From: Candidatus Bathyarchaeota archaeon
GTDB taxonomy: Archaea; Thermoproteota; Bathyarchaeia; 40CM-2-53-6
Length of the DNA: 59,301 bases
Direction of reading: 5' to 3'
Assembly (NCBI GenBank): GCA_005888755.1
Contig: VBBQ01000028.1
Coordinates: 4,358 to 63,658, forward strand
Shown here: positions 1-59,301 of the stretch, in pieces
Layout of the letters: each line of letters starts with the position of its first letter
Position numbering within the stretch: the stretch's first letter is position 1
Made by a program: the position numbers and the translations under genes
The notes under the pieces: generated by a model
Told to the model about the DNA's origin: nothing
The model's input: the letters and a program-made list of their open reading frames with translations, nothing else
Database searches by the model: none

Positions 1-352
1 AGTGTTTCGGGTGGGATCTTTCCCGTTACAAATCCGGTGTGTCTTCCCGAACCCATTGTTCTAATGACCCAGCCGAAGATTTCCAGGTCGAAGAGCTCCG
101 GGCCTCGCTAAATCTCTTGGTCCCTATGACCGGGAAGGTTAGTTTTACTGAAGCTTCTCGGTCTGGTCTCTTGCTTTCATCTATCCGCACAACTGGGTTT
201 CAGCCATGTGTAGTCTTCGGGATTTGTGGTTGATGGACCTGCGTGAGATGCCGTCTGAGTGGCAGATTGTATGGCGTAGGAAGAGGAAGAAGTTTCGGGC
301 GGGGCCTAAGCTGAAAGCCCAAATCTCTCATGGTTAGTCGTCTAGGCCCAGA

Positions 353-965
353 TTGTCAGCGGAAGACGGGGCGATTCTTGAGGCCGCTCGTAGAACCTCT
401 GATCTCTTGGGTCTGGCGGGGTTCTATCCGACGAGTGTGTCATGGCAAAGCGAGATAGGGATAGGCAGGGGAACTAAGGTCGCCACTCCTCACTTTCCAG
501 AGCTTGAGGGTTCAAAACTAATTATCTCTCCTATCCTACAAGGACGACTTGACAGTCAAGATTGGGGTTCAATCCTCGCTTCTCCACTGATCCTCAAAGG
601 ATTGAAAGGATTCTACAACATTTGGAGCATTGATCAGGGTCTCACCCGGGCTCTTGTTCCTCGCAGGATTTCTCATCTTGAGCTTCGCGTATCCACGCCT
701 CGATTCTTCTCTCATTTTCGGCTTCATAGTTGCCGACGTCATCCTGTTAGTTCTCGGAGCTTACAGTATCATCCGTTTAGGAAGGAGACTTGTCCTGGAG
801 GCTGACAAGGAGGCGGCGGAAGCCCTAGGGACAGCATCTTTGACGGAAGTGTTGCGGAAGCTTGAGGTTCTGCGAGAGCATGATGCTTCGCGCGGGAATG
901 ATTGGCCGGAGTACGGTGATCATCCAAGCATAACCAAGAGAATAGCGAACCTACAGAATCCTTGA
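353..965 (+). pseudogene. Decayed M48-like membrane metalloprotease
   Basis: Two adjacent frames together resemble an M48 (HtpX/Ste24-like) peptidase. The first frame, from the TTG at 353, gives a segment ending GSKLIISPILQGRLDSQDW then ILASPLIL, where family members have the LAHELGH zinc motif; the HExxH histidines are absent here. The second frame (open from 606 to 965) gives two hydrophobic helices, then LVLEADKEAAEAL and HPSITKRIANL, typical of the M48 C-terminus. The frames must join near 610-655, so a frameshift is needed. In the first frame a TAG at 335-337 also interrupts an upstream reading stretch (206-337). It is therefore either a pseudogene or an inactive homolog with sequence errors. 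Bases 1-350 hold no convincing gene. Confidence 0.5.
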
Positions 966-1004
966 GACGGCCAAGAAAGGATTGCTGGTGCCTGGCTCTT
1001 GTCT

Positions 1005-1253
1005 CTACTGAGGACTCGGGCTTGTCTGGGCACGCTTTCGTTGGCGAACAAGGTAGAGATTTAGAATAATCACGTCGAATAGCATGAGCATGACTATGGC
1101 AGTACTCCCAGCCCATACGCTCCCGACCGTCCCAAGCGGGAGGGAAACCAGGGCCAATGACATCAGGACGTTCGCTAAGTCTAGGTAGAGCGAGAAGCCA
1201 ATGAGAGCTACGACCAGGGCGCCAATTCGGTCTGGTCTATGCATATCACTCAC
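1005..1253 (-). CDS. Small two-helix membrane protein
   Basis: The product is about 82 residues with two hydrophobic segments, the second containing STAIVMLMLFDVIILNLYLV, and ends in a basic tail (RQRKRAQ). I do not recognise a family. The chosen start is the GTG at 1253, whose bases overlap the stop of the preceding gene (GTGA); an ATG at 1244 is the alternative. The longer frame reaching back to 1337 overlaps the upstream gene and is unlikely. With the gene at 1250-1474 it forms a translationally coupled pair of small membrane proteins. Confidence 0.55.
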   Translation of the reverse strand: MSDMHRPDRIGALVVALIGFSLYLDLANVLMSLALVSLPLGTVGSVWAGSTAIVMLMLFDVIILNLYLVRQRKRAQTSPSPQ

Positions 1254-1474
1254 CACGGTTTGGTTGAAGTCGGTCGTTTTTTCTGTCGTCTCGCTGTGAT
1301 GCGTTGGGCAATTACTGTCCAATACAAAACAAGCCAAGTAAACAGAAGTAAGACGTCCATACGCAGGGGAAGATACACCACCTCAAAGATGCCGAGCATA
1401 CTTGCTACTATCAAGTAGCCCGTGAAGATGCTGTAGATCCAAAGTAGTCGTTTGACGAGCGTGTTACTCGCCAT
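1250..1474 (-). CDS. Small two-helix membrane protein
   Basis: This 74-residue protein starts at an ATG and has two clear hydrophobic helices (around LWIYSFTGYLIVASMLGIF with one residue omitted, and MDVLLLFTWLVLYWTVIA). Its C-terminus is strongly basic, RRQKKRPTSTKPW, so it is probably on the cytoplasmic side. No family is recognised. It overlaps the next small membrane protein by four bases, suggesting the two products work together or are made in a fixed ratio. Confidence 0.6.
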   Translation of the reverse strand: MASNTLVKRLLWIYSIFTGYLIVASMLGIFEVVYLPLRMDVLLLFTWLVLYWTVIAQRITARRQKKRPTSTKPW

Positions 1475-1888
1475 TTGGTTCCTGTGGATTGGATGGCGCC
1501 CGAGAAAAAAAGATTGCTGGCGGAATCACGTTCTACATCGTCTTGTTGACGGTGCAGGCGGGAGTACGAAGGTTTTGGTCCTGTTGGATAGCTCTGCTTA
1601 CATTGGACCCTTGACAAATTGACCTGATCCGTGGGGAGGGTCTTGAGCAAGCCTAAGATAGTTAATTGGAGTGAGAGTCTTGGTTGTGGTTGTGTTCTTG
1701 TTTTTTCGAAGGATCGTAAGGGTCATGTGGAGCTTGTGGAGCGCAAACTCTGCAGCCGCCACAAATAGGAACCGAGTCTTGCTCACTGATACTCTGATCT
1801 GAGTCCTTCTTGCCAGCTAATGGGCGGTTTTCTCTTCGCTTGCTTTCCTCTAGAAATCCAATGACCGACCTCTGCCGCTATCAGTGGA
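1475..1888. other. Gene-poor stretch
   Basis: I find no convincing gene here. A 62-codon minus-strand frame (1598-1786) has a run of Asn/Thr codons and no recognisable motif. The stretch separates the small membrane pair from the DMT transporter and may hold the promoter for the pair near its left end. Confidence 0.4.
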
Positions 1889-2740
1889 TTAGGAACTAGT
1901 GACATCCTCAACCTTTCGAGAAGCCAGGAGGACCACTGCCAGAATGATCAACGCCCCACCTAGATACTGTGTACCAGTCAAGATCACACCAAGGAAAACG
2001 AACGCCGCCACAGCCGCCACAATCGGCTCCGAGTAGAGGCCGTAGGCCAGAATCGTCCCGAAGACAATAATGAAAATAACAAGCCCGACCAATCCTCCGA
2101 GCCCATATGGAGTCGATGGCATTTGATAGTTCAGAAATGACTCCACACCAAAAGGCACTGTCACCAAACCACCAATCGCAAACCCCCATGTCGTAACCCA
2201 CCAAGGCCCATTAGCGCGGACAAGAGGGCGCGAGGCGAGAGTGTAGTATGCTCCCGAGACAGCCGCCAACAACCCGAACAACACTCCGTTAGAAGTCACC
2301 AGTATCCGAAAGTTCCAACCAGGCATTCCTCCGACCAAGAACAGGGTCCCCACCATCGCCAATAACAGCGAAACAGTCCATTGAAACGACCAGCGCAACA
2401 CCCCTTTCACCGATTCGTAGCCAGCGACAATCGGCAGAAACAGAAATTGCAGCAGAGTTGCTGTAGCCGCGTTCGAGAACTGGATCGCGCCCAGATAGGC
2501 CAACTGAGACCCCGCGAAACCGAAAACCGAGAGACTGAGAAGCTGGCGGAGAGGTCTTCTAGGCATACCGGGGCGGAAGATCACGAAAAGTATCAACCCT
2601 GACACGAGCGTTCGGATTGTAACAAGCGCTATCACCGGAAATTGGTATGTTTGGAACAGAGCTTGAGCAGCCGTTCCTGAAAGGCCCCAGAAACCTGCCC
2701 CGATAAGCGTCCCGAGGAGTGAGACTTGGGCTAGCCGCAC
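1889..2740 (-). CDS. EamA/DMT-family transporter
   Basis: The 283-residue protein has about ten hydrophobic helices in two repeated halves, the pattern of the drug/metabolite transporter superfamily (EamA domains). It begins with a GTG (residues MRLAQVSLLGTLIGAGFWG); the early GTLIGAGFWG and the central FGLLAAVSGAYYTLASRPLV fit EamA repeats. Substrate cannot be told from sequence; relatives export amino acids or metabolites at the cytoplasmic membrane. It stands alone, divergent from the small gene at 2908. Confidence 0.85.
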   Translation of the reverse strand: MRLAQVSLLGTLIGAGFWGLSGTAAQALFQTYQFPVIALVTIRTLVSGLILFVIFRPGMPRRPLRQLLSLSVFGFAGSQLAYLGAIQFSNAATATLLQFLFLPIVAGYESVKGVLRWSFQWTVSLLLAMVGTLFLVGGMPGWNFRILVTSNGVLFGLLAAVSGAYYTLASRPLVRANGPWWVTTWGFAIGGLVTVPFGVESFLNYQMPSTPYGLGGLVGLVIFIIVFGTILAYGLYSEPIVAAVAAFVFLGVILTGTQYLGGALIILAVVLLASRKVEDVTSS

Positions 2741-2907
2741 CCTGCCGCGTCACCCGCGAGCCCTATAAGAATCGCTTCCAAGCCGGGCCGGCGATTTCGG
2801 TGGCGGTTTTTGTTGTCGCCGCCATAGCGGCTTTCTACTCTGGGGCTTAGTCGTCGCCAGCAATCCTTTTTTCCGAGTTTTCCAGTTTTCAAGTAGGCAA
2901 CAAAGAC

Positions 2908-3147
2908 TTGAAGCCTCGAACCGGTAGTTGGCGTGTGGTAAAGATCCTCACTGCGGCTTGGGGGTCGATTCTCGTAGTGGGATCCATCCTAATCTGGTTA
3001 GGACTTGCCAATCCACGTGACTACTGGTGGTTTGTGACGATTGCACTCCCTTTCGTGCTAATTGGGTTTGTTTATGTGAACCTCTACAAACTTCCACCGA
3101 AGAAGCATGCAACGACAAGTCCAAGTCTTCAGCTAGCTGTTAACTAG
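2908..3147 (+). CDS. Small two-helix membrane protein
   Basis: This 79-residue protein with a TTG start has two hydrophobic helices (ILTAAWGSILVVGSILIWLG and WWFVTIALPFVLIGFVYVNL) and a basic C-terminal tail with PPKKH. No family is recognised. It converges on the tiny minus-strand gene at 3176-3289. It looks coding by the clean helix pattern and lack of competing frames, but its function is unknown. Confidence 0.55.
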   Translation: MKPRTGSWRVVKILTAAWGSILVVGSILIWLGLANPRDYWWFVTIALPFVLIGFVYVNLYKLPPKKHATTSPSLQLAVN

Positions 3148-3175
3148 ACTAACACATATGATCGGGTGAAACCAA

Positions 3176-3289
3176 TCAGATATTGGTCGCGGGTCTGCCC
3201 GTTAAGACGCGTACTAGGACTACCACAACGATTACGATTACAGTTAGACCGACGATTAAGATAATTCTTTGGTCGACCGGCAGAGCCAT
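3176..3289 (-). CDS. 37-residue single-helix membrane peptide
   Basis: An ATG at 3289 opens a 37-codon frame. The short polar N-terminus (MALPVDQR) is followed by an unbroken run of I/L/V residues of about 20 positions, then a basic tail (RVLTGRPATNI). Upstream, GAGCTGAT sits a few bases before the start and matches the archaeal Shine-Dalgarno GAGGTGAT at seven of eight positions. The product would be one transmembrane helix with a cytoplasmic basic end. Too short for family assignment. Confidence 0.5.
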   Translation of the reverse strand: MALPVDQRIILIVGLTVIVIVVVVLVRVLTGRPATNI

Positions 3290-3535
3290 AGGATCAGCTC
3301 TAAGGCTGATGTTGTGAACAGATATACTTAGCTTCGGTCAGGCTCCGCGTATTTTTGTGGAGATTTGTCGAAAGCTGGCTTAGACTGGATGAAGTATCTC
3401 GAAAAAGTCTTGAAACCAATTCTAACGGGTTAGAATGCGAATTGGTTCCCTGTGAGGGTCACAGTTCTAGGATTTACACGTATATGCCCATTGACAGTTT
3501 TCGCCGCAACACAGCCAGAACATTACCTGCGCCTG

Positions 3536-3730
3536 ATGAATTCGAGGGTTCCCACCACCTTTCGATGGCAGATCAACATTGAAGCCAGCGATGAGGATTC
3601 TGACAAATGTCCAAGATGCAAAGCAAGACTTGTAACCACCGAGACTCATCGTCAAGCTGAAGGCGATATCACACACTGGTCAGTAGTATGCGCGAGCTGT
3701 GGATTAACAGGCGTGGTGTGGAACGATTAG
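3536..3730 (+). CDS. Small zinc-ribbon protein
   Basis: The C-terminal half has two CxxC knuckles (CPRC and CASC) separated by about 30 residues, a likely zinc ribbon, in a protein of about 64 residues. The ATG at 3536 is chosen; the frame is open back to a GTG at 3452, but that extension lacks family-like sequence. Function unknown; small archaeal zinc ribbons often bind nucleic acid or a partner protein. Confidence 0.5.
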   Translation: MNSRVPTTFRWQINIEASDEDSDKCPRCKARLVTTETHRQAEGDITHWSVVCASCGLTGVVWND

Positions 3731-3751
3731 CTCCTCAATTGCTATGGAGCT
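3729..3751 (+). terminator. Possible hairpin after zinc-ribbon gene
   Basis: AGCTCC and GGAGCT form a 6-bp stem with an 11-nt loop, starting inside the stop codon of the gene before it. There is no T-run after it, so termination is only a guess. Confidence 0.25.
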
Positions 3752-3872
3752 GAGGGTTCGGAGCTGGTAAAGCACATATTTGGGAAAGAAATCCCTGTTG
3801 TTTGTCCAGTCCTTTTGCGTTCTGCGCTGAACATTCTTCTATTCCAAAGGTTGCAGGGGTAATATGCTTGAC

Positions 3873-4520
3873 TCAGCAGTCCACAGGGTAGTTGTTGACA
3901 GTCTTAAAGTCCGTGAGAGGAATCGTCTGACCCATGGCTTGGCCTCTGTAGATGTAGTAGAAGCCAATGAACGTGATCCAGTTATCGGGGCTGCCCGAGG
4001 AGCCCGCAATAGCTGAGCCTTGGCTTGTCGCGCTGAACTTTAGAATGACAGGTGGGGAAGAACCGTTTGGCGAGGCCGCGGGTAACATGTACGGGTTTGT
4101 GGTCTCATTATATCCTACAACATTAGCAGGATTAACGGTGCCCGGGTCGTCGATCCAAATGCGTACAAACGCTCCGAGGCCGTTCGCGGTGTAGGGCTGC
4201 ATCTGCATCATTGTCTGTGCTTTCAGCGTCACACTGCTGTCCGTCGCAGCATTCGAGACCTTTACCCAGAAGACTATCGGGGTGTTAGACGGCATGCAGA
4301 AGGCTGGGTTTGGACTCGTCTGGCTTCCCTGTGTGAAGTTGAACGATTTGAAGTCAACGTACACTGTCAAAGGACCAGTGCTTCGGTTGTTCAGGGTTGA
4401 GATCTGATTCCTCAACTGTGTCAGCTGCTCTTGGTAGTAATACGTGCTGACACCGATGCTTGTCGGGATGCTGGCTAACAGAACTAGGAGAGCGGCTTTG
4501 TAGGTGGACGAGGACATCAT
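3873..4520 (-). CDS. Exported protein with N-terminal anchor
   Basis: The 215-residue protein starts ATG-ATG and opens with a signal peptide or membrane anchor (YKAALLVLLASIPTSIGVST). A short coiled-coil-like stretch follows (YQEQLTQLRNQISTLNNRS). The rest is rich in Ser, Thr, Asn and Pro with several N-glycosylation-type sequons, as expected of an archaeal surface protein. It has two cysteines, one at the very C-terminus. No family is recognised. A strong hairpin lies directly before the start codon. Confidence 0.65.
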   Translation of the reverse strand: MMSSSTYKAALLVLLASIPTSIGVSTYYYQEQLTQLRNQISTLNNRSTGPLTVYVDFKSFNFTQGSQTSPNPAFCMPSNTPIVFWVKVSNAATDSSVTLKAQTMMQMQPYTANGLGAFVRIWIDDPGTVNPANVVGYNETTNPYMLPAASPNGSSPPVILKFSATSQGSAIAGSSGSPDNWITFIGFYYIYRGQAMGQTIPLTDFKTVNNYPVDC

Positions 4521-4526
4521 AGTTTA

Positions 4527-4543
4527 GGGTCCCGAAGGGACCC
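4527..4543 (-). promoter_or_regulatory. Perfect hairpin just before a start codon
   Basis: On the minus strand GGGTCCC-TTC-GGGACCC gives a perfect 7-bp stem with a 3-nt loop. It ends six bases before the ATG of the exported protein, where a ribosome-binding site would sit. It could control translation of that gene or be the foot of an upstream transcript. Confidence 0.4.
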
Positions 4544-4794
4544 GTCCCGCCGGGTCGTGTCATATGAGTGTCGTAACCGCTCGTAGGAACGACGGGTCAC
4601 TCTTCGAGTGAATTCAGACTCAGGGACTTGCGAAAAAACCTGACCAGATCATATTTTAAGTCGCAAGGTCACGCTGCCACGCAGCCACGCACTGCTACTG
4701 CCAAAATACTACCGGAGATTGTGACTGCAGCACAGTCTAATCCCATAAACAACGGGCAGACTAGATATGGTTGGAGTTCTGTCTCGACAACCCT

Positions 4795-4929
4795 CTTCTA
4801 TAAAATTTTCATGCAGTGAACGGCCTAGCAGACATTAGCTGCGGCGCGCTTGACTTGTCATTGATCGTTATTGGTTACTGGTTCGGGATCAAGCGTGACT
4901 CTTGAGCCATCTGAGCCTCCGAGAATCCA
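4795..4929 (+). repeat. 134-bp inverted duplication, copy 1
   Basis: This stretch matches the reverse complement of 15876-16008 with about 13 mismatches in 134 positions by my count (about 90% identical). It includes a TATA-like TATAAAAT and, in its right part, the last 23 codons of the YHS gene. At the other locus the same DNA carries the CBS-gene promoter and the first codons of a membrane-protein gene on the opposite strand. Confidence 0.85.
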
Positions 4930-5040
4930 AGTCGTCTTGCAAACACTAGAGCAGAAGTAGAAGGTCTTCCCTTGATAGATTGATTGGAACTTGGTCTTCC
5001 TCTCGTCCACCATCATTCCACAGACCGGGTCTTTTTGCAC
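4858..5040 (-). CDS. Small YHS-domain metal-binding protein
   Basis: This 60-residue protein has the start of a YHS domain: DPVCGMMVDE, then YQGKTFYFCSSVC. Its cysteines match those of copper- or mercury-binding YHS proteins. The usual domain end (a phenylalanine plus Pro/Tyr tail) is missing; from about residue 37 the sequence (ILGGSDGSRV onward) comes from the 134-bp duplicated DNA, read antisense. It lies 12 bases downstream of copA, so it is probably the last gene of the copper operon and may act as a small copper carrier. Confidence 0.75.
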   Translation of the reverse strand: MQKDPVCGMMVDERKTKFQSIYQGKTFYFCSSVCKTTWILGGSDGSRVTLDPEPVTNNDQ

Positions 5041-5052
5041 TGGCTCACCTCC

Positions 5053-7140
5053 CTAGATTTTCGGATTGAACTTTCGAAGCAGGAGCGAGTTGGAGACAAC
5101 TGTTACCGAACTGATTGCCATTGCCCCTCCTGCGAGGAGTGGTAAGACCTCGTAGATCCCTGGCCCTAGGAACGGGACCAGAATCCCCGCGGCTACTGGG
5201 ACGAGGGCGACGTTGTACACGAATGCCCATAGGAGGTTTTGTTTTATCTTGCTCACAGTTGCCCTACTCAAGAGTAAGGCTTTAGGAACATCTGTCAGAT
5301 CGTCTTTGATGAGGATTATTCCACCAGTCTCCTTCGCCACGTCCGTCCCGCTACCGATAGCTATCCCAACGTCCGCGGCGGCCAGTGCTGGGGCATCGTT
5401 TATTCCATCTCCAACCATGACGACCTTCTTACCCTCCGCCTGAATCTTTCGGACATGATTCTCCTTTTGGTCTGGACGGACATTGGAGAAGACAGTATCA
5501 ATTCCAAGGGTTTTGGCGATAGCCTTGGCCGTTCGTTCATTGTCACCCGTGAGCATCACCACCTCCAACCCCATCGACTTCAACGCATACACAGCTCTCG
5601 CAGACGATTCTTTAATCGTATCAGCGAGGCCGATGAGGGCAACAAGCTCCCGGTCTACTGCAAGGAAAGTAACTGTCTTTCCTTGATCTTGGAGTGTTCT
5701 CACTTTTTCGGCATAGCCAATTACCTGAATGGAAAACTTGTCCATTAGATCGGCGTTGCCCAGCAAAACCTCTCGCCCTTCCAGGGCACCCTTTACCCCG
5801 AGCCCAGGCAATGCTTCGAAATCTGAAGGATGGGGTAGGTCGAGGTTCATCGTTCGGGCGGCGTTGACTACAGCTTGGGCGAGGGGATGTTCACTTCCCT
5901 TTTCCAAGGACCCGGCGTAACTGATGATCTGAGTCTCCGAAAGGTTTCCGATTGGAACAATATCTGTTAGAGCGGGCTGACCTTTCGTCAACGTTCCTGT
6001 CTTGTCGAAAACGACCGTGTTTGCTTTGTGAGCTTCCTCGAGCTGGTCTCCTCCCTTGATCAGGATTCCGTTTTCCGCTCCCTTGCCGGTCCCAACGAGC
6101 AGGGCCGCCGGGGTTGCGATTCCTAGAGCGCAGGGGCAGGCGATGATGACTACGGAGACGAAGGCAAGAAGCGAGAAAGCGAGTCCTATCTTCGCGATAA
6201 AGTACCAGAACAAGAACGATGCCGTCGCTATTAGTATGACCGAGGGCACGAAGTATGCTGATACTCTGTCGGCTAGGCGTTGAAGCGGAGCCTTTCCAAC
6301 CTGAGCCTCTTCAACAAGCTTAGCTATCTGCGACAGAACGGTATCCTGTCCGACCTTCATTGCCCGAATCTTCAGCAGACCGTTCTTGTTGATCGTTGCT
6401 CCAATCACCTCGTCGTCGGTTCGTTTGTCGTTTGGCAGACTCTCTCCAGTAATCATCGACTCGTCAACCGAAGAACTCCCCTCAACCACGATACCGTCAA
6501 CTGGAATTCTTTCTCCTGGACGAACAACCAGAAGGTCATCTACATCGACTTTCTCAACAGGTGTGCTGGTTTCGACACCATCTCGTATTACGTGAGCGAC
6601 TACAGGCTGCAAGCTCAACAATCTGTGAACTGCCTCTGAGGCCTTGCCCTTCGTAATGTACTCGAGAAGACTCCCTGTCTGAATCAGCGTGATTATGATT
6701 GCTGAGGTCTCGAAGTAAGTCTCGCTTCCTGGAAAGAATCCGGGGACGAAAGTTACGACGGTACTGTAGAGCCAGGCCGCCGTAGTCCCGAGACCGATCA
6801 ACAAGTCCATGTTGCCGATTCTTGACCTTAATGCGTCGTAGCTCCCGCGATAAAACCGGAATCCGACAACAAACTGAACTGGAATAGAAAGGACGAACAT
6901 AGCCAGATTGTTAGTAGCTCTGTTAGAAATTATCGCGAGGTACGTTAGAGCCGCGATCGGAACAGTCAGTACTGCCCCGAGAGCTACGAGGCGCTTTAGT
7001 CGGGCAAGCGCCTTCTCTGGCGCTTGAAACTGGAAGAGGCACGTTTCGCTGCAGAAGTAGTAAGTGGCCCCGTAGCGCGTGGTCTTGAGGGAGTGTTCTC
7101 CCTCTTCCACAAGCATACCACAGATTGGGTCTTTTGCCAT
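5053..7140 (-). CDS. copA: Copper-type P1B ATPase with N-terminal YHS domain
   Basis: The 695-residue heavy-metal ATPase moves Cu(I) or a similar soft metal across the membrane at the cost of ATP. An N-terminal YHS domain ([18 protein letters not shown], residues 4-40) replaces the usual HMA domain. Then come membrane helices, the TGES actuator loop, the CPC metal motif ([15 protein letters not shown]), the phosphorylation site DKTGTLTKG, the HP motif (GSEHPLAQA), TGDN and the hinge [16 protein letters not shown]. All catalytic motifs are intact. It begins two bases after the stop of the HTH-LAGLIDADG gene, clearly one operon. CPC with YHS suggests copper or silver export. Confidence 0.95.
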
Positions 7141-7142
7141 GA

Positions 7143-8111
7143 CTATTTCGCCCTGGTCAGTGACTTGTCTTTGTGGTGAAAGAAGCCGTGCTTCTCGAAG
7201 TAGTCCGATCTAGCGCTTTCTTTGTACTCTAGGACTGTCTTCTTGATCTTTACCCTGAGCTCATCCCAGAGTGGCTCAACATGGCACCAAGGCTTGCCAA
7301 TGTGGTCTATGACCAGTCTCACTTTCTCAACCTTCTCAGCATGGAGGATGTTCAGTTCTCCCATCAGTATCTTCCCTGCCTTTCCGTAAACGACAAGTCG
7401 AGATGCGCGTTGGACCTCATAGATTCTTCCGCCGACAATACTGGACAGTTGTTGCAGAAGACCCCGCTTCTTCAGAGTAATAGTCAGTGCCGTATCGGTT
7501 CGGCCGTGATTGTCATAGAGGAGAATGCAACCTTCTGCCGCCACAAGTCCCGACAAATATGACTGAAACAGGGGATCGTCCCGATGGAAGGGAATCCACT
7601 GCGGGACGTGGTCGGTCTTGGTAACGATGGGCTCGAAGCTTAGATCCAGGTAGACAGTCATTATGTATTGATAATAGCCGTGGAGACCCTCAAAATGAGG
7701 AAGATCGGTTACATGCCCATAGTTTGCGAAAAGGCTACGAAAAAGCCGCACCATCGCTGGATGAGTTGTCGAGAGGCTCACCTCCTTGAGCCTCCCCGAG
7801 TGTCTAACGTGGCAGTCTTCTACAAATCCGGCGATGAATGCACCTTCGCATAAGTCGCCCGAAAATGATTCTTTCAAAAACTTCGTCGATGCAATTATCG
7901 AGGCGGAGATCCGATCTCTTAATTGAATGTGTCGCCTTAAGTGTCGCCCAACAGTAGAGGCCCCGACATGATATTGTCCTGCGATCTTAGTAGTCGATGA
8001 GCCATCTTGATAGAGCGAGATCCACTCGTTGATTAGATGAGATTGTGTCGTGAGCCTCTCGGAGACCGAATCACCGTGATAGGGTAGAGAGATAGCCGGG
8101 CCCACTGGCAT
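7143..8111 (-). CDS. HTH plus degenerate LAGLIDADG protein, probable regulator
   Basis: This 322-residue protein has an N-terminal resolvase-like helix-turn-helix (about residues 28-62, [19 protein letters not shown]) followed by two LAGLIDADG-type repeats. The first ([11 protein letters not shown], near 90) has lost the acidic catalytic position; the second ([12 protein letters not shown], near 185) keeps a Glu. Each is followed by the usual fold signature, e.g. [14 protein letters not shown] and [18 protein letters not shown]. Losing one active site while keeping DNA-binding domains is what is known for WhiA, a bacterial regulator derived from homing enzymes; the domain order here is reversed. 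Its place directly before copA suggests a metal-response regulator rather than a mobile endonuclease. Confidence 0.7.
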
Positions 8112-8148
8112 ATCAGATTAGCTACAAATCTGTCTCTAAACCGCATGT

Positions 8149-8164
8149 CTTTACAAATGTAAAG
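8149..8164 (-). promoter_or_regulatory. Operator-like dyad matching the cop-box pattern
   Basis: CTTTACA-AA-TGTAAAG is a perfect inverted repeat with a 2-nt spacer. Its core TACA-N2-TGTA matches the published cop box bound by CopY-type copper repressors of Firmicutes. It lies about 45 bases before the start of the HTH-LAGLIDADG/copA genes and just after the Lrp-TRASH gene, where a repressor would cover the core promoter. Confidence 0.6.
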
Positions 8165-8190
8165 CTAGAAACTCACACTCAGTCGACGGA

Positions 8191-8829
8191 TTATCTAAGT
8201 TCTGGTCCTTCGACAGTAAGTTCGAGCCCTTTTAGTCTAGGTTCATACTTCTCCCGAAACTTCTGTACGCACATTGGGCAACAGAAGAATCTCTCATGTC
8301 CCGCGACTCTTAGAACGAACGGTTTTGCGGGAATCGGCCCGCTGCAGGTCTCGCATTTGAGATTGACACTCAACCCAGGTCTTACGATGACCGCTTGATC
8401 GTCCTTGAATATTCGGACGACCATCTGGCTTGAGTTCTGCTTAACCCCGAACTCCCGGTCGAGAGCCTCGGTGAAGCGTTGCATCTCTTCTAGACTGTCG
8501 ACGGCGACTCGGAGGGTGAGATTGTTCTCTCCAGTTGTGAGGTATATCGCACGTACTTCCGAACGCCTTTCGAGGCTGCCGGCGATTGCCTCAATCTTCG
8601 CGGGGTCGACCCTCAAGTACAACTGGAAGACCAAGCCATGCCGGAACTTCGACGGGTCGAATATCGGAGATATCTTACGGATGAGACCCTGGTCCATCAT
8701 ACGCTTGACTCTAGCCTGCACAGTCGGGGTTGTTATCCCTGCGCGACGGGCGACTTCACGAAAAGACCTGCGGCCATCCTCAACGAGGATTCCAAGTATT
8801 CTAGAATCTATGTCGTCTAGTTCGGGCAT
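8191..8829 (-). CDS. Lrp/AsnC-type regulator with TRASH metal-sensing domain
   Basis: The 212-residue protein starts with an Lrp winged helix (LDDIDSRILGILVEDGRRSF, then ITTPTVQARVKRM), a central RAM-like ligand domain, and a C-terminal TRASH domain (CETC, FFCCPMC) able to bind Cu or another soft metal. This HTH-TRASH design is that of archaeal CopT/CopR copper regulators. It sits upstream of, and in the same direction as, the HTH-LAGLIDADG, copA and YHS genes, so it probably senses copper for this operon. Confidence 0.85.
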   Translation of the reverse strand: MPELDDIDSRILGILVEDGRRSFREVARRAGITTPTVQARVKRMMDQGLIRKISPIFDPSKFRHGLVFQLYLRVDPAKIEAIAGSLERRSEVRAIYLTTGENNLTLRVAVDSLEEMQRFTEALDREFGVKQNSSQMVVRIFKDDQAVIVRPGLSVNLKCETCSGPIPAKPFVLRVAGHERFFCCPMCVQKFREKYEPRLKGLELTVEGPELR

Positions 8830-8999
8830 TCAGAGACGACCTATTATGGTCCCGGAGCGTATCTAAACATTTCAGACTTTCCCGCCGATCTACTCGGAAC
8901 CGACAGAGGCCATCCTCACAGGGATGTGCTTGTACTCCTTCAACCACGGTTGTTGGCGTACTCGATCCAAATCTGGAACTTCAAGGCTGGAAATCTTTG

Positions 9000-10541
9000 C
9001 TAATTCCCAGGTCCTTTGAGCCATCCGCGTATTCCTAGTGCACTTTGTTTTTTCGGAATCAATCTCATTCTCACGAGTAATGAGTTGAACCTTGGGTCTG
9101 GGCGCAGTGTGTCGAATCTCGGTTCGACTTTGGCCCAAACCAGCCAGCTTGATCGTTCTTGGAAGGCTCTCTCTATCCATGTGAACGCCTGGTCCTCGGC
9201 GCCTAGGCCGACGTGGATCATTGCGATCCAGTATGATGGAACGTACTGGTGCTTTGACCGTTCCATCAGCTTTTCAAGGATTTTTTCTGCTTCGTCTCTG
9301 TTACCAGCTGTACCGTTTGCGTGGGCCAACATGGCGAGGGATATGGTGCTTCCTCCCGACAACCTTACGGCATCGTCTAGTTCGGCTATGGCTTCCTTGT
9401 ACATTCGTTTTTGGAGGTAGGGTCTTCCGAACCAGAGGCGGGCTTGGATGAAGTTGGGGTCAAGTTTGATCGTGTTCCGATACTGCTCAATTGCCCTGTC
9501 ATATTGTCGGCTGAGATAGAGCACGTGTCCAAGTCCCGTGTTTATCGAGAGAGAAAGGGGATCTAGAGCGCTAGCCTGGCTCATCTCAGATAGCGCCTCC
9601 TCAAACCGTCCCTGGGATTTCAGAAAGTCAGCGTAGAACTGGCGGGCAGCTGCGTAGCTAGGGTTGAGCTGGATTGCTCGCTTGAATTCTTTCTCCGCTC
9701 CCTCCCAATCCCAGTCGTACTGGAACCGCACAACCCCCAATGACGTATGCGCTTCAGCGAGTCTGTTGTCGATTTCCAGCGCTTTCTCTGCAGCGGTTCT
9801 AGCCTCTGGAAAGGCCTCCGTCGGGGGTAGAAATTCGAGCAGTGCAAGAACAGCATAGGAGTCGGCTACTCCTGTGTATGATAGAGCGTATTGGGGGTCT
9901 TTCTCCAGAGCTTTTTCGAATCGTTCAATCGCTTTCTTCAGATTTTCTTCCGTTCTTGTATTTAGGAAGTGGCGGCCTTCCAGGTAGAGAGTGTACGCTT
10001 CTTTGCTGTCGGTTGCTTTCTTTGCGAGGTTGAGTTTCTCACTCTTGTTGATCTGGACTTCTAGCTCGGCCGCTACCTTCTGAGCGATCTCACTCTGGAC
10101 CGCGAAGATATCCTCCAGATCTCTATCATATTTTTCAGACCACATCTGTTCTTCTGTTTCCGGGTCTGCTAGCTGGATTGTGATTCTGACCTTGTTTTCG
10201 GCTTTTCGTACGCTTCCTTCAAGGATGGCAGAGACGTTTAGTTCTTTACCGATCTCACCAATTGATTTCCTAGCATTCTTGTATCTCATCACTGAGGTTC
10301 GGGCAATGACTCTAAGCCCTGCAATTTTCGAGAGAGCCGAGATTAGTTCCTCTGTCATTCCATCCGAGAAGATCTCACCTTTAGCATCTGAACTCATGTT
10401 GGTTAGTGGGAGAACGGCTATTCTACGATTATGAGTTGATTGTAGCAATCTGAGTGTCCTCGATCTATCTTCATCGGTTCGTCGATTGGAGGTTTGTTCG
10501 TTTTCAACCTCGAGATTAAGTTTGGTGATTCGACCATCCAA
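9000..10541 (-). CDS. TolB-like N-terminal domain plus TPR repeats
   Basis: This 513-residue protein begins with an adenylate-cyclase-associated/TolB-type domain (IAVLPLTNMSSDAKGEIFSD, then GMTEELISALSKIAGLRVIA, to about residue 160). From about 180 to 490 it has tandem TPR helices, with the signature alanine and proline spacing (e.g. NLKKAIERFEKALEKDPQYA). The architecture is common in bacteria, often with kinase or cyclase domains in front; here no such domain is present. The TTG start lies about 30 bases after a TTATTAAT box. It is likely a cytosolic protein-interaction scaffold, possibly of bacterial origin. Confidence 0.8.
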   Translation of the reverse strand: MDGRITKLNLEVENEQTSNRRTDEDRSRTLRLLQSTHNRRIAVLPLTNMSSDAKGEIFSDGMTEELISALSKIAGLRVIARTSVMRYKNARKSIGEIGKELNVSAILEGSVRKAENKVRITIQLADPETEEQMWSEKYDRDLEDIFAVQSEIAQKVAAELEVQINKSEKLNLAKKATDSKEAYTLYLEGRHFLNTRTEENLKKAIERFEKALEKDPQYALSYTGVADSYAVLALLEFLPPTEAFPEARTAAEKALEIDNRLAEAHTSLGVVRFQYDWDWEGAEKEFKRAIQLNPSYAAARQFYADFLKSQGRFEEALSEMSQASALDPLSLSINTGLGHVLYLSRQYDRAIEQYRNTIKLDPNFIQARLWFGRPYLQKRMYKEAIAELDDAVRLSGGSTISLAMLAHANGTAGNRDEAEKILEKLMERSKHQYVPSYWIAMIHVGLGAEDQAFTWIERAFQERSSWLVWAKVEPRFDTLRPDPRFNSLLVRMRLIPKKQSALGIRGWLKGPGN

Positions 10542-10783
10542 CCTGCAAACCTGCTTCGTAACGCGTCAGGAATGAACCGAAATTAATAACGGAGCTTGCC
10601 ATTTTTCCTCTGAGCGGGCTAGATGTTGCCTTCGTGGACACTGCGTCAGCCGGAGAAAGGGTCACCGGTCAATAACTTGGATTTCAAGCGTGGACCCTTG
10701 GATAAATAGGACTAGTTCCCAACAAGTTCTTTTCTCGAGACTTTCTCTTCCATAACTATTCTCTCTCTAACTTTTGTTCGCTT

Positions 10784-10856
10784 GTAGCTATTTTTTTCTG
10801 CTAACTAAAATGCGACCCCCCGGGGTTGTCGATTTTCCCCTGCCGCGCCCTTCACG
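10784..10856 (-). repeat. Three-copy intergenic hairpin element, copy 1
   Basis: Read on the minus strand: GTGAAGGGCGCGGC, about 15 bases, a GC stem (CGACAACCCC/GGGGGGTCG), CGCATTTTAGTTAGC, a run of A, then ATAGCTAC. It closely matches 20835-20912 and 50749-50825. It lies in the 407-bp gap 10542-10948, which I see no gene in; a second AATAGTTAT follows about 27 bases on. Confidence 0.75.
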
Positions 10857-10948
10857 GAACCACTAATGAACCACCGGTCAGAACGAACCAGCCGGGTCCA
10901 GAGAAAACTTGGGCCCCTCAGTGTTGTGCGCTCGAACAAAGAGTCCAG

Positions 10949-12118
10949 TTAGTCTTCTTCGCGAGAAGATTTTTTCTTGTATCCGTCAGCCGGTTTTTCA
11001 GGCGTCTTCTCCTTCGTTTCCTCTGCAAGTGAGGGAGTAGACGTAGCTGTTTCAGAAGGCTTCGAGCCACCGGTTGAAGCCTCTGATTTGTCTATGATGA
11101 TCGGCGTACTTGGCTTCGGCTCTAGACTCTCGGTAGCTGGGGATTGCTCCTTGGGAAATGGTTTAGTTGGAAAAGTTGGACGGACAATGGGACGCGGTGC
11201 CTGCCTGCCCGGGGAAGCTGGCTTCTGGTTCATTGGACCAACGATCACACTTGGAGGAGTCATTCTTGGAGCGGAAACAGGAATGTAGGGCTGCTTGAGT
11301 CCACCTATGTCAGAGCTGAAGCGAGCCGCCTTCTTCGGAATTGGTGAAGGTGTCAGAACACCGGTAGACTCTCCGACGTACTTTGGACTGTCTTCCCAAC
11401 CAGAGGAGCTTGGTGAAGGAACAGGTGTTGGATGTTCTGAAAGCTTGTCCTCTGAATCTGGACCCCAAACTGATTGCCCAGTTTTCTCGGAAATCACTAG
11501 AGGCGGCTTAGCTGGACTCGACATCGTAGGCTTTGCCTCTATCCTCGGTGGCGGGAGGCCTGTTTCGCGCTGAAAAGGAGCCTCAGAGATACTTGAACTT
11601 GGAATCCTAGCAGCAGGCGGCCCTGCCTCGAGCGGAGTTCTGAAAGCCTTCTCCCAAGACCCTGGACGCGGCTCACCAGGCGATGGAGCCATAGCACCTG
11701 AGAAGCTTGGCCCTAGAAGACCTGGAACCGAGATGCTCGACGACAATGGTGATGGACTTGGATGGATTCTCTCCACCTTCTCCACCCTCAGCTCTGCTAC
11801 TTGCGCCTCGAGAACGAGGTTCCTCTTCATCAAGTTCTCTAACATCTGCAAAGCTCTCTCCAATCGGATACCTGGTCGAAGGCCGCGGTGGAACTTGAAG
11901 GCGAGGGTAATCGCGAATGCTGCGATAATTACCATGACCGCGATGTCGACGGTGGTGAAGGCGAGCTGGGGAAATCTTGTGAGTTGATCGCTTAGCCCCG
12001 CGCTTACGGAAGAATTGTTCGCGTAGACCAGAAAGATCCAGTAGGAGAGCCAACCAACTAGCGCTGTTTCAATGGCTACGAGCTTGATCAGTAGTCTTCT
12101 CAAATAGACACTTCCCAC
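10949..12118 (-). CDS. Two-helix membrane protein with long disordered tail
   Basis: The 389-residue protein has two N-terminal membrane helices (LLIKLVAIETALVGWLSYWI and TTVDIAVMVIIAAFAITLAF), a short coiled-coil-like segment (residues about 90-115, ERALQMLENLMKRNLVLEA), then about 270 residues rich in Pro, Ser, Lys and Glu with no folded domain visible. The GTG start is used. It is the last of three neighbouring genes with the same plan. The tail is probably in the cytoplasm and could bind partners; function unknown. Confidence 0.7.
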   Translation of the reverse strand: MGSVYLRRLLIKLVAIETALVGWLSYWIFLVYANNSSVSAGLSDQLTRFPQLAFTTVDIAVMVIIAAFAITLAFKFHRGLRPGIRLERALQMLENLMKRNLVLEAQVAELRVEKVERIHPSPSPLSSSISVPGLLGPSFSGAMAPSPGEPRPGSWEKAFRTPLEAGPPAARIPSSSISEAPFQRETGLPPPRIEAKPTMSSPAKPPLVISEKTGQSVWGPDSEDKLSEHPTPVPSPSSSGWEDSPKYVGESTGVLTPSPIPKKAARFSSDIGGLKQPYIPVSAPRMTPPSVIVGPMNQKPASPGRQAPRPIVRPTFPTKPFPKEQSPATESLEPKPSTPIIIDKSEASTGGSKPSETATSTPSLAEETKEKTPEKPADGYKKKSSREED

Positions 12119-12194
12119 GCTCGCGGAGAGTCGAATAATCGTACGCTCGAATAGGCAAATCCCTGTTGTAACTCCCAGACTCTTCTCAAGGTCT

Positions 12195-13622
12195 CTATGT
12201 CCTCTCGCCTACTCCCCGATCTTTCTTCAGCGTCTTCAATATCGTATCAAGCGCCGTGTCCCAATCCATCTCCCCGCCAGGAGAGCTCGGCTCAACAGTC
12301 TTTTCGTCCGTCAGCCGCGAGCCTTCTGACGCTCCGAACTGAGATGGTCGAAGAGGTGGAGAGTTTGCAACGTCCTTGCCCTGAGAAGCGCCTCCCGATT
12401 CTCCCCTCTCAGCAGTTTTCGGCGGGCTCCAGGGTTGAGGCGATGGCCCGCCAGGAGACTGGACCGGTCTCCCCTGCGGAGCTGGCCCAGTGGGACGAGA
12501 TTGATCAGGCCTGAAAGGCGGAGGGACTCCAACAGGCCCTGGTTGTCCAGGTCTGCCTTGGTTGGGATAACCAAGCGGCCGTGGACCACCTTGAGCCGGT
12601 GGAAACGGCGGGCGTTGACCGGAAGGTCCCGGAACTGGACCGGAACCGGGTCGCGGCGGGATCCCTTGAGGAGGGCGAGGCCCCGCACCCTGGCCTGGTG
12701 GAGGACCCCATTTCTGGGGAGCTGCGAGCCCGGGTTTCGGAACCGGATCAGCCCACTGCCCGCCCGCTCTCTGCTCAGGAGGCACCCACTTCGAAACCGG
12801 GAACGGAGTCTGAGATGCTTGAGGAGGTTTCGGAACCTGGCCGACCGGACCGCCGAAACCAGGAGATTCTGCACCGGGTTTCATGTCTATTTGACCTGGC
12901 CTCGGAAAAACGGTCGAGTCAGGACCGCGTTCACCTGACTGACTCGGTTCTGGCTTCCACTGTGATGGAAAACTCATCCGTGATGGGTCCGGTGGAATTC
13001 TGTTCATTGGCTGAGCGTTCTCGCCGCGGCCAGACGGTGACAATGGAGGAACAGGGGGCGAAGGTCTAGACGCTTGTTCTGGTCTAAATTGGTCCCTGAG
13101 CGTTGAGTTCAAGATCGAGGTTGAAGGCTGACTAAGCTGGTCTAGCCTCTGAGAGGTTGAGGGGGAAGGAGTAACAGTCTTGGAAGAAATGGACATCGAG
13201 GAGGGGACCGTACCACGTGCCCCACCACTCGAAGGAGTTGAGCTCTTAGGCAGAGGCGGAACTGCGTAGGCAGTATGGCGAGAGATTTGGCCTGGGGGAG
13301 GTCCTGTCGGCATCATCTTGCCCTGGGGAGAGGACGAAAGGGTTCCAGGAGTCGAAACTGGTCCACTTGACTTGAACAGTTTCGCCTTCTCTAGTTTTCC
13401 CGTCCCATCTCCAGCGTGTCTTCTTTTCAAGAGAAGATATCCGAGGCTCGAGCCGCCACCTAGCCCTGCCGTTAGGACTATGAACGGATAGACCGGACCT
13501 AAAGAAGCATCCACGTAGGAGTGGAAGTATGCATCGTAGTAGTACTGGTTTACCAGCCATAGACTCAAAATTACGTTCACGGCAAACGATGCGATCGTCG
13601 TAATGCCTAGTTTTCTCATCAA
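12195..13622 (-). CDS. Two-helix membrane protein with Pro/Gly/Gln-rich tail
   Basis: The 475-residue protein starts with two membrane helices (IASFAVNVILSLWLVNQYYY and a second ending GSSLGYLLLKRR). A disordered region of about 370 residues follows, very rich in Pro, Gly, Gln, Arg and Ser (blocks such as GPPPGQGAGPRPPQG). The last 25 residues (MDWDTALDTILKTLKKDRG) form a likely amphipathic helix. It overlaps the preceding gene by four bases (ATGA). Such tails can drive clustering or scaffold assembly, but nothing here names a function. Confidence 0.7.
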   Translation of the reverse strand: MMRKLGITTIASFAVNVILSLWLVNQYYYDAYFHSYVDASLGPVYPFIVLTAGLGGGSSLGYLLLKRRHAGDGTGKLEKAKLFKSSGPVSTPGTLSSSPQGKMMPTGPPPGQISRHTAYAVPPLPKSSTPSSGGARGTVPSSMSISSKTVTPSPSTSQRLDQLSQPSTSILNSTLRDQFRPEQASRPSPPVPPLSPSGRGENAQPMNRIPPDPSRMSFPSQWKPEPSQSGERGPDSTVFPRPGQIDMKPGAESPGFGGPVGQVPKPPQASQTPFPVSKWVPPEQRAGGQWADPVPKPGLAAPQKWGPPPGQGAGPRPPQGIPPRPGSGPVPGPSGQRPPFPPAQGGPRPLGYPNQGRPGQPGPVGVPPPFRPDQSRPTGPAPQGRPVQSPGGPSPQPWSPPKTAERGESGGASQGKDVANSPPLRPSQFGASEGSRLTDEKTVEPSSPGGEMDWDTALDTILKTLKKDRGVGERT

Positions 13623-13966
13623 TAATCATCCTCGTTTTTCTTCGTCATTCTTGTTGGGCGCAGGCTCGTCCTCGCGGTGGAAACGATCCTCATGAAGCCG
13701 TAGGCTGAAGCCGCCATCAACACAGCGACCAGGAAGACTGGATCGAACGATCCGAAGTACTGTTGCTCGTAGACATTGTAGAAGTACTCCACGATTAGCC
13801 ATGTGCCGAAGAAGAGCACGATGAAGTACTCGAATAGAGAGGTGAAGAGAGTGGTCCGGTAAACCCCGATCCCTATAGACTCTTCACTAGGCCAGCCCAA
13901 CAAATTTTCTATGTACCTCCTGCTATTGCTCTTCCTGGGTTGGGCCTCCTCTCCCTCAACCCCCAA
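13619..13966 (-). CDS. Two-helix membrane protein
   Basis: This 115-residue protein (TTG start) has two hydrophobic helices (LFEYFIVLFFGTWLIVEYFY and PVFLVAVLMAASAYGFM) joined by a short tyrosine-rich loop, with charged ends. The layout of first helix, Tyr-rich loop and second helix repeats in the next two genes and in the gene at 34773. It is first in the three-gene set and lies divergent from radA. Confidence 0.65.
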   Translation of the reverse strand: MGVEGEEAQPRKSNSRRYIENLLGWPSEESIGIGVYRTTLFTSLFEYFIVLFFGTWLIVEYFYNVYEQQYFGSFDPVFLVAVLMAASAYGFMRIVSTARTSLRPTRMTKKNEDDY

Positions 13967-14115
13967 TAATCCTCAACGCATCAGCACAACCAACAGGACT
14001 CACATTAAGGGTGTTGTAACCTGCGAAACCAGAAACCTAGTACATTGAACACGCTTTGTTTCTAATTAGCTTCGGAACCGTCTCAGCTCTAAATCAGAGC
14101 CGTTCCATTTGCAGT

Positions 14116-14123
14116 TTAAATAA
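14116..14123 (+). promoter_or_regulatory. TATA box for radA
   Basis: TTTAAATA lies 30 bases before the TTG start of radA, the distance expected for a nearly leaderless archaeal transcript. Upstream, an imperfect hairpin with stems GGAAC/GTTCC and GCTCT/AGAGC spans about 14074-14106, between radA and the divergent membrane genes. Confidence 0.6.
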
Positions 14124-14152
14124 GCTCGAAACAGATTTCAAGATCATACTAG

Positions 14153-15157
14153 TTGGGTGAGAGGATAGTGACTCAGGAAGCCGTCCGGAAGTATGAGGTT
14201 GTAGAAGACCTACCAGGCGTTGGACCTTCGACATCTGAGAAGCTGAAGGAACTTGGTTTTCACACCGTCGAGAGCCTCGCGACGGCCACTGTGAGGGAAC
14301 TAGTTCCTGCTGGAATAGGAGAGAAGCAAGCCGCCAAAATCATCGCAGAAGCCAGGGACAGCATTTCACTTTCCTTCATAAGAGCAGACGAGCTCATGAA
14401 GATGAAGGCGAACGTACGCCGCCTTACAACGGGAAGCAAGGCTTTCGACGGATTGATCGGTGGCGGTCTCGAGACACAGACCATCACAGAGTTCTATGGA
14501 GAATACGGCGTGGGCAAGTCGATCCTCTGCCACCAGCTAGCGATCAACGTCCAACTGCCGGTCGATAAAGGTGGCTTGGATGGAGGCGCTTTGTATCTGG
14601 ACACCGAACAAACCTTCCGTCCAGAGTGGATCGTGCGAATGGCCAAGACAGCAGGGCTTGAGCCTACTGATGTAGCGCAAAGGATCATCTATTCGGAAGC
14701 CTACAATTCCGACCATCAGGTACTTCTCTTGGAGAAGGCGGACCAGATCATCAAAGACAACAATATCCGCCTGATCATCATCGACTCGCTGACATCCCAC
14801 TTCAGAAGCGAGTACATCGGCAGAGAGATGCTCGCGGAGAGACAACAACGTCTCAACAACCACATGCACCGTCTAATCCGCCTCGCACGAGGGTTCAACG
14901 CTGTCGCCATAGTCACCAACCAAGTCATGGCGAAACCCGACCAGTTCTTCGCCAACTCCGTAGACGCGGTTGGCGGGCACATAGTAGCTCATACAAGCCA
15001 CACAAGAGTGTTCCTCCGCCGAGCTGCCAACGGCCCTATACGGATAGCCCGACTTGTCTCAAGCCCATACTTGCCTGAGGGCGAGAGAATCTTCAAGGTT
15101 ACCGAGGGAGGAATAGTTGATGTCTCGGAAGAGGACGAGGTCAAGCGGCGTCGCTAG
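14153..15157 (+). CDS. radA: DNA repair and recombination protein RadA
   Basis: The 334-residue archaeal Rad51 homolog carries out ATP-dependent strand exchange in recombination. It has the N-terminal helix-hairpin-helix domain (VVEDLPGVGPSTSEKLKELG), a Walker A motif GEYGVGKS, Walker B (LIIIDSLTSHFRSEYIGRE), and the loop NQVMAKPDQFF. Length and order match RadA. The TTG start sits 30 bases after a TATA box. The next gene overlaps its end, so the two are cotranscribed. Confidence 0.95.
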   Translation: MGERIVTQEAVRKYEVVEDLPGVGPSTSEKLKELGFHTVESLATATVRELVPAGIGEKQAAKIIAEARDSISLSFIRADELMKMKANVRRLTTGSKAFDGLIGGGLETQTITEFYGEYGVGKSILCHQLAINVQLPVDKGGLDGGALYLDTEQTFRPEWIVRMAKTAGLEPTDVAQRIIYSEAYNSDHQVLLLEKADQIIKDNNIRLIIIDSLTSHFRSEYIGREMLAERQQRLNNHMHRLIRLARGFNAVAIVTNQVMAKPDQFFANSVDAVGGHIVAHTSHTRVFLRRAANGPIRIARLVSSPYLPEGERIFKVTEGGIVDVSEEDEVKRRR

Positions 15158-15593
15158 CGGAGGGCTGAAAGTGATCCCGCAAATCCCAGTGAACAAGTTC
15201 CTCGAGCATGTAGAAGCAAGAGCATGGACTGATGCAGAGAAAGAACTCGATATCATCCGACAAAAGTCGGATAACTCTCAGTGGTCCAGAGGATACGTCA
15301 AAGCGCTTGAGGGATTGATGTTGACTTACCGGACCAACGATGACAAGTACATTTTCCTACCAAGAGTCCTAGCCACCAGGACAGAAGACACGATTAGCAA
15401 TCTCAAGAAAGAATTCTCTGAATTCGCCTTAAACGAATTGCATGGCGAGTACGATCGAGGATATTTCAAAGCTCTAGACGACTACTTCACCTTGTTGGGT
15501 AGCATGAAGAACCAGCAAACCCCGGCAGAAACGCGTCCACCTCAGCAGGCGACTCTTGACAAACCGACGACTAGTACGGACCAGGGTAAATGA
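15120..15593 (+). CDS. Conserved hypothetical next to radA
   Basis: The product is about 157 residues, mostly helical and charged (KFLEHVEARAWTDAEKELDI), with a disordered Pro/Thr-rich tail. I know no domain for it. The ATG at 15120 lies inside the 3' end of radA (38-base overlap); a GTG near 15171 would avoid the overlap and keep the helical part. Cotranscription with radA hints at a role in recombination or repair, but this is inference. Confidence 0.6.
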   Translation: MSRKRTRSSGVASGGLKVIPQIPVNKFLEHVEARAWTDAEKELDIIRQKSDNSQWSRGYVKALEGLMLTYRTNDDKYIFLPRVLATRTEDTISNLKKEFSEFALNELHGEYDRGYFKALDDYFTLLGSMKNQQTPAETRPPQQATLDKPTTSTDQGK

Positions 15594-15954
15594 TTGTGTT
15601 AAGCAGGATTGTCGTGAACAGGAACCAGATGATGTAGCTACCGATTCCCAGTGTTATGTGCTTGTTTGGACCCTTCAACTCTGTTGGGCCATAATGCAAG
15701 ACGTACTTGACTAGGAAGACAGAGATCGCATAGATTCCGATTCCCATACTGATAGCCCAGGAGGTTCCGAAAAGAACGCCCTGTCCACCAAGACCCAACG
15801 CGTTATACAACACGCCTGCTAAAACGGCAAACCCGAGACGGGTCCAGTACACCAGCGTTGGTGGAGAGATAGAGCGGATTCTCGGAGGCTCAGACGGCTC
15901 AAGACTCAGGTTTGATCCCGAACCCGCAACCAATAACGATCGATGACAAGTCAA
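15571..15954 (-). CDS. Membrane protein, four hydrophobic segments
   Basis: This 127-residue protein has about four hydrophobic segments (e.g. LGFAVLAGVLYNALGLGG, ISMGIGIYAISVFLVKYVL, and SYIIWFLFTTILLNTIIYPG). No family is recognised. The TTG start at 15954 falls within the 134-bp repeat, so its first 25 or so codons are duplicated (in broken form) at 4795-4929. Its 3' end overlaps the end of the gene at 15120 by 23 bases on the other strand. It is divergent from the CBS gene. Confidence 0.6.
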   Translation of the reverse strand: MTCHRSLLVAGSGSNLSLEPSEPPRIRSISPPTLVYWTRLGFAVLAGVLYNALGLGGQGVLFGTSWAISMGIGIYAISVFLVKYVLHYGPTELKGPNKHITLGIGSYIIWFLFTTILLNTIIYPGPY

Positions 15955-16008
15955 GCGCGCCGCAGATAATGTTTGCTAGGCTCATCACTGCATGAAGATT
16001 TTATAGAA
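15876..16008 (-). repeat. 134-bp inverted duplication, copy 2
   Basis: Reverse complement matches 4795-4929 at about 90%. It spans the shared promoter region between the membrane-protein gene (minus) and the CBS gene (plus), plus the first part of the membrane-protein gene. Confidence 0.85.
15999..16005 (+). promoter_or_regulatory. TATA box for the CBS-zinc-ribbon gene
   Basis: TTTTATA ends 25 bases before the TTG start of the CBS gene, fitting a leaderless transcript. The box is included in the duplicated segment, so a second copy exists on the minus strand near 4798-4807. Confidence 0.5.
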
Positions 16009-16030
16009 GGCGAAGGATGGCCATCTTGCA

Positions 16031-16606
16031 TTGTCGGTGCATGAGGCAGAGCCAGACATTCTCGTGCGTGACATAATGTCACGGCCACCGATTACGGCCA
16101 AAGAGAACGAGACGGTCGCTGGAGTGTCGAAGCTCATGGGCAAACACGATATCGGCTGTGTGATTATCGTAGACAAGGCAGGAAACCCAGCGGGAATAAT
16201 CACCGAGAGAGATATCGTGCAAAGAGTAGCCGCAAGAAACGTTCTCCCGTCTGAACTAAACGTAGTGCAGACAATGTCGAAGCCAGTGGCGAGTATCAGC
16301 CCAGGTGCTACCGTCAACGACGCTGCGAAATTCATGAACCATCGCAAGATTCGGCGGCTTGCTGTAATTGATGACGGAAAGCTCGTAGGAATAGTAACAA
16401 TGAAAGACATTCTACAAGTGACGCCGGCCATAATCGACTTAGCCTCCGAAAAGAGTCGTGCTGGACTTCAAGGCCCGAGGACCAAACCTACTCTCGGGGG
16501 ATACTGTGATGAATGCGAAGCATGGTCGGACAACCTCGTCCAGAAAGACGGCACCTTCCTATGTCCAGATTGCTCAAGGGACCTTGGACAACCTGAAGAG
16601 CCCTGA
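16031..16606 (+). CDS. Two CBS domains with C-terminal zinc ribbon
   Basis: The 191-residue protein contains two CBS motifs (VRDIMSRPPITAKENETV... and VVQTMSKPVASISPGATV) forming an adenine-nucleotide-binding Bateman module, then a zinc ribbon (CDEC and CPDC, residues about 158-182). CBS-zinc-ribbon proteins are common in archaea and are thought to sense energy state or act as regulators. It overlaps the dihydroorotase gene and starts a run of tightly packed genes to 20.2 kb. Confidence 0.85.
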   Translation: MSVHEAEPDILVRDIMSRPPITAKENETVAGVSKLMGKHDIGCVIIVDKAGNPAGIITERDIVQRVAARNVLPSELNVVQTMSKPVASISPGATVNDAAKFMNHRKIRRLAVIDDGKLVGIVTMKDILQVTPAIIDLASEKSRAGLQGPRTKPTLGGYCDECEAWSDNLVQKDGTFLCPDCSRDLGQPEEP

Positions 16607-17939
16607 GAACGAGATATCAGGTCTCCCCAGCCTACTGATTCGAGACGCTCATATCTGGACTGAGAATCGTGCCATCAGAGGTTCAATCCTCATCGAGGAT
16701 GGAAGGATTCAGAGAATAGCTCGAAGGATAGCCGAACAAGCCGACGAGGAGATTCTAGCCGAACGATTAGTGGCATTACCTGGGCTAGTTGATGCGCATG
16801 TCCACTTGCGCGACATGAGGCTAGCGTACAAAGAGGATTTCACAAGTGGAACCTCGGCCGCAGCAGCCGGAGGGTTTACCACTGTTTTAGACATGCCGAA
16901 TACCCTGCCACCTACTGACTCAGCTCAGCGTCTTCGGGAGAAGGCCAGAAGAGCCTCAAGAAACATCCTAGTGAACACAGGCTTTCACGCGGCCGCAGTT
17001 GGAGATCGAGCCGCGGTAGAAACGATGAAAATGGCCGGAGCTTTCTCGATAAAACTCTACCTCCCTAAGCCTATCGCCCCCTTAGACTTGGGCGATGACC
17101 TCACAATTGTCGAAGTCTTGAAGGCCGCGAAGGAAGCCTCACTTCCAGTCACAGTTCATGCAGAAGACGCAGCCCAGATTGAACCCACCCGCGAGATTCG
17201 GACCTTCAAGGAACTTGTCGGATCACGACTCGGAAAGGCCGAGACAATGGCCGTCAGCAGGATCCTTAGACTTCAGAAGCAGATTGGTTGTCGGATTCAC
17301 TTCTGCCATGTTACCCTCCCATCTAGCATCTCTTCAATTGGGAATTGGCCTCTGGGTGGATTATCTTCGGAAGTGACCCCACATCATACTCTACTCTCCG
17401 AAGATTCCGTGGAAAAGCTTGGTTGGAAGGCTTGGATGGTGCCTCCTCTCAGACCTCGACGGGCGAGGAGCAGATTGTTTCGGGAAATGGCAACTGGTAA
17501 CGCAACGATCATTGCCACGGATCACGCGCCCCACACTATCAAAGAGAAACGGCGACCGCCTCAAAAGAGCCCACCGGGAATACCTGGCCTAGAGACGGCT
17601 ATGCCATTGATGCTGACCATGGTCTACAAGAGAAAATTATCCCTCGGCCGACTAGTCTCTCTCCTCTCAACCAACCCCGCGAAGATCTTCGGTCTCAGCT
17701 CGAGGGGAAGCATACGGGAAGGAGTTGATGGCGACATGATTCTAGTGGATATGAAAAAGAAAGGAAAGATTGACCCTGACAAGTTCTTCTCCAAGGCGCA
17801 TTACTCTCCGTTCGAAGGATGGAAGACACAAGGTGCAGTCCATACCACAATTGTAAACGGGTCAGTCGTCTACAGCAACGGAGAGATCACTGGAAAGCCG
17901 GGCAGCGGCAAGGTGCTGAGAAATGGAAGCCGCGGATGA
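16584..17939 (+). CDS. pyrC: Dihydroorotase
   Basis: This protein of about 451 residues is a cyclic amidohydrolase of the dihydroorotase family, catalysing ring closure of carbamoyl-aspartate in pyrimidine synthesis. Metal ligands are seen in DAHVHLRDM, a lysine in SIKLYLPK, HAED, HFCHVT and the ATDHAPHT motif. The TTG at 16584 is preferred; the frame is open upstream but that part overlaps the CBS gene. Substrate-binding details could also fit an allantoinase-like enzyme, but the sequence near DMPNTLPPT favours dihydroorotase. Confidence 0.85.
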   Translation: MDNLKSPENEISGLPSLLIRDAHIWTENRAIRGSILIEDGRIQRIARRIAEQADEEILAERLVALPGLVDAHVHLRDMRLAYKEDFTSGTSAAAAGGFTTVLDMPNTLPPTDSAQRLREKARRASRNILVNTGFHAAAVGDRAAVETMKMAGAFSIKLYLPKPIAPLDLGDDLTIVEVLKAAKEASLPVTVHAEDAAQIEPTREIRTFKELVGSRLGKAETMAVSRILRLQKQIGCRIHFCHVTLPSSISSIGNWPLGGLSSEVTPHHTLLSEDSVEKLGWKAWMVPPLRPRRARSRLFREMATGNATIIATDHAPHTIKEKRRPPQKSPPGIPGLETAMPLMLTMVYKRKLSLGRLVSLLSTNPAKIFGLSSRGSIREGVDGDMILVDMKKKGKIDPDKFFSKAHYSPFEGWKTQGAVHTTIVNGSVVYSNGEITGKPGSGKVLRNGSRG

Positions 17940-18421
17940 GGTTTCTCGTCGACGGAATGCTAGGTGGACTAGCAAGGTGGTTACGGATCCTAGGCCAAGA
18001 TGTAAGATATGACGCAAATACCAAGGACAACGAGCTCCTAAGAATCGCCCACGAAAAGAATATGATCCTACTAACAAGAGACGAAGAATTGTACCATCGA
18101 GCAATAGCAAGGAAGATACCGTCCGCTCTCGTGCTCGGCGAAACTGAGGAGGAGAGATTGGCTCAGCTTGCTAGCACTTTCGGGGTTTCCTTGAACGTTA
18201 ACATGGCCGAGACAAAGTGTCCAGAATGTGGGTCCGACCTAAAGGAAACGCCAAAGAGTGACGTAGGAGTTGAGGTCCCCCAAACAAGCCTCAATCTGTA
18301 CGACCAATTCTGGAAATGCACCGATCAGAATTGCGGAAAGGTGTATTGGGTTGGAAGACACTGGAACCGCATTCGTCAGACTCTAGAGGAGGCAAAGAAA
18401 CGCGCGAGCTTGGAAAAGTGA
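17936..18421 (+). CDS. Mut7-C RNase-like PIN protein with zinc ribbon
   Basis: The 161-residue protein matches the Mut7-C domain: FLVDGMLGGLARWLRILGQD, then ILLTRDEEL, with conserved acidic residues of a PIN-like nuclease, and a zinc ribbon (CPEC and a later Cys pair CTDQNCGK). It is expected to be a small RNase. The ATG overlaps the stop of pyrC (ATGA), fixing the start. Confidence 0.85.
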   Translation: MRFLVDGMLGGLARWLRILGQDVRYDANTKDNELLRIAHEKNMILLTRDEELYHRAIARKIPSALVLGETEEERLAQLASTFGVSLNVNMAETKCPECGSDLKETPKSDVGVEVPQTSLNLYDQFWKCTDQNCGKVYWVGRHWNRIRQTLEEAKKRASLEK

Positions 18422-19053
18422 CTAGCTTGGTATCAACAGAAAACGGAACGAAACTCGTCGGTACCGCACGGCACGCAATAGCCTATCACTTGGATGGAAA
18501 GAGCTTCGGCCCTATCGAAAGCGTAAGTTCTGAACTGCGCACTCCGCTGGGAGTGTTCGTCACACTATTTGACATGGCAAGGAGCCGAGGGCTGAGAGGT
18601 TGTATCGGCAACCCGTTCCCTAAGATGTCGCTGCTCAACGAGACGGTGCGTTGTGCGGTCGACGCAGCCGCAATGGATCCAAGATTTGGGCCTGTGCAAA
18701 GGGATGAGTTCCTGCAGAGCATTATCGTTGAAGTGACAGTGCTCTCACCTCTCGAGCATATCTTGCTCAAGAGCCCACTGGATCTGCCTTTGAACATCAA
18801 AGTTGGGCGAGACGGTCTGTTTGTGGACGGGTTTGGAACCCGAGGGCTTCTGCTGCCGCAGGTTGCCGTAGACGAAGGTTTCGACGAGGAGGAGTTTCTG
18901 AACGAGTGTTGTTTGAAGGCGGGGTTGATGCCCGATGCCTGGGTCACTGGTAGTGTAAAGGTTGCTCGATTTCAAGGGCAGATCTTTTCAGAGAACGAAC
19001 CGGGAGGAAAAGTGTTCGAGAGGAAGTTGAGAGGGCTAGGACGTCAGGGTTGA
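18418..19053 (+). CDS. AMMECR1-domain protein
   Basis: The 211-residue protein has the AMMECR1 signature GLRGCIG followed by AAAMDPRFGPVQRDEF and the EVTVLSPLE strand. This domain is widespread in archaea and eukaryotes; in some members it sits with Memo and radical-SAM proteins, and its function is not firmly known. The GTG overlaps the stop of the Mut7-C gene (GTGA). Confidence 0.9.
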   Translation: MTSLVSTENGTKLVGTARHAIAYHLDGKSFGPIESVSSELRTPLGVFVTLFDMARSRGLRGCIGNPFPKMSLLNETVRCAVDAAAMDPRFGPVQRDEFLQSIIVEVTVLSPLEHILLKSPLDLPLNIKVGRDGLFVDGFGTRGLLLPQVAVDEGFDEEEFLNECCLKAGLMPDAWVTGSVKVARFQGQIFSENEPGGKVFERKLRGLGRQG

Positions 19054-20237
19054 GACTGTATGTTGGGCCCTGCGGGCTCGGCCTTGGGCATATCACTCGG
19101 TGCGATGCGATCGCCCGAGAGTTCTCGAGCGAAGGTGTAGACGTATTGTTCTCTTCCTACCTTGACGCGTTGGATTATCTGAAACGTTCCGGTCTCACAT
19201 ACTTCAGCGCGATTCCTCTGTCGTTTCGAACTAGGGAGGACGGAACGATTGACCCGAAGATGACGATGAGCCAGAACGGCGTAACCGTGGGGTTATGGGG
19301 TTTCATACGCCAGCTGATAGGAGAGGTGCGACAGATCTCCGCGTTCGAACCTGATGTCGTAATATCGGACACCAGAATCTCTACCTTGGTCGCCGCGTTC
19401 ATTCTGAGAAAACCGAGGGTCCTCATCCTCAACCAGTATTCTGTCCAGATGCCCAAGGACGACAGAAAACACAGGTGGGCTGACAGGCCAATGCTTTTCG
19501 CGGCGAAGATCATCTGGAGGTATATTTCCGCAATGCTCGAGCTGGCTTGGGGCGTAAGCGATCTGATAATTGTTCCAGACCTCAAGGCCCCTTACACGAT
19601 CTCGAGGTATAACCTGGCGATTCCCCCTGGGATCAGGAGGAAAGTTCGGCTAGTTGGGCCATTAACGCCGTCCAGGCTCAACCTTCCGAATGGGATCCGA
19701 CATTCAGGTAATGTGAGCCCTCTAGTCTTTGCCTGCGTTAGCGGACCTGCGACGGACCGCAAATATCTTGTGAACAAGCTGACAGACATCCTCAAGGAGT
19801 TTCCTGGAGATTACGAACTGGTTCTGAGTTGCGGAGATCCGAATGGATCGTTTGGTGAAAAAAAGATTGGGAATCTCATGGTTCACGAGTGGATGACGGA
19901 TCAGTCCTACTGGAAAACCTTCGAACGCGCAGACGTGATCGTCTCCAGAGCGGGACATGAGACCATTATGAAGGCGATCTCGGAAGGGAAACCACTTGTG
20001 CTGATTCCCCCACCGAACCATACAGAGCAGGCGAATAACGCGAAGCGGGCGGAGGAATTGGGCGTAGCGGTTGTACTAGATCAGTCCAGACTGGATACGC
20101 AAGAGCTGGCTCGAGCGATCTCGACATGTCTGGAGAATAACCGGGAGAATGCACGAAGATTGAGCGGAACGCTGGGCTCGGAGAGCGGGATTAGAGCAGT
20201 TGTTGAGGCTGTTTCCCAGCTGGTAGCGGCCAGGTAG
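19050..20237 (+). CDS. MurG/UGT-like glycosyltransferase (GT-B fold)
   Basis: The 395-residue protein starts at a TTG overlapping the previous stop (TTGA). Its N-terminus has the GT28-type motif GPCGLGLGHITRCDAIA, and the C-terminal half has DVIVSRAGHETIMKAISEGK followed by LVLIPPPNHTEQANNA, the nucleotide-sugar-binding site. It most likely transfers a sugar from an NDP-sugar to a lipid or surface glycan at the membrane face. Substrates are unknown. Confidence 0.85.
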   Translation: MRLYVGPCGLGLGHITRCDAIAREFSSEGVDVLFSSYLDALDYLKRSGLTYFSAIPLSFRTREDGTIDPKMTMSQNGVTVGLWGFIRQLIGEVRQISAFEPDVVISDTRISTLVAAFILRKPRVLILNQYSVQMPKDDRKHRWADRPMLFAAKIIWRYISAMLELAWGVSDLIIVPDLKAPYTISRYNLAIPPGIRRKVRLVGPLTPSRLNLPNGIRHSGNVSPLVFACVSGPATDRKYLVNKLTDILKEFPGDYELVLSCGDPNGSFGEKKIGNLMVHEWMTDQSYWKTFERADVIVSRAGHETIMKAISEGKPLVLIPPPNHTEQANNAKRAEELGVAVVLDQSRLDTQELARAISTCLENNRENARRLSGTLGSESGIRAVVEAVSQLVAAR

Positions 20238-20296
20238 GGCTGTTCGTAATCCTTTTGCCGCGGGGATGGGTTACAATACGGGTAAGAGAGATTTTC

Positions 20297-20770
20297 GTGT
20301 CTCAACAGCAGGATTTGAGCAACCTCAGGAACCTGGTCGGAGCGGAGAACGTTCTAGCCGAGTGTGCAGGCGTGAACTATACGGTATACGTGACGGACTC
20401 GAGATTGCTGGTTGGGAAGAGGTTCGCTAATGGGGAAAAGTACGTCAACGTTCCTCACGCTGAAGTGAGCATGCTGGAGCTGATAACTAAGAGTCTGATC
20501 CCGCCCATGACCTATGCTGTCCTCGGCGCGATAGCGGTCTTTCTTGTATGGTGGTTTCCAGGCCAGGCAAGGCTGAGCCTTCCTCAAGCCCCATTCGACC
20601 TGTTACTAATCGGCACGTTCGCTGTGTTCTTGGCTGCTGTCCTTGCTACATGGTGGAGGAGGAGGGTGGCGGTGCTGAGAATTGGGATTTCAGGAACCAA
20701 GGAGCCCATCACGGTAAGGCTTGTTCCTGCCTCGAAGGCCGAGGGCGTGTTCAAGGCTCTGAAAGGCTAG
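20297..20770 (+). CDS. PH-like membrane protein
   Basis: The 157-residue protein (GTG at 20297; the frame extends to 20255) has an N-terminal soluble part with a strand pattern suggesting a PH-like/bPH domain (TVYVTDSRLLVGKRF), two membrane helices in the middle (AVLGAIAVFLVWWF and LLLIGTFAVFLAAVLATWW), and a short C-terminal domain. Family assignment is uncertain. It follows the glycosyltransferase closely. Confidence 0.6.
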   Translation: MSQQQDLSNLRNLVGAENVLAECAGVNYTVYVTDSRLLVGKRFANGEKYVNVPHAEVSMLELITKSLIPPMTYAVLGAIAVFLVWWFPGQARLSLPQAPFDLLLIGTFAVFLAAVLATWWRRRVAVLRIGISGTKEPITVRLVPASKAEGVFKALKG

Positions 20771-20834
20771 CCGAAGCCATTTCACGAAGGCGGACGGGTG
20801 CGCCTCGTTGGTTGAACGTGGGTTCACAGCGTTT

Positions 20835-20912
20835 TCACGAAGGGCGCGGCGCGCGAAAAGAGACCACCTGGGGGGGTCGCATTTTGGTTGGTGGGAAAAA
20901 AATAGTTACACG
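20835..20912 (+). repeat. Three-copy intergenic hairpin element, copy 2
   Basis: TCACGAAGGGCGCGGC, a GC stem (GACC...GGTC), CGCATTTTGG, a run of A and AATAGTTAC. Two further AATAGTTAC-like units follow at about 18-base spacing (to about 20957). The gap 20771-21126 holds no gene that I can support apart from this element. Confidence 0.75.
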
Positions 20913-21126
20913 AAAAAAGAATAGTTACGCAAAAAGAGAGTTATTGGGAAAAGAGATGTTTGGAAGAGGGATTGTTTTGTTCATGGAAAAGTTAGGGAAA
21001 AGAGACGATCACGGTAGGATAAAGTTACAGACGAAACCGTTCCTTTGTGGAAGACGCTCTATCTGTGTCAAGTCGTGATAGATATGGAATGCTTAATGGC
21101 TCTCGGTTTCGGAACCGTCCGTTGCC

Positions 21127-21909
21127 TTGAGCCGAGAGATCAAGCTGGGCGACCGGGTCTTGTTGTACCAAGACGTCCGGCGCAAGTGGATTGCAAAGGT
21201 GGAGCCGGGAAGATTTCACACTCACCGAGGCTACTTCGAGCTCGCAGAACTGGTGGGTAAGGAGTACGGTGGGTCCATACGAACGAGCATGGGCCAGAAC
21301 CTTGCAGTGTTCAAGCCACGAGCGCTCGACATTGTCGAATCTTTTGATCGTCCCACCCAGATTCTCTATCCGAAGGATATCGGGTACGCACTCTTCCAGC
21401 TAGGAATCGGGAACGGGGATAGAGTATTGGAGGTTGGGACCGGAAGCGGGGCGCTAACATCCGCCCTGGCCAGGGGCATCGCCCCAGACGGCCAAGTGTT
21501 CACGTATGAGATGAGGCCTGAGTTCTTGCGAGCGGCGAAGGCGAACGTGGAGAAAGCCGGGTTTGGCTCCCTGGTAACTTTTCACAACAAGGACCCGACA
21601 GAGGGATTTGAGGAGACGAGTGTTGACGCGGTTGTTGTTGATCTTGGCGATCCTTGGAGGATGGTTGGAGCTGCATGGAGAGCGCTGCTTGGAGGGGGAC
21701 TGCTGGCAGGGTTTACTCCGACAATAAACCAGCTGGAGAAGCTTGCAGTAGCGCTCCGCGAAGGAGGATTCATGATCTTAGAGGCTGTCGAACTGCTTAT
21801 GCGGGAGTTCAAGACCGAGGCTGGAAAGGTTAGACCGGAGACTAGGATGATAGGACATACTGCGTATGTGACGATAGCGCGGAAGCTTCTTCCAGCCTCC
21901 GATGTGTGA
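21127..21909 (+). CDS. trmI: tRNA (adenine-N1)-methyltransferase TrmI
   Basis: The 260-residue protein matches archaeal/bacterial TrmI (m1A57/58 of the tRNA T-loop). It has an N-terminal small beta domain, then the SAM site (RVLEVGTGSGALTSALARG), YEMRPEF, and VVDLGDPWRMVGAAWRALLG, with the C-terminal MIGHTAYVTIARK. A TTG start is used. Confidence 0.9.
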   Translation: MSREIKLGDRVLLYQDVRRKWIAKVEPGRFHTHRGYFELAELVGKEYGGSIRTSMGQNLAVFKPRALDIVESFDRPTQILYPKDIGYALFQLGIGNGDRVLEVGTGSGALTSALARGIAPDGQVFTYEMRPEFLRAAKANVEKAGFGSLVTFHNKDPTEGFEETSVDAVVVDLGDPWRMVGAAWRALLGGGLLAGFTPTINQLEKLAVALREGGFMILEAVELLMREFKTEAGKVRPETRMIGHTAYVTIARKLLPASDV

Positions 21910-22020
21910 ATCATCTATATACGGGACCATTTCGGGAATACATCAGTAGCCGGTGCGTTACCAACGGGCACAAAGACGACGATAGCAGGGACGGAAATAC
22001 ACGACGTTCTAAGAGGCGTA

Positions 22021-22203
22021 ATGGTCGTGATCGCGGGCGCGCTGATGATCTTGCCGGCGTATCTCAACTACGAGCTGTTCCATCGACTCAACCTCGACAT
22101 CACAGTCTCCATGTCGATCAGCCTCACATCCTTCGCCCTCGGAATACTCATCTTCATCCTCGTCGTGGGCAAGGAAAGAATCGAGGGAACAAAGAAACCA
22201 TAA
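22021..22203 (+). CDS. Small two-helix membrane protein
   Basis: The ATG at 22021 opens a 60-codon frame with two hydrophobic helices and a basic end (GKERIEGTKKP). A GAGGCG sequence just before it could serve as a ribosome site. The same frame stays open for at least 35 codons upstream without ATG/GTG/TTG, and a TATA-like CTATATAC lies near 21914, so the protein may be longer with an unusual start. Function unknown. Confidence 0.55.
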   Translation: MVVIAGALMILPAYLNYELFHRLNLDITVSMSISLTSFALGILIFILVVGKERIEGTKKP

Positions 22204-22277
22204 TCGCACGGGCGAGGCCCGCGACACAGATTCTCGGTCAACACTTATCTCCGCCCTGAGCTCCGGGACCCTCCAGC

Positions 22278-23711
22278 ATGAAGCAGTATGATCTGATCAT
22301 AATTGGTACAGGATCGGCGATGAACATCGTCGACCCAATGATCCAGGAGAATCCGAACATTCGGATCGCGGTCATAGACAAGGACGAGCCGGGCGGAATA
22401 TGCCTAACCCGCGGTTGCATTCCCTCGAAAATTCTCTTGTACCCTGCAGAACTGGTGAGAATGATCGAGAAGGCGCATGAGCTAGGGGTCGATGCGAAGA
22501 TCGCCAGTATCAATTTTCAGATGGTCATGGAGCGGATGCGGACACTCATCAACCGGGATATCGATCAAATAAGAGAGGGCTTGTCGAGCTCGAAGAACAT
22601 AGACTACTACCACGCGCCAGCAGAATTCGTCTCACCCTACACGATGAAGGTCAACGGTACTGAGATTTCGTCTAAGATGATTTTTCTCTGTATAGGTTCG
22701 AAGATCATCATCCCTAACATCAAAGGGCTTGACAAGGTCAACTACCATACAAGCGACACGGTCCTCAAGCTGACAAAGCTGCCAGAGAGCATCGCGATCA
22801 TCGGGGGCGGCTACATCGCCGCTGAATACGGCCACTTCTTCTCCAGCATGGGATCGAAAGTAACCATTGTCGGTAGAAATCCACAATTCTTGCCAGAAGA
22901 AGAGCCGGAAGTCTCGGCACTGGCGCGAAAGGATCTGGAACGGCACATCACGATTCTGACAAACCAGGAAGTGAGAGAAGTCAGGGAGATGGGCGACATG
23001 AAGGAGCTTGTCACTGTCGATCAGAAGTCGGGAAAGAATACGACAATAGCTGCCAAGGAGATCATGGTCGCGACTGGAAGAGGTCCGATCACGGACATTC
23101 TCCACCCGGAGAAGGCTGGGATCCGGCTTACAAAGGAAGGCTGGATAGAAGTCGACGAGTACCTGGAGACCTCGCAGCCGAACATATGGGCGCTCGGAGA
23201 TGCGGATGGAAGGTATCCGTTCAAACACGTCGCGAACTATGAATCAAAGATAGTCTACTACAACGCAATACTGAAACAGAAGATCAAAGCCGACTACCAC
23301 GCAATTCCGCACGCAGTCTTCACCTACCCAGAGATTGCCAGCGTCGGGTTGGGAGAAAAGGAGGCGATGGAGAAGCTGGGGGAGGACAAGGTGCTGATAG
23401 GGTTCCAGAAGTACGAGGACACAGCCAAGGGTGAGGCGATGAACGTGAAAGACTACTTCGTCAAAGTCATCGTCGAGGCAGAAACGATGAAAATCCTTGG
23501 AGCCCACATCGTCGGACCGTACGCGTCAATCCTCATTCACGAGATCATACCGTTGATGTATACCGGTAGCGGATCGTATGAGCCGATTAGCGACTCGATC
23601 CATATTCACCCATCGCTCAGCGAGGTGGTCGATAGAGCTTTCCAGTCTCTCGTGCCAGCGGAACACTATCAGCACATGAAGCAGCACTCTCACGAACTCG
23701 TCGCCGCATAG
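22278..23711 (+). CDS. Dihydrolipoamide dehydrogenase-like flavoprotein
   Basis: The 477-residue pyridine-nucleotide disulfide oxidoreductase has an FAD-binding start (YDLIIIGTGSAMN), the redox-active pair CLTRGCIPSK, an NAD(P) site (IIGGGYIAAEYGHFFSSMG), the second FAD motif (IWALGDADG) and the C-terminal His motif (HIHPSLSEVV). This fits dihydrolipoyl dehydrogenase or a related disulfide reductase. No 2-oxoacid dehydrogenase or glycine-cleavage genes are nearby, so the partner is unknown. Confidence 0.85.
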   Translation: MKQYDLIIIGTGSAMNIVDPMIQENPNIRIAVIDKDEPGGICLTRGCIPSKILLYPAELVRMIEKAHELGVDAKIASINFQMVMERMRTLINRDIDQIREGLSSSKNIDYYHAPAEFVSPYTMKVNGTEISSKMIFLCIGSKIIIPNIKGLDKVNYHTSDTVLKLTKLPESIAIIGGGYIAAEYGHFFSSMGSKVTIVGRNPQFLPEEEPEVSALARKDLERHITILTNQEVREVREMGDMKELVTVDQKSGKNTTIAAKEIMVATGRGPITDILHPEKAGIRLTKEGWIEVDEYLETSQPNIWALGDADGRYPFKHVANYESKIVYYNAILKQKIKADYHAIPHAVFTYPEIASVGLGEKEAMEKLGEDKVLIGFQKYEDTAKGEAMNVKDYFVKVIVEAETMKILGAHIVGPYASILIHEIIPLMYTGSGSYEPISDSIHIHPSLSEVVDRAFQSLVPAEHYQHMKQHSHELVAA

Positions 23712-23832
23712 ACTTCCAACATGAACGAAGCCGTCTGACCACTCTCACGTCGTGAAACGCTTGAACATATTGGCTAGGAACGCGGCCACAAACCAGAATA
23801 TACCGGTCTAGAATCGTCGTCGTGGGACAAGC

Positions 23833-24531
23833 TTGCGAATAAGCGCGGTAATACCGGTCTACAACGAGGAGGAAGTCATAGACGAGTTCTCCTCCAGACT
23901 CGTATCCGCGCTCGAAAAGATCGATCCTGATTATGAGGCAATATTCATCGTCGAAGGAACAGACGCCACTCTCGACAAACTGACCGTCCTATCGAAAGAG
24001 AATCCCCGGATAAAGATCCACTACAGTCAGGAAAGAATGGGACTGGGAAAAGCGATGAAAAAGGGATTCGGACTAATCGACGAAGACACCGAATATGTCG
24101 TCACGATGGACGCAGACCTTAACCATCAACCTGAAGAAATACAGAATCTGATGGCGGCGGCTAAGACTGCAGACATCGTCGTGGGAAGTCGGAATACGAA
24201 CAAGGGAATGGTCGAAGAACTACCCTTGATTAAGAGAATGATAAGCGCCAGCACCAACTGGACAATGAGGAAGATCTTCCACATACCCTCAAACGATGTT
24301 ACATCGGGATTCAGAGTCTACACGTGCAAAGCTGTAGACGCCCTAAGAGAAGAAATAGTAGCGAAAAACTTCGAGATCCAACCAGAACTCCTCATACGAG
24401 CCAGAAAGAAAGGCATGCCAATCACCGATGTCGCGATCACGTTCCTACAGCGACCGCGCGGAACAAGCAAGCTCAGCTTTGTTAAAAGCGGTATAGGTTA
24501 CGCAATGCTGATCATTAGGCTCGGACTCTAA
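23833..24531 (+). CDS. GT2 glycosyltransferase, dolichol-phosphate-mannose-synthase type
   Basis: The 232-residue protein has the GT-A start (ISAVIPVYNEEEVIDEF), the DXD-type metal motif (VVTMDADLNHQPEEI) and FLQRPRGTSKLSF, typical of dolichyl-phosphate sugar transferases. It has no added membrane helices. It probably loads a sugar onto a polyprenyl phosphate for archaeal N-glycosylation. TTG start. It converges with nucS, overlapping by four bases. Confidence 0.85.
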   Translation: MRISAVIPVYNEEEVIDEFSSRLVSALEKIDPDYEAIFIVEGTDATLDKLTVLSKENPRIKIHYSQERMGLGKAMKKGFGLIDEDTEYVVTMDADLNHQPEEIQNLMAAAKTADIVVGSRNTNKGMVEELPLIKRMISASTNWTMRKIFHIPSNDVTSGFRVYTCKAVDALREEIVAKNFEIQPELLIRARKKGMPITDVAITFLQRPRGTSKLSFVKSGIGYAMLIIRLGL

Positions 24532-25295
24532 AGCCAGCTCTTCAAAGCCTGCTGATCAGATCTCGCATACTTCTGCAAGATCTCAACAGCTTTCTGCAGG
24601 GTCAACTGTTTGAACTCAATCCCCGACTTTGCCAATGCAGACTGGGCCCCTTTCGCAATGCTGGGTGCGACTATCATTGGACGCAACTTCTTGCCCGGGG
24701 GAGCCTGAAGATATTTCAGATATTCCAATAGCTGCTTGATAACCGGAAAACCTGCCGGGTCCTTCTTTATCTCGATAACGACCGTGTTCCCCTCACTATC
24801 GACACCATAGACATCTACGAATCCAGGAGGTACTTTCTTTTCAAAATCCAAGATCTTGAAGCCCGGCTCAATGACATCAGGCTGAAGAATGATTGCTCGC
24901 TGCATCTCCTCCTCGCTCGCGTGGAGAATAAACTCCGCATCATCTTGCAGAAGAAATGTTCCAAGAAACTGCACATCTTTCACCACGAGAGTTAGACTCT
25001 CAAGCGGACTCGGACGAACGGCCTTCAGAACAAGCGTCCCATTGCTCGCCTGCGCTTGAATGATGCACCCCGACGGCTGCCAGTTGACAGGCTGATAATC
25101 ACGTCCGCGGTGAACCAGTATGCAACCATCTCCCTTCACGATTACCAACCTCTCACCCTCCCCTAGATGACTCCCGGTCCGACCCGAGTATTCGACGGTG
25201 CAGGAAACAACCATGACCAGCAGCCTCCGAGCCTCAAGACCGATGACCAATTCCCGGCGAGCCTCCTCAAGGCTTGGAGAGATTAGGACCGGCAA
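24528..25295 (-). CDS. nucS: Mismatch-specific endonuclease NucS/EndoMS
   Basis: The 255-residue protein has the NucS layout: an N-terminal DNA-binding beta domain (LVIVKGDGCILVHRGRDYQP) and a C-terminal PD-(D/E)XK nuclease with acidic residues in FVDVYGVDSEGN and IEIKK, then PVIKQLLEYLKYL. NucS works with PCNA to cut near mismatches in archaea. The ATG at 25295 is divergent from the methyltransferase gene. Confidence 0.9.
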   Translation of the reverse strand: MPVLISPSLEEARRELVIGLEARRLLVMVVSCTVEYSGRTGSHLGEGERLVIVKGDGCILVHRGRDYQPVNWQPSGCIIQAQASNGTLVLKAVRPSPLESLTLVVKDVQFLGTFLLQDDAEFILHASEEEMQRAIILQPDVIEPGFKILDFEKKVPPGFVDVYGVDSEGNTVVIEIKKDPAGFPVIKQLLEYLKYLQAPPGKKLRPMIVAPSIAKGAQSALAKSGIEFKQLTLQKAVEILQKYARSDQQALKSWL

Positions 25296-25348
25296 CTTGG
25301 TTAACCCGAAAGGTTCAATGCGCTCCGGAGCAATATATCGACATACCT

Positions 25349-25927
25349 TTGCCCGCCAAGGACACTGAAACTATTACGAAATGGTACGATGCTCTATCCA
25401 GGAGTTATGACGAGCTCTACGGCGAGGAGCAAGACAGGAAGCATGTAAGAGTATTGCAGGTCATCGGAAAAAGAGAGTTCAACATGATCGTAGACGTCGG
25501 ATGCGGAACAGGCAAACTTCTCGAACTCATCGCCCCAAGAAGCAAACTTGCCTTGGGAATAGACCTGTCCGTCGAAATGCTGCGCAAAGGCAAGCAGGGA
25601 AAGACAAGCCTTGGTATACAGTGGATCCGTGCAGACGCTTCTCATCTGCCATTGCAAGATCGTATTGTCGACGGAGTTACGTCCGTTTCGATGACAGAAT
25701 CCGGTCGTGTCCTCGATGAACATTTCAGTGAAATTTCGAGAATCGCATCTGAGAATGCCCTGATGGTTATGACGATTTTCGGCGTGAAAGATCGAACCTC
25801 ATGGAGACAAGCGAAAGAGAGGGGAATCGAACTCGTTGCTACGTTATCGAATAGGGAACAACTTTACTTGCTTGACAGGGCGAATCATCGAGTCAGGGCA
25901 TCTCCCGAATCCTCGGCTCTAGTTTAA
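25349..25927 (+). CDS. SAM-dependent methyltransferase
   Basis: The product of about 192 residues has the class I methyltransferase fold: WYDALSRSYDELYGEEQ, glycine-rich DVGCGTGKLLELI, LGIDLSVEMLRKGK and a motif IV region DRIVDGVTSVSM. The start is uncertain: TTG 25349 avoids overlap with nucS, TTG 25274 is also open. Substrate unknown; ubiquinone/menaquinone-type enzymes look similar. Confidence 0.75.
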   Translation: MPAKDTETITKWYDALSRSYDELYGEEQDRKHVRVLQVIGKREFNMIVDVGCGTGKLLELIAPRSKLALGIDLSVEMLRKGKQGKTSLGIQWIRADASHLPLQDRIVDGVTSVSMTESGRVLDEHFSEISRIASENALMVMTIFGVKDRTSWRQAKERGIELVATLSNREQLYLLDRANHRVRASPESSALV

Positions 25928-25959
25928 GAATAACCTGCCCCCCCTTCTAGTTGACAATA

Positions 25960-26100
25960 ATGGCAGGATGTTCCCACCAATGGCGGGGAAGAGGACCGAT
26001 GACGCGTTGTATCAGATGCGGAAAACTCAAGTCTGAGTTTAGGAAAGAGCAACACACCCAAAAAATGATGGCTAGAGAGAACTCCGAATCAGAAGAATAA
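25960..26100 (+). CDS. 46-residue zinc-finger protein
   Basis: The ATG at 25960 opens a 46-codon frame with CSH (C-x-H spacing), about ten residues, then CIRCGK, a pattern of small archaeal zinc ribbons, followed by a charged tail (Lys, Glu, Gln). It is a likely nucleic-acid or protein-binding mini-protein, upstream of the Sm gene in the same direction. Confidence 0.5.
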   Translation: MAGCSHQWRGRGPMTRCIRCGKLKSEFRKEQHTQKMMARENSESEE

Positions 26101-26209
26101 ATCAGTCATTCGGCACTATTCATTTTTCGGTGCCCGATCTTCTCGGGTACGTTCCTCTTTATCCAAGAGTTTTTATGCCCTGCAGTGAGTCGTCCTCGCA
26201 AGGCGCCAA

Positions 26210-26449
26210 TTGGAACCCTCAAGAAAACCGCTGAACCTGCTCGTGCGAAAGTTGCAAGCCGACGTCTCGGTCCGACTGAAGAATGACGCAGAGTACAGAG
26301 GCAAAATGATCGACTGCGACAGCCATATGAACATCATCCTCGACGGAGCAAGAGAATACCGCGGGGGAGACCCGTCAACCAACTTTGGGAGCCTTATTGT
26401 TAGGGGCAGCAACGTCCTCTACATCTGCGTAACCGAGCCAACCCCATAG
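26210..26449 (+). CDS. Sm-like archaeal protein
   Basis: The 79-residue protein has the Sm1 motif (VSVRLKNDAEYRGKMIDCDS, HMNIILDGA) and Sm2 (LIVRGSNVLYICV). SmAPs form heptameric rings that bind U-rich RNA. It starts with TTG about 33 bases after a TTTTTATG box (26170-26177). Confidence 0.9.
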   Translation: MEPSRKPLNLLVRKLQADVSVRLKNDAEYRGKMIDCDSHMNIILDGAREYRGGDPSTNFGSLIVRGSNVLYICVTEPTP

Positions 26450-26517
26450 ATCCTTCGCCGTTATCGCTTTAGAACTTGCCACTTAGGCATGGTCTAGGAC
26501 TAGTAGACTGGCCCAGC

Positions 26518-27105
26518 CTAAGCCTTTGGCGAACTCCCAGGCGTTGACCTTCTGGAGTAAATCATGTTTGGAGGGAGTACCCTCCTTAGATATTGTGAAA
26601 CAGGTATTCCAATTATTCCTCCAACAATTACTTGAGGGATATTGACAAACACATCAACAACTGAAGCAGGATAGCCCACGATGGCCAATGTTTCCGCGAT
26701 GAAATATCCTCCAACCATGATAGCACTGGCAACTGCCCATGAGATCCCAAGTCTCCATCTAGAGCCGCGGAAGGCCAAGTAACCGGCGGCCAAACCCTCT
26801 AGTCCCTTTATGACAAGGGTAAAAGGGAAATACACGCCGGAACCGCTAGAGAAAGCGTCGGATGCAGCGGACCCTATTCCACCGGCAAGTCCGCCAGTGA
26901 CAGGACCGAAGGTTAGTGCGACAATGAATATCATAACATCACCGAAATCGAAGTAGCCTTTCGTTGCCGGGATTGTGTAGTTTGCCGTCGCATAGGTGAC
27001 AATGAAGACCAAGGCTATTGAGACTGCTGTGAGAGTGAGCTTTGCCGTCGCGGGGCCTCTCGGTCTAGTGGCACTTGGCTGGTGAGGTGTTCCAGTTGAT
27101 TGCAT
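26518..27105 (-). CDS. ECF transporter S component
   Basis: The 195-residue protein has about six hydrophobic helices with YFDFGDVMIFIVALTFGPVT and GLEGLAAGYLAF, characteristic of ECF-family substrate-binding (S) subunits for vitamins or their precursors. It lies three bases after pyrG, the same direction. No EcfA or EcfT gene is in the window; a shared module would be elsewhere. Substrate cannot be told; thiamine- or pyrimidine-type is possible from the neighbour. Confidence 0.75.
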   Translation of the reverse strand: MQSTGTPHQPSATRPRGPATAKLTLTAVSIALVFIVTYATANYTIPATKGYFDFGDVMIFIVALTFGPVTGGLAGGIGSAASDAFSSGSGVYFPFTLVIKGLEGLAAGYLAFRGSRWRLGISWAVASAIMVGGYFIAETLAIVGYPASVVDVFVNIPQVIVGGIIGIPVSQYLRRVLPPNMIYSRRSTPGSSPKA

Positions 27106-27108
27106 CTT

Positions 27109-28758
27109 TCAACTAGCCTTCGTTGCGGGAGAGACAATTTGCTTGGAGTCCATTAGAGGAGCTTGCGTCTCCAGCGCTGCTTTGATGAGACCAAAATATG
27201 GAGGTGATGCCCTGGCGGGTCGAGATTTGAACTCTGGATGGAACTGTGTCGCAAAATGGAACTTACTTGATGGAACTTCAAGAATCTCCATTCTTCGATT
27301 TTCGTCACTCTTGCCCGAGAATCTCAGCCCCTTGGACGTAATCTCTGAAATGTATTCTGGATTAACTTCGTATCTGTGACGGTGCCGTTCCCAAATTTTC
27401 CCCTTCCCGTAAAGGGAATGAGCCATGGTCCCCTCGTCAACTGTGATTTCGTGGGCACCCAACCTCATCGTGCCGCCCTTCTCTAACAACCCATTCTGTT
27501 CTGGCATAAGATCGATGACAGGGTTCTTTGATCCCGGGTTGAGCTCAGAGCTTGCGGCGTCTCTAATCCCGATGTGTTTTGCATACTCTACAACGGCTAG
27601 TTGGAACCCGTAACATATTCCCAAGAACGGAATGTTGTGCGATCGAGAATATTCGATCGCTAGAATCTTCCCCTCCGCTCCCCTCGCACCGAATCCCCCT
27701 GGCACCAAGACCCCGTCGAACCGAGACAGCAACCGGACATTTTCCGGCTGTCTCTCAAAATCGTCAGTCTCGATCCATTCTAGATTGACTTTGGCGCCTG
27801 CCGATGCTCCCGCGTCCTTGAGGGCATCATTCACGCTTACATAACAGTCAGCGAGTTCCGCATACTTCCCGCAGATCGCGATGTTGGCTTGTTTGGCTTG
27901 TGTTAGATGTTCTTCAAGCATTTTCTTCCAAGAACTCCACTGGGCCGGGTTCTCCGGCAACCTAAGACGGTGGGTGATGAATGTACCGAGCCCTTGTTGG
28001 TCTAACAGGAGAGGGGACTGATAGATGCTGTCCATGTCCTGGGAAGTGAATACAGCGGACTCCTCTACGTTGCAGAACAGGGCAATCTTTCTCCTCGGTT
28101 CCTGCTTGAGGGGCGCCTTGCTTCTCGCGACTATGATGTCAGGCTGCACTCCGATTCGGCGGAGCTCTTGAACGCTATGCTGAGTGGGTTTAGTCTTCTG
28201 CTCTCCAACTACATCCAGCACAGGAACGAGAGTAACATGAACGTTGAGAACGTTCTCGCTGCCCTCTTCCAGGCGGAGTTGACGCGCGGCCTCAAGATAG
28301 GGGAGAGATTCAATGTCGCCAACGGTTCCACCTATTTCTACCAACACTAAGTCCACTCCCTCTTCCTTAGGAATCCTACGGAGTCTATCCTTGATCTCAT
28401 CGGTTATGTGGGGTATGATCTGGACGCATTTGCCGAGAAAGTCGCCTTTACGCTCCCTCTCGATGACTGAAAAGTACACTTGCCCGGTTGTTATGTTGTG
28501 ATTCTTTGGGACGTTAATATCTAGGAACCTCTCGTACGTGCCAACATCCATGTCTGTCTCTCCTCCGTCTTCTGTAACGAAAACCTCGCCGTGAATGTAC
28601 GGATTCATTGTTCCCGCGTCGTAGTTGAGGTAAGGATCAATTTTGACAGCGGTTACTTTGAGGCCGCGTACCTGAATTATTTTCCCGATAGAAGCGGCGA
28701 TGACCCCCTTGCCTATTCCGGACATTACGCCGCCCGTGACAAAGACATACTTAGTCAA
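27109..28758 (-). CDS. pyrG: CTP synthase
   Basis: The 549-residue enzyme makes CTP from UTP with glutamine. The synthetase half starts KYVFVTGGVMSGIGKGVIAA and has GGTVGDIESLPYLEAARQ; the glutaminase half has the nucleophile in FLGICYGFQLAVVEYA and the His/Glu pair in ATQFHPEFKSRP. All motifs are intact and length is normal. Confidence 0.97.
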   Translation of the reverse strand: MTKYVFVTGGVMSGIGKGVIAASIGKIIQVRGLKVTAVKIDPYLNYDAGTMNPYIHGEVFVTEDGGETDMDVGTYERFLDINVPKNHNITTGQVYFSVIERERKGDFLGKCVQIIPHITDEIKDRLRRIPKEEGVDLVLVEIGGTVGDIESLPYLEAARQLRLEEGSENVLNVHVTLVPVLDVVGEQKTKPTQHSVQELRRIGVQPDIIVARSKAPLKQEPRRKIALFCNVEESAVFTSQDMDSIYQSPLLLDQQGLGTFITHRLRLPENPAQWSSWKKMLEEHLTQAKQANIAICGKYAELADCYVSVNDALKDAGASAGAKVNLEWIETDDFERQPENVRLLSRFDGVLVPGGFGARGAEGKILAIEYSRSHNIPFLGICYGFQLAVVEYAKHIGIRDAASSELNPGSKNPVIDLMPEQNGLLEKGGTMRLGAHEITVDEGTMAHSLYGKGKIWERHRHRYEVNPEYISEITSKGLRFSGKSDENRRMEILEVPSSKFHFATQFHPEFKSRPARASPPYFGLIKAALETQAPLMDSKQIVSPATKAS

Positions 28759-28857
28759 AGGGTAACATTGAGAACAATCACAGGTTCCTCAAAAGGCTAA
28801 CGCTCACCACGTACTCACGGAATCGTACTGCAAAATCAACGCAAAGCTGCGAGACGC

Positions 28858-29562
28858 TTATGCGCGTTGAACAAGAGGCCTTGCCTTGGCGGCAAGAGTT
28901 CCGCGTTCAGGAAGTTTCAAACCTGCCTTCTGCCAATCGTCAAGAAAGCGCTTGAGGCCAATGTCGGTTAGTGGATGCTTAACCATCTTTTCAAGGACAT
29001 CAGGCGGCATTGTCGCCACGTGAGCACCTAACTTCGCGGCATCAACCACGTGAACAGGGTGGCGTATGCTGGCCACTAGGACCTGGGTTTCGATCTCGTA
29101 ATTTCGGTAAATCTGCAATGTGTCCTCAATCACCTTCATTCCCTCATGCCCCGCATCATCCAAGCGGCCTATGAACGGGCTGACGTAGGTAGCTCCTGCT
29201 TTTGCAGCTAGTAGGGCTTGGTTGGGCGAGAAAACGAGGGTAACGTTCGTGTTGATTCCTTCCTTGCTGAGCGTCTTGACTGCTACCAAGCCCGCACTCG
29301 TCATCGGACACTTGACAACCACATTCGGGCTTAGAGATGCAAGGTTGTGAGCCTCTTGTAACATTCCTTCGGTATTCTGACTCACGACCTCAAGGTTTAC
29401 TGGGCCTTGCACGATCTCGAGAATTTCTGACACGAGCTCCAGAAAGTCTCGGTTCTCCTTCGCAATGAGCGTCGGATTAGTGGTGATGCCGTCGAGCACG
29501 CCCATATCGGCGAAGGTTTTGATCGAAGAAACGTTGGCCGTATCAAGGAATATCTTCGAAAT
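28858..29562 (-). CDS. tal: Transaldolase (TalC/MipB type)
   Basis: The protein is about 234 residues. Family members begin with the strand KIFLDTAN and then DGVTTNPTLIAKE. Here KIFLDTAN lies upstream of the first ATG (29505), and the only start before the preceding in-frame stop is ATT at 29562 (ATT TCG AAG ATA). The stop of the transketolase gene is part of AGGTGA, a good Shine-Dalgarno three bases earlier. The Schiff-base lysine lies in VVKCPMTSAGL. It belongs to the pentose-phosphate operon and interconverts sedoheptulose-7-P plus glyceraldehyde-3-P with erythrose-4-P plus fructose-6-P, or acts as a fructose-6-P aldolase. Confidence 0.85.
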   Translation of the reverse strand: MSKIFLDTANVSSIKTFADMGVLDGITTNPTLIAKENRDFLELVSEILEIVQGPVNLEVVSQNTEGMLQEAHNLASLSPNVVVKCPMTSAGLVAVKTLSKEGINTNVTLVFSPNQALLAAKAGATYVSPFIGRLDDAGHEGMKVIEDTLQIYRNYEIETQVLVASIRHPVHVVDAAKLGAHVATMPPDVLEKMVKHPLTDIGLKRFLDDWQKAGLKLPERGTLAAKARPLVQRA

Positions 29563-29565
29563 GGG

Positions 29566-30507
29566 TCACCTGGAATCGACGAGATGTTTCGCGGCGCGTG
29601 TTATTTCCTTTGAGGTCAGACCGTACTTGATCATGAGCTCTTTGTGCTCTCCTGACTCTCCAAAGGTATCCCTTACTCCAATTCTTGAAACGGGAACTGG
29701 ATATGAATCAGTAACAGTTTCGACGACCGCCCCTCCTAAGCCCCCGATTATGTTCTGTTCTTCGGCTGTCACGAGGGCTCCAGTCTTCTTTGCAACCCGA
29801 ATAATTGTCTCGGAATCCAGAGGTTTCACGGTGTGAGAGTCAACAATCTCCGCGGAGACTCCCATCTTCGAGAGGGCTTCTGCGGCCTCCATTGCCTCAT
29901 TGACCATTATTCCACAAGCTATGATCCCGATGTCCGAGCCCTCCTTGAGGATCTTGGCCTTTCCAACCTCCACATCTTTGGAAGCGGAGTAGATCGTGGG
30001 GACACTGGGCCTGCTGAGACGGATGTAGAAGGGACCGAGGGTCCTGCATGCTTGAGCAACCAACGATTTGGTGGAGGGAGCATCGGCAGGGACGATAATG
30101 TGCATTCGGGGGATGGCTCGCATCGCTGCCACATCTTCTATCGTTTGATGCGAAGCACCGTCTGGCCCGACCGTCAATCCGCCATGGGAAGAGACGATCT
30201 TCACGTTGAGATTGGGATACGCGATTGCGTTGCGAATCTGGTCGAGGCATTTGCCGGGTACGAAGGCCGCGTAGGTTGTGACAAACGGTATCTTCCCAGC
30301 GAGCGCGAGCCCCGCTGCTATGCCCATCATGTTAGCCTCAGCGATCCCAACATTGAAGAATCGCTCGGGGTATCGATCTCCAAACAAGCTAGTCTTAATG
30401 GACACAGACGTGTCTGCGCCAAGAACAACGACCCTAGGGTCTTCCTCACCGAGCTCTAGCAGAACCTCAGCGTAGGCATCGCGCATTGAAGCAAGCTGGA
30501 CGAGCAT
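29566..30507 (-). CDS. Transketolase, C-terminal subunit
   Basis: The 313-residue protein is the pyrimidine-binding and C-terminal half of a split archaeal transketolase: LGADTSVSIKTSLFGDRYPE, FFNVGIAEANMMGIAAGLA and VGPDGASHQTIEDVA. It pairs with the N-terminal subunit at 31190. It overlaps the epimerase gene by one base and is part of the operon. Confidence 0.9.
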   Translation of the reverse strand: MLVQLASMRDAYAEVLLELGEEDPRVVVLGADTSVSIKTSLFGDRYPERFFNVGIAEANMMGIAAGLALAGKIPFVTTYAAFVPGKCLDQIRNAIAYPNLNVKIVSSHGGLTVGPDGASHQTIEDVAAMRAIPRMHIIVPADAPSTKSLVAQACRTLGPFYIRLSRPSVPTIYSASKDVEVGKAKILKEGSDIGIIACGIMVNEAMEAAEALSKMGVSAEIVDSHTVKPLDSETIIRVAKKTGALVTAEEQNIIGGLGGAVVETVTDSYPVPVSRIGVRDTFGESGEHKELMIKYGLTSKEITRAAKHLVDSR

Positions 30508-31193
30508 TATGCTGGAACCTCCCTCCGCGTCCCTTGAATGACGGCCCTCATGCCCTGGAGAGCGGATTTAACATCACCTTTCCGAAAGATAGATGCTCCC
30601 GCAACCAACACAGTAGCTCCTGCTTCAACTATTACCGACGCATTCTCCTGGTCCACTCCCCCGTCAACCTCCACGTCTAACTCGCCCGAGTCGGCGAGCC
30701 TTGCGACCTTCCTTACCTTGGGCATGACGCTCGGCATGAATGCCTGACCTGGAAATCCTGGATTAACTGAGAGGACGAGAATGACATCGAAAGGATTCGT
30801 TTCTTTTCCTAGCCAGGATGGAATTGAGGTGGACGGCTTCAGTGCTAGACCCACCTTCTTGTCTTTTTGGTGAACTTCCTTTGACAACTTGTTGAGAAAC
30901 GAGCGGCTGGTAGCCTCTGCATGAACAGTTATGATGTCACCGCCTGCGGAGAGAAAAGGCTCGTAGAATTTCTCGGGGTTCGTTATCATAAGGTGAATAT
31001 CAAGAGGGAGTTTCGTCACTTTGCGAATTGCCCTGACGGTGTCTGGTCCCAGACTTATGTTGGGAGCGAAGTGCCCATCTGCAACATCCACGTGAATCAT
31101 ATCAGCACCAGCCTCCTCAACTCTACTGATCTCACCCTTCAAGTCAGCATGATCAGCCGCCAAAATCGAGGGCGCGATCTTGACCCCTTTCAT
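30507..31193 (-). CDS. rpe: Ribulose-phosphate 3-epimerase
   Basis: The 228-residue TIM-barrel protein has IAPSILAADHADLKGEI, HVDVADGHFAPNISLGP, LDIHLMITNP, VNPGFPGQAFMP and EVDGGVDQEN. Metal-binding His and Asp are in place. It interconverts ribulose-5-P and xylulose-5-P. It overlaps the neighbouring transketolase genes on both sides (4 bases and 1 base). Confidence 0.95.
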   Translation of the reverse strand: MKGVKIAPSILAADHADLKGEISRVEEAGADMIHVDVADGHFAPNISLGPDTVRAIRKVTKLPLDIHLMITNPEKFYEPFLSAGGDIITVHAEATSRSFLNKLSKEVHQKDKKVGLALKPSTSIPSWLGKETNPFDVILVLSVNPGFPGQAFMPSVMPKVRKVARLADSGELDVEVDGGVDQENASVIVEAGATVLVAGASIFRKGDVKSALQGMRAVIQGTRREVPA

Positions 31194-32023
31194 TCTTCCA
31201 ACATCGTCTTTACGAGCTTACGGACAGTGTCTTTGTCCGGTGCTTTCCCGTGGTATGCGGGATCCCATTCCATGAAAGAGACTCCTTTCCCTTTGACGGT
31301 ATGGGCGATAATCACAGTTGGTCTGTTTCTCATATTCTCCGCCTTTTCCAACGCGTCGATTACTTGACGAAAGTCAAACCCGTCAACTTCCAAGACATGC
31401 CAATTGAACGCCTTCCACTTGTAGCCCACAGGTTCCATCGGCATGATTTGCTCCGTCAGACCGTCTTGCTGTATTCCGTTTCTGTCGACGATTGCGGTCA
31501 GATTGTCAAGTTTGAATTTCGGTGCAGCCATTGCCGCCTCCCAGGTTTCTCCTTCATCGAGTTCACCGTCGCCAAGGAGGGCGTATACTCGATAGTCTTT
31601 CTTGTCCACCTTTCCAGCAAGGGCCATGCCTATTGCGGCCGAAAGACCAATTCCCAATGAACCTCCAGGAAACTCTACGCCTGGAACCCTATGGTCCGGG
31701 TGGCCTTGCAGACGGCTGTTGATCTTCCGTAGAGTCTTGAGTTCGCTTGTTGGAAGATATCCAGCTTCTGCTAGTGTCGAAAAAAGGACTGGTGCAGCGT
31801 GTCCCTTGGACAGTACGAACCGGTCACGGTCCGGCCAATCCGGACGCTTGGGGTCGTGCCGCATCTTGTAGAAAAATAATGAGACGAGGATCTCGACGGC
31901 CGAAAGGCTTCCGCCGGGATGCCCTGACTTTGCCTCTGCCACCATCTCAAGAATATGGGCTCGAATCTTAGCTGCTTTCTGCAGAAGCATGCCGATGGGA
32001 ATGGATTGCTCTTCCATAATCAA
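31190..32023 (-). CDS. Transketolase, N-terminal subunit
   Basis: The 277-residue protein is the thiamine-diphosphate-binding half: SGHPGGSLSAVEILV, RDRFVLSKGHAAPVL, then the ThDP motif LLGDGELDEGETWEAAMAAP and LTAIVDRNGIQQDG. With the C-terminal subunit it makes one active transketolase. The gene overlaps the kinase and epimerase genes by four bases each. Confidence 0.95.
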   Translation of the reverse strand: MIMEEQSIPIGMLLQKAAKIRAHILEMVAEAKSGHPGGSLSAVEILVSLFFYKMRHDPKRPDWPDRDRFVLSKGHAAPVLFSTLAEAGYLPTSELKTLRKINSRLQGHPDHRVPGVEFPGGSLGIGLSAAIGMALAGKVDKKDYRVYALLGDGELDEGETWEAAMAAPKFKLDNLTAIVDRNGIQQDGLTEQIMPMEPVGYKWKAFNWHVLEVDGFDFRQVIDALEKAENMRNRPTVIIAHTVKGKGVSFMEWDPAYHGKAPDKDTVRKLVKTMLEE

Positions 32024-33045
32024 TGGACCGGAACCTGAACTATCTGCTCTGCAAGCTCAAGTGTTGAGTTGGCTTGAGATCGAAGATCGTTCAGGTCTAC
32101 AACAACAGTGCCAAGGTTGTCCGCATGCTGTGACGCAGCAAGTCCCGCCAGGAGGACGGCCTCCCCTATCGGTGCCTCACCGACAATGGACATGGCTAGT
32201 ACTGCTGTCATGCAGTCCCTTACACCGACGGCGTTGAACCCGGGCTTGGGACCCTTGAAAGGCGGAAAACTCGTGATATTCTTCTTCTCAAAGAGGATCA
32301 TGCCTTGTTCGCTTCGGGTGAGAAGGAGAGCCTCACATTCCAGCCGCGTCATGAGGTTGTGTCCCATATTCCTTAGCGAGGTATCGTTGACCATGCTAAC
32401 ACCAGTTGCAATCGTTGCCTCGCGGACGTTAGATTTTACCATTGACACTCCCACGTAGTCTAGGTAGTGCCGGACTTTGGGTTGAGCGACGACTTTCTTC
32501 TCTTGGACTCGGCACCCTTCAACGACATTGCTTATGAGTTCAGGGGTGATGACCCCCTTGTCGTAGTCGGAGAAGACAACGCCGTCAGCATCTTCCAGTA
32601 GGTCATCCAAGGAGTAGAGGAATTGTTTTGTGACATGCGACTCGACGTCAGTCCGTGATTCCTTGTCAATTCTAAGGTATTGGCGATGGTTCAGGATGAA
32701 TCGGGTTTTCAGGCTTGTGGGGCGGCTGTTCACGACGGTACCTGAGATGTCTACGCCCTTCTTCTCTAGCTCCTCTTGGAGCCACTTTCCCGGCTCATCA
32801 TTTCCCACGACACCCAACACGCGGACCTTCGCTCCAAGCGCGACCAGGTTGTTGGCGAGGTTCGCGGCCCCTCCGAGCACTAGTTCCTCGGAGATGAAAT
32901 CTGCAACGGGAACAGGTGCTTCTCTCGAGAGTTTTCGCCCTTGAGAGCGAACATAGCGGTCGACCATCAGGTCGCCCATAACCAAGATTGTCTTATCCTG
33001 AAAGCCGTCGATTATTCTCGTAGGATCGGAGACGGCCAGTGTCAA
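32020..33045 (-). CDS. HldE/RfaE-like PfkB-family sugar kinase
   Basis: The 341-residue protein has the RfaE N-domain signature: MGDLMVDRYVRSQGRKLSRE, then APVPV and LGGAANLANNLVALGAKV. PfkB kinases end in a conserved GAGD anion hole; here it reads VGVRDCMTAVLAM, keeping the catalytic Asp but not the glycines. It is first in the pentose-phosphate operon. Heptose synthesis is possible (sedoheptulose-7-P is an operon product), but another sugar phosphate may be the substrate, and activity is uncertain given the changed motif. Confidence 0.8.
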   Translation of the reverse strand: MTLAVSDPTRIIDGFQDKTILVMGDLMVDRYVRSQGRKLSREAPVPVADFISEELVLGGAANLANNLVALGAKVRVLGVVGNDEPGKWLQEELEKKGVDISGTVVNSRPTSLKTRFILNHRQYLRIDKESRTDVESHVTKQFLYSLDDLLEDADGVVFSDYDKGVITPELISNVVEGCRVQEKKVVAQPKVRHYLDYVGVSMVKSNVREATIATGVSMVNDTSLRNMGHNLMTRLECEALLLTRSEQGMILFEKKNITSFPPFKGPKPGFNAVGVRDCMTAVLAMSIVGEAPIGEAVLLAGLAASQHADNLGTVVVDLNDLRSQANSTLELAEQIVQVPVH

Positions 33046-33078
33046 CTAGGGCTCTAAGAGGAGCGGAGACTAGCGATG

Positions 33079-33087
33079 TTATTTAAG
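33079..33087 (-). promoter_or_regulatory. TATA box for the pentose-phosphate operon
   Basis: On the minus strand CTTAAATAA lies about 35 bases before the TTG start at 33045, giving a short leader of about 10 bases. The transcript would run through all five genes to 28858. Confidence 0.5.
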
Positions 33088-33139
33088 ATTGTCAGAAATG
33101 GGCATCCACACAGGGGCCCACGCGGGCTAAGGTAATGCG

Positions 33140-33304
33140 TTACTTGACGTCTTCGGCCCGTTTTACGAGCCGCACTCTACACATGACATGGTCTCCATCT
33201 TTCACTCCGAAAATCTTCCGAATCTCTTCAGGGATCGTTATCCTTCCCCCGGCTATGACTTCAGCAAAGAAGGGAATGTCCTCTTCATCGACCTGAATTG
33301 GCAA
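33140..33304 (-). CDS. AbrB/SpoVT-type transition regulator
   Basis: This product of about 54 residues has the swapped-hairpin DNA-binding core IAGGRITIPEEIRKIFGVKDGD. The frame is open to an ATG at 33364, but a TTATATCA box lies at about 33341-33347 inside that extension, so a TTG at 33304 is preferred. It is divergent from the acyl-CoA dehydrogenase gene and may control it or be an antitoxin-like regulator; no toxin gene is next to it. Confidence 0.7.
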   Translation of the reverse strand: MPIQVDEEDIPFFAEVIAGGRITIPEEIRKIFGVKDGDHVMCRVRLVKRAEDVK

Positions 33305-33439
33305 AGTGGTCTTCGCGCAGACGAATGCATTCGGCCAGTGATATAACGTTTTGACAAAACTCACATTAAGGACGAGGGTAACGAGAGATTGTTTCGATTG
33401 AAGACTGTTGTAGACGCAGGTAGTGAAGATCTCTCTAAG

Positions 33440-34624
33440 ATGAATTTCGATGTTTCAGACGAACAAAAGCTTGTCCTAGACGAGGTTGACCGGGCTTGCC
33501 AGGAACTCCGCCCACTGGAGGACCAGGCTTACTTGGCTGGGAGGTTTAACGATCATCTTGTACCCATTTTCAAGAAGGCCCAACTCCTCGGACTTCCTAT
33601 ATCGAGACGTTACGGTGAGGGTCAAGGCGCTGACATTCTCACATACGCCTTAGCTTTGGAGAGGATCGGCCGAGAAGGAACTGGGGTCCGAACGTTTCTC
33701 TCCGGACACGTTTCACTAGGCCAGTTGACAGTGCAAAAGTGGGGCAATGAGGATCAGAAACAACGCTATCTTCCGCAGGCGACAAGAGGGGAAAAAGTAA
33801 TGTGTTTTGGGTTGACCGAGCCCACCGCGGGCAGCGATCCCACCTCGCTCCGAACCTCATTCGAGGACAAAGGAACCCACTACCTCCTGAATGGCAGTAA
33901 GGCATGGATTTCTAACGGCAGCATATCCGACACCTCGGTAATATTCGCATACCCGAAAGGCAAGCATGATGGAATGTGCGCGTTCATAGTTGAGAAACGA
34001 TTCGAAGGCTACTCATCGCAACAACAGAAACACAAACTAGGAATGCCGACCTCGGACACGGGCTCGATCTTCCTAGATAACTGCAGGGTCCCGAAGGAGA
34101 ATCTTCTCGGCCCTCTTGGAAAGGGTCTGGGTGTCGCCTACTCTGGGCTAATGAGTGGCCGACTCAGCGTCGCTGCAGGGTGCTTGGGAGTCATTGACGA
34201 CTGCATTACAGAAGCTGTCAACTACTCGAAGCAGCGAGTACAACACGGCAAACCGATCGGAAAACACCAACTCGTTCAACGACATATTGGAATCATGTCG
34301 ACGAATCTGGAAGCGGCGAAGAACCTCGTTTACAAGGCAGCACTACTCAAACAACATAGCGACGAACAACCGGAAAACAAAGAACTTCGCGAACACGCAG
34401 ACATCACCATTGCCCAGGCAAAATATTTCGCCTCAAATGCATCATTCGACGCCGCAGATCGAACCGTTCAGATATTCGGCTCAAGCGGATACAGCTTCGA
34501 GACACGAGCGCCCAGACACCTGGTTGACACTAGGGTCTGCCGAATCTACGAAGGAACTGACGAGATCATGATCCAGAAGATCGCCGTGAACCTTCTCGGA
34601 CAAGACTTCGAAGCATACCGCTAA
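33440..34624 (+). CDS. Acyl-CoA dehydrogenase
   Basis: The 394-residue protein has the ACAD layout: MNFDVSDEQKLVLDEV start, MCFGLTEPTAGSDPTSLRT, the flavin-binding SKAWISNGSISD, KQRVQHGKPIGKHQLVQ and the catalytic Glu in RIYEGTDEIMIQ. It oxidises acyl-CoA to enoyl-CoA with FAD and gives electrons to ETF; the fixAB/fixCX genes nearby are the natural acceptors. The ATG at 33440 is chosen over the upstream TTG at 33389 because family members begin with MNF. Confidence 0.92.
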   Translation: MNFDVSDEQKLVLDEVDRACQELRPLEDQAYLAGRFNDHLVPIFKKAQLLGLPISRRYGEGQGADILTYALALERIGREGTGVRTFLSGHVSLGQLTVQKWGNEDQKQRYLPQATRGEKVMCFGLTEPTAGSDPTSLRTSFEDKGTHYLLNGSKAWISNGSISDTSVIFAYPKGKHDGMCAFIVEKRFEGYSSQQQKHKLGMPTSDTGSIFLDNCRVPKENLLGPLGKGLGVAYSGLMSGRLSVAAGCLGVIDDCITEAVNYSKQRVQHGKPIGKHQLVQRHIGIMSTNLEAAKNLVYKAALLKQHSDEQPENKELREHADITIAQAKYFASNASFDAADRTVQIFGSSGYSFETRAPRHLVDTRVCRIYEGTDEIMIQKIAVNLLGQDFEAYR

Positions 34625-34772
34625 TTCCATACCCAGAGACTACGGTAGGCACAACGCTAGTCCCATATGGACACCCCACTTTTGGGCAGACTTATTTCCG
34701 AGACACGCCGATCTTACCCTTAGACCCGCCGCAGAGCATCGTTTCTTCAAGAGCTGATCAAGCACGATCCAA

Positions 34773-35147
34773 GTGTCCAGGAAAACACTAGTGATAGGAG
34801 TTCAGTCGGCTCTAAACATTTTCTTAGCCATATTGCTCTACAATGAATACGTTCACAATCGATTCATGCAAGACTACCTAGCCAGCACATTCTCATCTAT
34901 GAGCTTCGCGCTGCCCGTTGGACTACTTGCATCCGCTGCCATTGCAGGAGGCTCCCTCACTGCTTATTCGAGAAGACACCAAATCACGAGAGGGCAGATT
35001 GCACCGGGTCTCAAGACAGAAGCGTTTGCTGGATCGGCGGAGAAATTAGCGACCCTAGATACATGTCCGTTCTGCAGCATACCGCTCAAGAATATCTCGG
35101 AAAACCGTTTCCAATGCAGGAAATGCCGTAGATACTTCAAGAAATAA
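34773..35147 (+). CDS. Two-helix membrane protein with zinc-ribbon tail
   Basis: The 124-residue protein (GTG start) has two N-terminal helices (VIGVQSALNIFLAILLYNEY and LPVGLLASAAIAGGSLTAYS) with a loop HNRFMQDYLASTF, matching the plan and some residues of the gene at 12195. The tail ends in a zinc ribbon (CPFC and CRKC) in place of the disordered Pro-rich tail. It is a paralog of the 10.9-14 kb membrane family with a different cytoplasmic module. Confidence 0.65.
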   Translation: MSRKTLVIGVQSALNIFLAILLYNEYVHNRFMQDYLASTFSSMSFALPVGLLASAAIAGGSLTAYSRRHQITRGQIAPGLKTEAFAGSAEKLATLDTCPFCSIPLKNISENRFQCRKCRRYFKK

Positions 35148-35236
35148 CAGCCTCTACCCTTCCCCGGAGCCGTCGACCGGGAAAGCTTCTAAGGAAGCGT
35201 TCGTCGAGCTTTTGGGAAACGAAGCGCGCACAAGAA

Positions 35237-35518
35237 ATGCATCGACCTACGGTTCTCCTTGACGAACAATTGTTCGGGCTAGATGAATATCTGAGAGATC
35301 TCGGTTGGTCAACTACGAAGGTTACTCCAGGAATCACTGACGATGAAGTCGTCAATCTCGCGAAGGACAACAAATACATCGTGGTAAGCCTCGACAAGAA
35401 GCTTCTTAGCAGATGTAGAGTGATGGGCATCCCCTCCGTTGATCTCGGACTTGAAGTGCAAGCCAAGATCGTACATGAGTCTCTTCAGAGGATCATAACT
35501 AGCCAGGTGCGTCCTTGA
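35237..35518 (+). CDS. PIN-like (DUF5615-type) small protein
   Basis: The 93-residue protein has LLDEQLFGLDEYLRDLGW, TDDEVVNLAKDNKYIVVSLD and KKLLSRCRV, the acidic spacing seen in PIN-like Mut7-C/DUF5615 proteins, which are often toxins of toxin-antitoxin pairs. No clear antitoxin precedes it; the next gene codes a helix-turn-helix-like protein of 169 residues that could be a partner. Confidence 0.6.
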   Translation: MHRPTVLLDEQLFGLDEYLRDLGWSTTKVTPGITDDEVVNLAKDNKYIVVSLDKKLLSRCRVMGIPSVDLGLEVQAKIVHESLQRIITSQVRP

Positions 35519-35552
35519 ACAATTGTAAGTCACGTAGGAGGCAGCTCCATCA

Positions 35553-36062
35553 TTGAATGCTCAGAAAGAAGACGACGGTTCTCAGTATCTTCAAGAAGCG
35601 TGTTACTATCTGCTCAAGAAGGGTCTGACAATTGAACAGGTATCTAAAGCGCTTGAGATTTCAGAGCAAGAAGCGACCCGGCTTCGTCAACAATTCGAAT
35701 CAAGGCTAGCCTCTGGCGACTCAGTCGAGAACGAAGTCGACAGAAACCTCTGGGAGGATGTCTACAACGACTCTGTCGGTAATGAAAAGATAACCTTCGT
35801 GAGGGACAAAGGGTTCTATCATTGCAGACGAGACGACTTAGACAAAATGGAGTCTCCCGCGCTCATGGCAATTTTCGAGACAAGCAAGAAATTCCTGGAC
35901 TTCGATATGTACAGAAGATACCTAGACAGCAAGCCACCGGCTGGTTATGATCCGATGGCAATGCAAAGGCAGGTGAAAAGAGCTGTCGACTTGATCGAGC
36001 AGATATTGAAGCAGAGATGGGAGACCGAGAAATCAAAAGGGAATGACAGCACGAAAAGCTGA
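35553..36062 (+). CDS. Hypothetical with N-terminal HTH-like segment
   Basis: The 169-residue protein (TTG start) has an N-terminal helix-turn-helix-like stretch (LLKKGLTIEQVSKALEISEQ) and a helical C-terminal half with no known domain. It starts 35 bases after the PIN-like gene. The pair might be regulator and nuclease, but this is only inference. Confidence 0.6.
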   Translation: MNAQKEDDGSQYLQEACYYLLKKGLTIEQVSKALEISEQEATRLRQQFESRLASGDSVENEVDRNLWEDVYNDSVGNEKITFVRDKGFYHCRRDDLDKMESPALMAIFETSKKFLDFDMYRRYLDSKPPAGYDPMAMQRQVKRAVDLIEQILKQRWETEKSKGNDSTKS

Positions 36063-36096
36063 CTTTCGAGCCGCCGGAGATGGACCCAGAGCTAAA

Positions 36097-36430
36097 CCCG
36101 AGGTTCTGTCAAGTCTTCGGTTTGTTTTGAAGACCAGACTTGCTCTCATCGACTCCGGGGATTACCGTCGTCGTCGGGTTCCCCTTCACCGCTTCACATG
36201 AGAGCCCTTGCGCCTCAGAGACACATAGCCTCTTCTCGGCAGGGAACGGTCGAACCTCAACCGCCCCCTCACGCCTGCAGCGTGGTAGCTTGGCCCATTG
36301 CCAGGCAAGGATTTTACAGTGGCCAACCAACCATCTAACCCGGTTCACGCCTCTCAGGCGGTCGGAGTCGCTCCCGTCATCCCAGCTCGAGAGGCTCATA
36401 TGACGAACCGCCTTACACGTAATCAGTCAT
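36097..36430 (-). repeat. 334-bp two-copy inverted element, copy A
   Basis: The reverse complement matches 51100-51433 at roughly 80-85% by eye. It contains a 96-codon frame with MSLSSWDDGSDSDRLRG; the other copy keeps the same frame. The differences fall at all codon positions and change many residues, so coding selection is not evident. A short hairpin CACGC-loop-GCGTG is kept while its loop differs. Region 36063-36551 holds no other supported gene. Confidence 0.75.
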
Positions 36431-36551
36431 CCCACGAACATAATCGTTAGAGATGACCGAAGCTGCGCCAAACAACAACCAACGCTAACCATGGCCATAG
36501 CGCCATGCTAAACCCGATAAACCCCCCGACCAGCGCCAAATAGAGACAGAG

Positions 36552-37832
36552 TTGTCACTAGAAGGATTCGAAGTCGCCGTAGTCGGGGCAGGCCCGGCTG
36601 GGAGCGCAGCCGCCCTCACGCTCGCTCGGGAAGGGGTCCAAGTCCTCCTCGTTGAACGAGGAGCATTTCCAGGGTCAAAGAACGTCTTTGGAGGACGAAT
36701 CTACAGTTACGCACTCAAACGCCTCCTTGGAGACCGATGGAAAGACGCACCAGTAGAACGATTCGTAAGAAAAGAGGGAATCACCTTCATGACGGCGGAC
36801 AGCTCGTTTAGCATCGAATACGAATCGAAAGATCCGACGGGAAGCTTCACCTCTATTCGAGCCAAGTTTGACAAGTGGCTGGCCGAGCAGGCAGAGAAAG
36901 CAGGAGCTTCGCTGATTACCGATTCAAGAGTAGACGACTTAGTAACCGAGGGCGGACGCGTAAGGGGAATAATCGCGGGTCAGGACAAGATTCCAACAGA
37001 TGCTGTGATCGCCTGCGACGGAACCACTACGAGCCTCGCCCGAAGGGCCGGACTCGCGACCATGCTGGAGCCTGAAGAAGTCTCGATGGGAATGAAAGAT
37101 GTTGTTGAACTTCCAGCCGAAAGAATTGAGGAGCGCTTTGGGCTTGAGCCCGGAGAAGGCGCTGCCCACGTCTTTGTTGGTGACTGCTCCGGCGGACTTC
37201 GCGGCGGAGGCTTCCTCTACACGAACAAAGACAGCTTGGCTCTAGGAATGGTTGTCGGGGCTGATGATACGTCAACGAAAGCAGTCCCATCACACACATT
37301 CATGGATCGACTGAGAAACCACCGCAGAGTTCAACGTCTGATAAGAGACGGGAAAACGATCGAGTACGATGCCCATATGATCCCGGAAGCAGGGCCTAAG
37401 ATGTTGACAAGACCCTACACGGGAGGCATGCTCGTGGCAGGAGATGCAGCAGGACACCTACTCAACAATGGCTACACCTTCAGAGGTGTCGATATGGCAA
37501 TTGTCTCCGGAGTTGCTGCAGCCCAAACAATTCTCGAGGCCCGGAAGAGAAAAGACTACTCCGCTCAATCGCTCCAGAATTACGAGCGAAAACTGAGGGA
37601 GGAACCGGCCCTCAGAGACATGTACACCTTCAGCAAAGTGCCAAGATATCTACGCAACAATAGGCTCTACAATGTCTATCCCGAGCTAGTTTGCAACGCT
37701 GCGGAAGCAGTCTATCGGGTTGATGGAAACGGAAAGCGAAAAATCTACAAAGAGATTAGGGCACAGACAAAAGGTAAGGTCTCCACGATGAGTTTGATAC
37801 GTGACCTTCTTGCAGGAGCGAGGACATTCTAG
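36552..37832 (+). CDS. fixC: FixC, ETF-quinone oxidoreductase-like flavoprotein
   Basis: The 426-residue protein has an N-terminal FAD fold (VAVVGAGPAGSAAALTLARE), the geranylgeranyl-reductase/FixC-type motif YDAHMIPEAGPKML and GMLVAGDAAGHLLN. FixC passes electrons from the ETF (FixAB) to quinone or, with FixX, toward ferredoxin. TTG start. fixX follows after two bases. Confidence 0.92.
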   Translation: MSLEGFEVAVVGAGPAGSAAALTLAREGVQVLLVERGAFPGSKNVFGGRIYSYALKRLLGDRWKDAPVERFVRKEGITFMTADSSFSIEYESKDPTGSFTSIRAKFDKWLAEQAEKAGASLITDSRVDDLVTEGGRVRGIIAGQDKIPTDAVIACDGTTTSLARRAGLATMLEPEEVSMGMKDVVELPAERIEERFGLEPGEGAAHVFVGDCSGGLRGGGFLYTNKDSLALGMVVGADDTSTKAVPSHTFMDRLRNHRRVQRLIRDGKTIEYDAHMIPEAGPKMLTRPYTGGMLVAGDAAGHLLNNGYTFRGVDMAIVSGVAAAQTILEARKRKDYSAQSLQNYERKLREEPALRDMYTFSKVPRYLRNNRLYNVYPELVCNAAEAVYRVDGNGKRKIYKEIRAQTKGKVSTMSLIRDLLAGARTF

Positions 37833-37834
37833 AA

Positions 37835-38131
37835 ATGTCTGCACAACAAGAGGAGATGAGTCTCGACAAACGGCTGGCTCTAGTCAGCTTCAGCAAAGAC
37901 CCCGAACCATTCATCGTAGTAGACACTAAACTCTGCGTAGAATGCGAAAAGAAGCCATGTCTCTATATTTGCCCAGCTCAGGTCTACTCTTGGCAAGACC
38001 AGCTGACTTACAATACGGAGGGCTGCATGGAAACGGGCGCCTGTCTGATCGTTTGCCACAAAATTGGAGCCAAGGCCATAAGCTGGAAGTACCCCTCCGG
38101 CGGAAAAGGAGTAAGTTTCAAGCTAGGCTGA
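37835..38131 (+). CDS. fixX: FixX ferredoxin-like protein
   Basis: The 98-residue protein has a ferredoxin fold with CVECEKKPCLYICPAQVY and CMETGACLIVC, the cysteine spacing of FixX, which bears one 4Fe-4S cluster and docks on FixC. It directly follows fixC. Confidence 0.92.
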   Translation: MSAQQEEMSLDKRLALVSFSKDPEPFIVVDTKLCVECEKKPCLYICPAQVYSWQDQLTYNTEGCMETGACLIVCHKIGAKAISWKYPSGGKGVSFKLG

Positions 38132-38186
38132 GCTCGGAAACCCTCTTAACCAGCAACCTATTGCCATCGAAGTTAGGAAATCAGGA

Positions 38187-38555
38187 ATGAGCAGCCAAAT
38201 GGTCGAAATAGCCCACGAACCGCTGAAGAGGATCGTTATCCGAGAACTTGTCAAATACGACACCCCCCAACAACTCGTGAACGCCTTATCGTTCATCATG
38301 AAGATGGGACAACCCGTGCTACTGACATGGGCAGATAGCATGGTATTTGTGTCACAGCCAATCCCGCCCTCGGACATGCCCGAGGAATACGCCCGCGGGG
38401 AACTGTACATAGCATCCATCAGTTACGCGCCCATGGCAGAATTTGTCCACAATGTAAAGGCAGGAAACGTGGAGATGCCCGTGATCGACGTTTCTAGAAG
38501 CCCGCTTAGCCAAGACCTTGCAAGATTCCTAAAAACGAAACTCGACGACGCCTGA
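38187..38555 (+). CDS. Hypothetical protein of the fix cluster
   Basis: The 122-residue protein has no domain I recognise. It is soluble, with an N-terminal HEPLKRIVIRELVKYD and a central IMKMGQPVLLTWADSMVFVS. It lies 56 bases after fixX and ends 10 bases before the end of etfA on the other strand. It may support FixC or FixX assembly. Confidence 0.6.
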   Translation: MSSQMVEIAHEPLKRIVIRELVKYDTPQQLVNALSFIMKMGQPVLLTWADSMVFVSQPIPPSDMPEEYARGELYIASISYAPMAEFVHNVKAGNVEMPVIDVSRSPLSQDLARFLKTKLDDA

Positions 38556-38564
38556 CAAACCAGT

Positions 38565-39548
38565 TCAGTTTTTCCCGTAATACTTCTTCATCTCCTGAGT
38601 AAGAGCCGGGACAACTTCGAAAACATCTCCCACTATCCCGTAGTCTGCGAACCCGAAGATGGGCGCTTCGGGGTCCTTGTTGATTGCGACTATCACCTTC
38701 GAGTTTATCATGCCAACTCTGTGTTGAATGGCTCCCGAGATGCCGCAGGCGATGTAGAGTGTTGGGGAGACAGTTCGACCTGTCTGTCCAACCTGGTCCG
38801 AGTGCGGCCTCCAACCAGCATCGACAGATGCTCTTGAGGCTCCTACCACTCCGCCCATGACGTTAGCGAGTTCCTCGAGAATCTTGTAGTTCTCAGGTCC
38901 TCCCATTCCTCTTCCCCCGGAAACGATGACTCCTGCTTCGGTGAGGTCTTGTTTTTTTGCTCCGTGGGTGACGAATTCCTTCACGGTCATTCTAGTGGTT
39001 GGCTTCTCAAATGAGAGAGATTCGATCGACGGACTGATTGCCGGAACTCTCTCCTTAGCAGTGAATACATTCGGGCGAAGAGTTGCAACCTTGGGGTTCC
39101 CTTTGATCTTGACTTTCAGCAACACTTTGCCCGCATAGGCAGGACGAGTTGCGACTAACTCATTCTCACTGATTTCCAGCTCAGTGCAATCCGTCGCGAC
39201 GGCCGTGTTATGATGAATTGCTAGACGTGGCCCTAGGTCCTTGCCGGTCGAAGTGGCGGGGAGAAGAATGACGCCGGGATCAATTTTCTTTGCCAAGTCG
39301 AGAGCGATTTGTCGGTAAAAGTCGGGATGGTAGAGCTTTAGCGACTCGTCGTCGGCGACTGAAACCTTGTCCGCACCGAACCTACCCAGAGAACTTGCTT
39401 GGTCCCGTATTTCATGACCAATAGATAATGCGTGGACCTCACTTTTCGAGAGGTCGGCCAGTCGCCTTGCCTCCGTTACCGCTTCGAAAGCGGATTTTCG
39501 GAATTCGTTCCCTGAGGATTCCGCGAAGACAAGTATAGGGCCTTGCAA
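38565..39548 (-). CDS. etfA: Electron transfer flavoprotein alpha subunit (FixB)
   Basis: The 327-residue protein has VIVSGGRGMGGPENYKILEE, GASRASVDAGWRPHSDQVGQ, YIACGISGAIQHRVGM and a C-terminal FADYGIVGDVFEVVPALT, the FAD site of ETF alpha. The TTG start is used. It lies three bases after etfB. Confidence 0.95.
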   Translation of the reverse strand: MQGPILVFAESSGNEFRKSAFEAVTEARRLADLSKSEVHALSIGHEIRDQASSLGRFGADKVSVADDESLKLYHPDFYRQIALDLAKKIDPGVILLPATSTGKDLGPRLAIHHNTAVATDCTELEISENELVATRPAYAGKVLLKVKIKGNPKVATLRPNVFTAKERVPAISPSIESLSFEKPTTRMTVKEFVTHGAKKQDLTEAGVIVSGGRGMGGPENYKILEELANVMGGVVGASRASVDAGWRPHSDQVGQTGRTVSPTLYIACGISGAIQHRVGMINSKVIVAINKDPEAPIFGFADYGIVGDVFEVVPALTQEMKKYYGKN

Positions 39549-39551
39549 TGG

Positions 39552-40301
39552 TTAGATCACTTTGGCCTCTTCGTGCAGAACCTTGACCAGTATCGGAACG
39601 GCTTCAACGCCCTTCCCTAGTACCCTGCCTGGGGGTCTAGGTGGAGGATATTGAATTGAGACAATTTCCAGAATGCCCGGAAACGGTTGAGGCTCCTTCA
39701 CAAGAATAGGTTTCTTCCTAGCCGAGACTAATTCTCTAAGCGACGCGTACCGAGGAACGGTCAAATCTTTTTCAGCGGTGAATGCGGACGGAAGGGTAGT
39801 CTCGACAACGATTACTCCTCCTTCAACTTCTCGATGAGCGATCGCCTTGCCATCGGAGACGTCGAGTTTGACGATTTGAGTCGCGCAGGGAATCCCGAGA
39901 AGTTCGGCTACCATTTGCCCGACTTGCTGGTTGTCGTCGTCAACACCCTTCTTGCCAAACAAGAGAACGTCGAATTCGACTGATTTCAATTCCGCAGCAA
40001 TGGCCCGGGCAACGGCGCTTGGGTCATCTGGAAAATTTTCGCTCTTGAGATGAATCGCCTTGTCCGCGCCAAGGGCCAGCGCTTTGAGAATTACGCTAGT
40101 TGACTTCTCGGGTCCGAGGGTGAGAACAGTGACCTCTCCGCCGTGTTTCTCCTTTAGCTGAACACCCTGTTCTAGGGCATATTCTTCGTAAGGATTGACT
40201 ACAAACTCTGCATCGCTTGTGACAATTGATTTCCCATCAGGTGCAATCTTGATGCGCGTTGCTGTGTCCGGAACGCGCCGCACGCACACGACTACTTTCA
40301 G
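39552..40301 (-). CDS. etfB: Electron transfer flavoprotein beta subunit (FixA)
   Basis: The protein of about 249 residues has VCVRRVPDTATRIKI, NPYEEYALEQGVQLKE, LTLGPEKSTSVILKALALGA and the AMP-binding region LLFGKKGVDDDNQQVGQM. Family members start M-K-I-V-V-C-V; here KVVVCVRRVPDT is preceded by CTG at 40301 with a stop two codons further up and no ATG/GTG/TTG before it, so CTG is the likely start. GTG at 40289 would cut the first strand. Confidence 0.93.
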   Translation of the reverse strand: MKVVVCVRRVPDTATRIKIAPDGKSIVTSDAEFVVNPYEEYALEQGVQLKEKHGGEVTVLTLGPEKSTSVILKALALGADKAIHLKSENFPDDPSAVARAIAAELKSVEFDVLLFGKKGVDDDNQQVGQMVAELLGIPCATQIVKLDVSDGKAIAHREVEGGVIVVETTLPSAFTAEKDLTVPRYASLRELVSARKKPILVKEPQPFPGILEIVSIQYPPPRPPGRVLGKGVEAVPILVKVLHEEAKVI

Positions 40302-40428
40302 TTCTTAGCCGCCTAGCCGGACCCAAATTGGGCCGAAGAATAAGGTTTCCCTGAGCACAGTGGGTTCCTGTACTAATTATGGTAAACAGTTAAAGCTCGG
40401 AACCGCTGAGCTCTGGAATGAGAATAAT

Positions 40429-40716
40429 ATGGCTTTAGGAGACCCGTTCCAGATCCTACTGATACTGGGCGTACTAGCCGTCATACTGATCTGGGGACCA
40501 CAAAAAATACCAGAACTAGCGAGATCAATAGGAAGAGCACGCAAAGAATTCGACGACGCCTCAAAGGGACTAACAAACCCACTCTCACCCTCTCAGCCAG
40601 CTCTGTCCACGTCTGATCCGCTAACTGATACAGCGCACAAATTGGGGATCAACACCCAAGGCAAGACGCGCCAAGAAATATCTGACGACATCGTAAAAGC
40701 AGCTCAGACAAAGTAG
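40429..40716 (+). CDS. tatA: TatA-type twin-arginine translocase subunit
   Basis: The 95-residue protein has one N-terminal helix (FQILLILGVLAVILIWGPQK), the amphipathic segment KIPELARSIGRARKEFDDA and a polar tail. This fits TatA/B. The ATG at 40429 is preferred over the open frame to 40360, which adds an unlikely segment. tatC follows. Confidence 0.9.
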   Translation: MALGDPFQILLILGVLAVILIWGPQKIPELARSIGRARKEFDDASKGLTNPLSPSQPALSTSDPLTDTAHKLGINTQGKTRQEISDDIVKAAQTK

Positions 40717-40832
40717 TCAGACAAGCCCTAGCCTCCAAGACCAGCTCTGCACCTAGTTGTCGTTAGGCCAGTTGAACCCGCTCAATGATTTTATTGACTA
40801 TCTGCCCGGTCCGCAAAGGATAGTGGAATCCA

Positions 40833-41723
40833 CTGTCAGGAGAACAATCGCCGGAAAAAGTTCTACCTCTTTGGGACCACATTTCAGAGCTTTCAAGACG
40901 AATAAAAATCTGGATCTATTCCTTCGCCATTGCGACCCTGTTCTATCTTGTTGTTCCGTCTGACCTTTCGTTCTTGCAAAATCCCTTCCAAGTCTACCAT
41001 CCACTAATAACAGCGATTCTCGGCACGATAAGGACGCGACTGCTGCCGTCACAGTACATATTGATCGGAGGAACGGTCACCACACCCCTGGAACTCATCG
41101 TTGTAGGATCCGCAGTGTTCGGATTCGCTACAAGTATCCCCGTGCTCGCGTATGAGATATACAAATTTGTGGACCCAGCAATCAAGGCCAGCGAGAAACA
41201 GTCGGTATACCCGTTCGTCGCAGCATTTTCGATCCTGTTCATGGTAGGCGCTTCGTTTGCTTTTTTCGTTCTCTTACCGTTCATATTCTACTTCTCTATC
41301 CCCTTCTTCCAAGCGGTAGGAATATCCACCTTCATTTTCGCGGACCAGTTCTACAACCTCGTTTTCTTCGTCATCGTACTCTCAGGCTTTGCCTTCACAA
41401 TTCCCGTCTTCTTCGTCCTACTGGTCAAATTGCACGTTCTCGGGACGAAGATGCTTACCAAGAATCGGAAGTACGTCTGGGCATCACTCTTAGTTCTAAC
41501 TGCCATAGCTTCCCCCGACGGGGGACCCTTGGCAGACGTTGCATTGTTTGTTCCAATCATCATACTCCTTGAAGGAGCAATCTGGTATGCAAAGAGATAC
41601 GAAAAGGGACGCGCAGAAAACGAAGTGACAACTGTGCCTTTAGAGGCAACCTGTAACTTTTGTGGGGGAGACATGGACCCGGGTGGCGTGTTCTGCGGCC
41701 GTTGTGGAAAGGCGAGAATCTGA
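40833..41723 (+). CDS. tatC: TatC translocase with C-terminal zinc ribbon
   Basis: The protein of about 296 residues is the multi-helix Tat receptor, with six hydrophobic segments. The conserved N-terminal helix (LPLWDHISELSRRIKIWIYS, which fits HLEELRRR) lies upstream of the first ATG/GTG/TTG (TTG 40974); the only plausible start after the in-frame stop at 40821 is CTG 40833. TATA-like ATTTTATTG sits near 40788. The last 20 or so residues form a zinc ribbon (CNFCGG and CGRCGK), unusual for TatC, in the cytoplasm. Confidence 0.88.
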   Translation: MSGEQSPEKVLPLWDHISELSRRIKIWIYSFAIATLFYLVVPSDLSFLQNPFQVYHPLITAILGTIRTRLLPSQYILIGGTVTTPLELIVVGSAVFGFATSIPVLAYEIYKFVDPAIKASEKQSVYPFVAAFSILFMVGASFAFFVLLPFIFYFSIPFFQAVGISTFIFADQFYNLVFFVIVLSGFAFTIPVFFVLLVKLHVLGTKMLTKNRKYVWASLLVLTAIASPDGGPLADVALFVPIIILLEGAIWYAKRYEKGRAENEVTTVPLEATCNFCGGDMDPGGVFCGRCGKARI

Positions 41724-41788
41724 CATGATCGTTGATCCACACAACGGAGCGCTCCAGATGAGTTAAAAGACCCAGATCTAGAGTCGGA

Positions 41789-41872
41789 ATTAGATGATGA
41801 ATTTCCGCAATACATGCGGACGGAGCGTTCTCAGCCGACGCAATGACGAGCGACATCGGGCGGGCTGATAAT
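41789..41872 (+). ncRNA. Candidate C/D-box-like small RNA
   Basis: ATGATGA (41794-41800) matches box C and CTGA (41865-41868) matches box D, flanked by complementary ATTA and TAAT. Internal CCGA (41835-41838) and ATGACGA (41843-41849) resemble D' and C'. A TTAAAAGA box about 27 bases upstream would start transcription here. The C-to-D' gap (34 nt) is longer than the usual 12 and contains a CCGC/GCGG hairpin, so the match is incomplete. The gap 41724-42048 holds no other gene I can support. Confidence 0.3.
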
Positions 41873-42069
41873 AACATTGTCCGCCCGAATCCCAATGCCT
41901 CTAAGATTTCACACCAACCCTGACCTTCCCGATAGCCAAAAAGGAAATTATCGTGACCAGTCTCGAAGTCTTGACAGAGTCGAAGAAATATTATAACGGG
42001 ACCAACCGGAGAATTCGAACGGACGACCAATCCTGTAGATGATCCAACCTGATAACAGTAAAGTCACAA

Positions 42070-42474
42070 CTGCTTCCTGAACTTGGCCAAATCATTCGCA
42101 GGATTCCATTTCTACTCACCACGGCAAAGGAAGACTCCAAGGCGTCGCTCTATGGCGAGAAGTACCTCAAACGACTCCTGTGGTACCTGTTCGCCGGAAC
42201 ACGCGGAGGTCCTAGCAGGGCTGAGATCATCAAGGCTCTCCAGAATCGTCCTTGCAACGCCAATCAACTTGCGCAAGTTCTCCATGTAGACTACAAAACC
42301 ATCCAACACCACGTAAGGGTTCTAGAAGAGAATGGCCTAATCGTTCCGTCCGAGAAGGGAACGTATGGTGCCGTTCTCTTTCTTACTTCTAAGATGGAAG
42401 AAGCGCTTCCGATCCTCGACGAGATTTGGACTAGAATTGGAAGAAGAAAGATAAACAAAACGAATCCGGAGTAG
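42070..42474 (+). CDS. Winged-helix regulator (archaeal wHTH family)
   Basis: This product of about 134 residues has YLKRLLWYLFAGTRGGPSRA, EIIKALQNRPCNANQLAQVL and VDYKTIQHHVRVLEENGLI, a common archaeal winged-helix family, with a C-terminal EIWTRIGRRK. The frame has no ATG, GTG or TTG before the helix; CTG at 42070 (or 42049) is the best start, and a TATTATAA box lies near 41990. It pairs with the membrane protein 11 bases downstream, as this family often does. Confidence 0.8.
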   Translation: MLPELGQIIRRIPFLLTTAKEDSKASLYGEKYLKRLLWYLFAGTRGGPSRAEIIKALQNRPCNANQLAQVLHVDYKTIQHHVRVLEENGLIVPSEKGTYGAVLFLTSKMEEALPILDEIWTRIGRRKINKTNPE

Positions 42475-42485
42475 AGTGACCAAGC

Positions 42486-42788
42486 TTGGGTCTTGCACTT
42501 TGGGCTAGCGCAATAGTTGCCTTCGCGAACATAGCCATGACCCTAGCATTATTGGCAATTTACCTCGGGACGTACGGGAAGGTCAAGTCTTCCTTCACTT
42601 TGGGTCTCGTTCTCTTTGGCAGTTTTTTCGTCGTACTCAATCTAGCCATTCTGGTATTCTGGCTGTTTCTATTCCAAAACGTGAGTTCCGCGGCCACCTT
42701 CGTGGATCAGGCGTCCACCTACATGCTTCTTGTAAATATCGGAGAGGCCCTTGCTCTAGCGAACCTCCTCCGAGTGACCTGGAAATAG
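42486..42788 (+). CDS. Membrane protein paired with wHTH regulator
   Basis: The 100-residue protein has three hydrophobic helices (ASAIVAFANIAMTLALLAIY, LGLVLFGSFFVVLNLAILVF, and a third near the end). It starts 11 bases after the regulator, the typical pairing in archaea where the membrane partner may sense a signal for the wHTH protein. Confidence 0.7.
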   Translation: MGLALWASAIVAFANIAMTLALLAIYLGTYGKVKSSFTLGLVLFGSFFVVLNLAILVFWLFLFQNVSSAATFVDQASTYMLLVNIGEALALANLLRVTWK

Positions 42789-43031
42789 GGCAGAACTACT
42801 CCTCGCGCCCATTCTCCAAATGCAAGCTCAAATCACTTGGAAATTCGCTCCTCACTAGCTCAGACCGTTCGCTAGAGTTCTTAGAGATTCGATTCGCGAT
42901 AGACATCTGCGGTGATATTTCCTATTGCGAGTAGCCCTTTCCGGCTATCTCCAGGTAGAATATGGGCCAGATTCCGGGGAGATTTGGAAAAACCGTTAAG
43001 AATCAATCCAAGCCATGTCAGCCAGAAACCC

Positions 43032-43343
43032 TTGAAAGGGAATAAGAAGACTGACGAGAAAGCCGAGTCCGAACAGGACTCAAGCAACAAGATATCCCGA
43101 AGAGACTTCTTGAAATTCGGCGTAGGAGCCGCTGCGGTAGCAGCTGGCGCCACAGCCCTCATGGGCAAGATTCCCATTCCAGCAGAGCAGCCGAAAACCC
43201 CGGCGACGAACGATAGCACGGAGCCAATTGTTGCCTCTGTAAGCGGTGATCAACTAACCGTCATGAATGGCCAGGTATCCGTGAAGGTGAAAGATGCAGA
43301 ATTGGCCGCCCAGATTGCAGACAAGCTACGAGCAGGGAACTAG
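43032..43343 (+). CDS. Small Tat-signal protein
   Basis: The product of about 103 residues has a twin-arginine signal SRRDFLKFGVGAAAVAAGAT (S-R-R-x-F-L-K) after a charged N-region, then a short mature part of about 50 residues. The TTG at 43032 gives a normal n-region; upstream starts give an improbably long one. The gene directly before DUF4331 could supply an export signal for it, and tatA/tatC are 2 kb away. Confidence 0.75.
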   Translation: MKGNKKTDEKAESEQDSSNKISRRDFLKFGVGAAAVAAGATALMGKIPIPAEQPKTPATNDSTEPIVASVSGDQLTVMNGQVSVKVKDAELAAQIADKLRAGN

Positions 43344-43346
43344 ACG

Positions 43347-44777
43347 ATGACATCCCATAGAGAAGCCCCCAAGATCTCTAAGGACCCGGTCGCTGACAAC
43401 ACCGACCTCTACGCTTTTGTTAGCCCGGACAAGCCTGACACAGCAACCATACTGGCTAACTACATTCCATTGGAGGAACCAGCGGGAGGCCCCAACTTCA
43501 ACACCTTCGGGGACGACGTGCTCTATGAGATAGTCATAGACAACAACGGCGACGGAATAGAAGACATAACCTACCAGTTCAGATTCAAGACCAAGATCGG
43601 AAACCCGGACACCTTCCTCTACAACACCGGCCCAATCGGATCCCTCACCGACCCCTCATGGAACGTAAAACAATCTTACTCAGTCACGAAGGTAGTTGGA
43701 CCAAGAAGGACGGGTGTCTCGACGATTCTAGGCAGGAACCTCCCAACTCCGCCCGTCAACATCGGACCTCGGTCAACGCCGAACTATGCCAACCTCGCAA
43801 ACGCCGCCATCAACTCATTGAGCGATGGCTCGACGGTCTTCGCCGGCCAGAGAGGCGAAGCGTTCTACGTAGATCTAGGATCAATATTCGATCTCGGAGC
43901 TCTCAGACCAGTCCAGAATTTCCACCTCATACCCACACCGGCGGCTCCAGGCGTTGACGCCACAAAAGGGTTCAGCGTTCATAGCATCGCATTACAAGTA
44001 GCTAAGAATAAACTGACATCCGATGGAGCAAACCCCAGTGATCCGGTGGGAAAGAACCAGACGATCGGAATATGGGCATCCGCGAGTAGACGAAGAGCAG
44101 CCATCCTTCCGACCGACGGAGACGACAACCAATCAGGCGACAACCGGTCCGGCGAAGTGGTCACTGGGCCTTTTACACAAGTGTCCCGGCTTGGAATGCC
44201 TCTGATCAATGAGGTAATCATCCCGTTGGGAAAGAAAGATTTCTGGAACACATCGCTTCCTAGGTTTGACTCTCAGTTCCTCAAATATTACCAGACACCA
44301 GAACTTCAGAAACTACTCCCCGTGCTCTACCCCGGAGTCTTTCCGAACCTGGCAGCGGTAACCCAGGCACGCGCAGACCTCATCGCGATATTGTTGACTG
44401 GAATACCAGCGGGCATAATTCCAGGGTTCCAGAATTTCACAGGGCCTCTCCAGGCTGACTACCTCCGTCTCAACCTTGCAGTTCCTCCGAACACCACGAA
44501 CCCCAACCGACTGGGACTCGTAGGTGGAGACCCGGCAGGATTCCCCAACGGACGAAGAGTACTAGACGACGTCGTGGACATCGAGATCAAGGCGATAGCC
44601 GGCGCGACCTTACCACTAGTAGACAAGAACTTCACGACCGACGGTGCAGTTGGTCTAGTGACTCAGGGCATCCCGGCAGGTAACCCTGTCCAGCCACCAA
44701 ATACTGCGCCTTTCTTGTCGGTATTTCCCTACCTCCCGCACCCAGTGCCCGGCTACGAACACTCCCACGACCCATAA
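43347..44777 (+). CDS. DUF4331 protein
   Basis: The 476-residue protein begins with MTSHREAPKISKDPVADNTD, the HREAP signature of DUF4331, followed by a beta-rich sequence with many Asp/Asn (VIDNNGDGIEDITYQFRF). Homologs usually carry their own signal peptide, which this one lacks. It follows the Tat-signal gene by three bases. Function is not known; it may be a surface protein. Confidence 0.85.
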   Translation: MTSHREAPKISKDPVADNTDLYAFVSPDKPDTATILANYIPLEEPAGGPNFNTFGDDVLYEIVIDNNGDGIEDITYQFRFKTKIGNPDTFLYNTGPIGSLTDPSWNVKQSYSVTKVVGPRRTGVSTILGRNLPTPPVNIGPRSTPNYANLANAAINSLSDGSTVFAGQRGEAFYVDLGSIFDLGALRPVQNFHLIPTPAAPGVDATKGFSVHSIALQVAKNKLTSDGANPSDPVGKNQTIGIWASASRRRAAILPTDGDDNQSGDNRSGEVVTGPFTQVSRLGMPLINEVIIPLGKKDFWNTSLPRFDSQFLKYYQTPELQKLLPVLYPGVFPNLAAVTQARADLIAILLTGIPAGIIPGFQNFTGPLQADYLRLNLAVPPNTTNPNRLGLVGGDPAGFPNGRRVLDDVVDIEIKAIAGATLPLVDKNFTTDGAVGLVTQGIPAGNPVQPPNTAPFLSVFPYLPHPVPGYEHSHDP

Positions 44778-44978
44778 ACTGGCCCAAAGCGTGGCCTTTA
44801 CGGCCGCACTCTCGATTGTTTCTCCGGTCATTCGAGAACCTGCAGTGCCGACTCTATGCTAATTGCGCAGAAGTTCTTCATCTCACACGCTGTGATTCGG
44901 CAGATCCGGGATCTCTGCTAGATCAGAATTAGTTTTCAGAGAATCATTTCAAAAGTCTTATTCTACCATAGCCCTACA

Positions 44979-46046
44979 TTGCTTGGATACCAGTTGCCCT
45001 GCACGGTCATTGTCGGCGGATTCTTCGGAGACGAGGGGAAGGGAAAGATAGCCGCATATCTAGCGATGAAGGACAAGCCAGACATCTGTGTCAGGGGCGG
45101 TAACGGACCCAATGCTGGCCATACTGTTATCCACGGTGGGGTCCAGTACTCTCTCAGACTCATCCCGAGCGGCTTTGTGAACCGCTCGACTCGACTCCTA
45201 ATTGGACCCGGAGTACCTGTTGATCCGGCGGTATTGCTTGAAGAGCTCCGGAAAACCGACTCGGAGCGAAGAATCGAGGTTGACAATCAGTGCGCCATCG
45301 TTGAACCACGCCACAAAGAGCAGGAATCACGATCAGATCACCTCTCAAAGAAAGTAGGGTCCACAAAGAGCGGAGTAGGAGCATGCAACGCAGAACGAGC
45401 CTTGAGAATGGCCAAGATGGCTCAGACCATTCCCAGCCTCAAACCGTACGTAGGCGATACCGTTAGGGAAATTCAGCAGGCGCTTTCGGAGAACAAGAAG
45501 ATCATGATCGAGGGGACCCAGGGCACCTTTCTCAGTCTCTATCATGGAACCTATCCCTACGTCACGTCCAAGGATACAACTGCTTCGGCAGCTTGTGCCG
45601 ATGTCGGGGTGGGTCCCACTCAAGTTGACGAGGTAATAGTCATTTTCAAAGCATATGTGACACGAGTCGGCGAAGGACCCCTAGAGGGACAACTAGATCG
45701 GGATGAGGTTGCACGCCGAGGGTGGACCGAGTTCGGAACTGTTACCGGTCGAGAGAGAAGAGCCGCACCTTTCGATTTCAAACTCGCAAAGAGGGCAGTC
45801 CAGCTCAACGGGGCAACCCAGATCGCGCTAACCAAGCTCGATGTGCTGTTCCCAAGCGCAAAAGGAGCACGCCATCTGGAGGATCTCGAAAAACCCGCGA
45901 GGGCGTTTATCTCCAAGATTGAGAACGAAACCGGGGTCAAAGTGACGCTGATAGGTACTGGTCCCAACGAGGAGGACTTGATAGACCTAAGGGCTATTGT
46001 GAGTAGTCCCAGACTCAGAACCGCCCCGATCGTCCGGCAAAATTGA
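44979..46046 (+). CDS. purA: Adenylosuccinate synthetase, short archaeal form
   Basis: The 355-residue enzyme joins IMP and aspartate for AMP synthesis. It has the P-loop GFFGDEGKGKIAAYLA, GGNGPNAGHTVI and the loop GVGPTQVDEVIVIFKAYVTR. It is shorter than the bacterial enzyme, as in archaea. A TTG start close to a T/A-rich box suggests a leaderless transcript. Its end overlaps the ECF gene on the other strand by 60 bases. Confidence 0.93.
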   Translation: MLGYQLPCTVIVGGFFGDEGKGKIAAYLAMKDKPDICVRGGNGPNAGHTVIHGGVQYSLRLIPSGFVNRSTRLLIGPGVPVDPAVLLEELRKTDSERRIEVDNQCAIVEPRHKEQESRSDHLSKKVGSTKSGVGACNAERALRMAKMAQTIPSLKPYVGDTVREIQQALSENKKIMIEGTQGTFLSLYHGTYPYVTSKDTTASAACADVGVGPTQVDEVIVIFKAYVTRVGEGPLEGQLDRDEVARRGWTEFGTVTGRERRAAPFDFKLAKRAVQLNGATQIALTKLDVLFPSAKGARHLEDLEKPARAFISKIENETGVKVTLIGTGPNEEDLIDLRAIVSSPRLRTAPIVRQN

Positions 46047-46736
46047 GGGATTCTTCGAGGCCCCTGCGATAGTCAGGGTCCTACGAATCCACTCTCGACC
46101 CGCTACTAGCTGAGGAGCCCTTCTCAAAATTGCATTTACCAAGACAAGTGAGACGATAATAGAGAATACGGCGTGAACAGCGTTGAAGATCGCTGTAAGC
46201 CCAAGAATGTAAACAACGAATCCGGTACCTGTAAGATTAATTCCCACTTGGTTGAGAACAAATTGCGCAAAACCAGTATAGTCAATGCCAAAAACGACCT
46301 GCGCGAGGACTATCAGGTAAAGATAGTTCACAAGAGTCATGATAACGACTCTTGTCGCAACACCTGCAACGGTCATTATGGAACCAGTTGTCAGGAGCTT
46401 GTGTTTTCCCAGTCTCGAAGCCAGCATTAACCCGCCGTATGTTGAGAGAACTGATAGGAACTTTAGGCTCGCACCGAATGGTCCTGCCCCACCGGGTGCC
46501 GCTGTAAGGATCGTCCCGTGAACCGCCGCGGTGATCAGTCCAGCTACAGGACCAAATATGAGAAACGCGGTGACATCAACTATCTCGGCAATATCGAATT
46601 TCAAGTAGAACAAGATCGGAAACGACGGCTGAATCACAGGCGGAGCGAGCAAGGAGATTAGCGCTGCGAGCGCACCGAATGTTGCGGCCCCGGCTATTAC
46701 AACCGTTGGTTTGAGGCTGGCTTCCATTGAGCGCAT
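45987..46736 (-). CDS. ECF transporter S component, RibU-like
   Basis: The 249-residue protein has about six hydrophobic helices; PILFYLKFDIAEIVDVTAFL then IFGPVAGLITAAVHG fits the RibU/FmnP riboflavin-type S components. Its 3' end overlaps purA on the other strand. Riboflavin uptake would supply flavin for F420 (cofC/cofD next door) and ETF, but this link is inference. Confidence 0.75.
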   Translation of the reverse strand: MRSMEASLKPTVVIAGAATFGALAALISLLAPPVIQPSFPILFYLKFDIAEIVDVTAFLIFGPVAGLITAAVHGTILTAAPGGAGPFGASLKFLSVLSTYGGLMLASRLGKHKLLTTGSIMTVAGVATRVVIMTLVNYLYLIVLAQVVFGIDYTGFAQFVLNQVGINLTGTGFVVYILGLTAIFNAVHAVFSIIVSLVLVNAILRRAPQLVAGREWIRRTLTIAGASKNPSILPDDRGGSESGTTHNSP

Positions 46737-46797
46737 TTCAGCCGGCGAGCAAGAATCTACTCATAAAAGAGTTTCTACCCAGAAATGAGTCGCAAGA

Positions 46798-47475
46798 TTA
46801 GTCGAACTTCTTGGAGCTTTGGGCAAGAACGTGAAGTAGTGTCATTTCCTGAAGACATCTTGCAGTGTGAGTTTTTCCATGAGGATCCTTTCTAGCAATG
46901 GCGATCAGATCTTCGAGAGTGTCGACGTCGAACGACAATCGTGGGTTTGAGATGGAATAAACAGCAAATCCTGTCTTCTGTGCTGCTCTGAGATGGGTGC
47001 TAAAGCTCCATCTTCCATACGCGGGTGCGATAATGTTAGGAGGCTCTCGAACCATCACATTGGTTCCGCCCTTTAGGGAAGGGGCCAGGACAACCTTCTC
47101 GGCCGTGCCCCCCACCGAGTATAGCTCTTTCAAATCCCGTGCTTCCAGCATCGGGATGTCGGCCAGGAGGACAGCGACGGACGATGCCTTCTCGCGCATC
47201 GCAAAGAGCGTTGACTGTCGGATGCCTGCGTTAAGCCCCTGTCCCTCCTGATGGAGAAATGTTCCCTGAGGTAAGTTTGCCTCTTTCTCGACATTCGGAT
47301 CAGGGGAAACGACTAGGACTCGGCTGAAAAGCTGAGATTCTTTGACTGCAGTCAGCACGTCTTCCAACAAAGCGATGACTAGTTTTTTCTTGTCTTGTGG
47401 GCTTAGGGAGCGAACGAGCCTGCTCTTGCTTTCGACCAGTCCTTTGACTGGAATGACTGCGAAGTCTTTCGTCAA
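46798..47475 (-). CDS. cofC: 2-phospho-L-lactate guanylyltransferase
   Basis: The 225-residue protein has PVKGLVESKSRLVRSLSPQD, VVSPDPNVEKEA and ADIPMLEARDLKEL, the CofC nucleotidyltransferase signature. It activates the lactyl precursor for F420. It overlaps cofD by four bases. Confidence 0.92.
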   Translation of the reverse strand: MTKDFAVIPVKGLVESKSRLVRSLSPQDKKKLVIALLEDVLTAVKESQLFSRVLVVSPDPNVEKEANLPQGTFLHQEGQGLNAGIRQSTLFAMREKASSVAVLLADIPMLEARDLKELYSVGGTAEKVVLAPSLKGGTNVMVREPPNIIAPAYGRWSFSTHLRAAQKTGFAVYSISNPRLSFDVDTLEDLIAIARKDPHGKTHTARCLQEMTLLHVLAQSSKKFD

Positions 47476-48410
47476 AGGGTCTCCGCCAGCTTCAAGGTAT
47501 CCTCCGCCAACCGAACCCTCGCCGCCGATGAGTCCATGATGGTCTGCGTAGAAGCGACCTTCATTCCAAGCCCGTTAATCTTGGGGGCGACAGCCTTGTC
47601 AACATCATCGATAACAAAGCCTCTCAGGAGGCCTTGGTAGAGCTGGGCTACGCCAAAGGGGGAGACTTCGAGCCCCAAGTGGCGCATGATACGATCCAGC
47701 GGACCTTTTATCGACCTTCCCCCAACGATTGGACTGATGCCAAGAATCCGGCCCTTGGTCTTCGCCAGAGCATTGCGAATTCCGGGGATCGCGAGGATCG
47801 GTCCGATGCTAAGAATGGGGTTGCTCGGGCAGAGTATGATTACTTCTGATTTCTCTATCGATTCCACTACGCCTGGAGCTGGAGTCGCTATGCTTGCTCC
47901 CTCGTAGCTTACGTCTTCCACGTTATCCTCGAATTTTCTCTTGACAAAATACTCCTGGAAATCCAGGAGTCCAGCAGAGGTCTTGATCTTGGTAGCCACC
48001 ATCTGGTCAGTCATAGGCAGGATCCTAACTTTCACGCCTAGGAACGCTCGAATTTTCTCGGTCAATTCCGATTGGCTGAATCCTTGTTGGAGAAAGGCTG
48101 TTCTGAGAAGGTGGGTTGCGAAATCCCTGTCGCCTATCCGGAACCATGTTTCCGCGGAGTATCGTTCGAGTTGCGCCATGCAGTTGTAAGTGTCCCCGGC
48201 GATCCCGTATCCCTTTTCTCTGTCAACGATTCCCGCGAGTGTATACGTGACAATGTCGATGTCAGGGCTGATGTGGACGCCGAGATAGTCAAGGTCGTCT
48301 CCAGTGTTGACGATCGCCGTCACCTTTTCCGGTGGATAGACTTGCGCAAGGCCATCCAAGAAACGTGCCGCGCCTACCCCGCCTGATAGGCAGACTACTG
48401 ATCGGAACAT
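47472..48410 (-). CDS. cofD: LPPG:FO 2-phospho-L-lactate transferase
   Basis: The 312-residue protein has VVCLSGGVGAARFLDGLAQV, VNTGDDLDYLGVHISPDIDI and LCPSNPILSIGPILAIPGIR. It transfers phospholactate to the deazaflavin FO in coenzyme F420 synthesis. Cotranscribed with cofC. Confidence 0.95.
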   Translation of the reverse strand: MFRSVVCLSGGVGAARFLDGLAQVYPPEKVTAIVNTGDDLDYLGVHISPDIDIVTYTLAGIVDREKGYGIAGDTYNCMAQLERYSAETWFRIGDRDFATHLLRTAFLQQGFSQSELTEKIRAFLGVKVRILPMTDQMVATKIKTSAGLLDFQEYFVKRKFEDNVEDVSYEGASIATPAPGVVESIEKSEVIILCPSNPILSIGPILAIPGIRNALAKTKGRILGISPIVGGRSIKGPLDRIMRHLGLEVSPFGVAQLYQGLLRGFVIDDVDKAVAPKINGLGMKVASTQTIMDSSAARVRLAEDTLKLAETL

Positions 48411-48460
48411 GCTGAAGCGCCTGCGAGAGGGCTTGCGCCAGCCCAGCCTCTAGTTAAAGA

Positions 48461-48856
48461 CTAGCGCTTCTTCGAACCAGCTTTTTCGAGAATGTGGTGT
48501 GCTTGTCTCAGCTTGTAGACTGCAGTCCGGAGATTATGGTACCCTTCCAAGGAAGACTTGCCGCGAAGCTCTGTCGCGTGACGTAGCGATTCCGAAGATT
48601 CCTTAACCAGCGGGATAGGCTCGGCGTTCCTTTTCCTCACTGGAACAGGAGGGTCCTCGTCCTCGAGACCGTAGGTGAGGGAGTAGAGCAGACTGCTGTA
48701 TTCGGCTGCTTCCTCGGCCCACCAGACTTTCTTCTCCGATTCCGCTCCACCCTTGGAGAGACTGTCCAGCGCCGTGTCGAGCTTGGCTCTCGCCTCGTCC
48801 AAGGCCTTGCCCACTTTCTCTTCTAGCACTCGCTGTTCCTCAGCAGGATCCATCAA
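48461..48856 (-). CDS. Helical hypothetical protein
   Basis: The 131-residue protein (ATG-ATG start; the second ATG may be used) is mostly alpha-helical and charged, with no recognised domain. It lies between glmS and cofD, 16 bases after glmS in the same direction. A role in glmS or F420 context is not evident. Confidence 0.6.
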   Translation of the reverse strand: MMDPAEEQRVLEEKVGKALDEARAKLDTALDSLSKGGAESEKKVWWAEEAAEYSSLLYSLTYGLEDEDPPVPVRKRNAEPIPLVKESSESLRHATELRGKSSLEGYHNLRTAVYKLRQAHHILEKAGSKKR

Positions 48857-48872
48857 GGAGATCGCGGCCTGA

Positions 48873-50699
48873 CTATTCTACGGTGACGCTTTTTGCGAGG
48901 TTTCTTGGATAGTCTGGGTCGTGGCCTAAGATTATTGACATGTAGTATGCTAGGAGTTGTAGCGGAACGACGTAGACGATTGGGGTGGCGAGTGAGGGGA
49001 GGGCTTCCGGTATCTCGATCACGTCGTCTGATAGGTTTCTGATTTCTTCGTCTCCTTCTTCTATGATCGAGATGATTCTTGCTCCGCGAGCTTTCATCTC
49101 CATAATGTTACCGATTATCTTCTTGTGAGTATCGTCCTTCGGTGCCACGAACACTACTGGGAATCCTTCCTCGATGAGTGCGATGAAGCCGTGTTTGCTC
49201 TCGCCGGCAGGATATGCCATCGCGGGAATGTAGCTCAGCTCTAGAAGTTTCAATCGTCCTTCGAGGGATGTTGGAACGTTGATTCCTCTCCCGAGGAAGC
49301 AGATGCTCCATGCGCCACTGCAGCTCTCAGCAATCTTCTTCACATCCTCGACCCTTGTATTGAGCAGGTTCTGGATCAGGGCGGGGGTCCGGTGAAGCGC
49401 TTCTTCTAGCTCGCTGATCTCTTTCGATGAGACTTCACCCTTCTTTCTGCCAATCGCGATTGCGAGTCTCAGGAGAACGGTGACTTGTGAGGTGAAGGTC
49501 TTTGTTGCTGCAACACCAATCTCCGGCCCGGAGTTCTGGCCGATGTAGACATCGGACAAGCGCATCAATGTGGAACCCAAGACGTTTGTTACGCTTACAA
49601 TTGAGGCTCCCTTGGCTTTCGCGTCTCTGACTGCGTTAAGAGTGTCCATTGTTTCGCCGGACTGGCTTACGGCGAGGATTGCAGTCTTCGGGTCGACGAG
49701 GTCCAGGGCTTCGTCCGAGAACTCGGACGCTACGACGACTCTGGCGTTCATTCCTGCCAGTTTCATCAGGGCTTGTGCTCCCACGAGACCCGCGTGGTAT
49801 GAGGTTCCGCAGGCGACAATGAACACTTTCTCAGCCTGCATCAGCTTGCTAGCGAGAAGATCATAGTAAATCTCATGGGTCCTCATCGCGTCTCTTATCG
49901 TATGGACTTGCTCATGGATTTCCTTGAGCATGAAATGTCGGAAACCCTGTTTCTTCGCGGACTCCGGGTCCCATGATATCGAGATCGGATCTCTCTTGAC
50001 GGCGACCCCGTTCCTCGCCTTGAGGATTTTGATTCCGTTTGGGTCGAGAATCGCCATTTCCCCCTCTTCCAGGATCAACGCTTTTCGGGTCAGGGGTAGG
50101 AAGGCGGCTATATCGCTGGCGCAATAATATTCTCCATCTCCAAGTCCGAGGACAAGTGGGCTTTCTTGGCGGGCGCAGAGAATCGTCTTCGGCTTCTCCA
50201 CACTTGTCAGGACAATGGAGTAGGCCCCCTCAAGTCGGTTGATGGTTTTCCGGAAGGCCTCCTCGAGACCGAGCCCGTGGCTAAGATATTCCTCAATCAT
50301 GTGCGGCACGACTTCGGTGTCCGTTCTTGAGGCGAACCGGTGACCTTTCGTTTCGAGTTCGCGTTTGAGATCGAGATAGTTTTCGATGATACCATTGTGG
50401 ACAACAGCGATACGGGATTTACAATCGACTAGGGGATGCGAGTTTTCCTTGACTGGCCGGCCGTGTGTCGCCCAGCGAGTATGTCCAACGCCTACGGGTC
50501 CGGGTAGAAGGTCGAGATTGTACTTGGCGTGGACCTCCTCAAGTCGTCCGCTATCCTTCTTTACCGTCATGGTCCCATCGGATACGGTGACTTCGCCGAC
50601 AGAGTCGTAGCCCCGATATTCTAGGCGTTTGAGGGCTGCGTGTATGAGCGGGGCGGCTTCTTTACCGTCGTGGAGGACGCAGCCGAATATTCCACACAA
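48873..50699 (-). CDS. glmS: Glucosamine-6-phosphate synthase
   Basis: The 608-residue enzyme makes glucosamine-6-P from fructose-6-P and glutamine. The N-terminal Cys nucleophile is in MCGIFGCVL, followed by VGHTRWATHG; two SIS domains carry VACGTSYHAGLVG and AVSQSGETMDTLNAVRDAKA, and the C-terminus ends AKSVTVE. It supplies UDP-GlcNAc for surface glycans. Confidence 0.97.
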   Translation of the reverse strand: MCGIFGCVLHDGKEAAPLIHAALKRLEYRGYDSVGEVTVSDGTMTVKKDSGRLEEVHAKYNLDLLPGPVGVGHTRWATHGRPVKENSHPLVDCKSRIAVVHNGIIENYLDLKRELETKGHRFASRTDTEVVPHMIEEYLSHGLGLEEAFRKTINRLEGAYSIVLTSVEKPKTILCARQESPLVLGLGDGEYYCASDIAAFLPLTRKALILEEGEMAILDPNGIKILKARNGVAVKRDPISISWDPESAKKQGFRHFMLKEIHEQVHTIRDAMRTHEIYYDLLASKLMQAEKVFIVACGTSYHAGLVGAQALMKLAGMNARVVVASEFSDEALDLVDPKTAILAVSQSGETMDTLNAVRDAKAKGASIVSVTNVLGSTLMRLSDVYIGQNSGPEIGVAATKTFTSQVTVLLRLAIAIGRKKGEVSSKEISELEEALHRTPALIQNLLNTRVEDVKKIAESCSGAWSICFLGRGINVPTSLEGRLKLLELSYIPAMAYPAGESKHGFIALIEEGFPVVFVAPKDDTHKKIIGNIMEMKARGARIISIIEEGDEEIRNLSDDVIEIPEALPSLATPIVYVVPLQLLAYYMSIILGHDPDYPRNLAKSVTVE

Positions 50700-50748
50700 G
50701 GACGTTGCTCCTAGGGAGGCAGGTTGGCATTAAGAGTTCTTGAACGAA

Positions 50749-50825
50749 TCACGAAGGGCGCGGCACGAGAAAAACAGCTAACCCCTGGGGGTCGCATAAT
50801 AGTTAGCGGCAAAAAATAGTTACAA
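50749..50825 (+). repeat. Three-copy intergenic hairpin element, copy 3
   Basis: TCACGAAGGGCGCGGC, a near-palindrome ACCCCTGGGGGT, CGCATAATAGTTAGC, a run of A and ATAGTTAC. It matches copies at 10784 and 20835. It lies between divergent glmS and a weak small frame at 50829. Confidence 0.75.
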
Positions 50826-50828
50826 GAA

Positions 50829-51083
50829 ATGTCTGCGGAAAGCGAGTTGCAAGAAATAGAAGCATCTTTGGGAACCATCGGCCCAATTGGCTTCAAATTA
50901 CCACGGCGTCTATCTTCGACCAACTCAAAGCAGGTCAAGGGGAAACTCTTCGTGATGTTCGCAATCATAGCTGACAGTGCTCTGCTAGCAGACGTCTTCT
51001 ACAGAAAAAGGTACAATATATACTCGGGTGGGCACTGTCGACTCTTCGGTTGCTGTTTGCTGATAGCTTTCAGGCACCTCTAA
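50829..51083 (+). CDS. Weak small ORF after repeat
   Basis: An ATG at 50829 opens 84 codons with no recognised domain and a Cys-rich, odd C-terminal end. It begins right after the repeat copy. It may be a gene fragment or spurious. Confidence 0.3.
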   Translation: MSAESELQEIEASLGTIGPIGFKLPRRLSSTNSKQVKGKLFVMFAIIADSALLADVFYRKRYNIYSGGHCRLFGCCLLIAFRHL

Positions 51084-51099
51084 CTGTAATGTTCAAGGA

Positions 51100-51433
51100 A
51101 TGACTGATTATCAAACTAGGCGGTCGTCGTATGAGCCTGTCACACTGGGATGAGGGGAGTGACTCCGACCACGTAAGAGGCGTGAACCGGGATATCTGGT
51201 TGGTTAGCCACTGTAAAATCCCTGCCTTGCAATGGGCCAAGCTACCACGCTATGGGCGTGAGGGGGCGGTTGAGGTTCGATCGTTCCCTGCCAAAATGGG
51301 ACTACTCGTCTCTGAGGCGCAAGGGCTCTCAGGTGAAGCAATGAAGTGGAACCCGCCGACGACGGTAATCCCCAGAGTCGATGAGAGCAAGTCAGGTCCT
51401 CGAGCGAACCGAAGACTTGACAGAACCCTCGGG
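51100..51433 (+). repeat. 334-bp two-copy inverted element, copy B
   Basis: Matches the reverse complement of 36097-36430. Here the internal frame (from 51131) runs on to 51538, past the repeat end, and is probably not a real gene. The element sits just before the DUF2269/CopD-like membrane gene. Confidence 0.75.
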
Positions 51434-51483
51434 TGGCATATCATAATAACCAGGACGCTTCAATGCCTTACCGGCTCTAGCAC

Positions 51484-52011
51484 ATGGCCGCCGATGCCGC
51501 ATTCCTTGTTCTGTTGGTCCTCCATGTTGGCGCGATAGTAGCTTGGATGGGAGGCGCTGCGTTATTCGTCTCCGTCATCATTCCCTCGCTCTCGAAAATG
51601 TCTCCAACTTCCAGAGCCGAATTCATCCTGTCCGCTCTACCGAGATACCTTAGGTTCATTACCGGAAGCTCGATCCTAGCAATCGTAGCTGGACTCGTCC
51701 TCTACGGGTATGCGACGACCCAGACAACAAGCTCCTTTGCCCTTGCCGAGCCAGGACTCATGTACATCAATGCAGGCGCTGTACTAGGCTTAGTTGTCCT
51801 CATAATCGCCCTCGGAGTCCTGGTCCCAGCAGGCCGAAAATTCATATCACTGACAAAGCAAGCCCCGAAACCTTCAGCACAACCACCAGCTCAAGATCCG
51901 ATGGCAGCGCAACTTGCGAGTCTCCAGAAGAGAATGGGGCTAGCTGGGCGATTGGGAGTGGCCTTGCTAGGGATTGCGCTAATCCTAATGGTCGTCGGCG
52001 CCAGTATCTAG
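51484..52011 (+). CDS. Four-helix membrane protein (CopD/DUF2269-like)
   Basis: The 175-residue protein has four hydrophobic helices (LVLLVLHVGAIVAWMGGAAL first) and a polar Pro/Gln-rich segment before the last helix. The HVGAIVAWMGG motif recalls CopD/DUF2269 membrane proteins that may bind heme or copper with His residues. Assignment is tentative. Confidence 0.6.
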   Translation: MAADAAFLVLLVLHVGAIVAWMGGAALFVSVIIPSLSKMSPTSRAEFILSALPRYLRFITGSSILAIVAGLVLYGYATTQTTSSFALAEPGLMYINAGAVLGLVVLIIALGVLVPAGRKFISLTKQAPKPSAQPPAQDPMAAQLASLQKRMGLAGRLGVALLGIALILMVVGASI

Positions 52012-52142
52012 ACACGCTCGCAGAACCAGGAAAAACGCCCACCTTCTTCCTTACTCGAGAAGGGAAGCAAGGGAAGGGTTTCCATAACGCTAAATAAGCG
52101 GGCAGCCTAGTTGGAACTCATCTCTGGTGTGAACGGGGATGG

Positions 52143-53489
52143 GTGGTCATCTTTACTGGCATAAGCCCGCTCCCGAGACCCTCATCCAGGTCTAAGCACC
52201 AGAATCAGACTCCAGCTTACACAACAACTAAGCTAGGATATCGACCAAACGGGGCGCTGCGAACGCGTCAACGCCGCCGACTGATTATCGCGAAATTCGG
52301 CGGGTCCAGCCTATCCAACGGGAAAAAGATTAGCCAGGCAGCAGAATCGGTCGCCCGAGATTACTCCAAAGGAAACAGACTGGTCGTAGTGGTCAGTGCG
52401 GTCGGGAGAACTACTGATGAACTTCTCGAACTCACAAACCATGGCGCAGGAATAGTAGAAACCGACAGAGATGATATTCTTGCGATGGGCGAGAGAACCA
52501 GCGCCAGGATCTTCGCAGCATCACTGAAATCACGCGGGATACAAGCCCGTTACTTCGACCCATCAGACCGAGACTGGCCAATCATCACCGACCATGACTT
52601 TTCAAACGCAAACCCACTGAGAACACCGAGCATTCAACGAATACAAGAATATGTAAAACCGGTTGTCGAGGACGGAATTATTCCGGTCATCGGCGGTTTC
52701 ATAGGCCGAACCAGAGATGGACGAATCAGTACCCTAGGACGTGGAGGAAGCGATACCACCGCCCTCCTCCTCGCAACGGCACTCGGAGCAGACGAGGTCA
52801 TCTTGGTGACCAGCGCGCCAGGAATACTCACGGGGGACCCCAACCTGATCAGTGATACGCGTGTTCTCAGATCAATCGACATGAAAGCGTTGATTGGAAT
52901 AGCCGACAGCGGAACGAAATTCATCCATCGAAAGGCGCTGCGATACAAAGACCCAGCGATCAACATCCGAGTAATACCCAGCGCGGCAGGCAGACTCGAC
53001 GCGCAGGGCACGCAGATCACAGGCGGACCATTCCCCGATTTGGAAGTGAAGATCCATAATCCAGACCCTGTAGCCTCTATCACACTGGTAGGAAGAAACC
53101 TGCCCCAGAATCCAGAACTCATCAGGAAAGTCACGAGGATCATCAAAACGAATCTGGTCGCTGTCTCCCAAGACAACGACAGCGCGATACTCTACCTTAG
53201 TCAGGCACCAAGCCTAAGACGACAGATTTCCAGACTCCACGACGTTATTGCAAAGGATCCTCACGGTCTTGCTCTTGCGGCCCGGATGGGCATGGCGCTC
53301 ATCACCGTTAAGGGAGTCGGCTTGGAAGAGACGCCTGGAGTGGTTGCGAGAATAAGCGATGCTTTGCGGTCAAGTAACATCAACATATTCGGCGTCCTCA
53401 CCATAACATCCTCCGTCCTCGTACTCGTCGACTGGAAGGTCAGGAAACAAGCTGGTAGATTGATCAGAATTTCTCTGGAGAACAACTAG
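52143..53489 (+). CDS. Aspartate kinase
   Basis: The ORF encodes IIAKFGGSSLSNGKKI, GRGGSDTTALLLATAL and two C-terminal ACT domains (ITLVGRNL and ITVKGVGLEETPGVVARI). Homologs begin a few residues before AKFGG; the GTG at 52143 adds 46 residues of unlikely, Ser/Pro/Thr-rich sequence, so CTG at 52257 or 52281 is also possible. TATA-like CTAAATAAG lies near 52090. It feeds aspartate semialdehyde to the shikimate operon and to amino acids. Confidence 0.9.
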   Translation: MVIFTGISPLPRPSSRSKHQNQTPAYTTTKLGYRPNGALRTRQRRRLIIAKFGGSSLSNGKKISQAAESVARDYSKGNRLVVVVSAVGRTTDELLELTNHGAGIVETDRDDILAMGERTSARIFAASLKSRGIQARYFDPSDRDWPIITDHDFSNANPLRTPSIQRIQEYVKPVVEDGIIPVIGGFIGRTRDGRISTLGRGGSDTTALLLATALGADEVILVTSAPGILTGDPNLISDTRVLRSIDMKALIGIADSGTKFIHRKALRYKDPAINIRVIPSAAGRLDAQGTQITGGPFPDLEVKIHNPDPVASITLVGRNLPQNPELIRKVTRIIKTNLVAVSQDNDSAILYLSQAPSLRRQISRLHDVIAKDPHGLALAARMGMALITVKGVGLEETPGVVARISDALRSSNINIFGVLTITSSVLVLVDWKVRKQAGRLIRISLENN

Positions 53490-53490
53490 A

Positions 53491-54540
53491 ATGGTGAACA
53501 AGAGAAAGGTAGCCGTTCTCGGCGCTACCGGAATGATGGGTCAGAAATTCGTCCAGCTACTATCCCACCACTCATGGTTCGAGGTAAGCGGTGTTGCAGC
53601 ATCGGACAAGAGCGTTGGCAAAACATACGCATCATCGATTGGATCGGGAATAGAGGCAAGCCTCCCGGACGGGCTAGGAGGACTCGTTCTTTCAGAACCC
53701 AACCCGCGGGCCCTGAACGACCCGGACCTCGCCTTCTCAGCGCTCCCTGCTGAAGTCGCCGGGCCGGTGGAGGCAGAGTTTGCTAAAGCCGGGGTGCCAG
53801 TGTTCTCCAACGCATCATCGCACAGAATGGACCAGTACGTCCCACTCCTGAATCCAGAAGTAAACCCCGAACATGCCGTTATGGTAGAAGAACAGAAACG
53901 TAAGATGAAGACTGACGGTTTCATTGTCGCCAACCCCAACTGCACCACCGCCATCCTCACGCTATCTCTCAAACCCCTTCACGACAAGTACGGGCTGGAA
54001 ACCGTCGTTGTATCCTCAATGCAAGCCGTATCCGGTGCAGGCTACCCTGGAGTCGCTTCCCTCGACATCATGCACAACGTCATCCCGTTCATCAGAAACG
54101 AAGAGGAAAAAGTCGAACATGAAACCAACAAGATACTCGGAACGATGTCGAAACCCGCGGGGATTACTGTCTCCGCGAGCTGCAACAGGGTCCCAACACT
54201 CCACGGACACATAGAAGCAGTCTTCGCCAAAACACGATCAGCTGCGACCCCTAGCGAAATCGTCAAGGCGATGAGAGAGTTCATGGGAACTCCTCAACAG
54301 CTCAAGCTCCCATCAGCGCCTGACCACCCGATTGTTGTCCGAGAAGAGGAAGATCGTCCGCAGACCAGGCTCGATGTCGATGAGGGAAACGGAATGACGG
54401 TCACCGTCGGACGGATCCGGCGAGACCCAGCGTTGAATGGTGTCAAGTACATGGCCCTCGGCCACAACCTTGTCCGCGGTGGAGCGGGGTGCTCCATCCT
54501 CAACGCCGAACTCTTCGTGGCAAAGAAGCTCATCAAGTGA
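53491..54540 (+). CDS. asd: Aspartate-semialdehyde dehydrogenase
   Basis: The 349-residue protein has VAVLGATGMMGQKFVQLLSH, the catalytic Cys in VANPNCTTAILTL, and the His in CNRVPTLHGHIEAVF. It reduces aspartyl-phosphate. It starts one base after the aspartate kinase stop. It sits upstream of ADH synthase, its product's consumer. Confidence 0.95.
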   Translation: MVNKRKVAVLGATGMMGQKFVQLLSHHSWFEVSGVAASDKSVGKTYASSIGSGIEASLPDGLGGLVLSEPNPRALNDPDLAFSALPAEVAGPVEAEFAKAGVPVFSNASSHRMDQYVPLLNPEVNPEHAVMVEEQKRKMKTDGFIVANPNCTTAILTLSLKPLHDKYGLETVVVSSMQAVSGAGYPGVASLDIMHNVIPFIRNEEEKVEHETNKILGTMSKPAGITVSASCNRVPTLHGHIEAVFAKTRSAATPSEIVKAMREFMGTPQQLKLPSAPDHPIVVREEEDRPQTRLDVDEGNGMTVTVGRIRRDPALNGVKYMALGHNLVRGGAGCSILNAELFVAKKLIK

Positions 54541-54550
54541 TCCAAGAGAA

Positions 54551-55363
54551 ATGGAGACTGGAAAAACTCGCAGATTGAGGAGGATATTCCGACATGACGG
54601 GAAGACGGTGATGATACCGATGGACCATGGAGTATCAGTTGGACCGATCGAAGGACTGGCCGACATGAGCGAGACGATCGACAATGTGGCTAAGGGAGGA
54701 GCCGACGCCGTTCTCGTCCATGCAGGTATCGCGAAAACGATTGACACTCGGGGAACGGGCCTCGTACTCCACCTTTCAGGCGCCACACGATTGACCCGCG
54801 AGCCCAACTGGAAAACGCAACTATCCACTGTCAAACTGGCCCTACGTCTAGGCGCTGATGCAGTATCTGTTCACATTAACGTCGGATCCGAGCACGAGCA
54901 ACACATGCTAGACCAGTTCTCGCGAATACTAGACGAAAGCGACGACGTCGGCTTACCAGTCCTTGCTATGATGTATCCGAGGGGGCCTAGAATCCAGAAC
55001 GAGCACGCTTACGAGGTCGTTAGCCACGCAGCTCGGCTCGGCTACGAACTAGGAGCAGACATCGTCAAGACAAACTATACTGGAGATGTTGAAAGCTTCC
55101 GAAACGTCGTCAAGAGCGTCAAAGCGCCGTTGGTCGTAGCCGGGGGGCCCAAAGCAGGCAGCGAATCCGAGACGCTCCAGCTCGTCTCAGACTCGATCAA
55201 GGCGGGAGCTGCCGGAGTGTCGATTGGGCGAAACGTGTTCCAGAACAACAGACCTACGTTGATGACCCGAGCACTCGTCGAGATAGTCCACAACGGCAGC
55301 AGCCCCACACGCGCACTCTCTATTCTTGGTGAAAGAAGTGAAAGAATTCTGGCTAGAGCCTAA
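54551..55363 (+). CDS. 2-amino-3,7-dideoxy-D-threo-hept-6-ulosonate synthase
   Basis: The 270-residue class-I aldolase-like enzyme has GKTVMIPMDHGVSVGPIEGL, MMYPRGPRIQNEHAYEVVSH, IVKTNYTG with the Schiff-base Lys, and GAAGVSIGRNVFQN. It condenses aspartate semialdehyde with a fructose-1-P-derived fragment (6-deoxy-5-ketofructose-1-P), the archaeal entry to shikimate. The ATG at 54551 is chosen over the longer open frame. Confidence 0.93.
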   Translation: METGKTRRLRRIFRHDGKTVMIPMDHGVSVGPIEGLADMSETIDNVAKGGADAVLVHAGIAKTIDTRGTGLVLHLSGATRLTREPNWKTQLSTVKLALRLGADAVSVHINVGSEHEQHMLDQFSRILDESDDVGLPVLAMMYPRGPRIQNEHAYEVVSHAARLGYELGADIVKTNYTGDVESFRNVVKSVKAPLVVAGGPKAGSESETLQLVSDSIKAGAAGVSIGRNVFQNNRPTLMTRALVEIVHNGSSPTRALSILGERSERILARA

Positions 55364-56384
55364 CCCTGATCTCTCTGCAGAAGCCATCCGCAAGATGGTT
55401 AACGAGGCTAGGCCGCACACGGTCGTCACAGACACCGACCTTAACGGAGTCTCAGCGAAAATCGCCTCGCGACGAGAAGGAACGGACATTCTCGTCACGT
55501 CAAACTTTGACGACGTGCTCGGCGCCAAGAAGAACAAGATGGCAGTAGCGCTGGAGGTTACGATTACCAAACAGAAGGACCTTGACAAAATATCTCAGGC
55601 GCTAGGACTGGGTCCTGATTATGTCCTGGTCAACTGTCCCAACTGGAAGATCATCCCGCTCGAAAATCTGATCGCAGAGGTGAAGGGTCGTTCGAAACTT
55701 CTTGCTAGAACCACGAGTTATGACGAGAGCAGGATAGCGCTCTCAACTCTGGAGCTGGGAGCCGATGGGATAACCCTCGCCTCCCATGACATGAGTGAGA
55801 TTCTCAAGACCCGAGACCTGATGCTTGGAGACCCGGAGCAGATCTCGCTCTCTACGGCTCAGGTGACAAGGGTCAAGCCCATTGAAACCGGAGCCAGAGT
55901 CTGCGTGGACACGACTGAGATTCTTGAACCCGGCGAAGGACTATTGACTGGCTCTTCGTCGCAAGCACTCTTCCTGGTGGAGGGCGAAGTACATCCCAAC
56001 CCTCATGTGAACTCGCGACCCTTCAGGGTAAACGCGGGCCCCGTCTCGTCATACGTTCTAATGGCGAAAGGAAAAACACGGTACCTCTCCGAGCTATCAG
56101 CAGGAGAAACCATACTCCTGATCGATAGGACGGGAAGAACACGGAGCGTTGACGTCGCGAGAGTAAAGATCGAACGCAGGCCGATGATTCTCGTCGAAGC
56201 GAACATCGGAAACCGAAAGATAACGACGATAGTTCAGAACGCTGAAACAGTCCGGCTAGTTACTCGAGACGGGTCCAAGTCGGTTTCCGAGATCAAGCCT
56301 GGCGACAAAGTACTGGTCCGATTCGAAGAGGGCGGGCGCCACTTTGGAGCAAAAGTTGCAGATGAGATGATTATCGAGAAGTGA
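55326..56384 (+). CDS. 3-dehydroquinate synthase II
   Basis: The 352-residue protein begins KEFWLEPNPDLS and has YVLVNCPNWKIIPLENLIAE, GADGITLAS, ALFLVEGEVHPNPHVNSRPF and RVNAGPVSSYVLM, typical of the archaeal enzyme that makes dehydroquinate from ADH by oxidative deamination. Its start (TTG 55326 or GTG 55329) overlaps the ADH synthase end by about 35 bases. Confidence 0.93.
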   Translation: MVKEVKEFWLEPNPDLSAEAIRKMVNEARPHTVVTDTDLNGVSAKIASRREGTDILVTSNFDDVLGAKKNKMAVALEVTITKQKDLDKISQALGLGPDYVLVNCPNWKIIPLENLIAEVKGRSKLLARTTSYDESRIALSTLELGADGITLASHDMSEILKTRDLMLGDPEQISLSTAQVTRVKPIETGARVCVDTTEILEPGEGLLTGSSSQALFLVEGEVHPNPHVNSRPFRVNAGPVSSYVLMAKGKTRYLSELSAGETILLIDRTGRTRSVDVARVKIERRPMILVEANIGNRKITTIVQNAETVRLVTRDGSKSVSEIKPGDKVLVRFEEGGRHFGAKVADEMIIEK

Positions 56385-57064
56385 ACCCAAAAGTCTGCGT
56401 CTCAATCTCCTCGACCGACACCCCAGAACTACTGGGCAGAGCCCAGAGGGCTGAGAGACTCTCCGCCGACCTCGTAGAAGTTCGTTTGGACAGGCTCCGG
56501 AGCTACCATGGACTCACAAAGATAGCGAGGGCCGTGGAGCGACCAATCATCGGAACAAACAGGCCCTTGTCAGAGAAAGGATCCTTCGACAGATCCGAAA
56601 CCGAACGGTTGAAGATTCTGATGGAGGCAGTAGAGGGGGGATTCCAGTACGTGGACCTGGAGCTCACGACAAGCAGGCTTGACCGCGTCATCAAGACATT
56701 CCGAGACAAAGGTGCCAAGATCATACTATCACACCATGACCACTTCAGAACACCCGATCCGGCGAAACTTGCCTCGACCCTAGCCCAATTACGGAAATTC
56801 AAACCAGATGTCTGCAAGATCGTCACAACAGCCCAGATTCCTGAAGACAATCTGACGGTTCTCAGTCTGTTGAAAGCAAACCATCAGAGCTCACCTCTGG
56901 TGAGTTTTGCAATGGGACAGGCAGGAGTCTGGTCTAGACTACTAGCACCATTCTACGGGGCCCACTTCACCTACGCTTCTCTCGAGAGAGGGCTAGAAAC
57001 CGCCCCAGGACAATCGACTATCGCTGAACTTCGACGAATCTACGAGATGCTAGGCGTGGAGTAA
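56381..57064 (+). CDS. aroD: 3-dehydroquinate dehydratase, type I
   Basis: The 227-residue protein has LVEVRLDRLRSYHGLT, the catalytic His in ILSHHDHFRTP and the Schiff-base Lys in DVCKIVTTAQ. The GTG overlaps the stop of the gene before (GTGA). Confidence 0.93.
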   Translation: MNPKVCVSISSTDTPELLGRAQRAERLSADLVEVRLDRLRSYHGLTKIARAVERPIIGTNRPLSEKGSFDRSETERLKILMEAVEGGFQYVDLELTTSRLDRVIKTFRDKGAKIILSHHDHFRTPDPAKLASTLAQLRKFKPDVCKIVTTAQIPEDNLTVLSLLKANHQSSPLVSFAMGQAGVWSRLLAPFYGAHFTYASLERGLETAPGQSTIAELRRIYEMLGVE

Positions 57065-57070
57065 CAACAC

Positions 57071-57910
57071 ATGATCAAAGGCGACACCAGAGTCCACTCT
57101 CTCTACGGATCACCAGTATCCCACAGCCTCAGCCCGGTAATCTTCAACAGGACCTTCGAGAAACTCTGCCTCAACAGTACCTATGTGCCATTCGAGGTCA
57201 GCAAAGACAAGCTAGAAGATGCAGTGGAAGCAGCCCGCACACTAGGGTTTGATGGCTTCAACGTCACTATGCCCCACAAGACCACCATCTTGTATATGCT
57301 AGATCGACTTGATAAGACCGCGGAGAAGATTGGATCTGTAAACACGGTTGCCCGAACCAAGAGAGGACTTGTTGGATACAATACCGATGGCGAGGGGGCG
57401 ATCAGGGCCCTAAGATCCTACGGTTTCGAACCCAACAACAAGCGTATACTAGTTCTGGGGGCGGGAGGAGCTGCCAAAGCGCTAGTCCATCGTCTTTCGA
57501 AGGACAACAACAAGATCCGAATTCTCAACAGAACCTTAGACAAGGCCCGACAACTAGCGGATGACGCATCTGGCCTCGGAAGAATTTCGTATGGAGAACT
57601 TGACAAGAATACTTGGGAGAATTCTCTCCATGACACAGATCTTCTAGTCAATTCGACCCCGATACGGACCTCGGCACTCGTGTCCCAACTCAAGATCCCA
57701 CTCAACAAGTTGAAGGACACAGACTGGGTCTTCGACCTCGCATACGACAAACAGAGCGAACCAATCCCTAGTGGAAGCGGCACGATAAGCCCACTAGAGA
57801 TGCTTGTACACCAGGCTGCCCTGTCCTACGAAATTTGGCTCGATGAGACCGCTCCCTTCGCTCTAATGCGATCCTCCCTCGTCGACTATCTGGGAAAGGA
57901 TTGGAAATGA
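57071..57910 (+). CDS. aroE: Shikimate dehydrogenase
   Basis: The 279-residue protein has YGSPVSHSLSPVIFNRTFE, GFNVTMPHKT with the catalytic Lys, NTDGEGAIRALRSYG and the NADP site LVLGAGGAAKALVHRL. It reduces 3-dehydroshikimate. Six bases follow aroD. Confidence 0.95.
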   Translation: MIKGDTRVHSLYGSPVSHSLSPVIFNRTFEKLCLNSTYVPFEVSKDKLEDAVEAARTLGFDGFNVTMPHKTTILYMLDRLDKTAEKIGSVNTVARTKRGLVGYNTDGEGAIRALRSYGFEPNNKRILVLGAGGAAKALVHRLSKDNNKIRILNRTLDKARQLADDASGLGRISYGELDKNTWENSLHDTDLLVNSTPIRTSALVSQLKIPLNKLKDTDWVFDLAYDKQSEPIPSGSGTISPLEMLVHQAALSYEIWLDETAPFALMRSSLVDYLGKDWK

Positions 57911-58779
57911 AAGGGACCGGTCAGGCTCTTTCATACGGAGCCATCAGCATACTAAACGCGTTTCCTACGGGGAAAGGAGGCGCCCTTGGAGTAGACCTTT
58001 GGACCCGAGCCAAAGTCAGCCTACGCGAGGGACCTGGCCCGATCTCTGGATTTGTATCCTCGGACCCGGAAGAATCCAACAGGCTCGCGATCACAGTGGT
58101 CCAGAAAACCCTAGAGCACTATGGGTACGAGCGGAAGTTGCAAGGAGAAGTCGTCACCTCATCAAACATTCCAATAGCTGTTGGTCTCAAGAGCAGCAGC
58201 GCCGCTGCCAACGCAGTCGCCTTAGCTACCGCTTCTGCCATTGATGAAAAGACAGATGATGATGGGCTAGTCGGGATTGGAGTTGAGGCATCCATCGAAT
58301 CCGGCGTAAGCCTGACAGGAGCGTACGACGATTCATTCGCGTCCTATCACGGCGGCGGTGTCCTAACAGACAATGATCGTAGAAAGGCGGAAAAAATTCT
58401 CAAGATCCCCCGAGATCTCAGGGTCCTCATACTTGTTCCGCCACGAAAAACTCGAACAGGACAGCTGGATCGGACCAGATTTGCTCCTATTCGGCGGATA
58501 TCCGAATTAGCGTACGGCGAAGCCAGCAACGGCCACATCTGGGACGCGCTCACGCTCAACGGCCTCGCGGTCGCATCCATCCTGGGAGAAGACCCCCGCC
58601 CAGCACTCTCAGCAATCGAAGCAGGCGCACTCGGAGCAGGACTGTCCGGCAAGGGCCCTGCCGTTGCCGCGATAATCGACGAGAAAACCTTGAACCCTGT
58701 GCGACAGGCTTTCGCAAGATTCGATGGACGAGTTATCGAGGCTAACCTGAACTTTTCGAAAGCGTTGATCGAGACCTGA
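57907..58779 (+). CDS. Shikimate kinase, archaeal GHMP type
   Basis: The 290-residue GHMP-fold kinase has SYGAISILNAFPTGKGGALG, the phosphate loop IAVGLKSSSAAANAVALA and GALGAGLSGKGPAVAAI near the end. It phosphorylates shikimate, unrelated to bacterial AroK. The ATG at 57907 overlaps the aroE stop (ATGA); a TTG at 57901 is also open. Confidence 0.92.
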   Translation: MKGTGQALSYGAISILNAFPTGKGGALGVDLWTRAKVSLREGPGPISGFVSSDPEESNRLAITVVQKTLEHYGYERKLQGEVVTSSNIPIAVGLKSSSAAANAVALATASAIDEKTDDDGLVGIGVEASIESGVSLTGAYDDSFASYHGGGVLTDNDRRKAEKILKIPRDLRVLILVPPRKTRTGQLDRTRFAPIRRISELAYGEASNGHIWDALTLNGLAVASILGEDPRPALSAIEAGALGAGLSGKGPAVAAIIDEKTLNPVRQAFARFDGRVIEANLNFSKALIET

Positions 58780-59301
58780 GAGCCAGAATCAAGGGTCCCC
58801 AAGCGCTGCACGGGAAAGTGAAGGCGCCCGGATCCAAGGCGTACACCCACAGAGCACTCCTCGCCTCTCTGTTGTCAGAAGGAAAATCGATTATCGATGG
58901 AGCACTGCACTGTGATGATACCCAGCGAACACTTGAAGGGATGCAACGGTTAGGAGCGAAAGTGGTTGTCAAGAAAACCCGGACAATTTCCTACGGAGTC
59001 AGGAGACCGACAACGACCAACAGACCCTTTGACTGCGGCGAGTCCGGAGCCACCCTCAGGTTCCTGACCGCGATCGCGTCTACCTCTCTAAGAACAGTTA
59101 GGCTAACGTGCAGCCCGAGACTTGCCAACAGACCGTTGGATCCGCTTGTGAAGGCAATCAACGTTCTAGGTGCCTCCGCGCGGGCGTTCTCCGACACACG
59201 CGGCTTTGAGATAATGGTCAGGGGACCTCTCCGAGGAGGAGAAGTCACGGTTCGAGGCGACATCAGCTCCCAGTTCATCTCAGGACTCCTATTCGCAGCC
59301 C
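58776..59301 (+). CDS. aroA: EPSP synthase, N-terminal part (runs off the edge)
   Basis: This fragment has HGKVKAPGSKAYTHRALLAS, the PEP/shikimate-binding CGESGATLRFLTAIAST and LANRPLDPLVKAINVLGA, matching 3-phosphoshikimate 1-carboxyvinyltransferase. In this frame no ATG/GTG/TTG lies before KVKAPGSK; a stop precedes, and CTG at 58776 overlaps the shikimate-kinase stop as CTGA, the same junction style as the other operon genes. The frame is open to the window end. Confidence 0.93.
   Translation, partial: MRARIKGPQALHGKVKAPGSKAYTHRALLASLLSEGKSIIDGALHCDDTQRTLEGMQRLGAKVVVKKTRTISYGVRRPTTTNRPFDCGESGATLRFLTAIASTSLRTVRLTCSPRLANRPLDPLVKAINVLGASARAFSDTRGFEIMVRGPLRGGEVTVRGDISSQFISGLLFAA

Follow-up and report, generated by a model that had tools for sequence, protein, structure and literature searches.

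Start Sites of Genes in the Window

The window, a stretch of 59,301 nucleotides (bases 4358-63658 of contig 13), is from a soil MAG of Bathyarchaeia type with a 2.01 Mb genome that is 95% complete. Its closest named relatives, likewise soil MAGs, are entered as Candidatus Bathyarchaeota, Crenarchaeota, or simply archaeon. Among the genes it carries are etfB, tatC, a winged-helix (wHTH), ArsR-like gene, aspartate kinase, aroA (EPSP synthase), and a transaldolase/fructose-6-P aldolase family gene (talC/fsa type). The window also holds two stretches, at 51030-51430 (plus strand) and 36100-36480 (minus strand), of a dispersed repeat of ~390 bp and ~83% identity, which has at least five near-full copies in the genome, occurs in relatives, and had no match in Rfam.

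Start columns were compared with those of 17 further species of the same genus, three of the same family, and 25 genomes belonging to other families within the order and class; the window's own genome is labeled G000 and those compared with it carry other G-numbers. Around each start the stop-to-stop frame was delimited and the distance to the next ATG, GTG, or TTG counted in codons. For etfB, tatC, the wHTH gene, aroA, and the transaldolase, the initial annotation had placed the conserved N terminus before any of these three codons, in a frame closed by a stop above; this was borne out for all five, as were the coordinates given for them.

The start codon of etfB (39552..40301, minus strand) is CTG at 40301-40299, with a TAA two codons upstream and the next standard start, GTG 40289, four codons downstream. 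CTG occupies this column in 16 of the 17 species compared within the family, with two further genera represented, and GTG in the remaining one; outside the family etfB starts with ATG or TTG. Position 1 of three NCBIfam profiles falls on the CTG at 40301, and across species the next standard start lies anywhere from 4 to 104 codons downstream, offering no consistent alternative. In tatC (40833..41723, plus strand), a TAG lies four codons above the CTG at 40833 and the next standard start is TTG 40974 (+47 codons). G014 shares this CTG, 10 other species have TTG in the same column, and in G005 the codon at the column has been lost and a standard start has arisen adjacent to it.

For the wHTH gene (42049..42474, plus strand), CTG codons at 42049 and 42070 had both been offered as starts. 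Conservation settled on 42049, the column being CTG in G014 and TTG in the other close relatives; in G009, G011, and G016 the codon was lost and a standard start arose next to it. ATA 42052 was considered as the start and rejected: conservation gave 8 ATA and 3 ATG, but the preceding codon is CTG or TTG in all close relatives. The next standard start, ATG 42394, is 115 codons downstream of CTG 42049, so the gene would be lost without the CTG start. The CTG of aroA (58776..59301, plus strand, running off the window) overlaps as CTGA the TGA stop of the preceding gene (57901..58779, plus strand; shikimate-kinase-like position). G000 and G014 have CTG, TTG fills this column in 11 other genomes of the genus, and GTG 58818 (+14 codons) comes next among the standard starts. 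Ribosome-binding or overlap signals had been proposed as a general feature of these genes. The overlap holds for aroA, and SD-like purine stretches precede the L11, PGK, and Rad50 starts described below, but etfB and the wHTH gene have no clear SD.

Two further starts in the window are less secure. Aspartate kinase (52281..53489, plus strand) may begin at CTG 52281, which would give a fitting M-I-I-A-K-F-G-G and lies within two codons of Met1 of full-length models; an in-frame GTG at 52143 is not excluded, and the start remains undecided. In the transaldolase gene (28858..29562, minus strand), the proposed ATT at 29562-29560 directly follows the transketolase stop and an AGGTGA motif, with the next ATG at 29505 (+19 codons). 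The family Met1 column, TTG or ATG in 14 species, is TCG in G000, G004, G013, and G014, and the codon one position upstream is ATT in the first three of these and ATC in G014. Initiation at ATT/ATC is a plausible and the simplest reading of this alignment, although not proven: the recurrence in four species fits the proposal, but because Met1 maps to TCG, one codon after the ATT, support is weaker than for the CTG starts.

Further Nonstandard Starts in the Genome and Genus

A genome-wide scan recovered phosphoglycerate kinase (PGK), whose start column holds CTG in 10 species, TTG in three, GTG in one, and ATG in one, with the next standard start 11 to 177 codons downstream across species. Start columns of ribosomal protein L11, pheT, gatE, and the transaldolase in relatives were surveyed by pattern searches. 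L11 has CTG, behind a purine-rich stretch, in 15 genomes of the genus; G012 and G018 have GTG instead, and one genome from a different family has ATG. PGK and L11, both recovered by the genome-wide scan, are the strongest cases of CTG starts. For Rad50, the CTG behind GGAGGGAG coincides exactly with the family Met1. Reliance on CTG varies among species, G002, G012, and G018 often using GTG or TTG.

The position of these codons, their conservation, and their interchange were observed directly: homologs within the genus keep CTG or swap it for TTG, GTG, or ATG at exactly the same column. These patterns bear on whether sequencing or assembly errors destroyed ordinary ATG, GTG, or TTG starts in the MAG, a concern raised by the fact that every genome compared is itself a MAG. 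The same CTG recurs in MAGs that are independent of one another and span up to 16 species, the variants within a column are other start codons, and no upstream ATG lost through sequence error was seen in homologs of the genus. For etfB, PGK, and L11, conservation across species disproves error, and we regard it as practically ruled out overall. It might also be that the true starts lie downstream at standard codons and that the conserved residues before them are untranslated, for which G000 offers the GTG 4 codons into etfB and that 14 codons into aroA. However, the etfB GTG is missing at this position in G015, G018, G020, G011, and G012, PGK and the wHTH protein of G000 would lose 91 and 115 residues, respectively, conserved core included, and protein conservation starts at the CTG column. 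Downstream initiation is thus very unlikely.

Codons other than NTG were also found at start columns. In pheT, ACG aligns with Met1 of the archaeal PheT model TIGR00471 and of the Pyrococcus horikoshii protein of known structure (2cxi) in 9 of 9 matched genomes, 1 to 2 bases after the pheS stop. In G000, an in-frame stop lies three codons upstream of this ACG and the next ATG ~28 codons downstream; with no standard start available, pheT probably starts at ACG. ACG likewise replaces ATG in G003 at the etfA start column and, in one relative, at that of another conserved gene. DNA topoisomerase I and an AmmeMemoRadiSam-type radical SAM gene are further candidates (ATC in both), from model positions only. 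As a caveat, the ACG and ATT readings rest on few genes. The AmmeMemoRadiSam-type gene (L217:225-1124; C32:40224 of G000, plus strand) also carries an apparent intein-like insertion directly after TTGCNWL (CHPAGAEILLSNGDKKPVEELLPGDSLWSYD).

A separate observation concerns the gatD/gatE junction (contig 13 of G000, minus strand, contig bases 74723-74800), where the two genes share one frame and nothing but a TAG parts them; conservation of this TAG extends to ~10 genomes, another genus among them. After the TAG, gatE runs for 82 codons without a standard start, and no near-cognate column is consistent; the outgroup gatE start (TTG, ATG, or, in G020, ACG) falls exactly at the TAG column. ATA was rejected as the gatE start, its column being ATA, GTA, CCA, or TTC in relatives. 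Stop readthrough and reinitiation at the stop codon both remain open.

Chance, Frequency, and RNA Editing

Were the CTGs ordinary leucine codons, other Leu codons would be expected to appear in the same columns. The start columns of tatC, aroA, the wHTH gene, etfB, PGK, and L11 contain only NTG codons in nearly every species. Among columns of conserved leucine (at least 8 species, all Leu), only 3 of 258 are restricted to CTG and TTG. Hence, the CTG starts are neither ordinary Leu codons nor products of chance or sequencing error.

Within the single genome, the coding signal ahead of the first ATG, GTG, or TTG exceeds 8 nats in 72 of 1585 genes (4.5%). In such coding prefixes CTG was the codon most enriched behind SD-like motifs (15/208, 2.1x, p=0.006), an enrichment absent from noncoding prefixes. 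A downstream frame is entered from 25 of 192 CTGA overlaps, 17 of 114 GTGA overlaps, and 94 of 1400 other stops, which puts CTGA about level with GTGA and at about twice the baseline of other stops. The distance from stop to first standard start reached at least 30 codons in 13.5% of cases vs. 7 to 9% in controls, only a mild excess. An unsupervised EM start model fitted to the single genome recovered ATG and TTG only, or settled on the upstream stop codon. Allowing CTG as a start removed unexplained coding prefixes only slightly better than allowing other codons did (z ~ -2). Nonstandard starts belong to a minority of genes, about 5%, a figure that is only rough because single-genome statistics are weak, and the main starts remain ATG and TTG. 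The suggestion of the initial annotation that such initiation is normal in the lineage thus stands as regards conservation over many species and functional classes, but not as regards the bulk of genes.

RNA editing from C to U occurs in plant organelles and could in principle restore UUG or AUG from CUG, ACG, or UCG. The differences CTG/TTG, ACG/ATG, and, in the transaldolase, TCG/TTG are indeed all T/C changes. However, species-specific nonsynonymous changes at otherwise invariant residues numbered 47 T>C vs. 50 C>T, with no excess, and editing has no account of the CTG/GTG/ATG variation in L11 or of the gain of ATT/ATC in the transaldolase. We consider editing very unlikely.

Initiator tRNA and aIF1 Paralogs

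The initiator tRNA, as read from its gene (C44:5352-5480 of G000, plus strand), has a CAT anticodon and the GGG/CCC stem. The gene has an apparent intron in or near the T arm, and most tRNA genes of G000 were found only with intron models. A pattern search for initiator-type anticodon arms with any anticodon returned no initiator other than the CAT gene. This bears on the idea that a second initiator tRNA (e.g., with anticodon CAG) or a reassigned decoding reads CUG starts specifically; because the tRNA genes are rich in introns and hard to detect, such a tRNA might have escaped notice. Further tRNAs would be needed for ACG and ATT starts, and with the search yielding the CAT gene alone we retain only a small chance for such decoding. 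Reassignment of TAG was considered and rejected as a general account: no other stop is used as often (TAG, 947/1990), and in-frame coding is not enriched after it.

We also scrutinized genes of the SUI1/aIF1 family. Most of the 21 family genomes sampled, G000 included, have two or three (maximum three), whereas in the 25 genomes of other families one or none was detected in each. The G000 paralogs lie at C37:71057-71275, C32:20997-21206, and C3:1163-1372. Paralog 1 is the canonical zinc-knuckle aIF1. Paralogs 2 and 3 contain the SUI1 domain (65.0 and 35.1 bits, respectively, vs. the Pfam cut-off of 25.5) and, from sequence only, lack the zinc knuckle, paralog 2 keeping the basic loop RRWGK and paralog 3 having HHTGR in its place.

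In Pyrococcus, aIF1 destabilizes incorrect initiation complexes and its basic loop binds the 30S subunit; eIF1 suppresses non-AUG starts, and start selection in archaea rests on a homologous core that includes e/aIF1 (PMC6237735). Haloferax volcanii has a second SUI1-domain gene, HVO_B0284, beside the essential aIF1, and this second gene is dispensable (PMC3828320), unlike the present case, in which two to three paralogs are retained across a family and at most one was detected in its relatives. It is only hypothesized that the paralogs bring about or permit CUG starts, with the causal link untested; given the dispensable Haloferax copy, a higher copy number need not by itself make start choice less strict.

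Discussion

Our best explanation, to which we assign a probability of roughly 0.88, is that CUG is a regular start codon in this Bathyarchaeia-type family, interchangeable with UUG, GUG, and AUG, and used with an ordinary CAU initiator under relaxed near-cognate selection. CUG, ACG, and AUU/AUC are each one base from AUG and only a CAU initiator was found, which makes relaxed start selection the simplest mechanism. Start choice would then be loosened toward codons with one mismatch to AUG, a range that would take in CUG firmly, ACG (pheT) probably, and AUU/AUC (transaldolase) plausibly, with CUG presumably read by the standard CAU-anticodon initiator and not by a changed tRNA. Methionine as the first residue and aIF2/aIF1-dependent decoding are inferences made without protein or ribosome data, as is the proposal that the additional SUI1/aIF1-like paralogs may tune stringency. 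A wider reading, in which the family as a whole has loosened to a eukaryote-like set (CUG, ACG, AUU/AUC) serving as ordinary starts of essential genes, with aIF1 expansion as cause or partner, is tentative and we do not favor it at present.

Isolated near-cognate starts exist in bacteria, such as the AUU of Escherichia coli infC. NCBI translation table 11 permits CTG, ATT, ATC, and ATA, the same kind of one-mismatch codons used with a CAU initiator. In contrast to such isolated cases, CTG here is conserved genus-wide in many unrelated housekeeping genes and freely swapped with TTG. Eukaryotic near-cognate initiation, restrained by eIF1, draws on the same codon set of CUG, ACG, and AUU/AUC, but is mostly low-level or regulatory, whereas here, in a prokaryote, core genes have no other start. 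The start codons named in a review of archaeal initiation are limited to AUG, GUG, and UUG (PMC7531240). No report of CTG starts as an archaeal lineage trait was found in the full-text literature searched, which leaves out most subscription papers.

Prodigal allows only ATG, GTG, and TTG starts, CTG being excluded by design (PMC2848648). Gene callers of this type would clip core genes in the family, as had been predicted from the window alone, or drop them, the wHTH gene being lost whole. Clipped or dropped genes would bias studies of soil archaea that rely on marker genes, domains, or structures. For the biology of the family, these data point to a naturally occurring lineage where housekeeping genes have CUG, and probably ACG, as their sole start alongside an expanded aIF1 family, making the question of start-codon stringency in archaea and eukaryotes directly testable.
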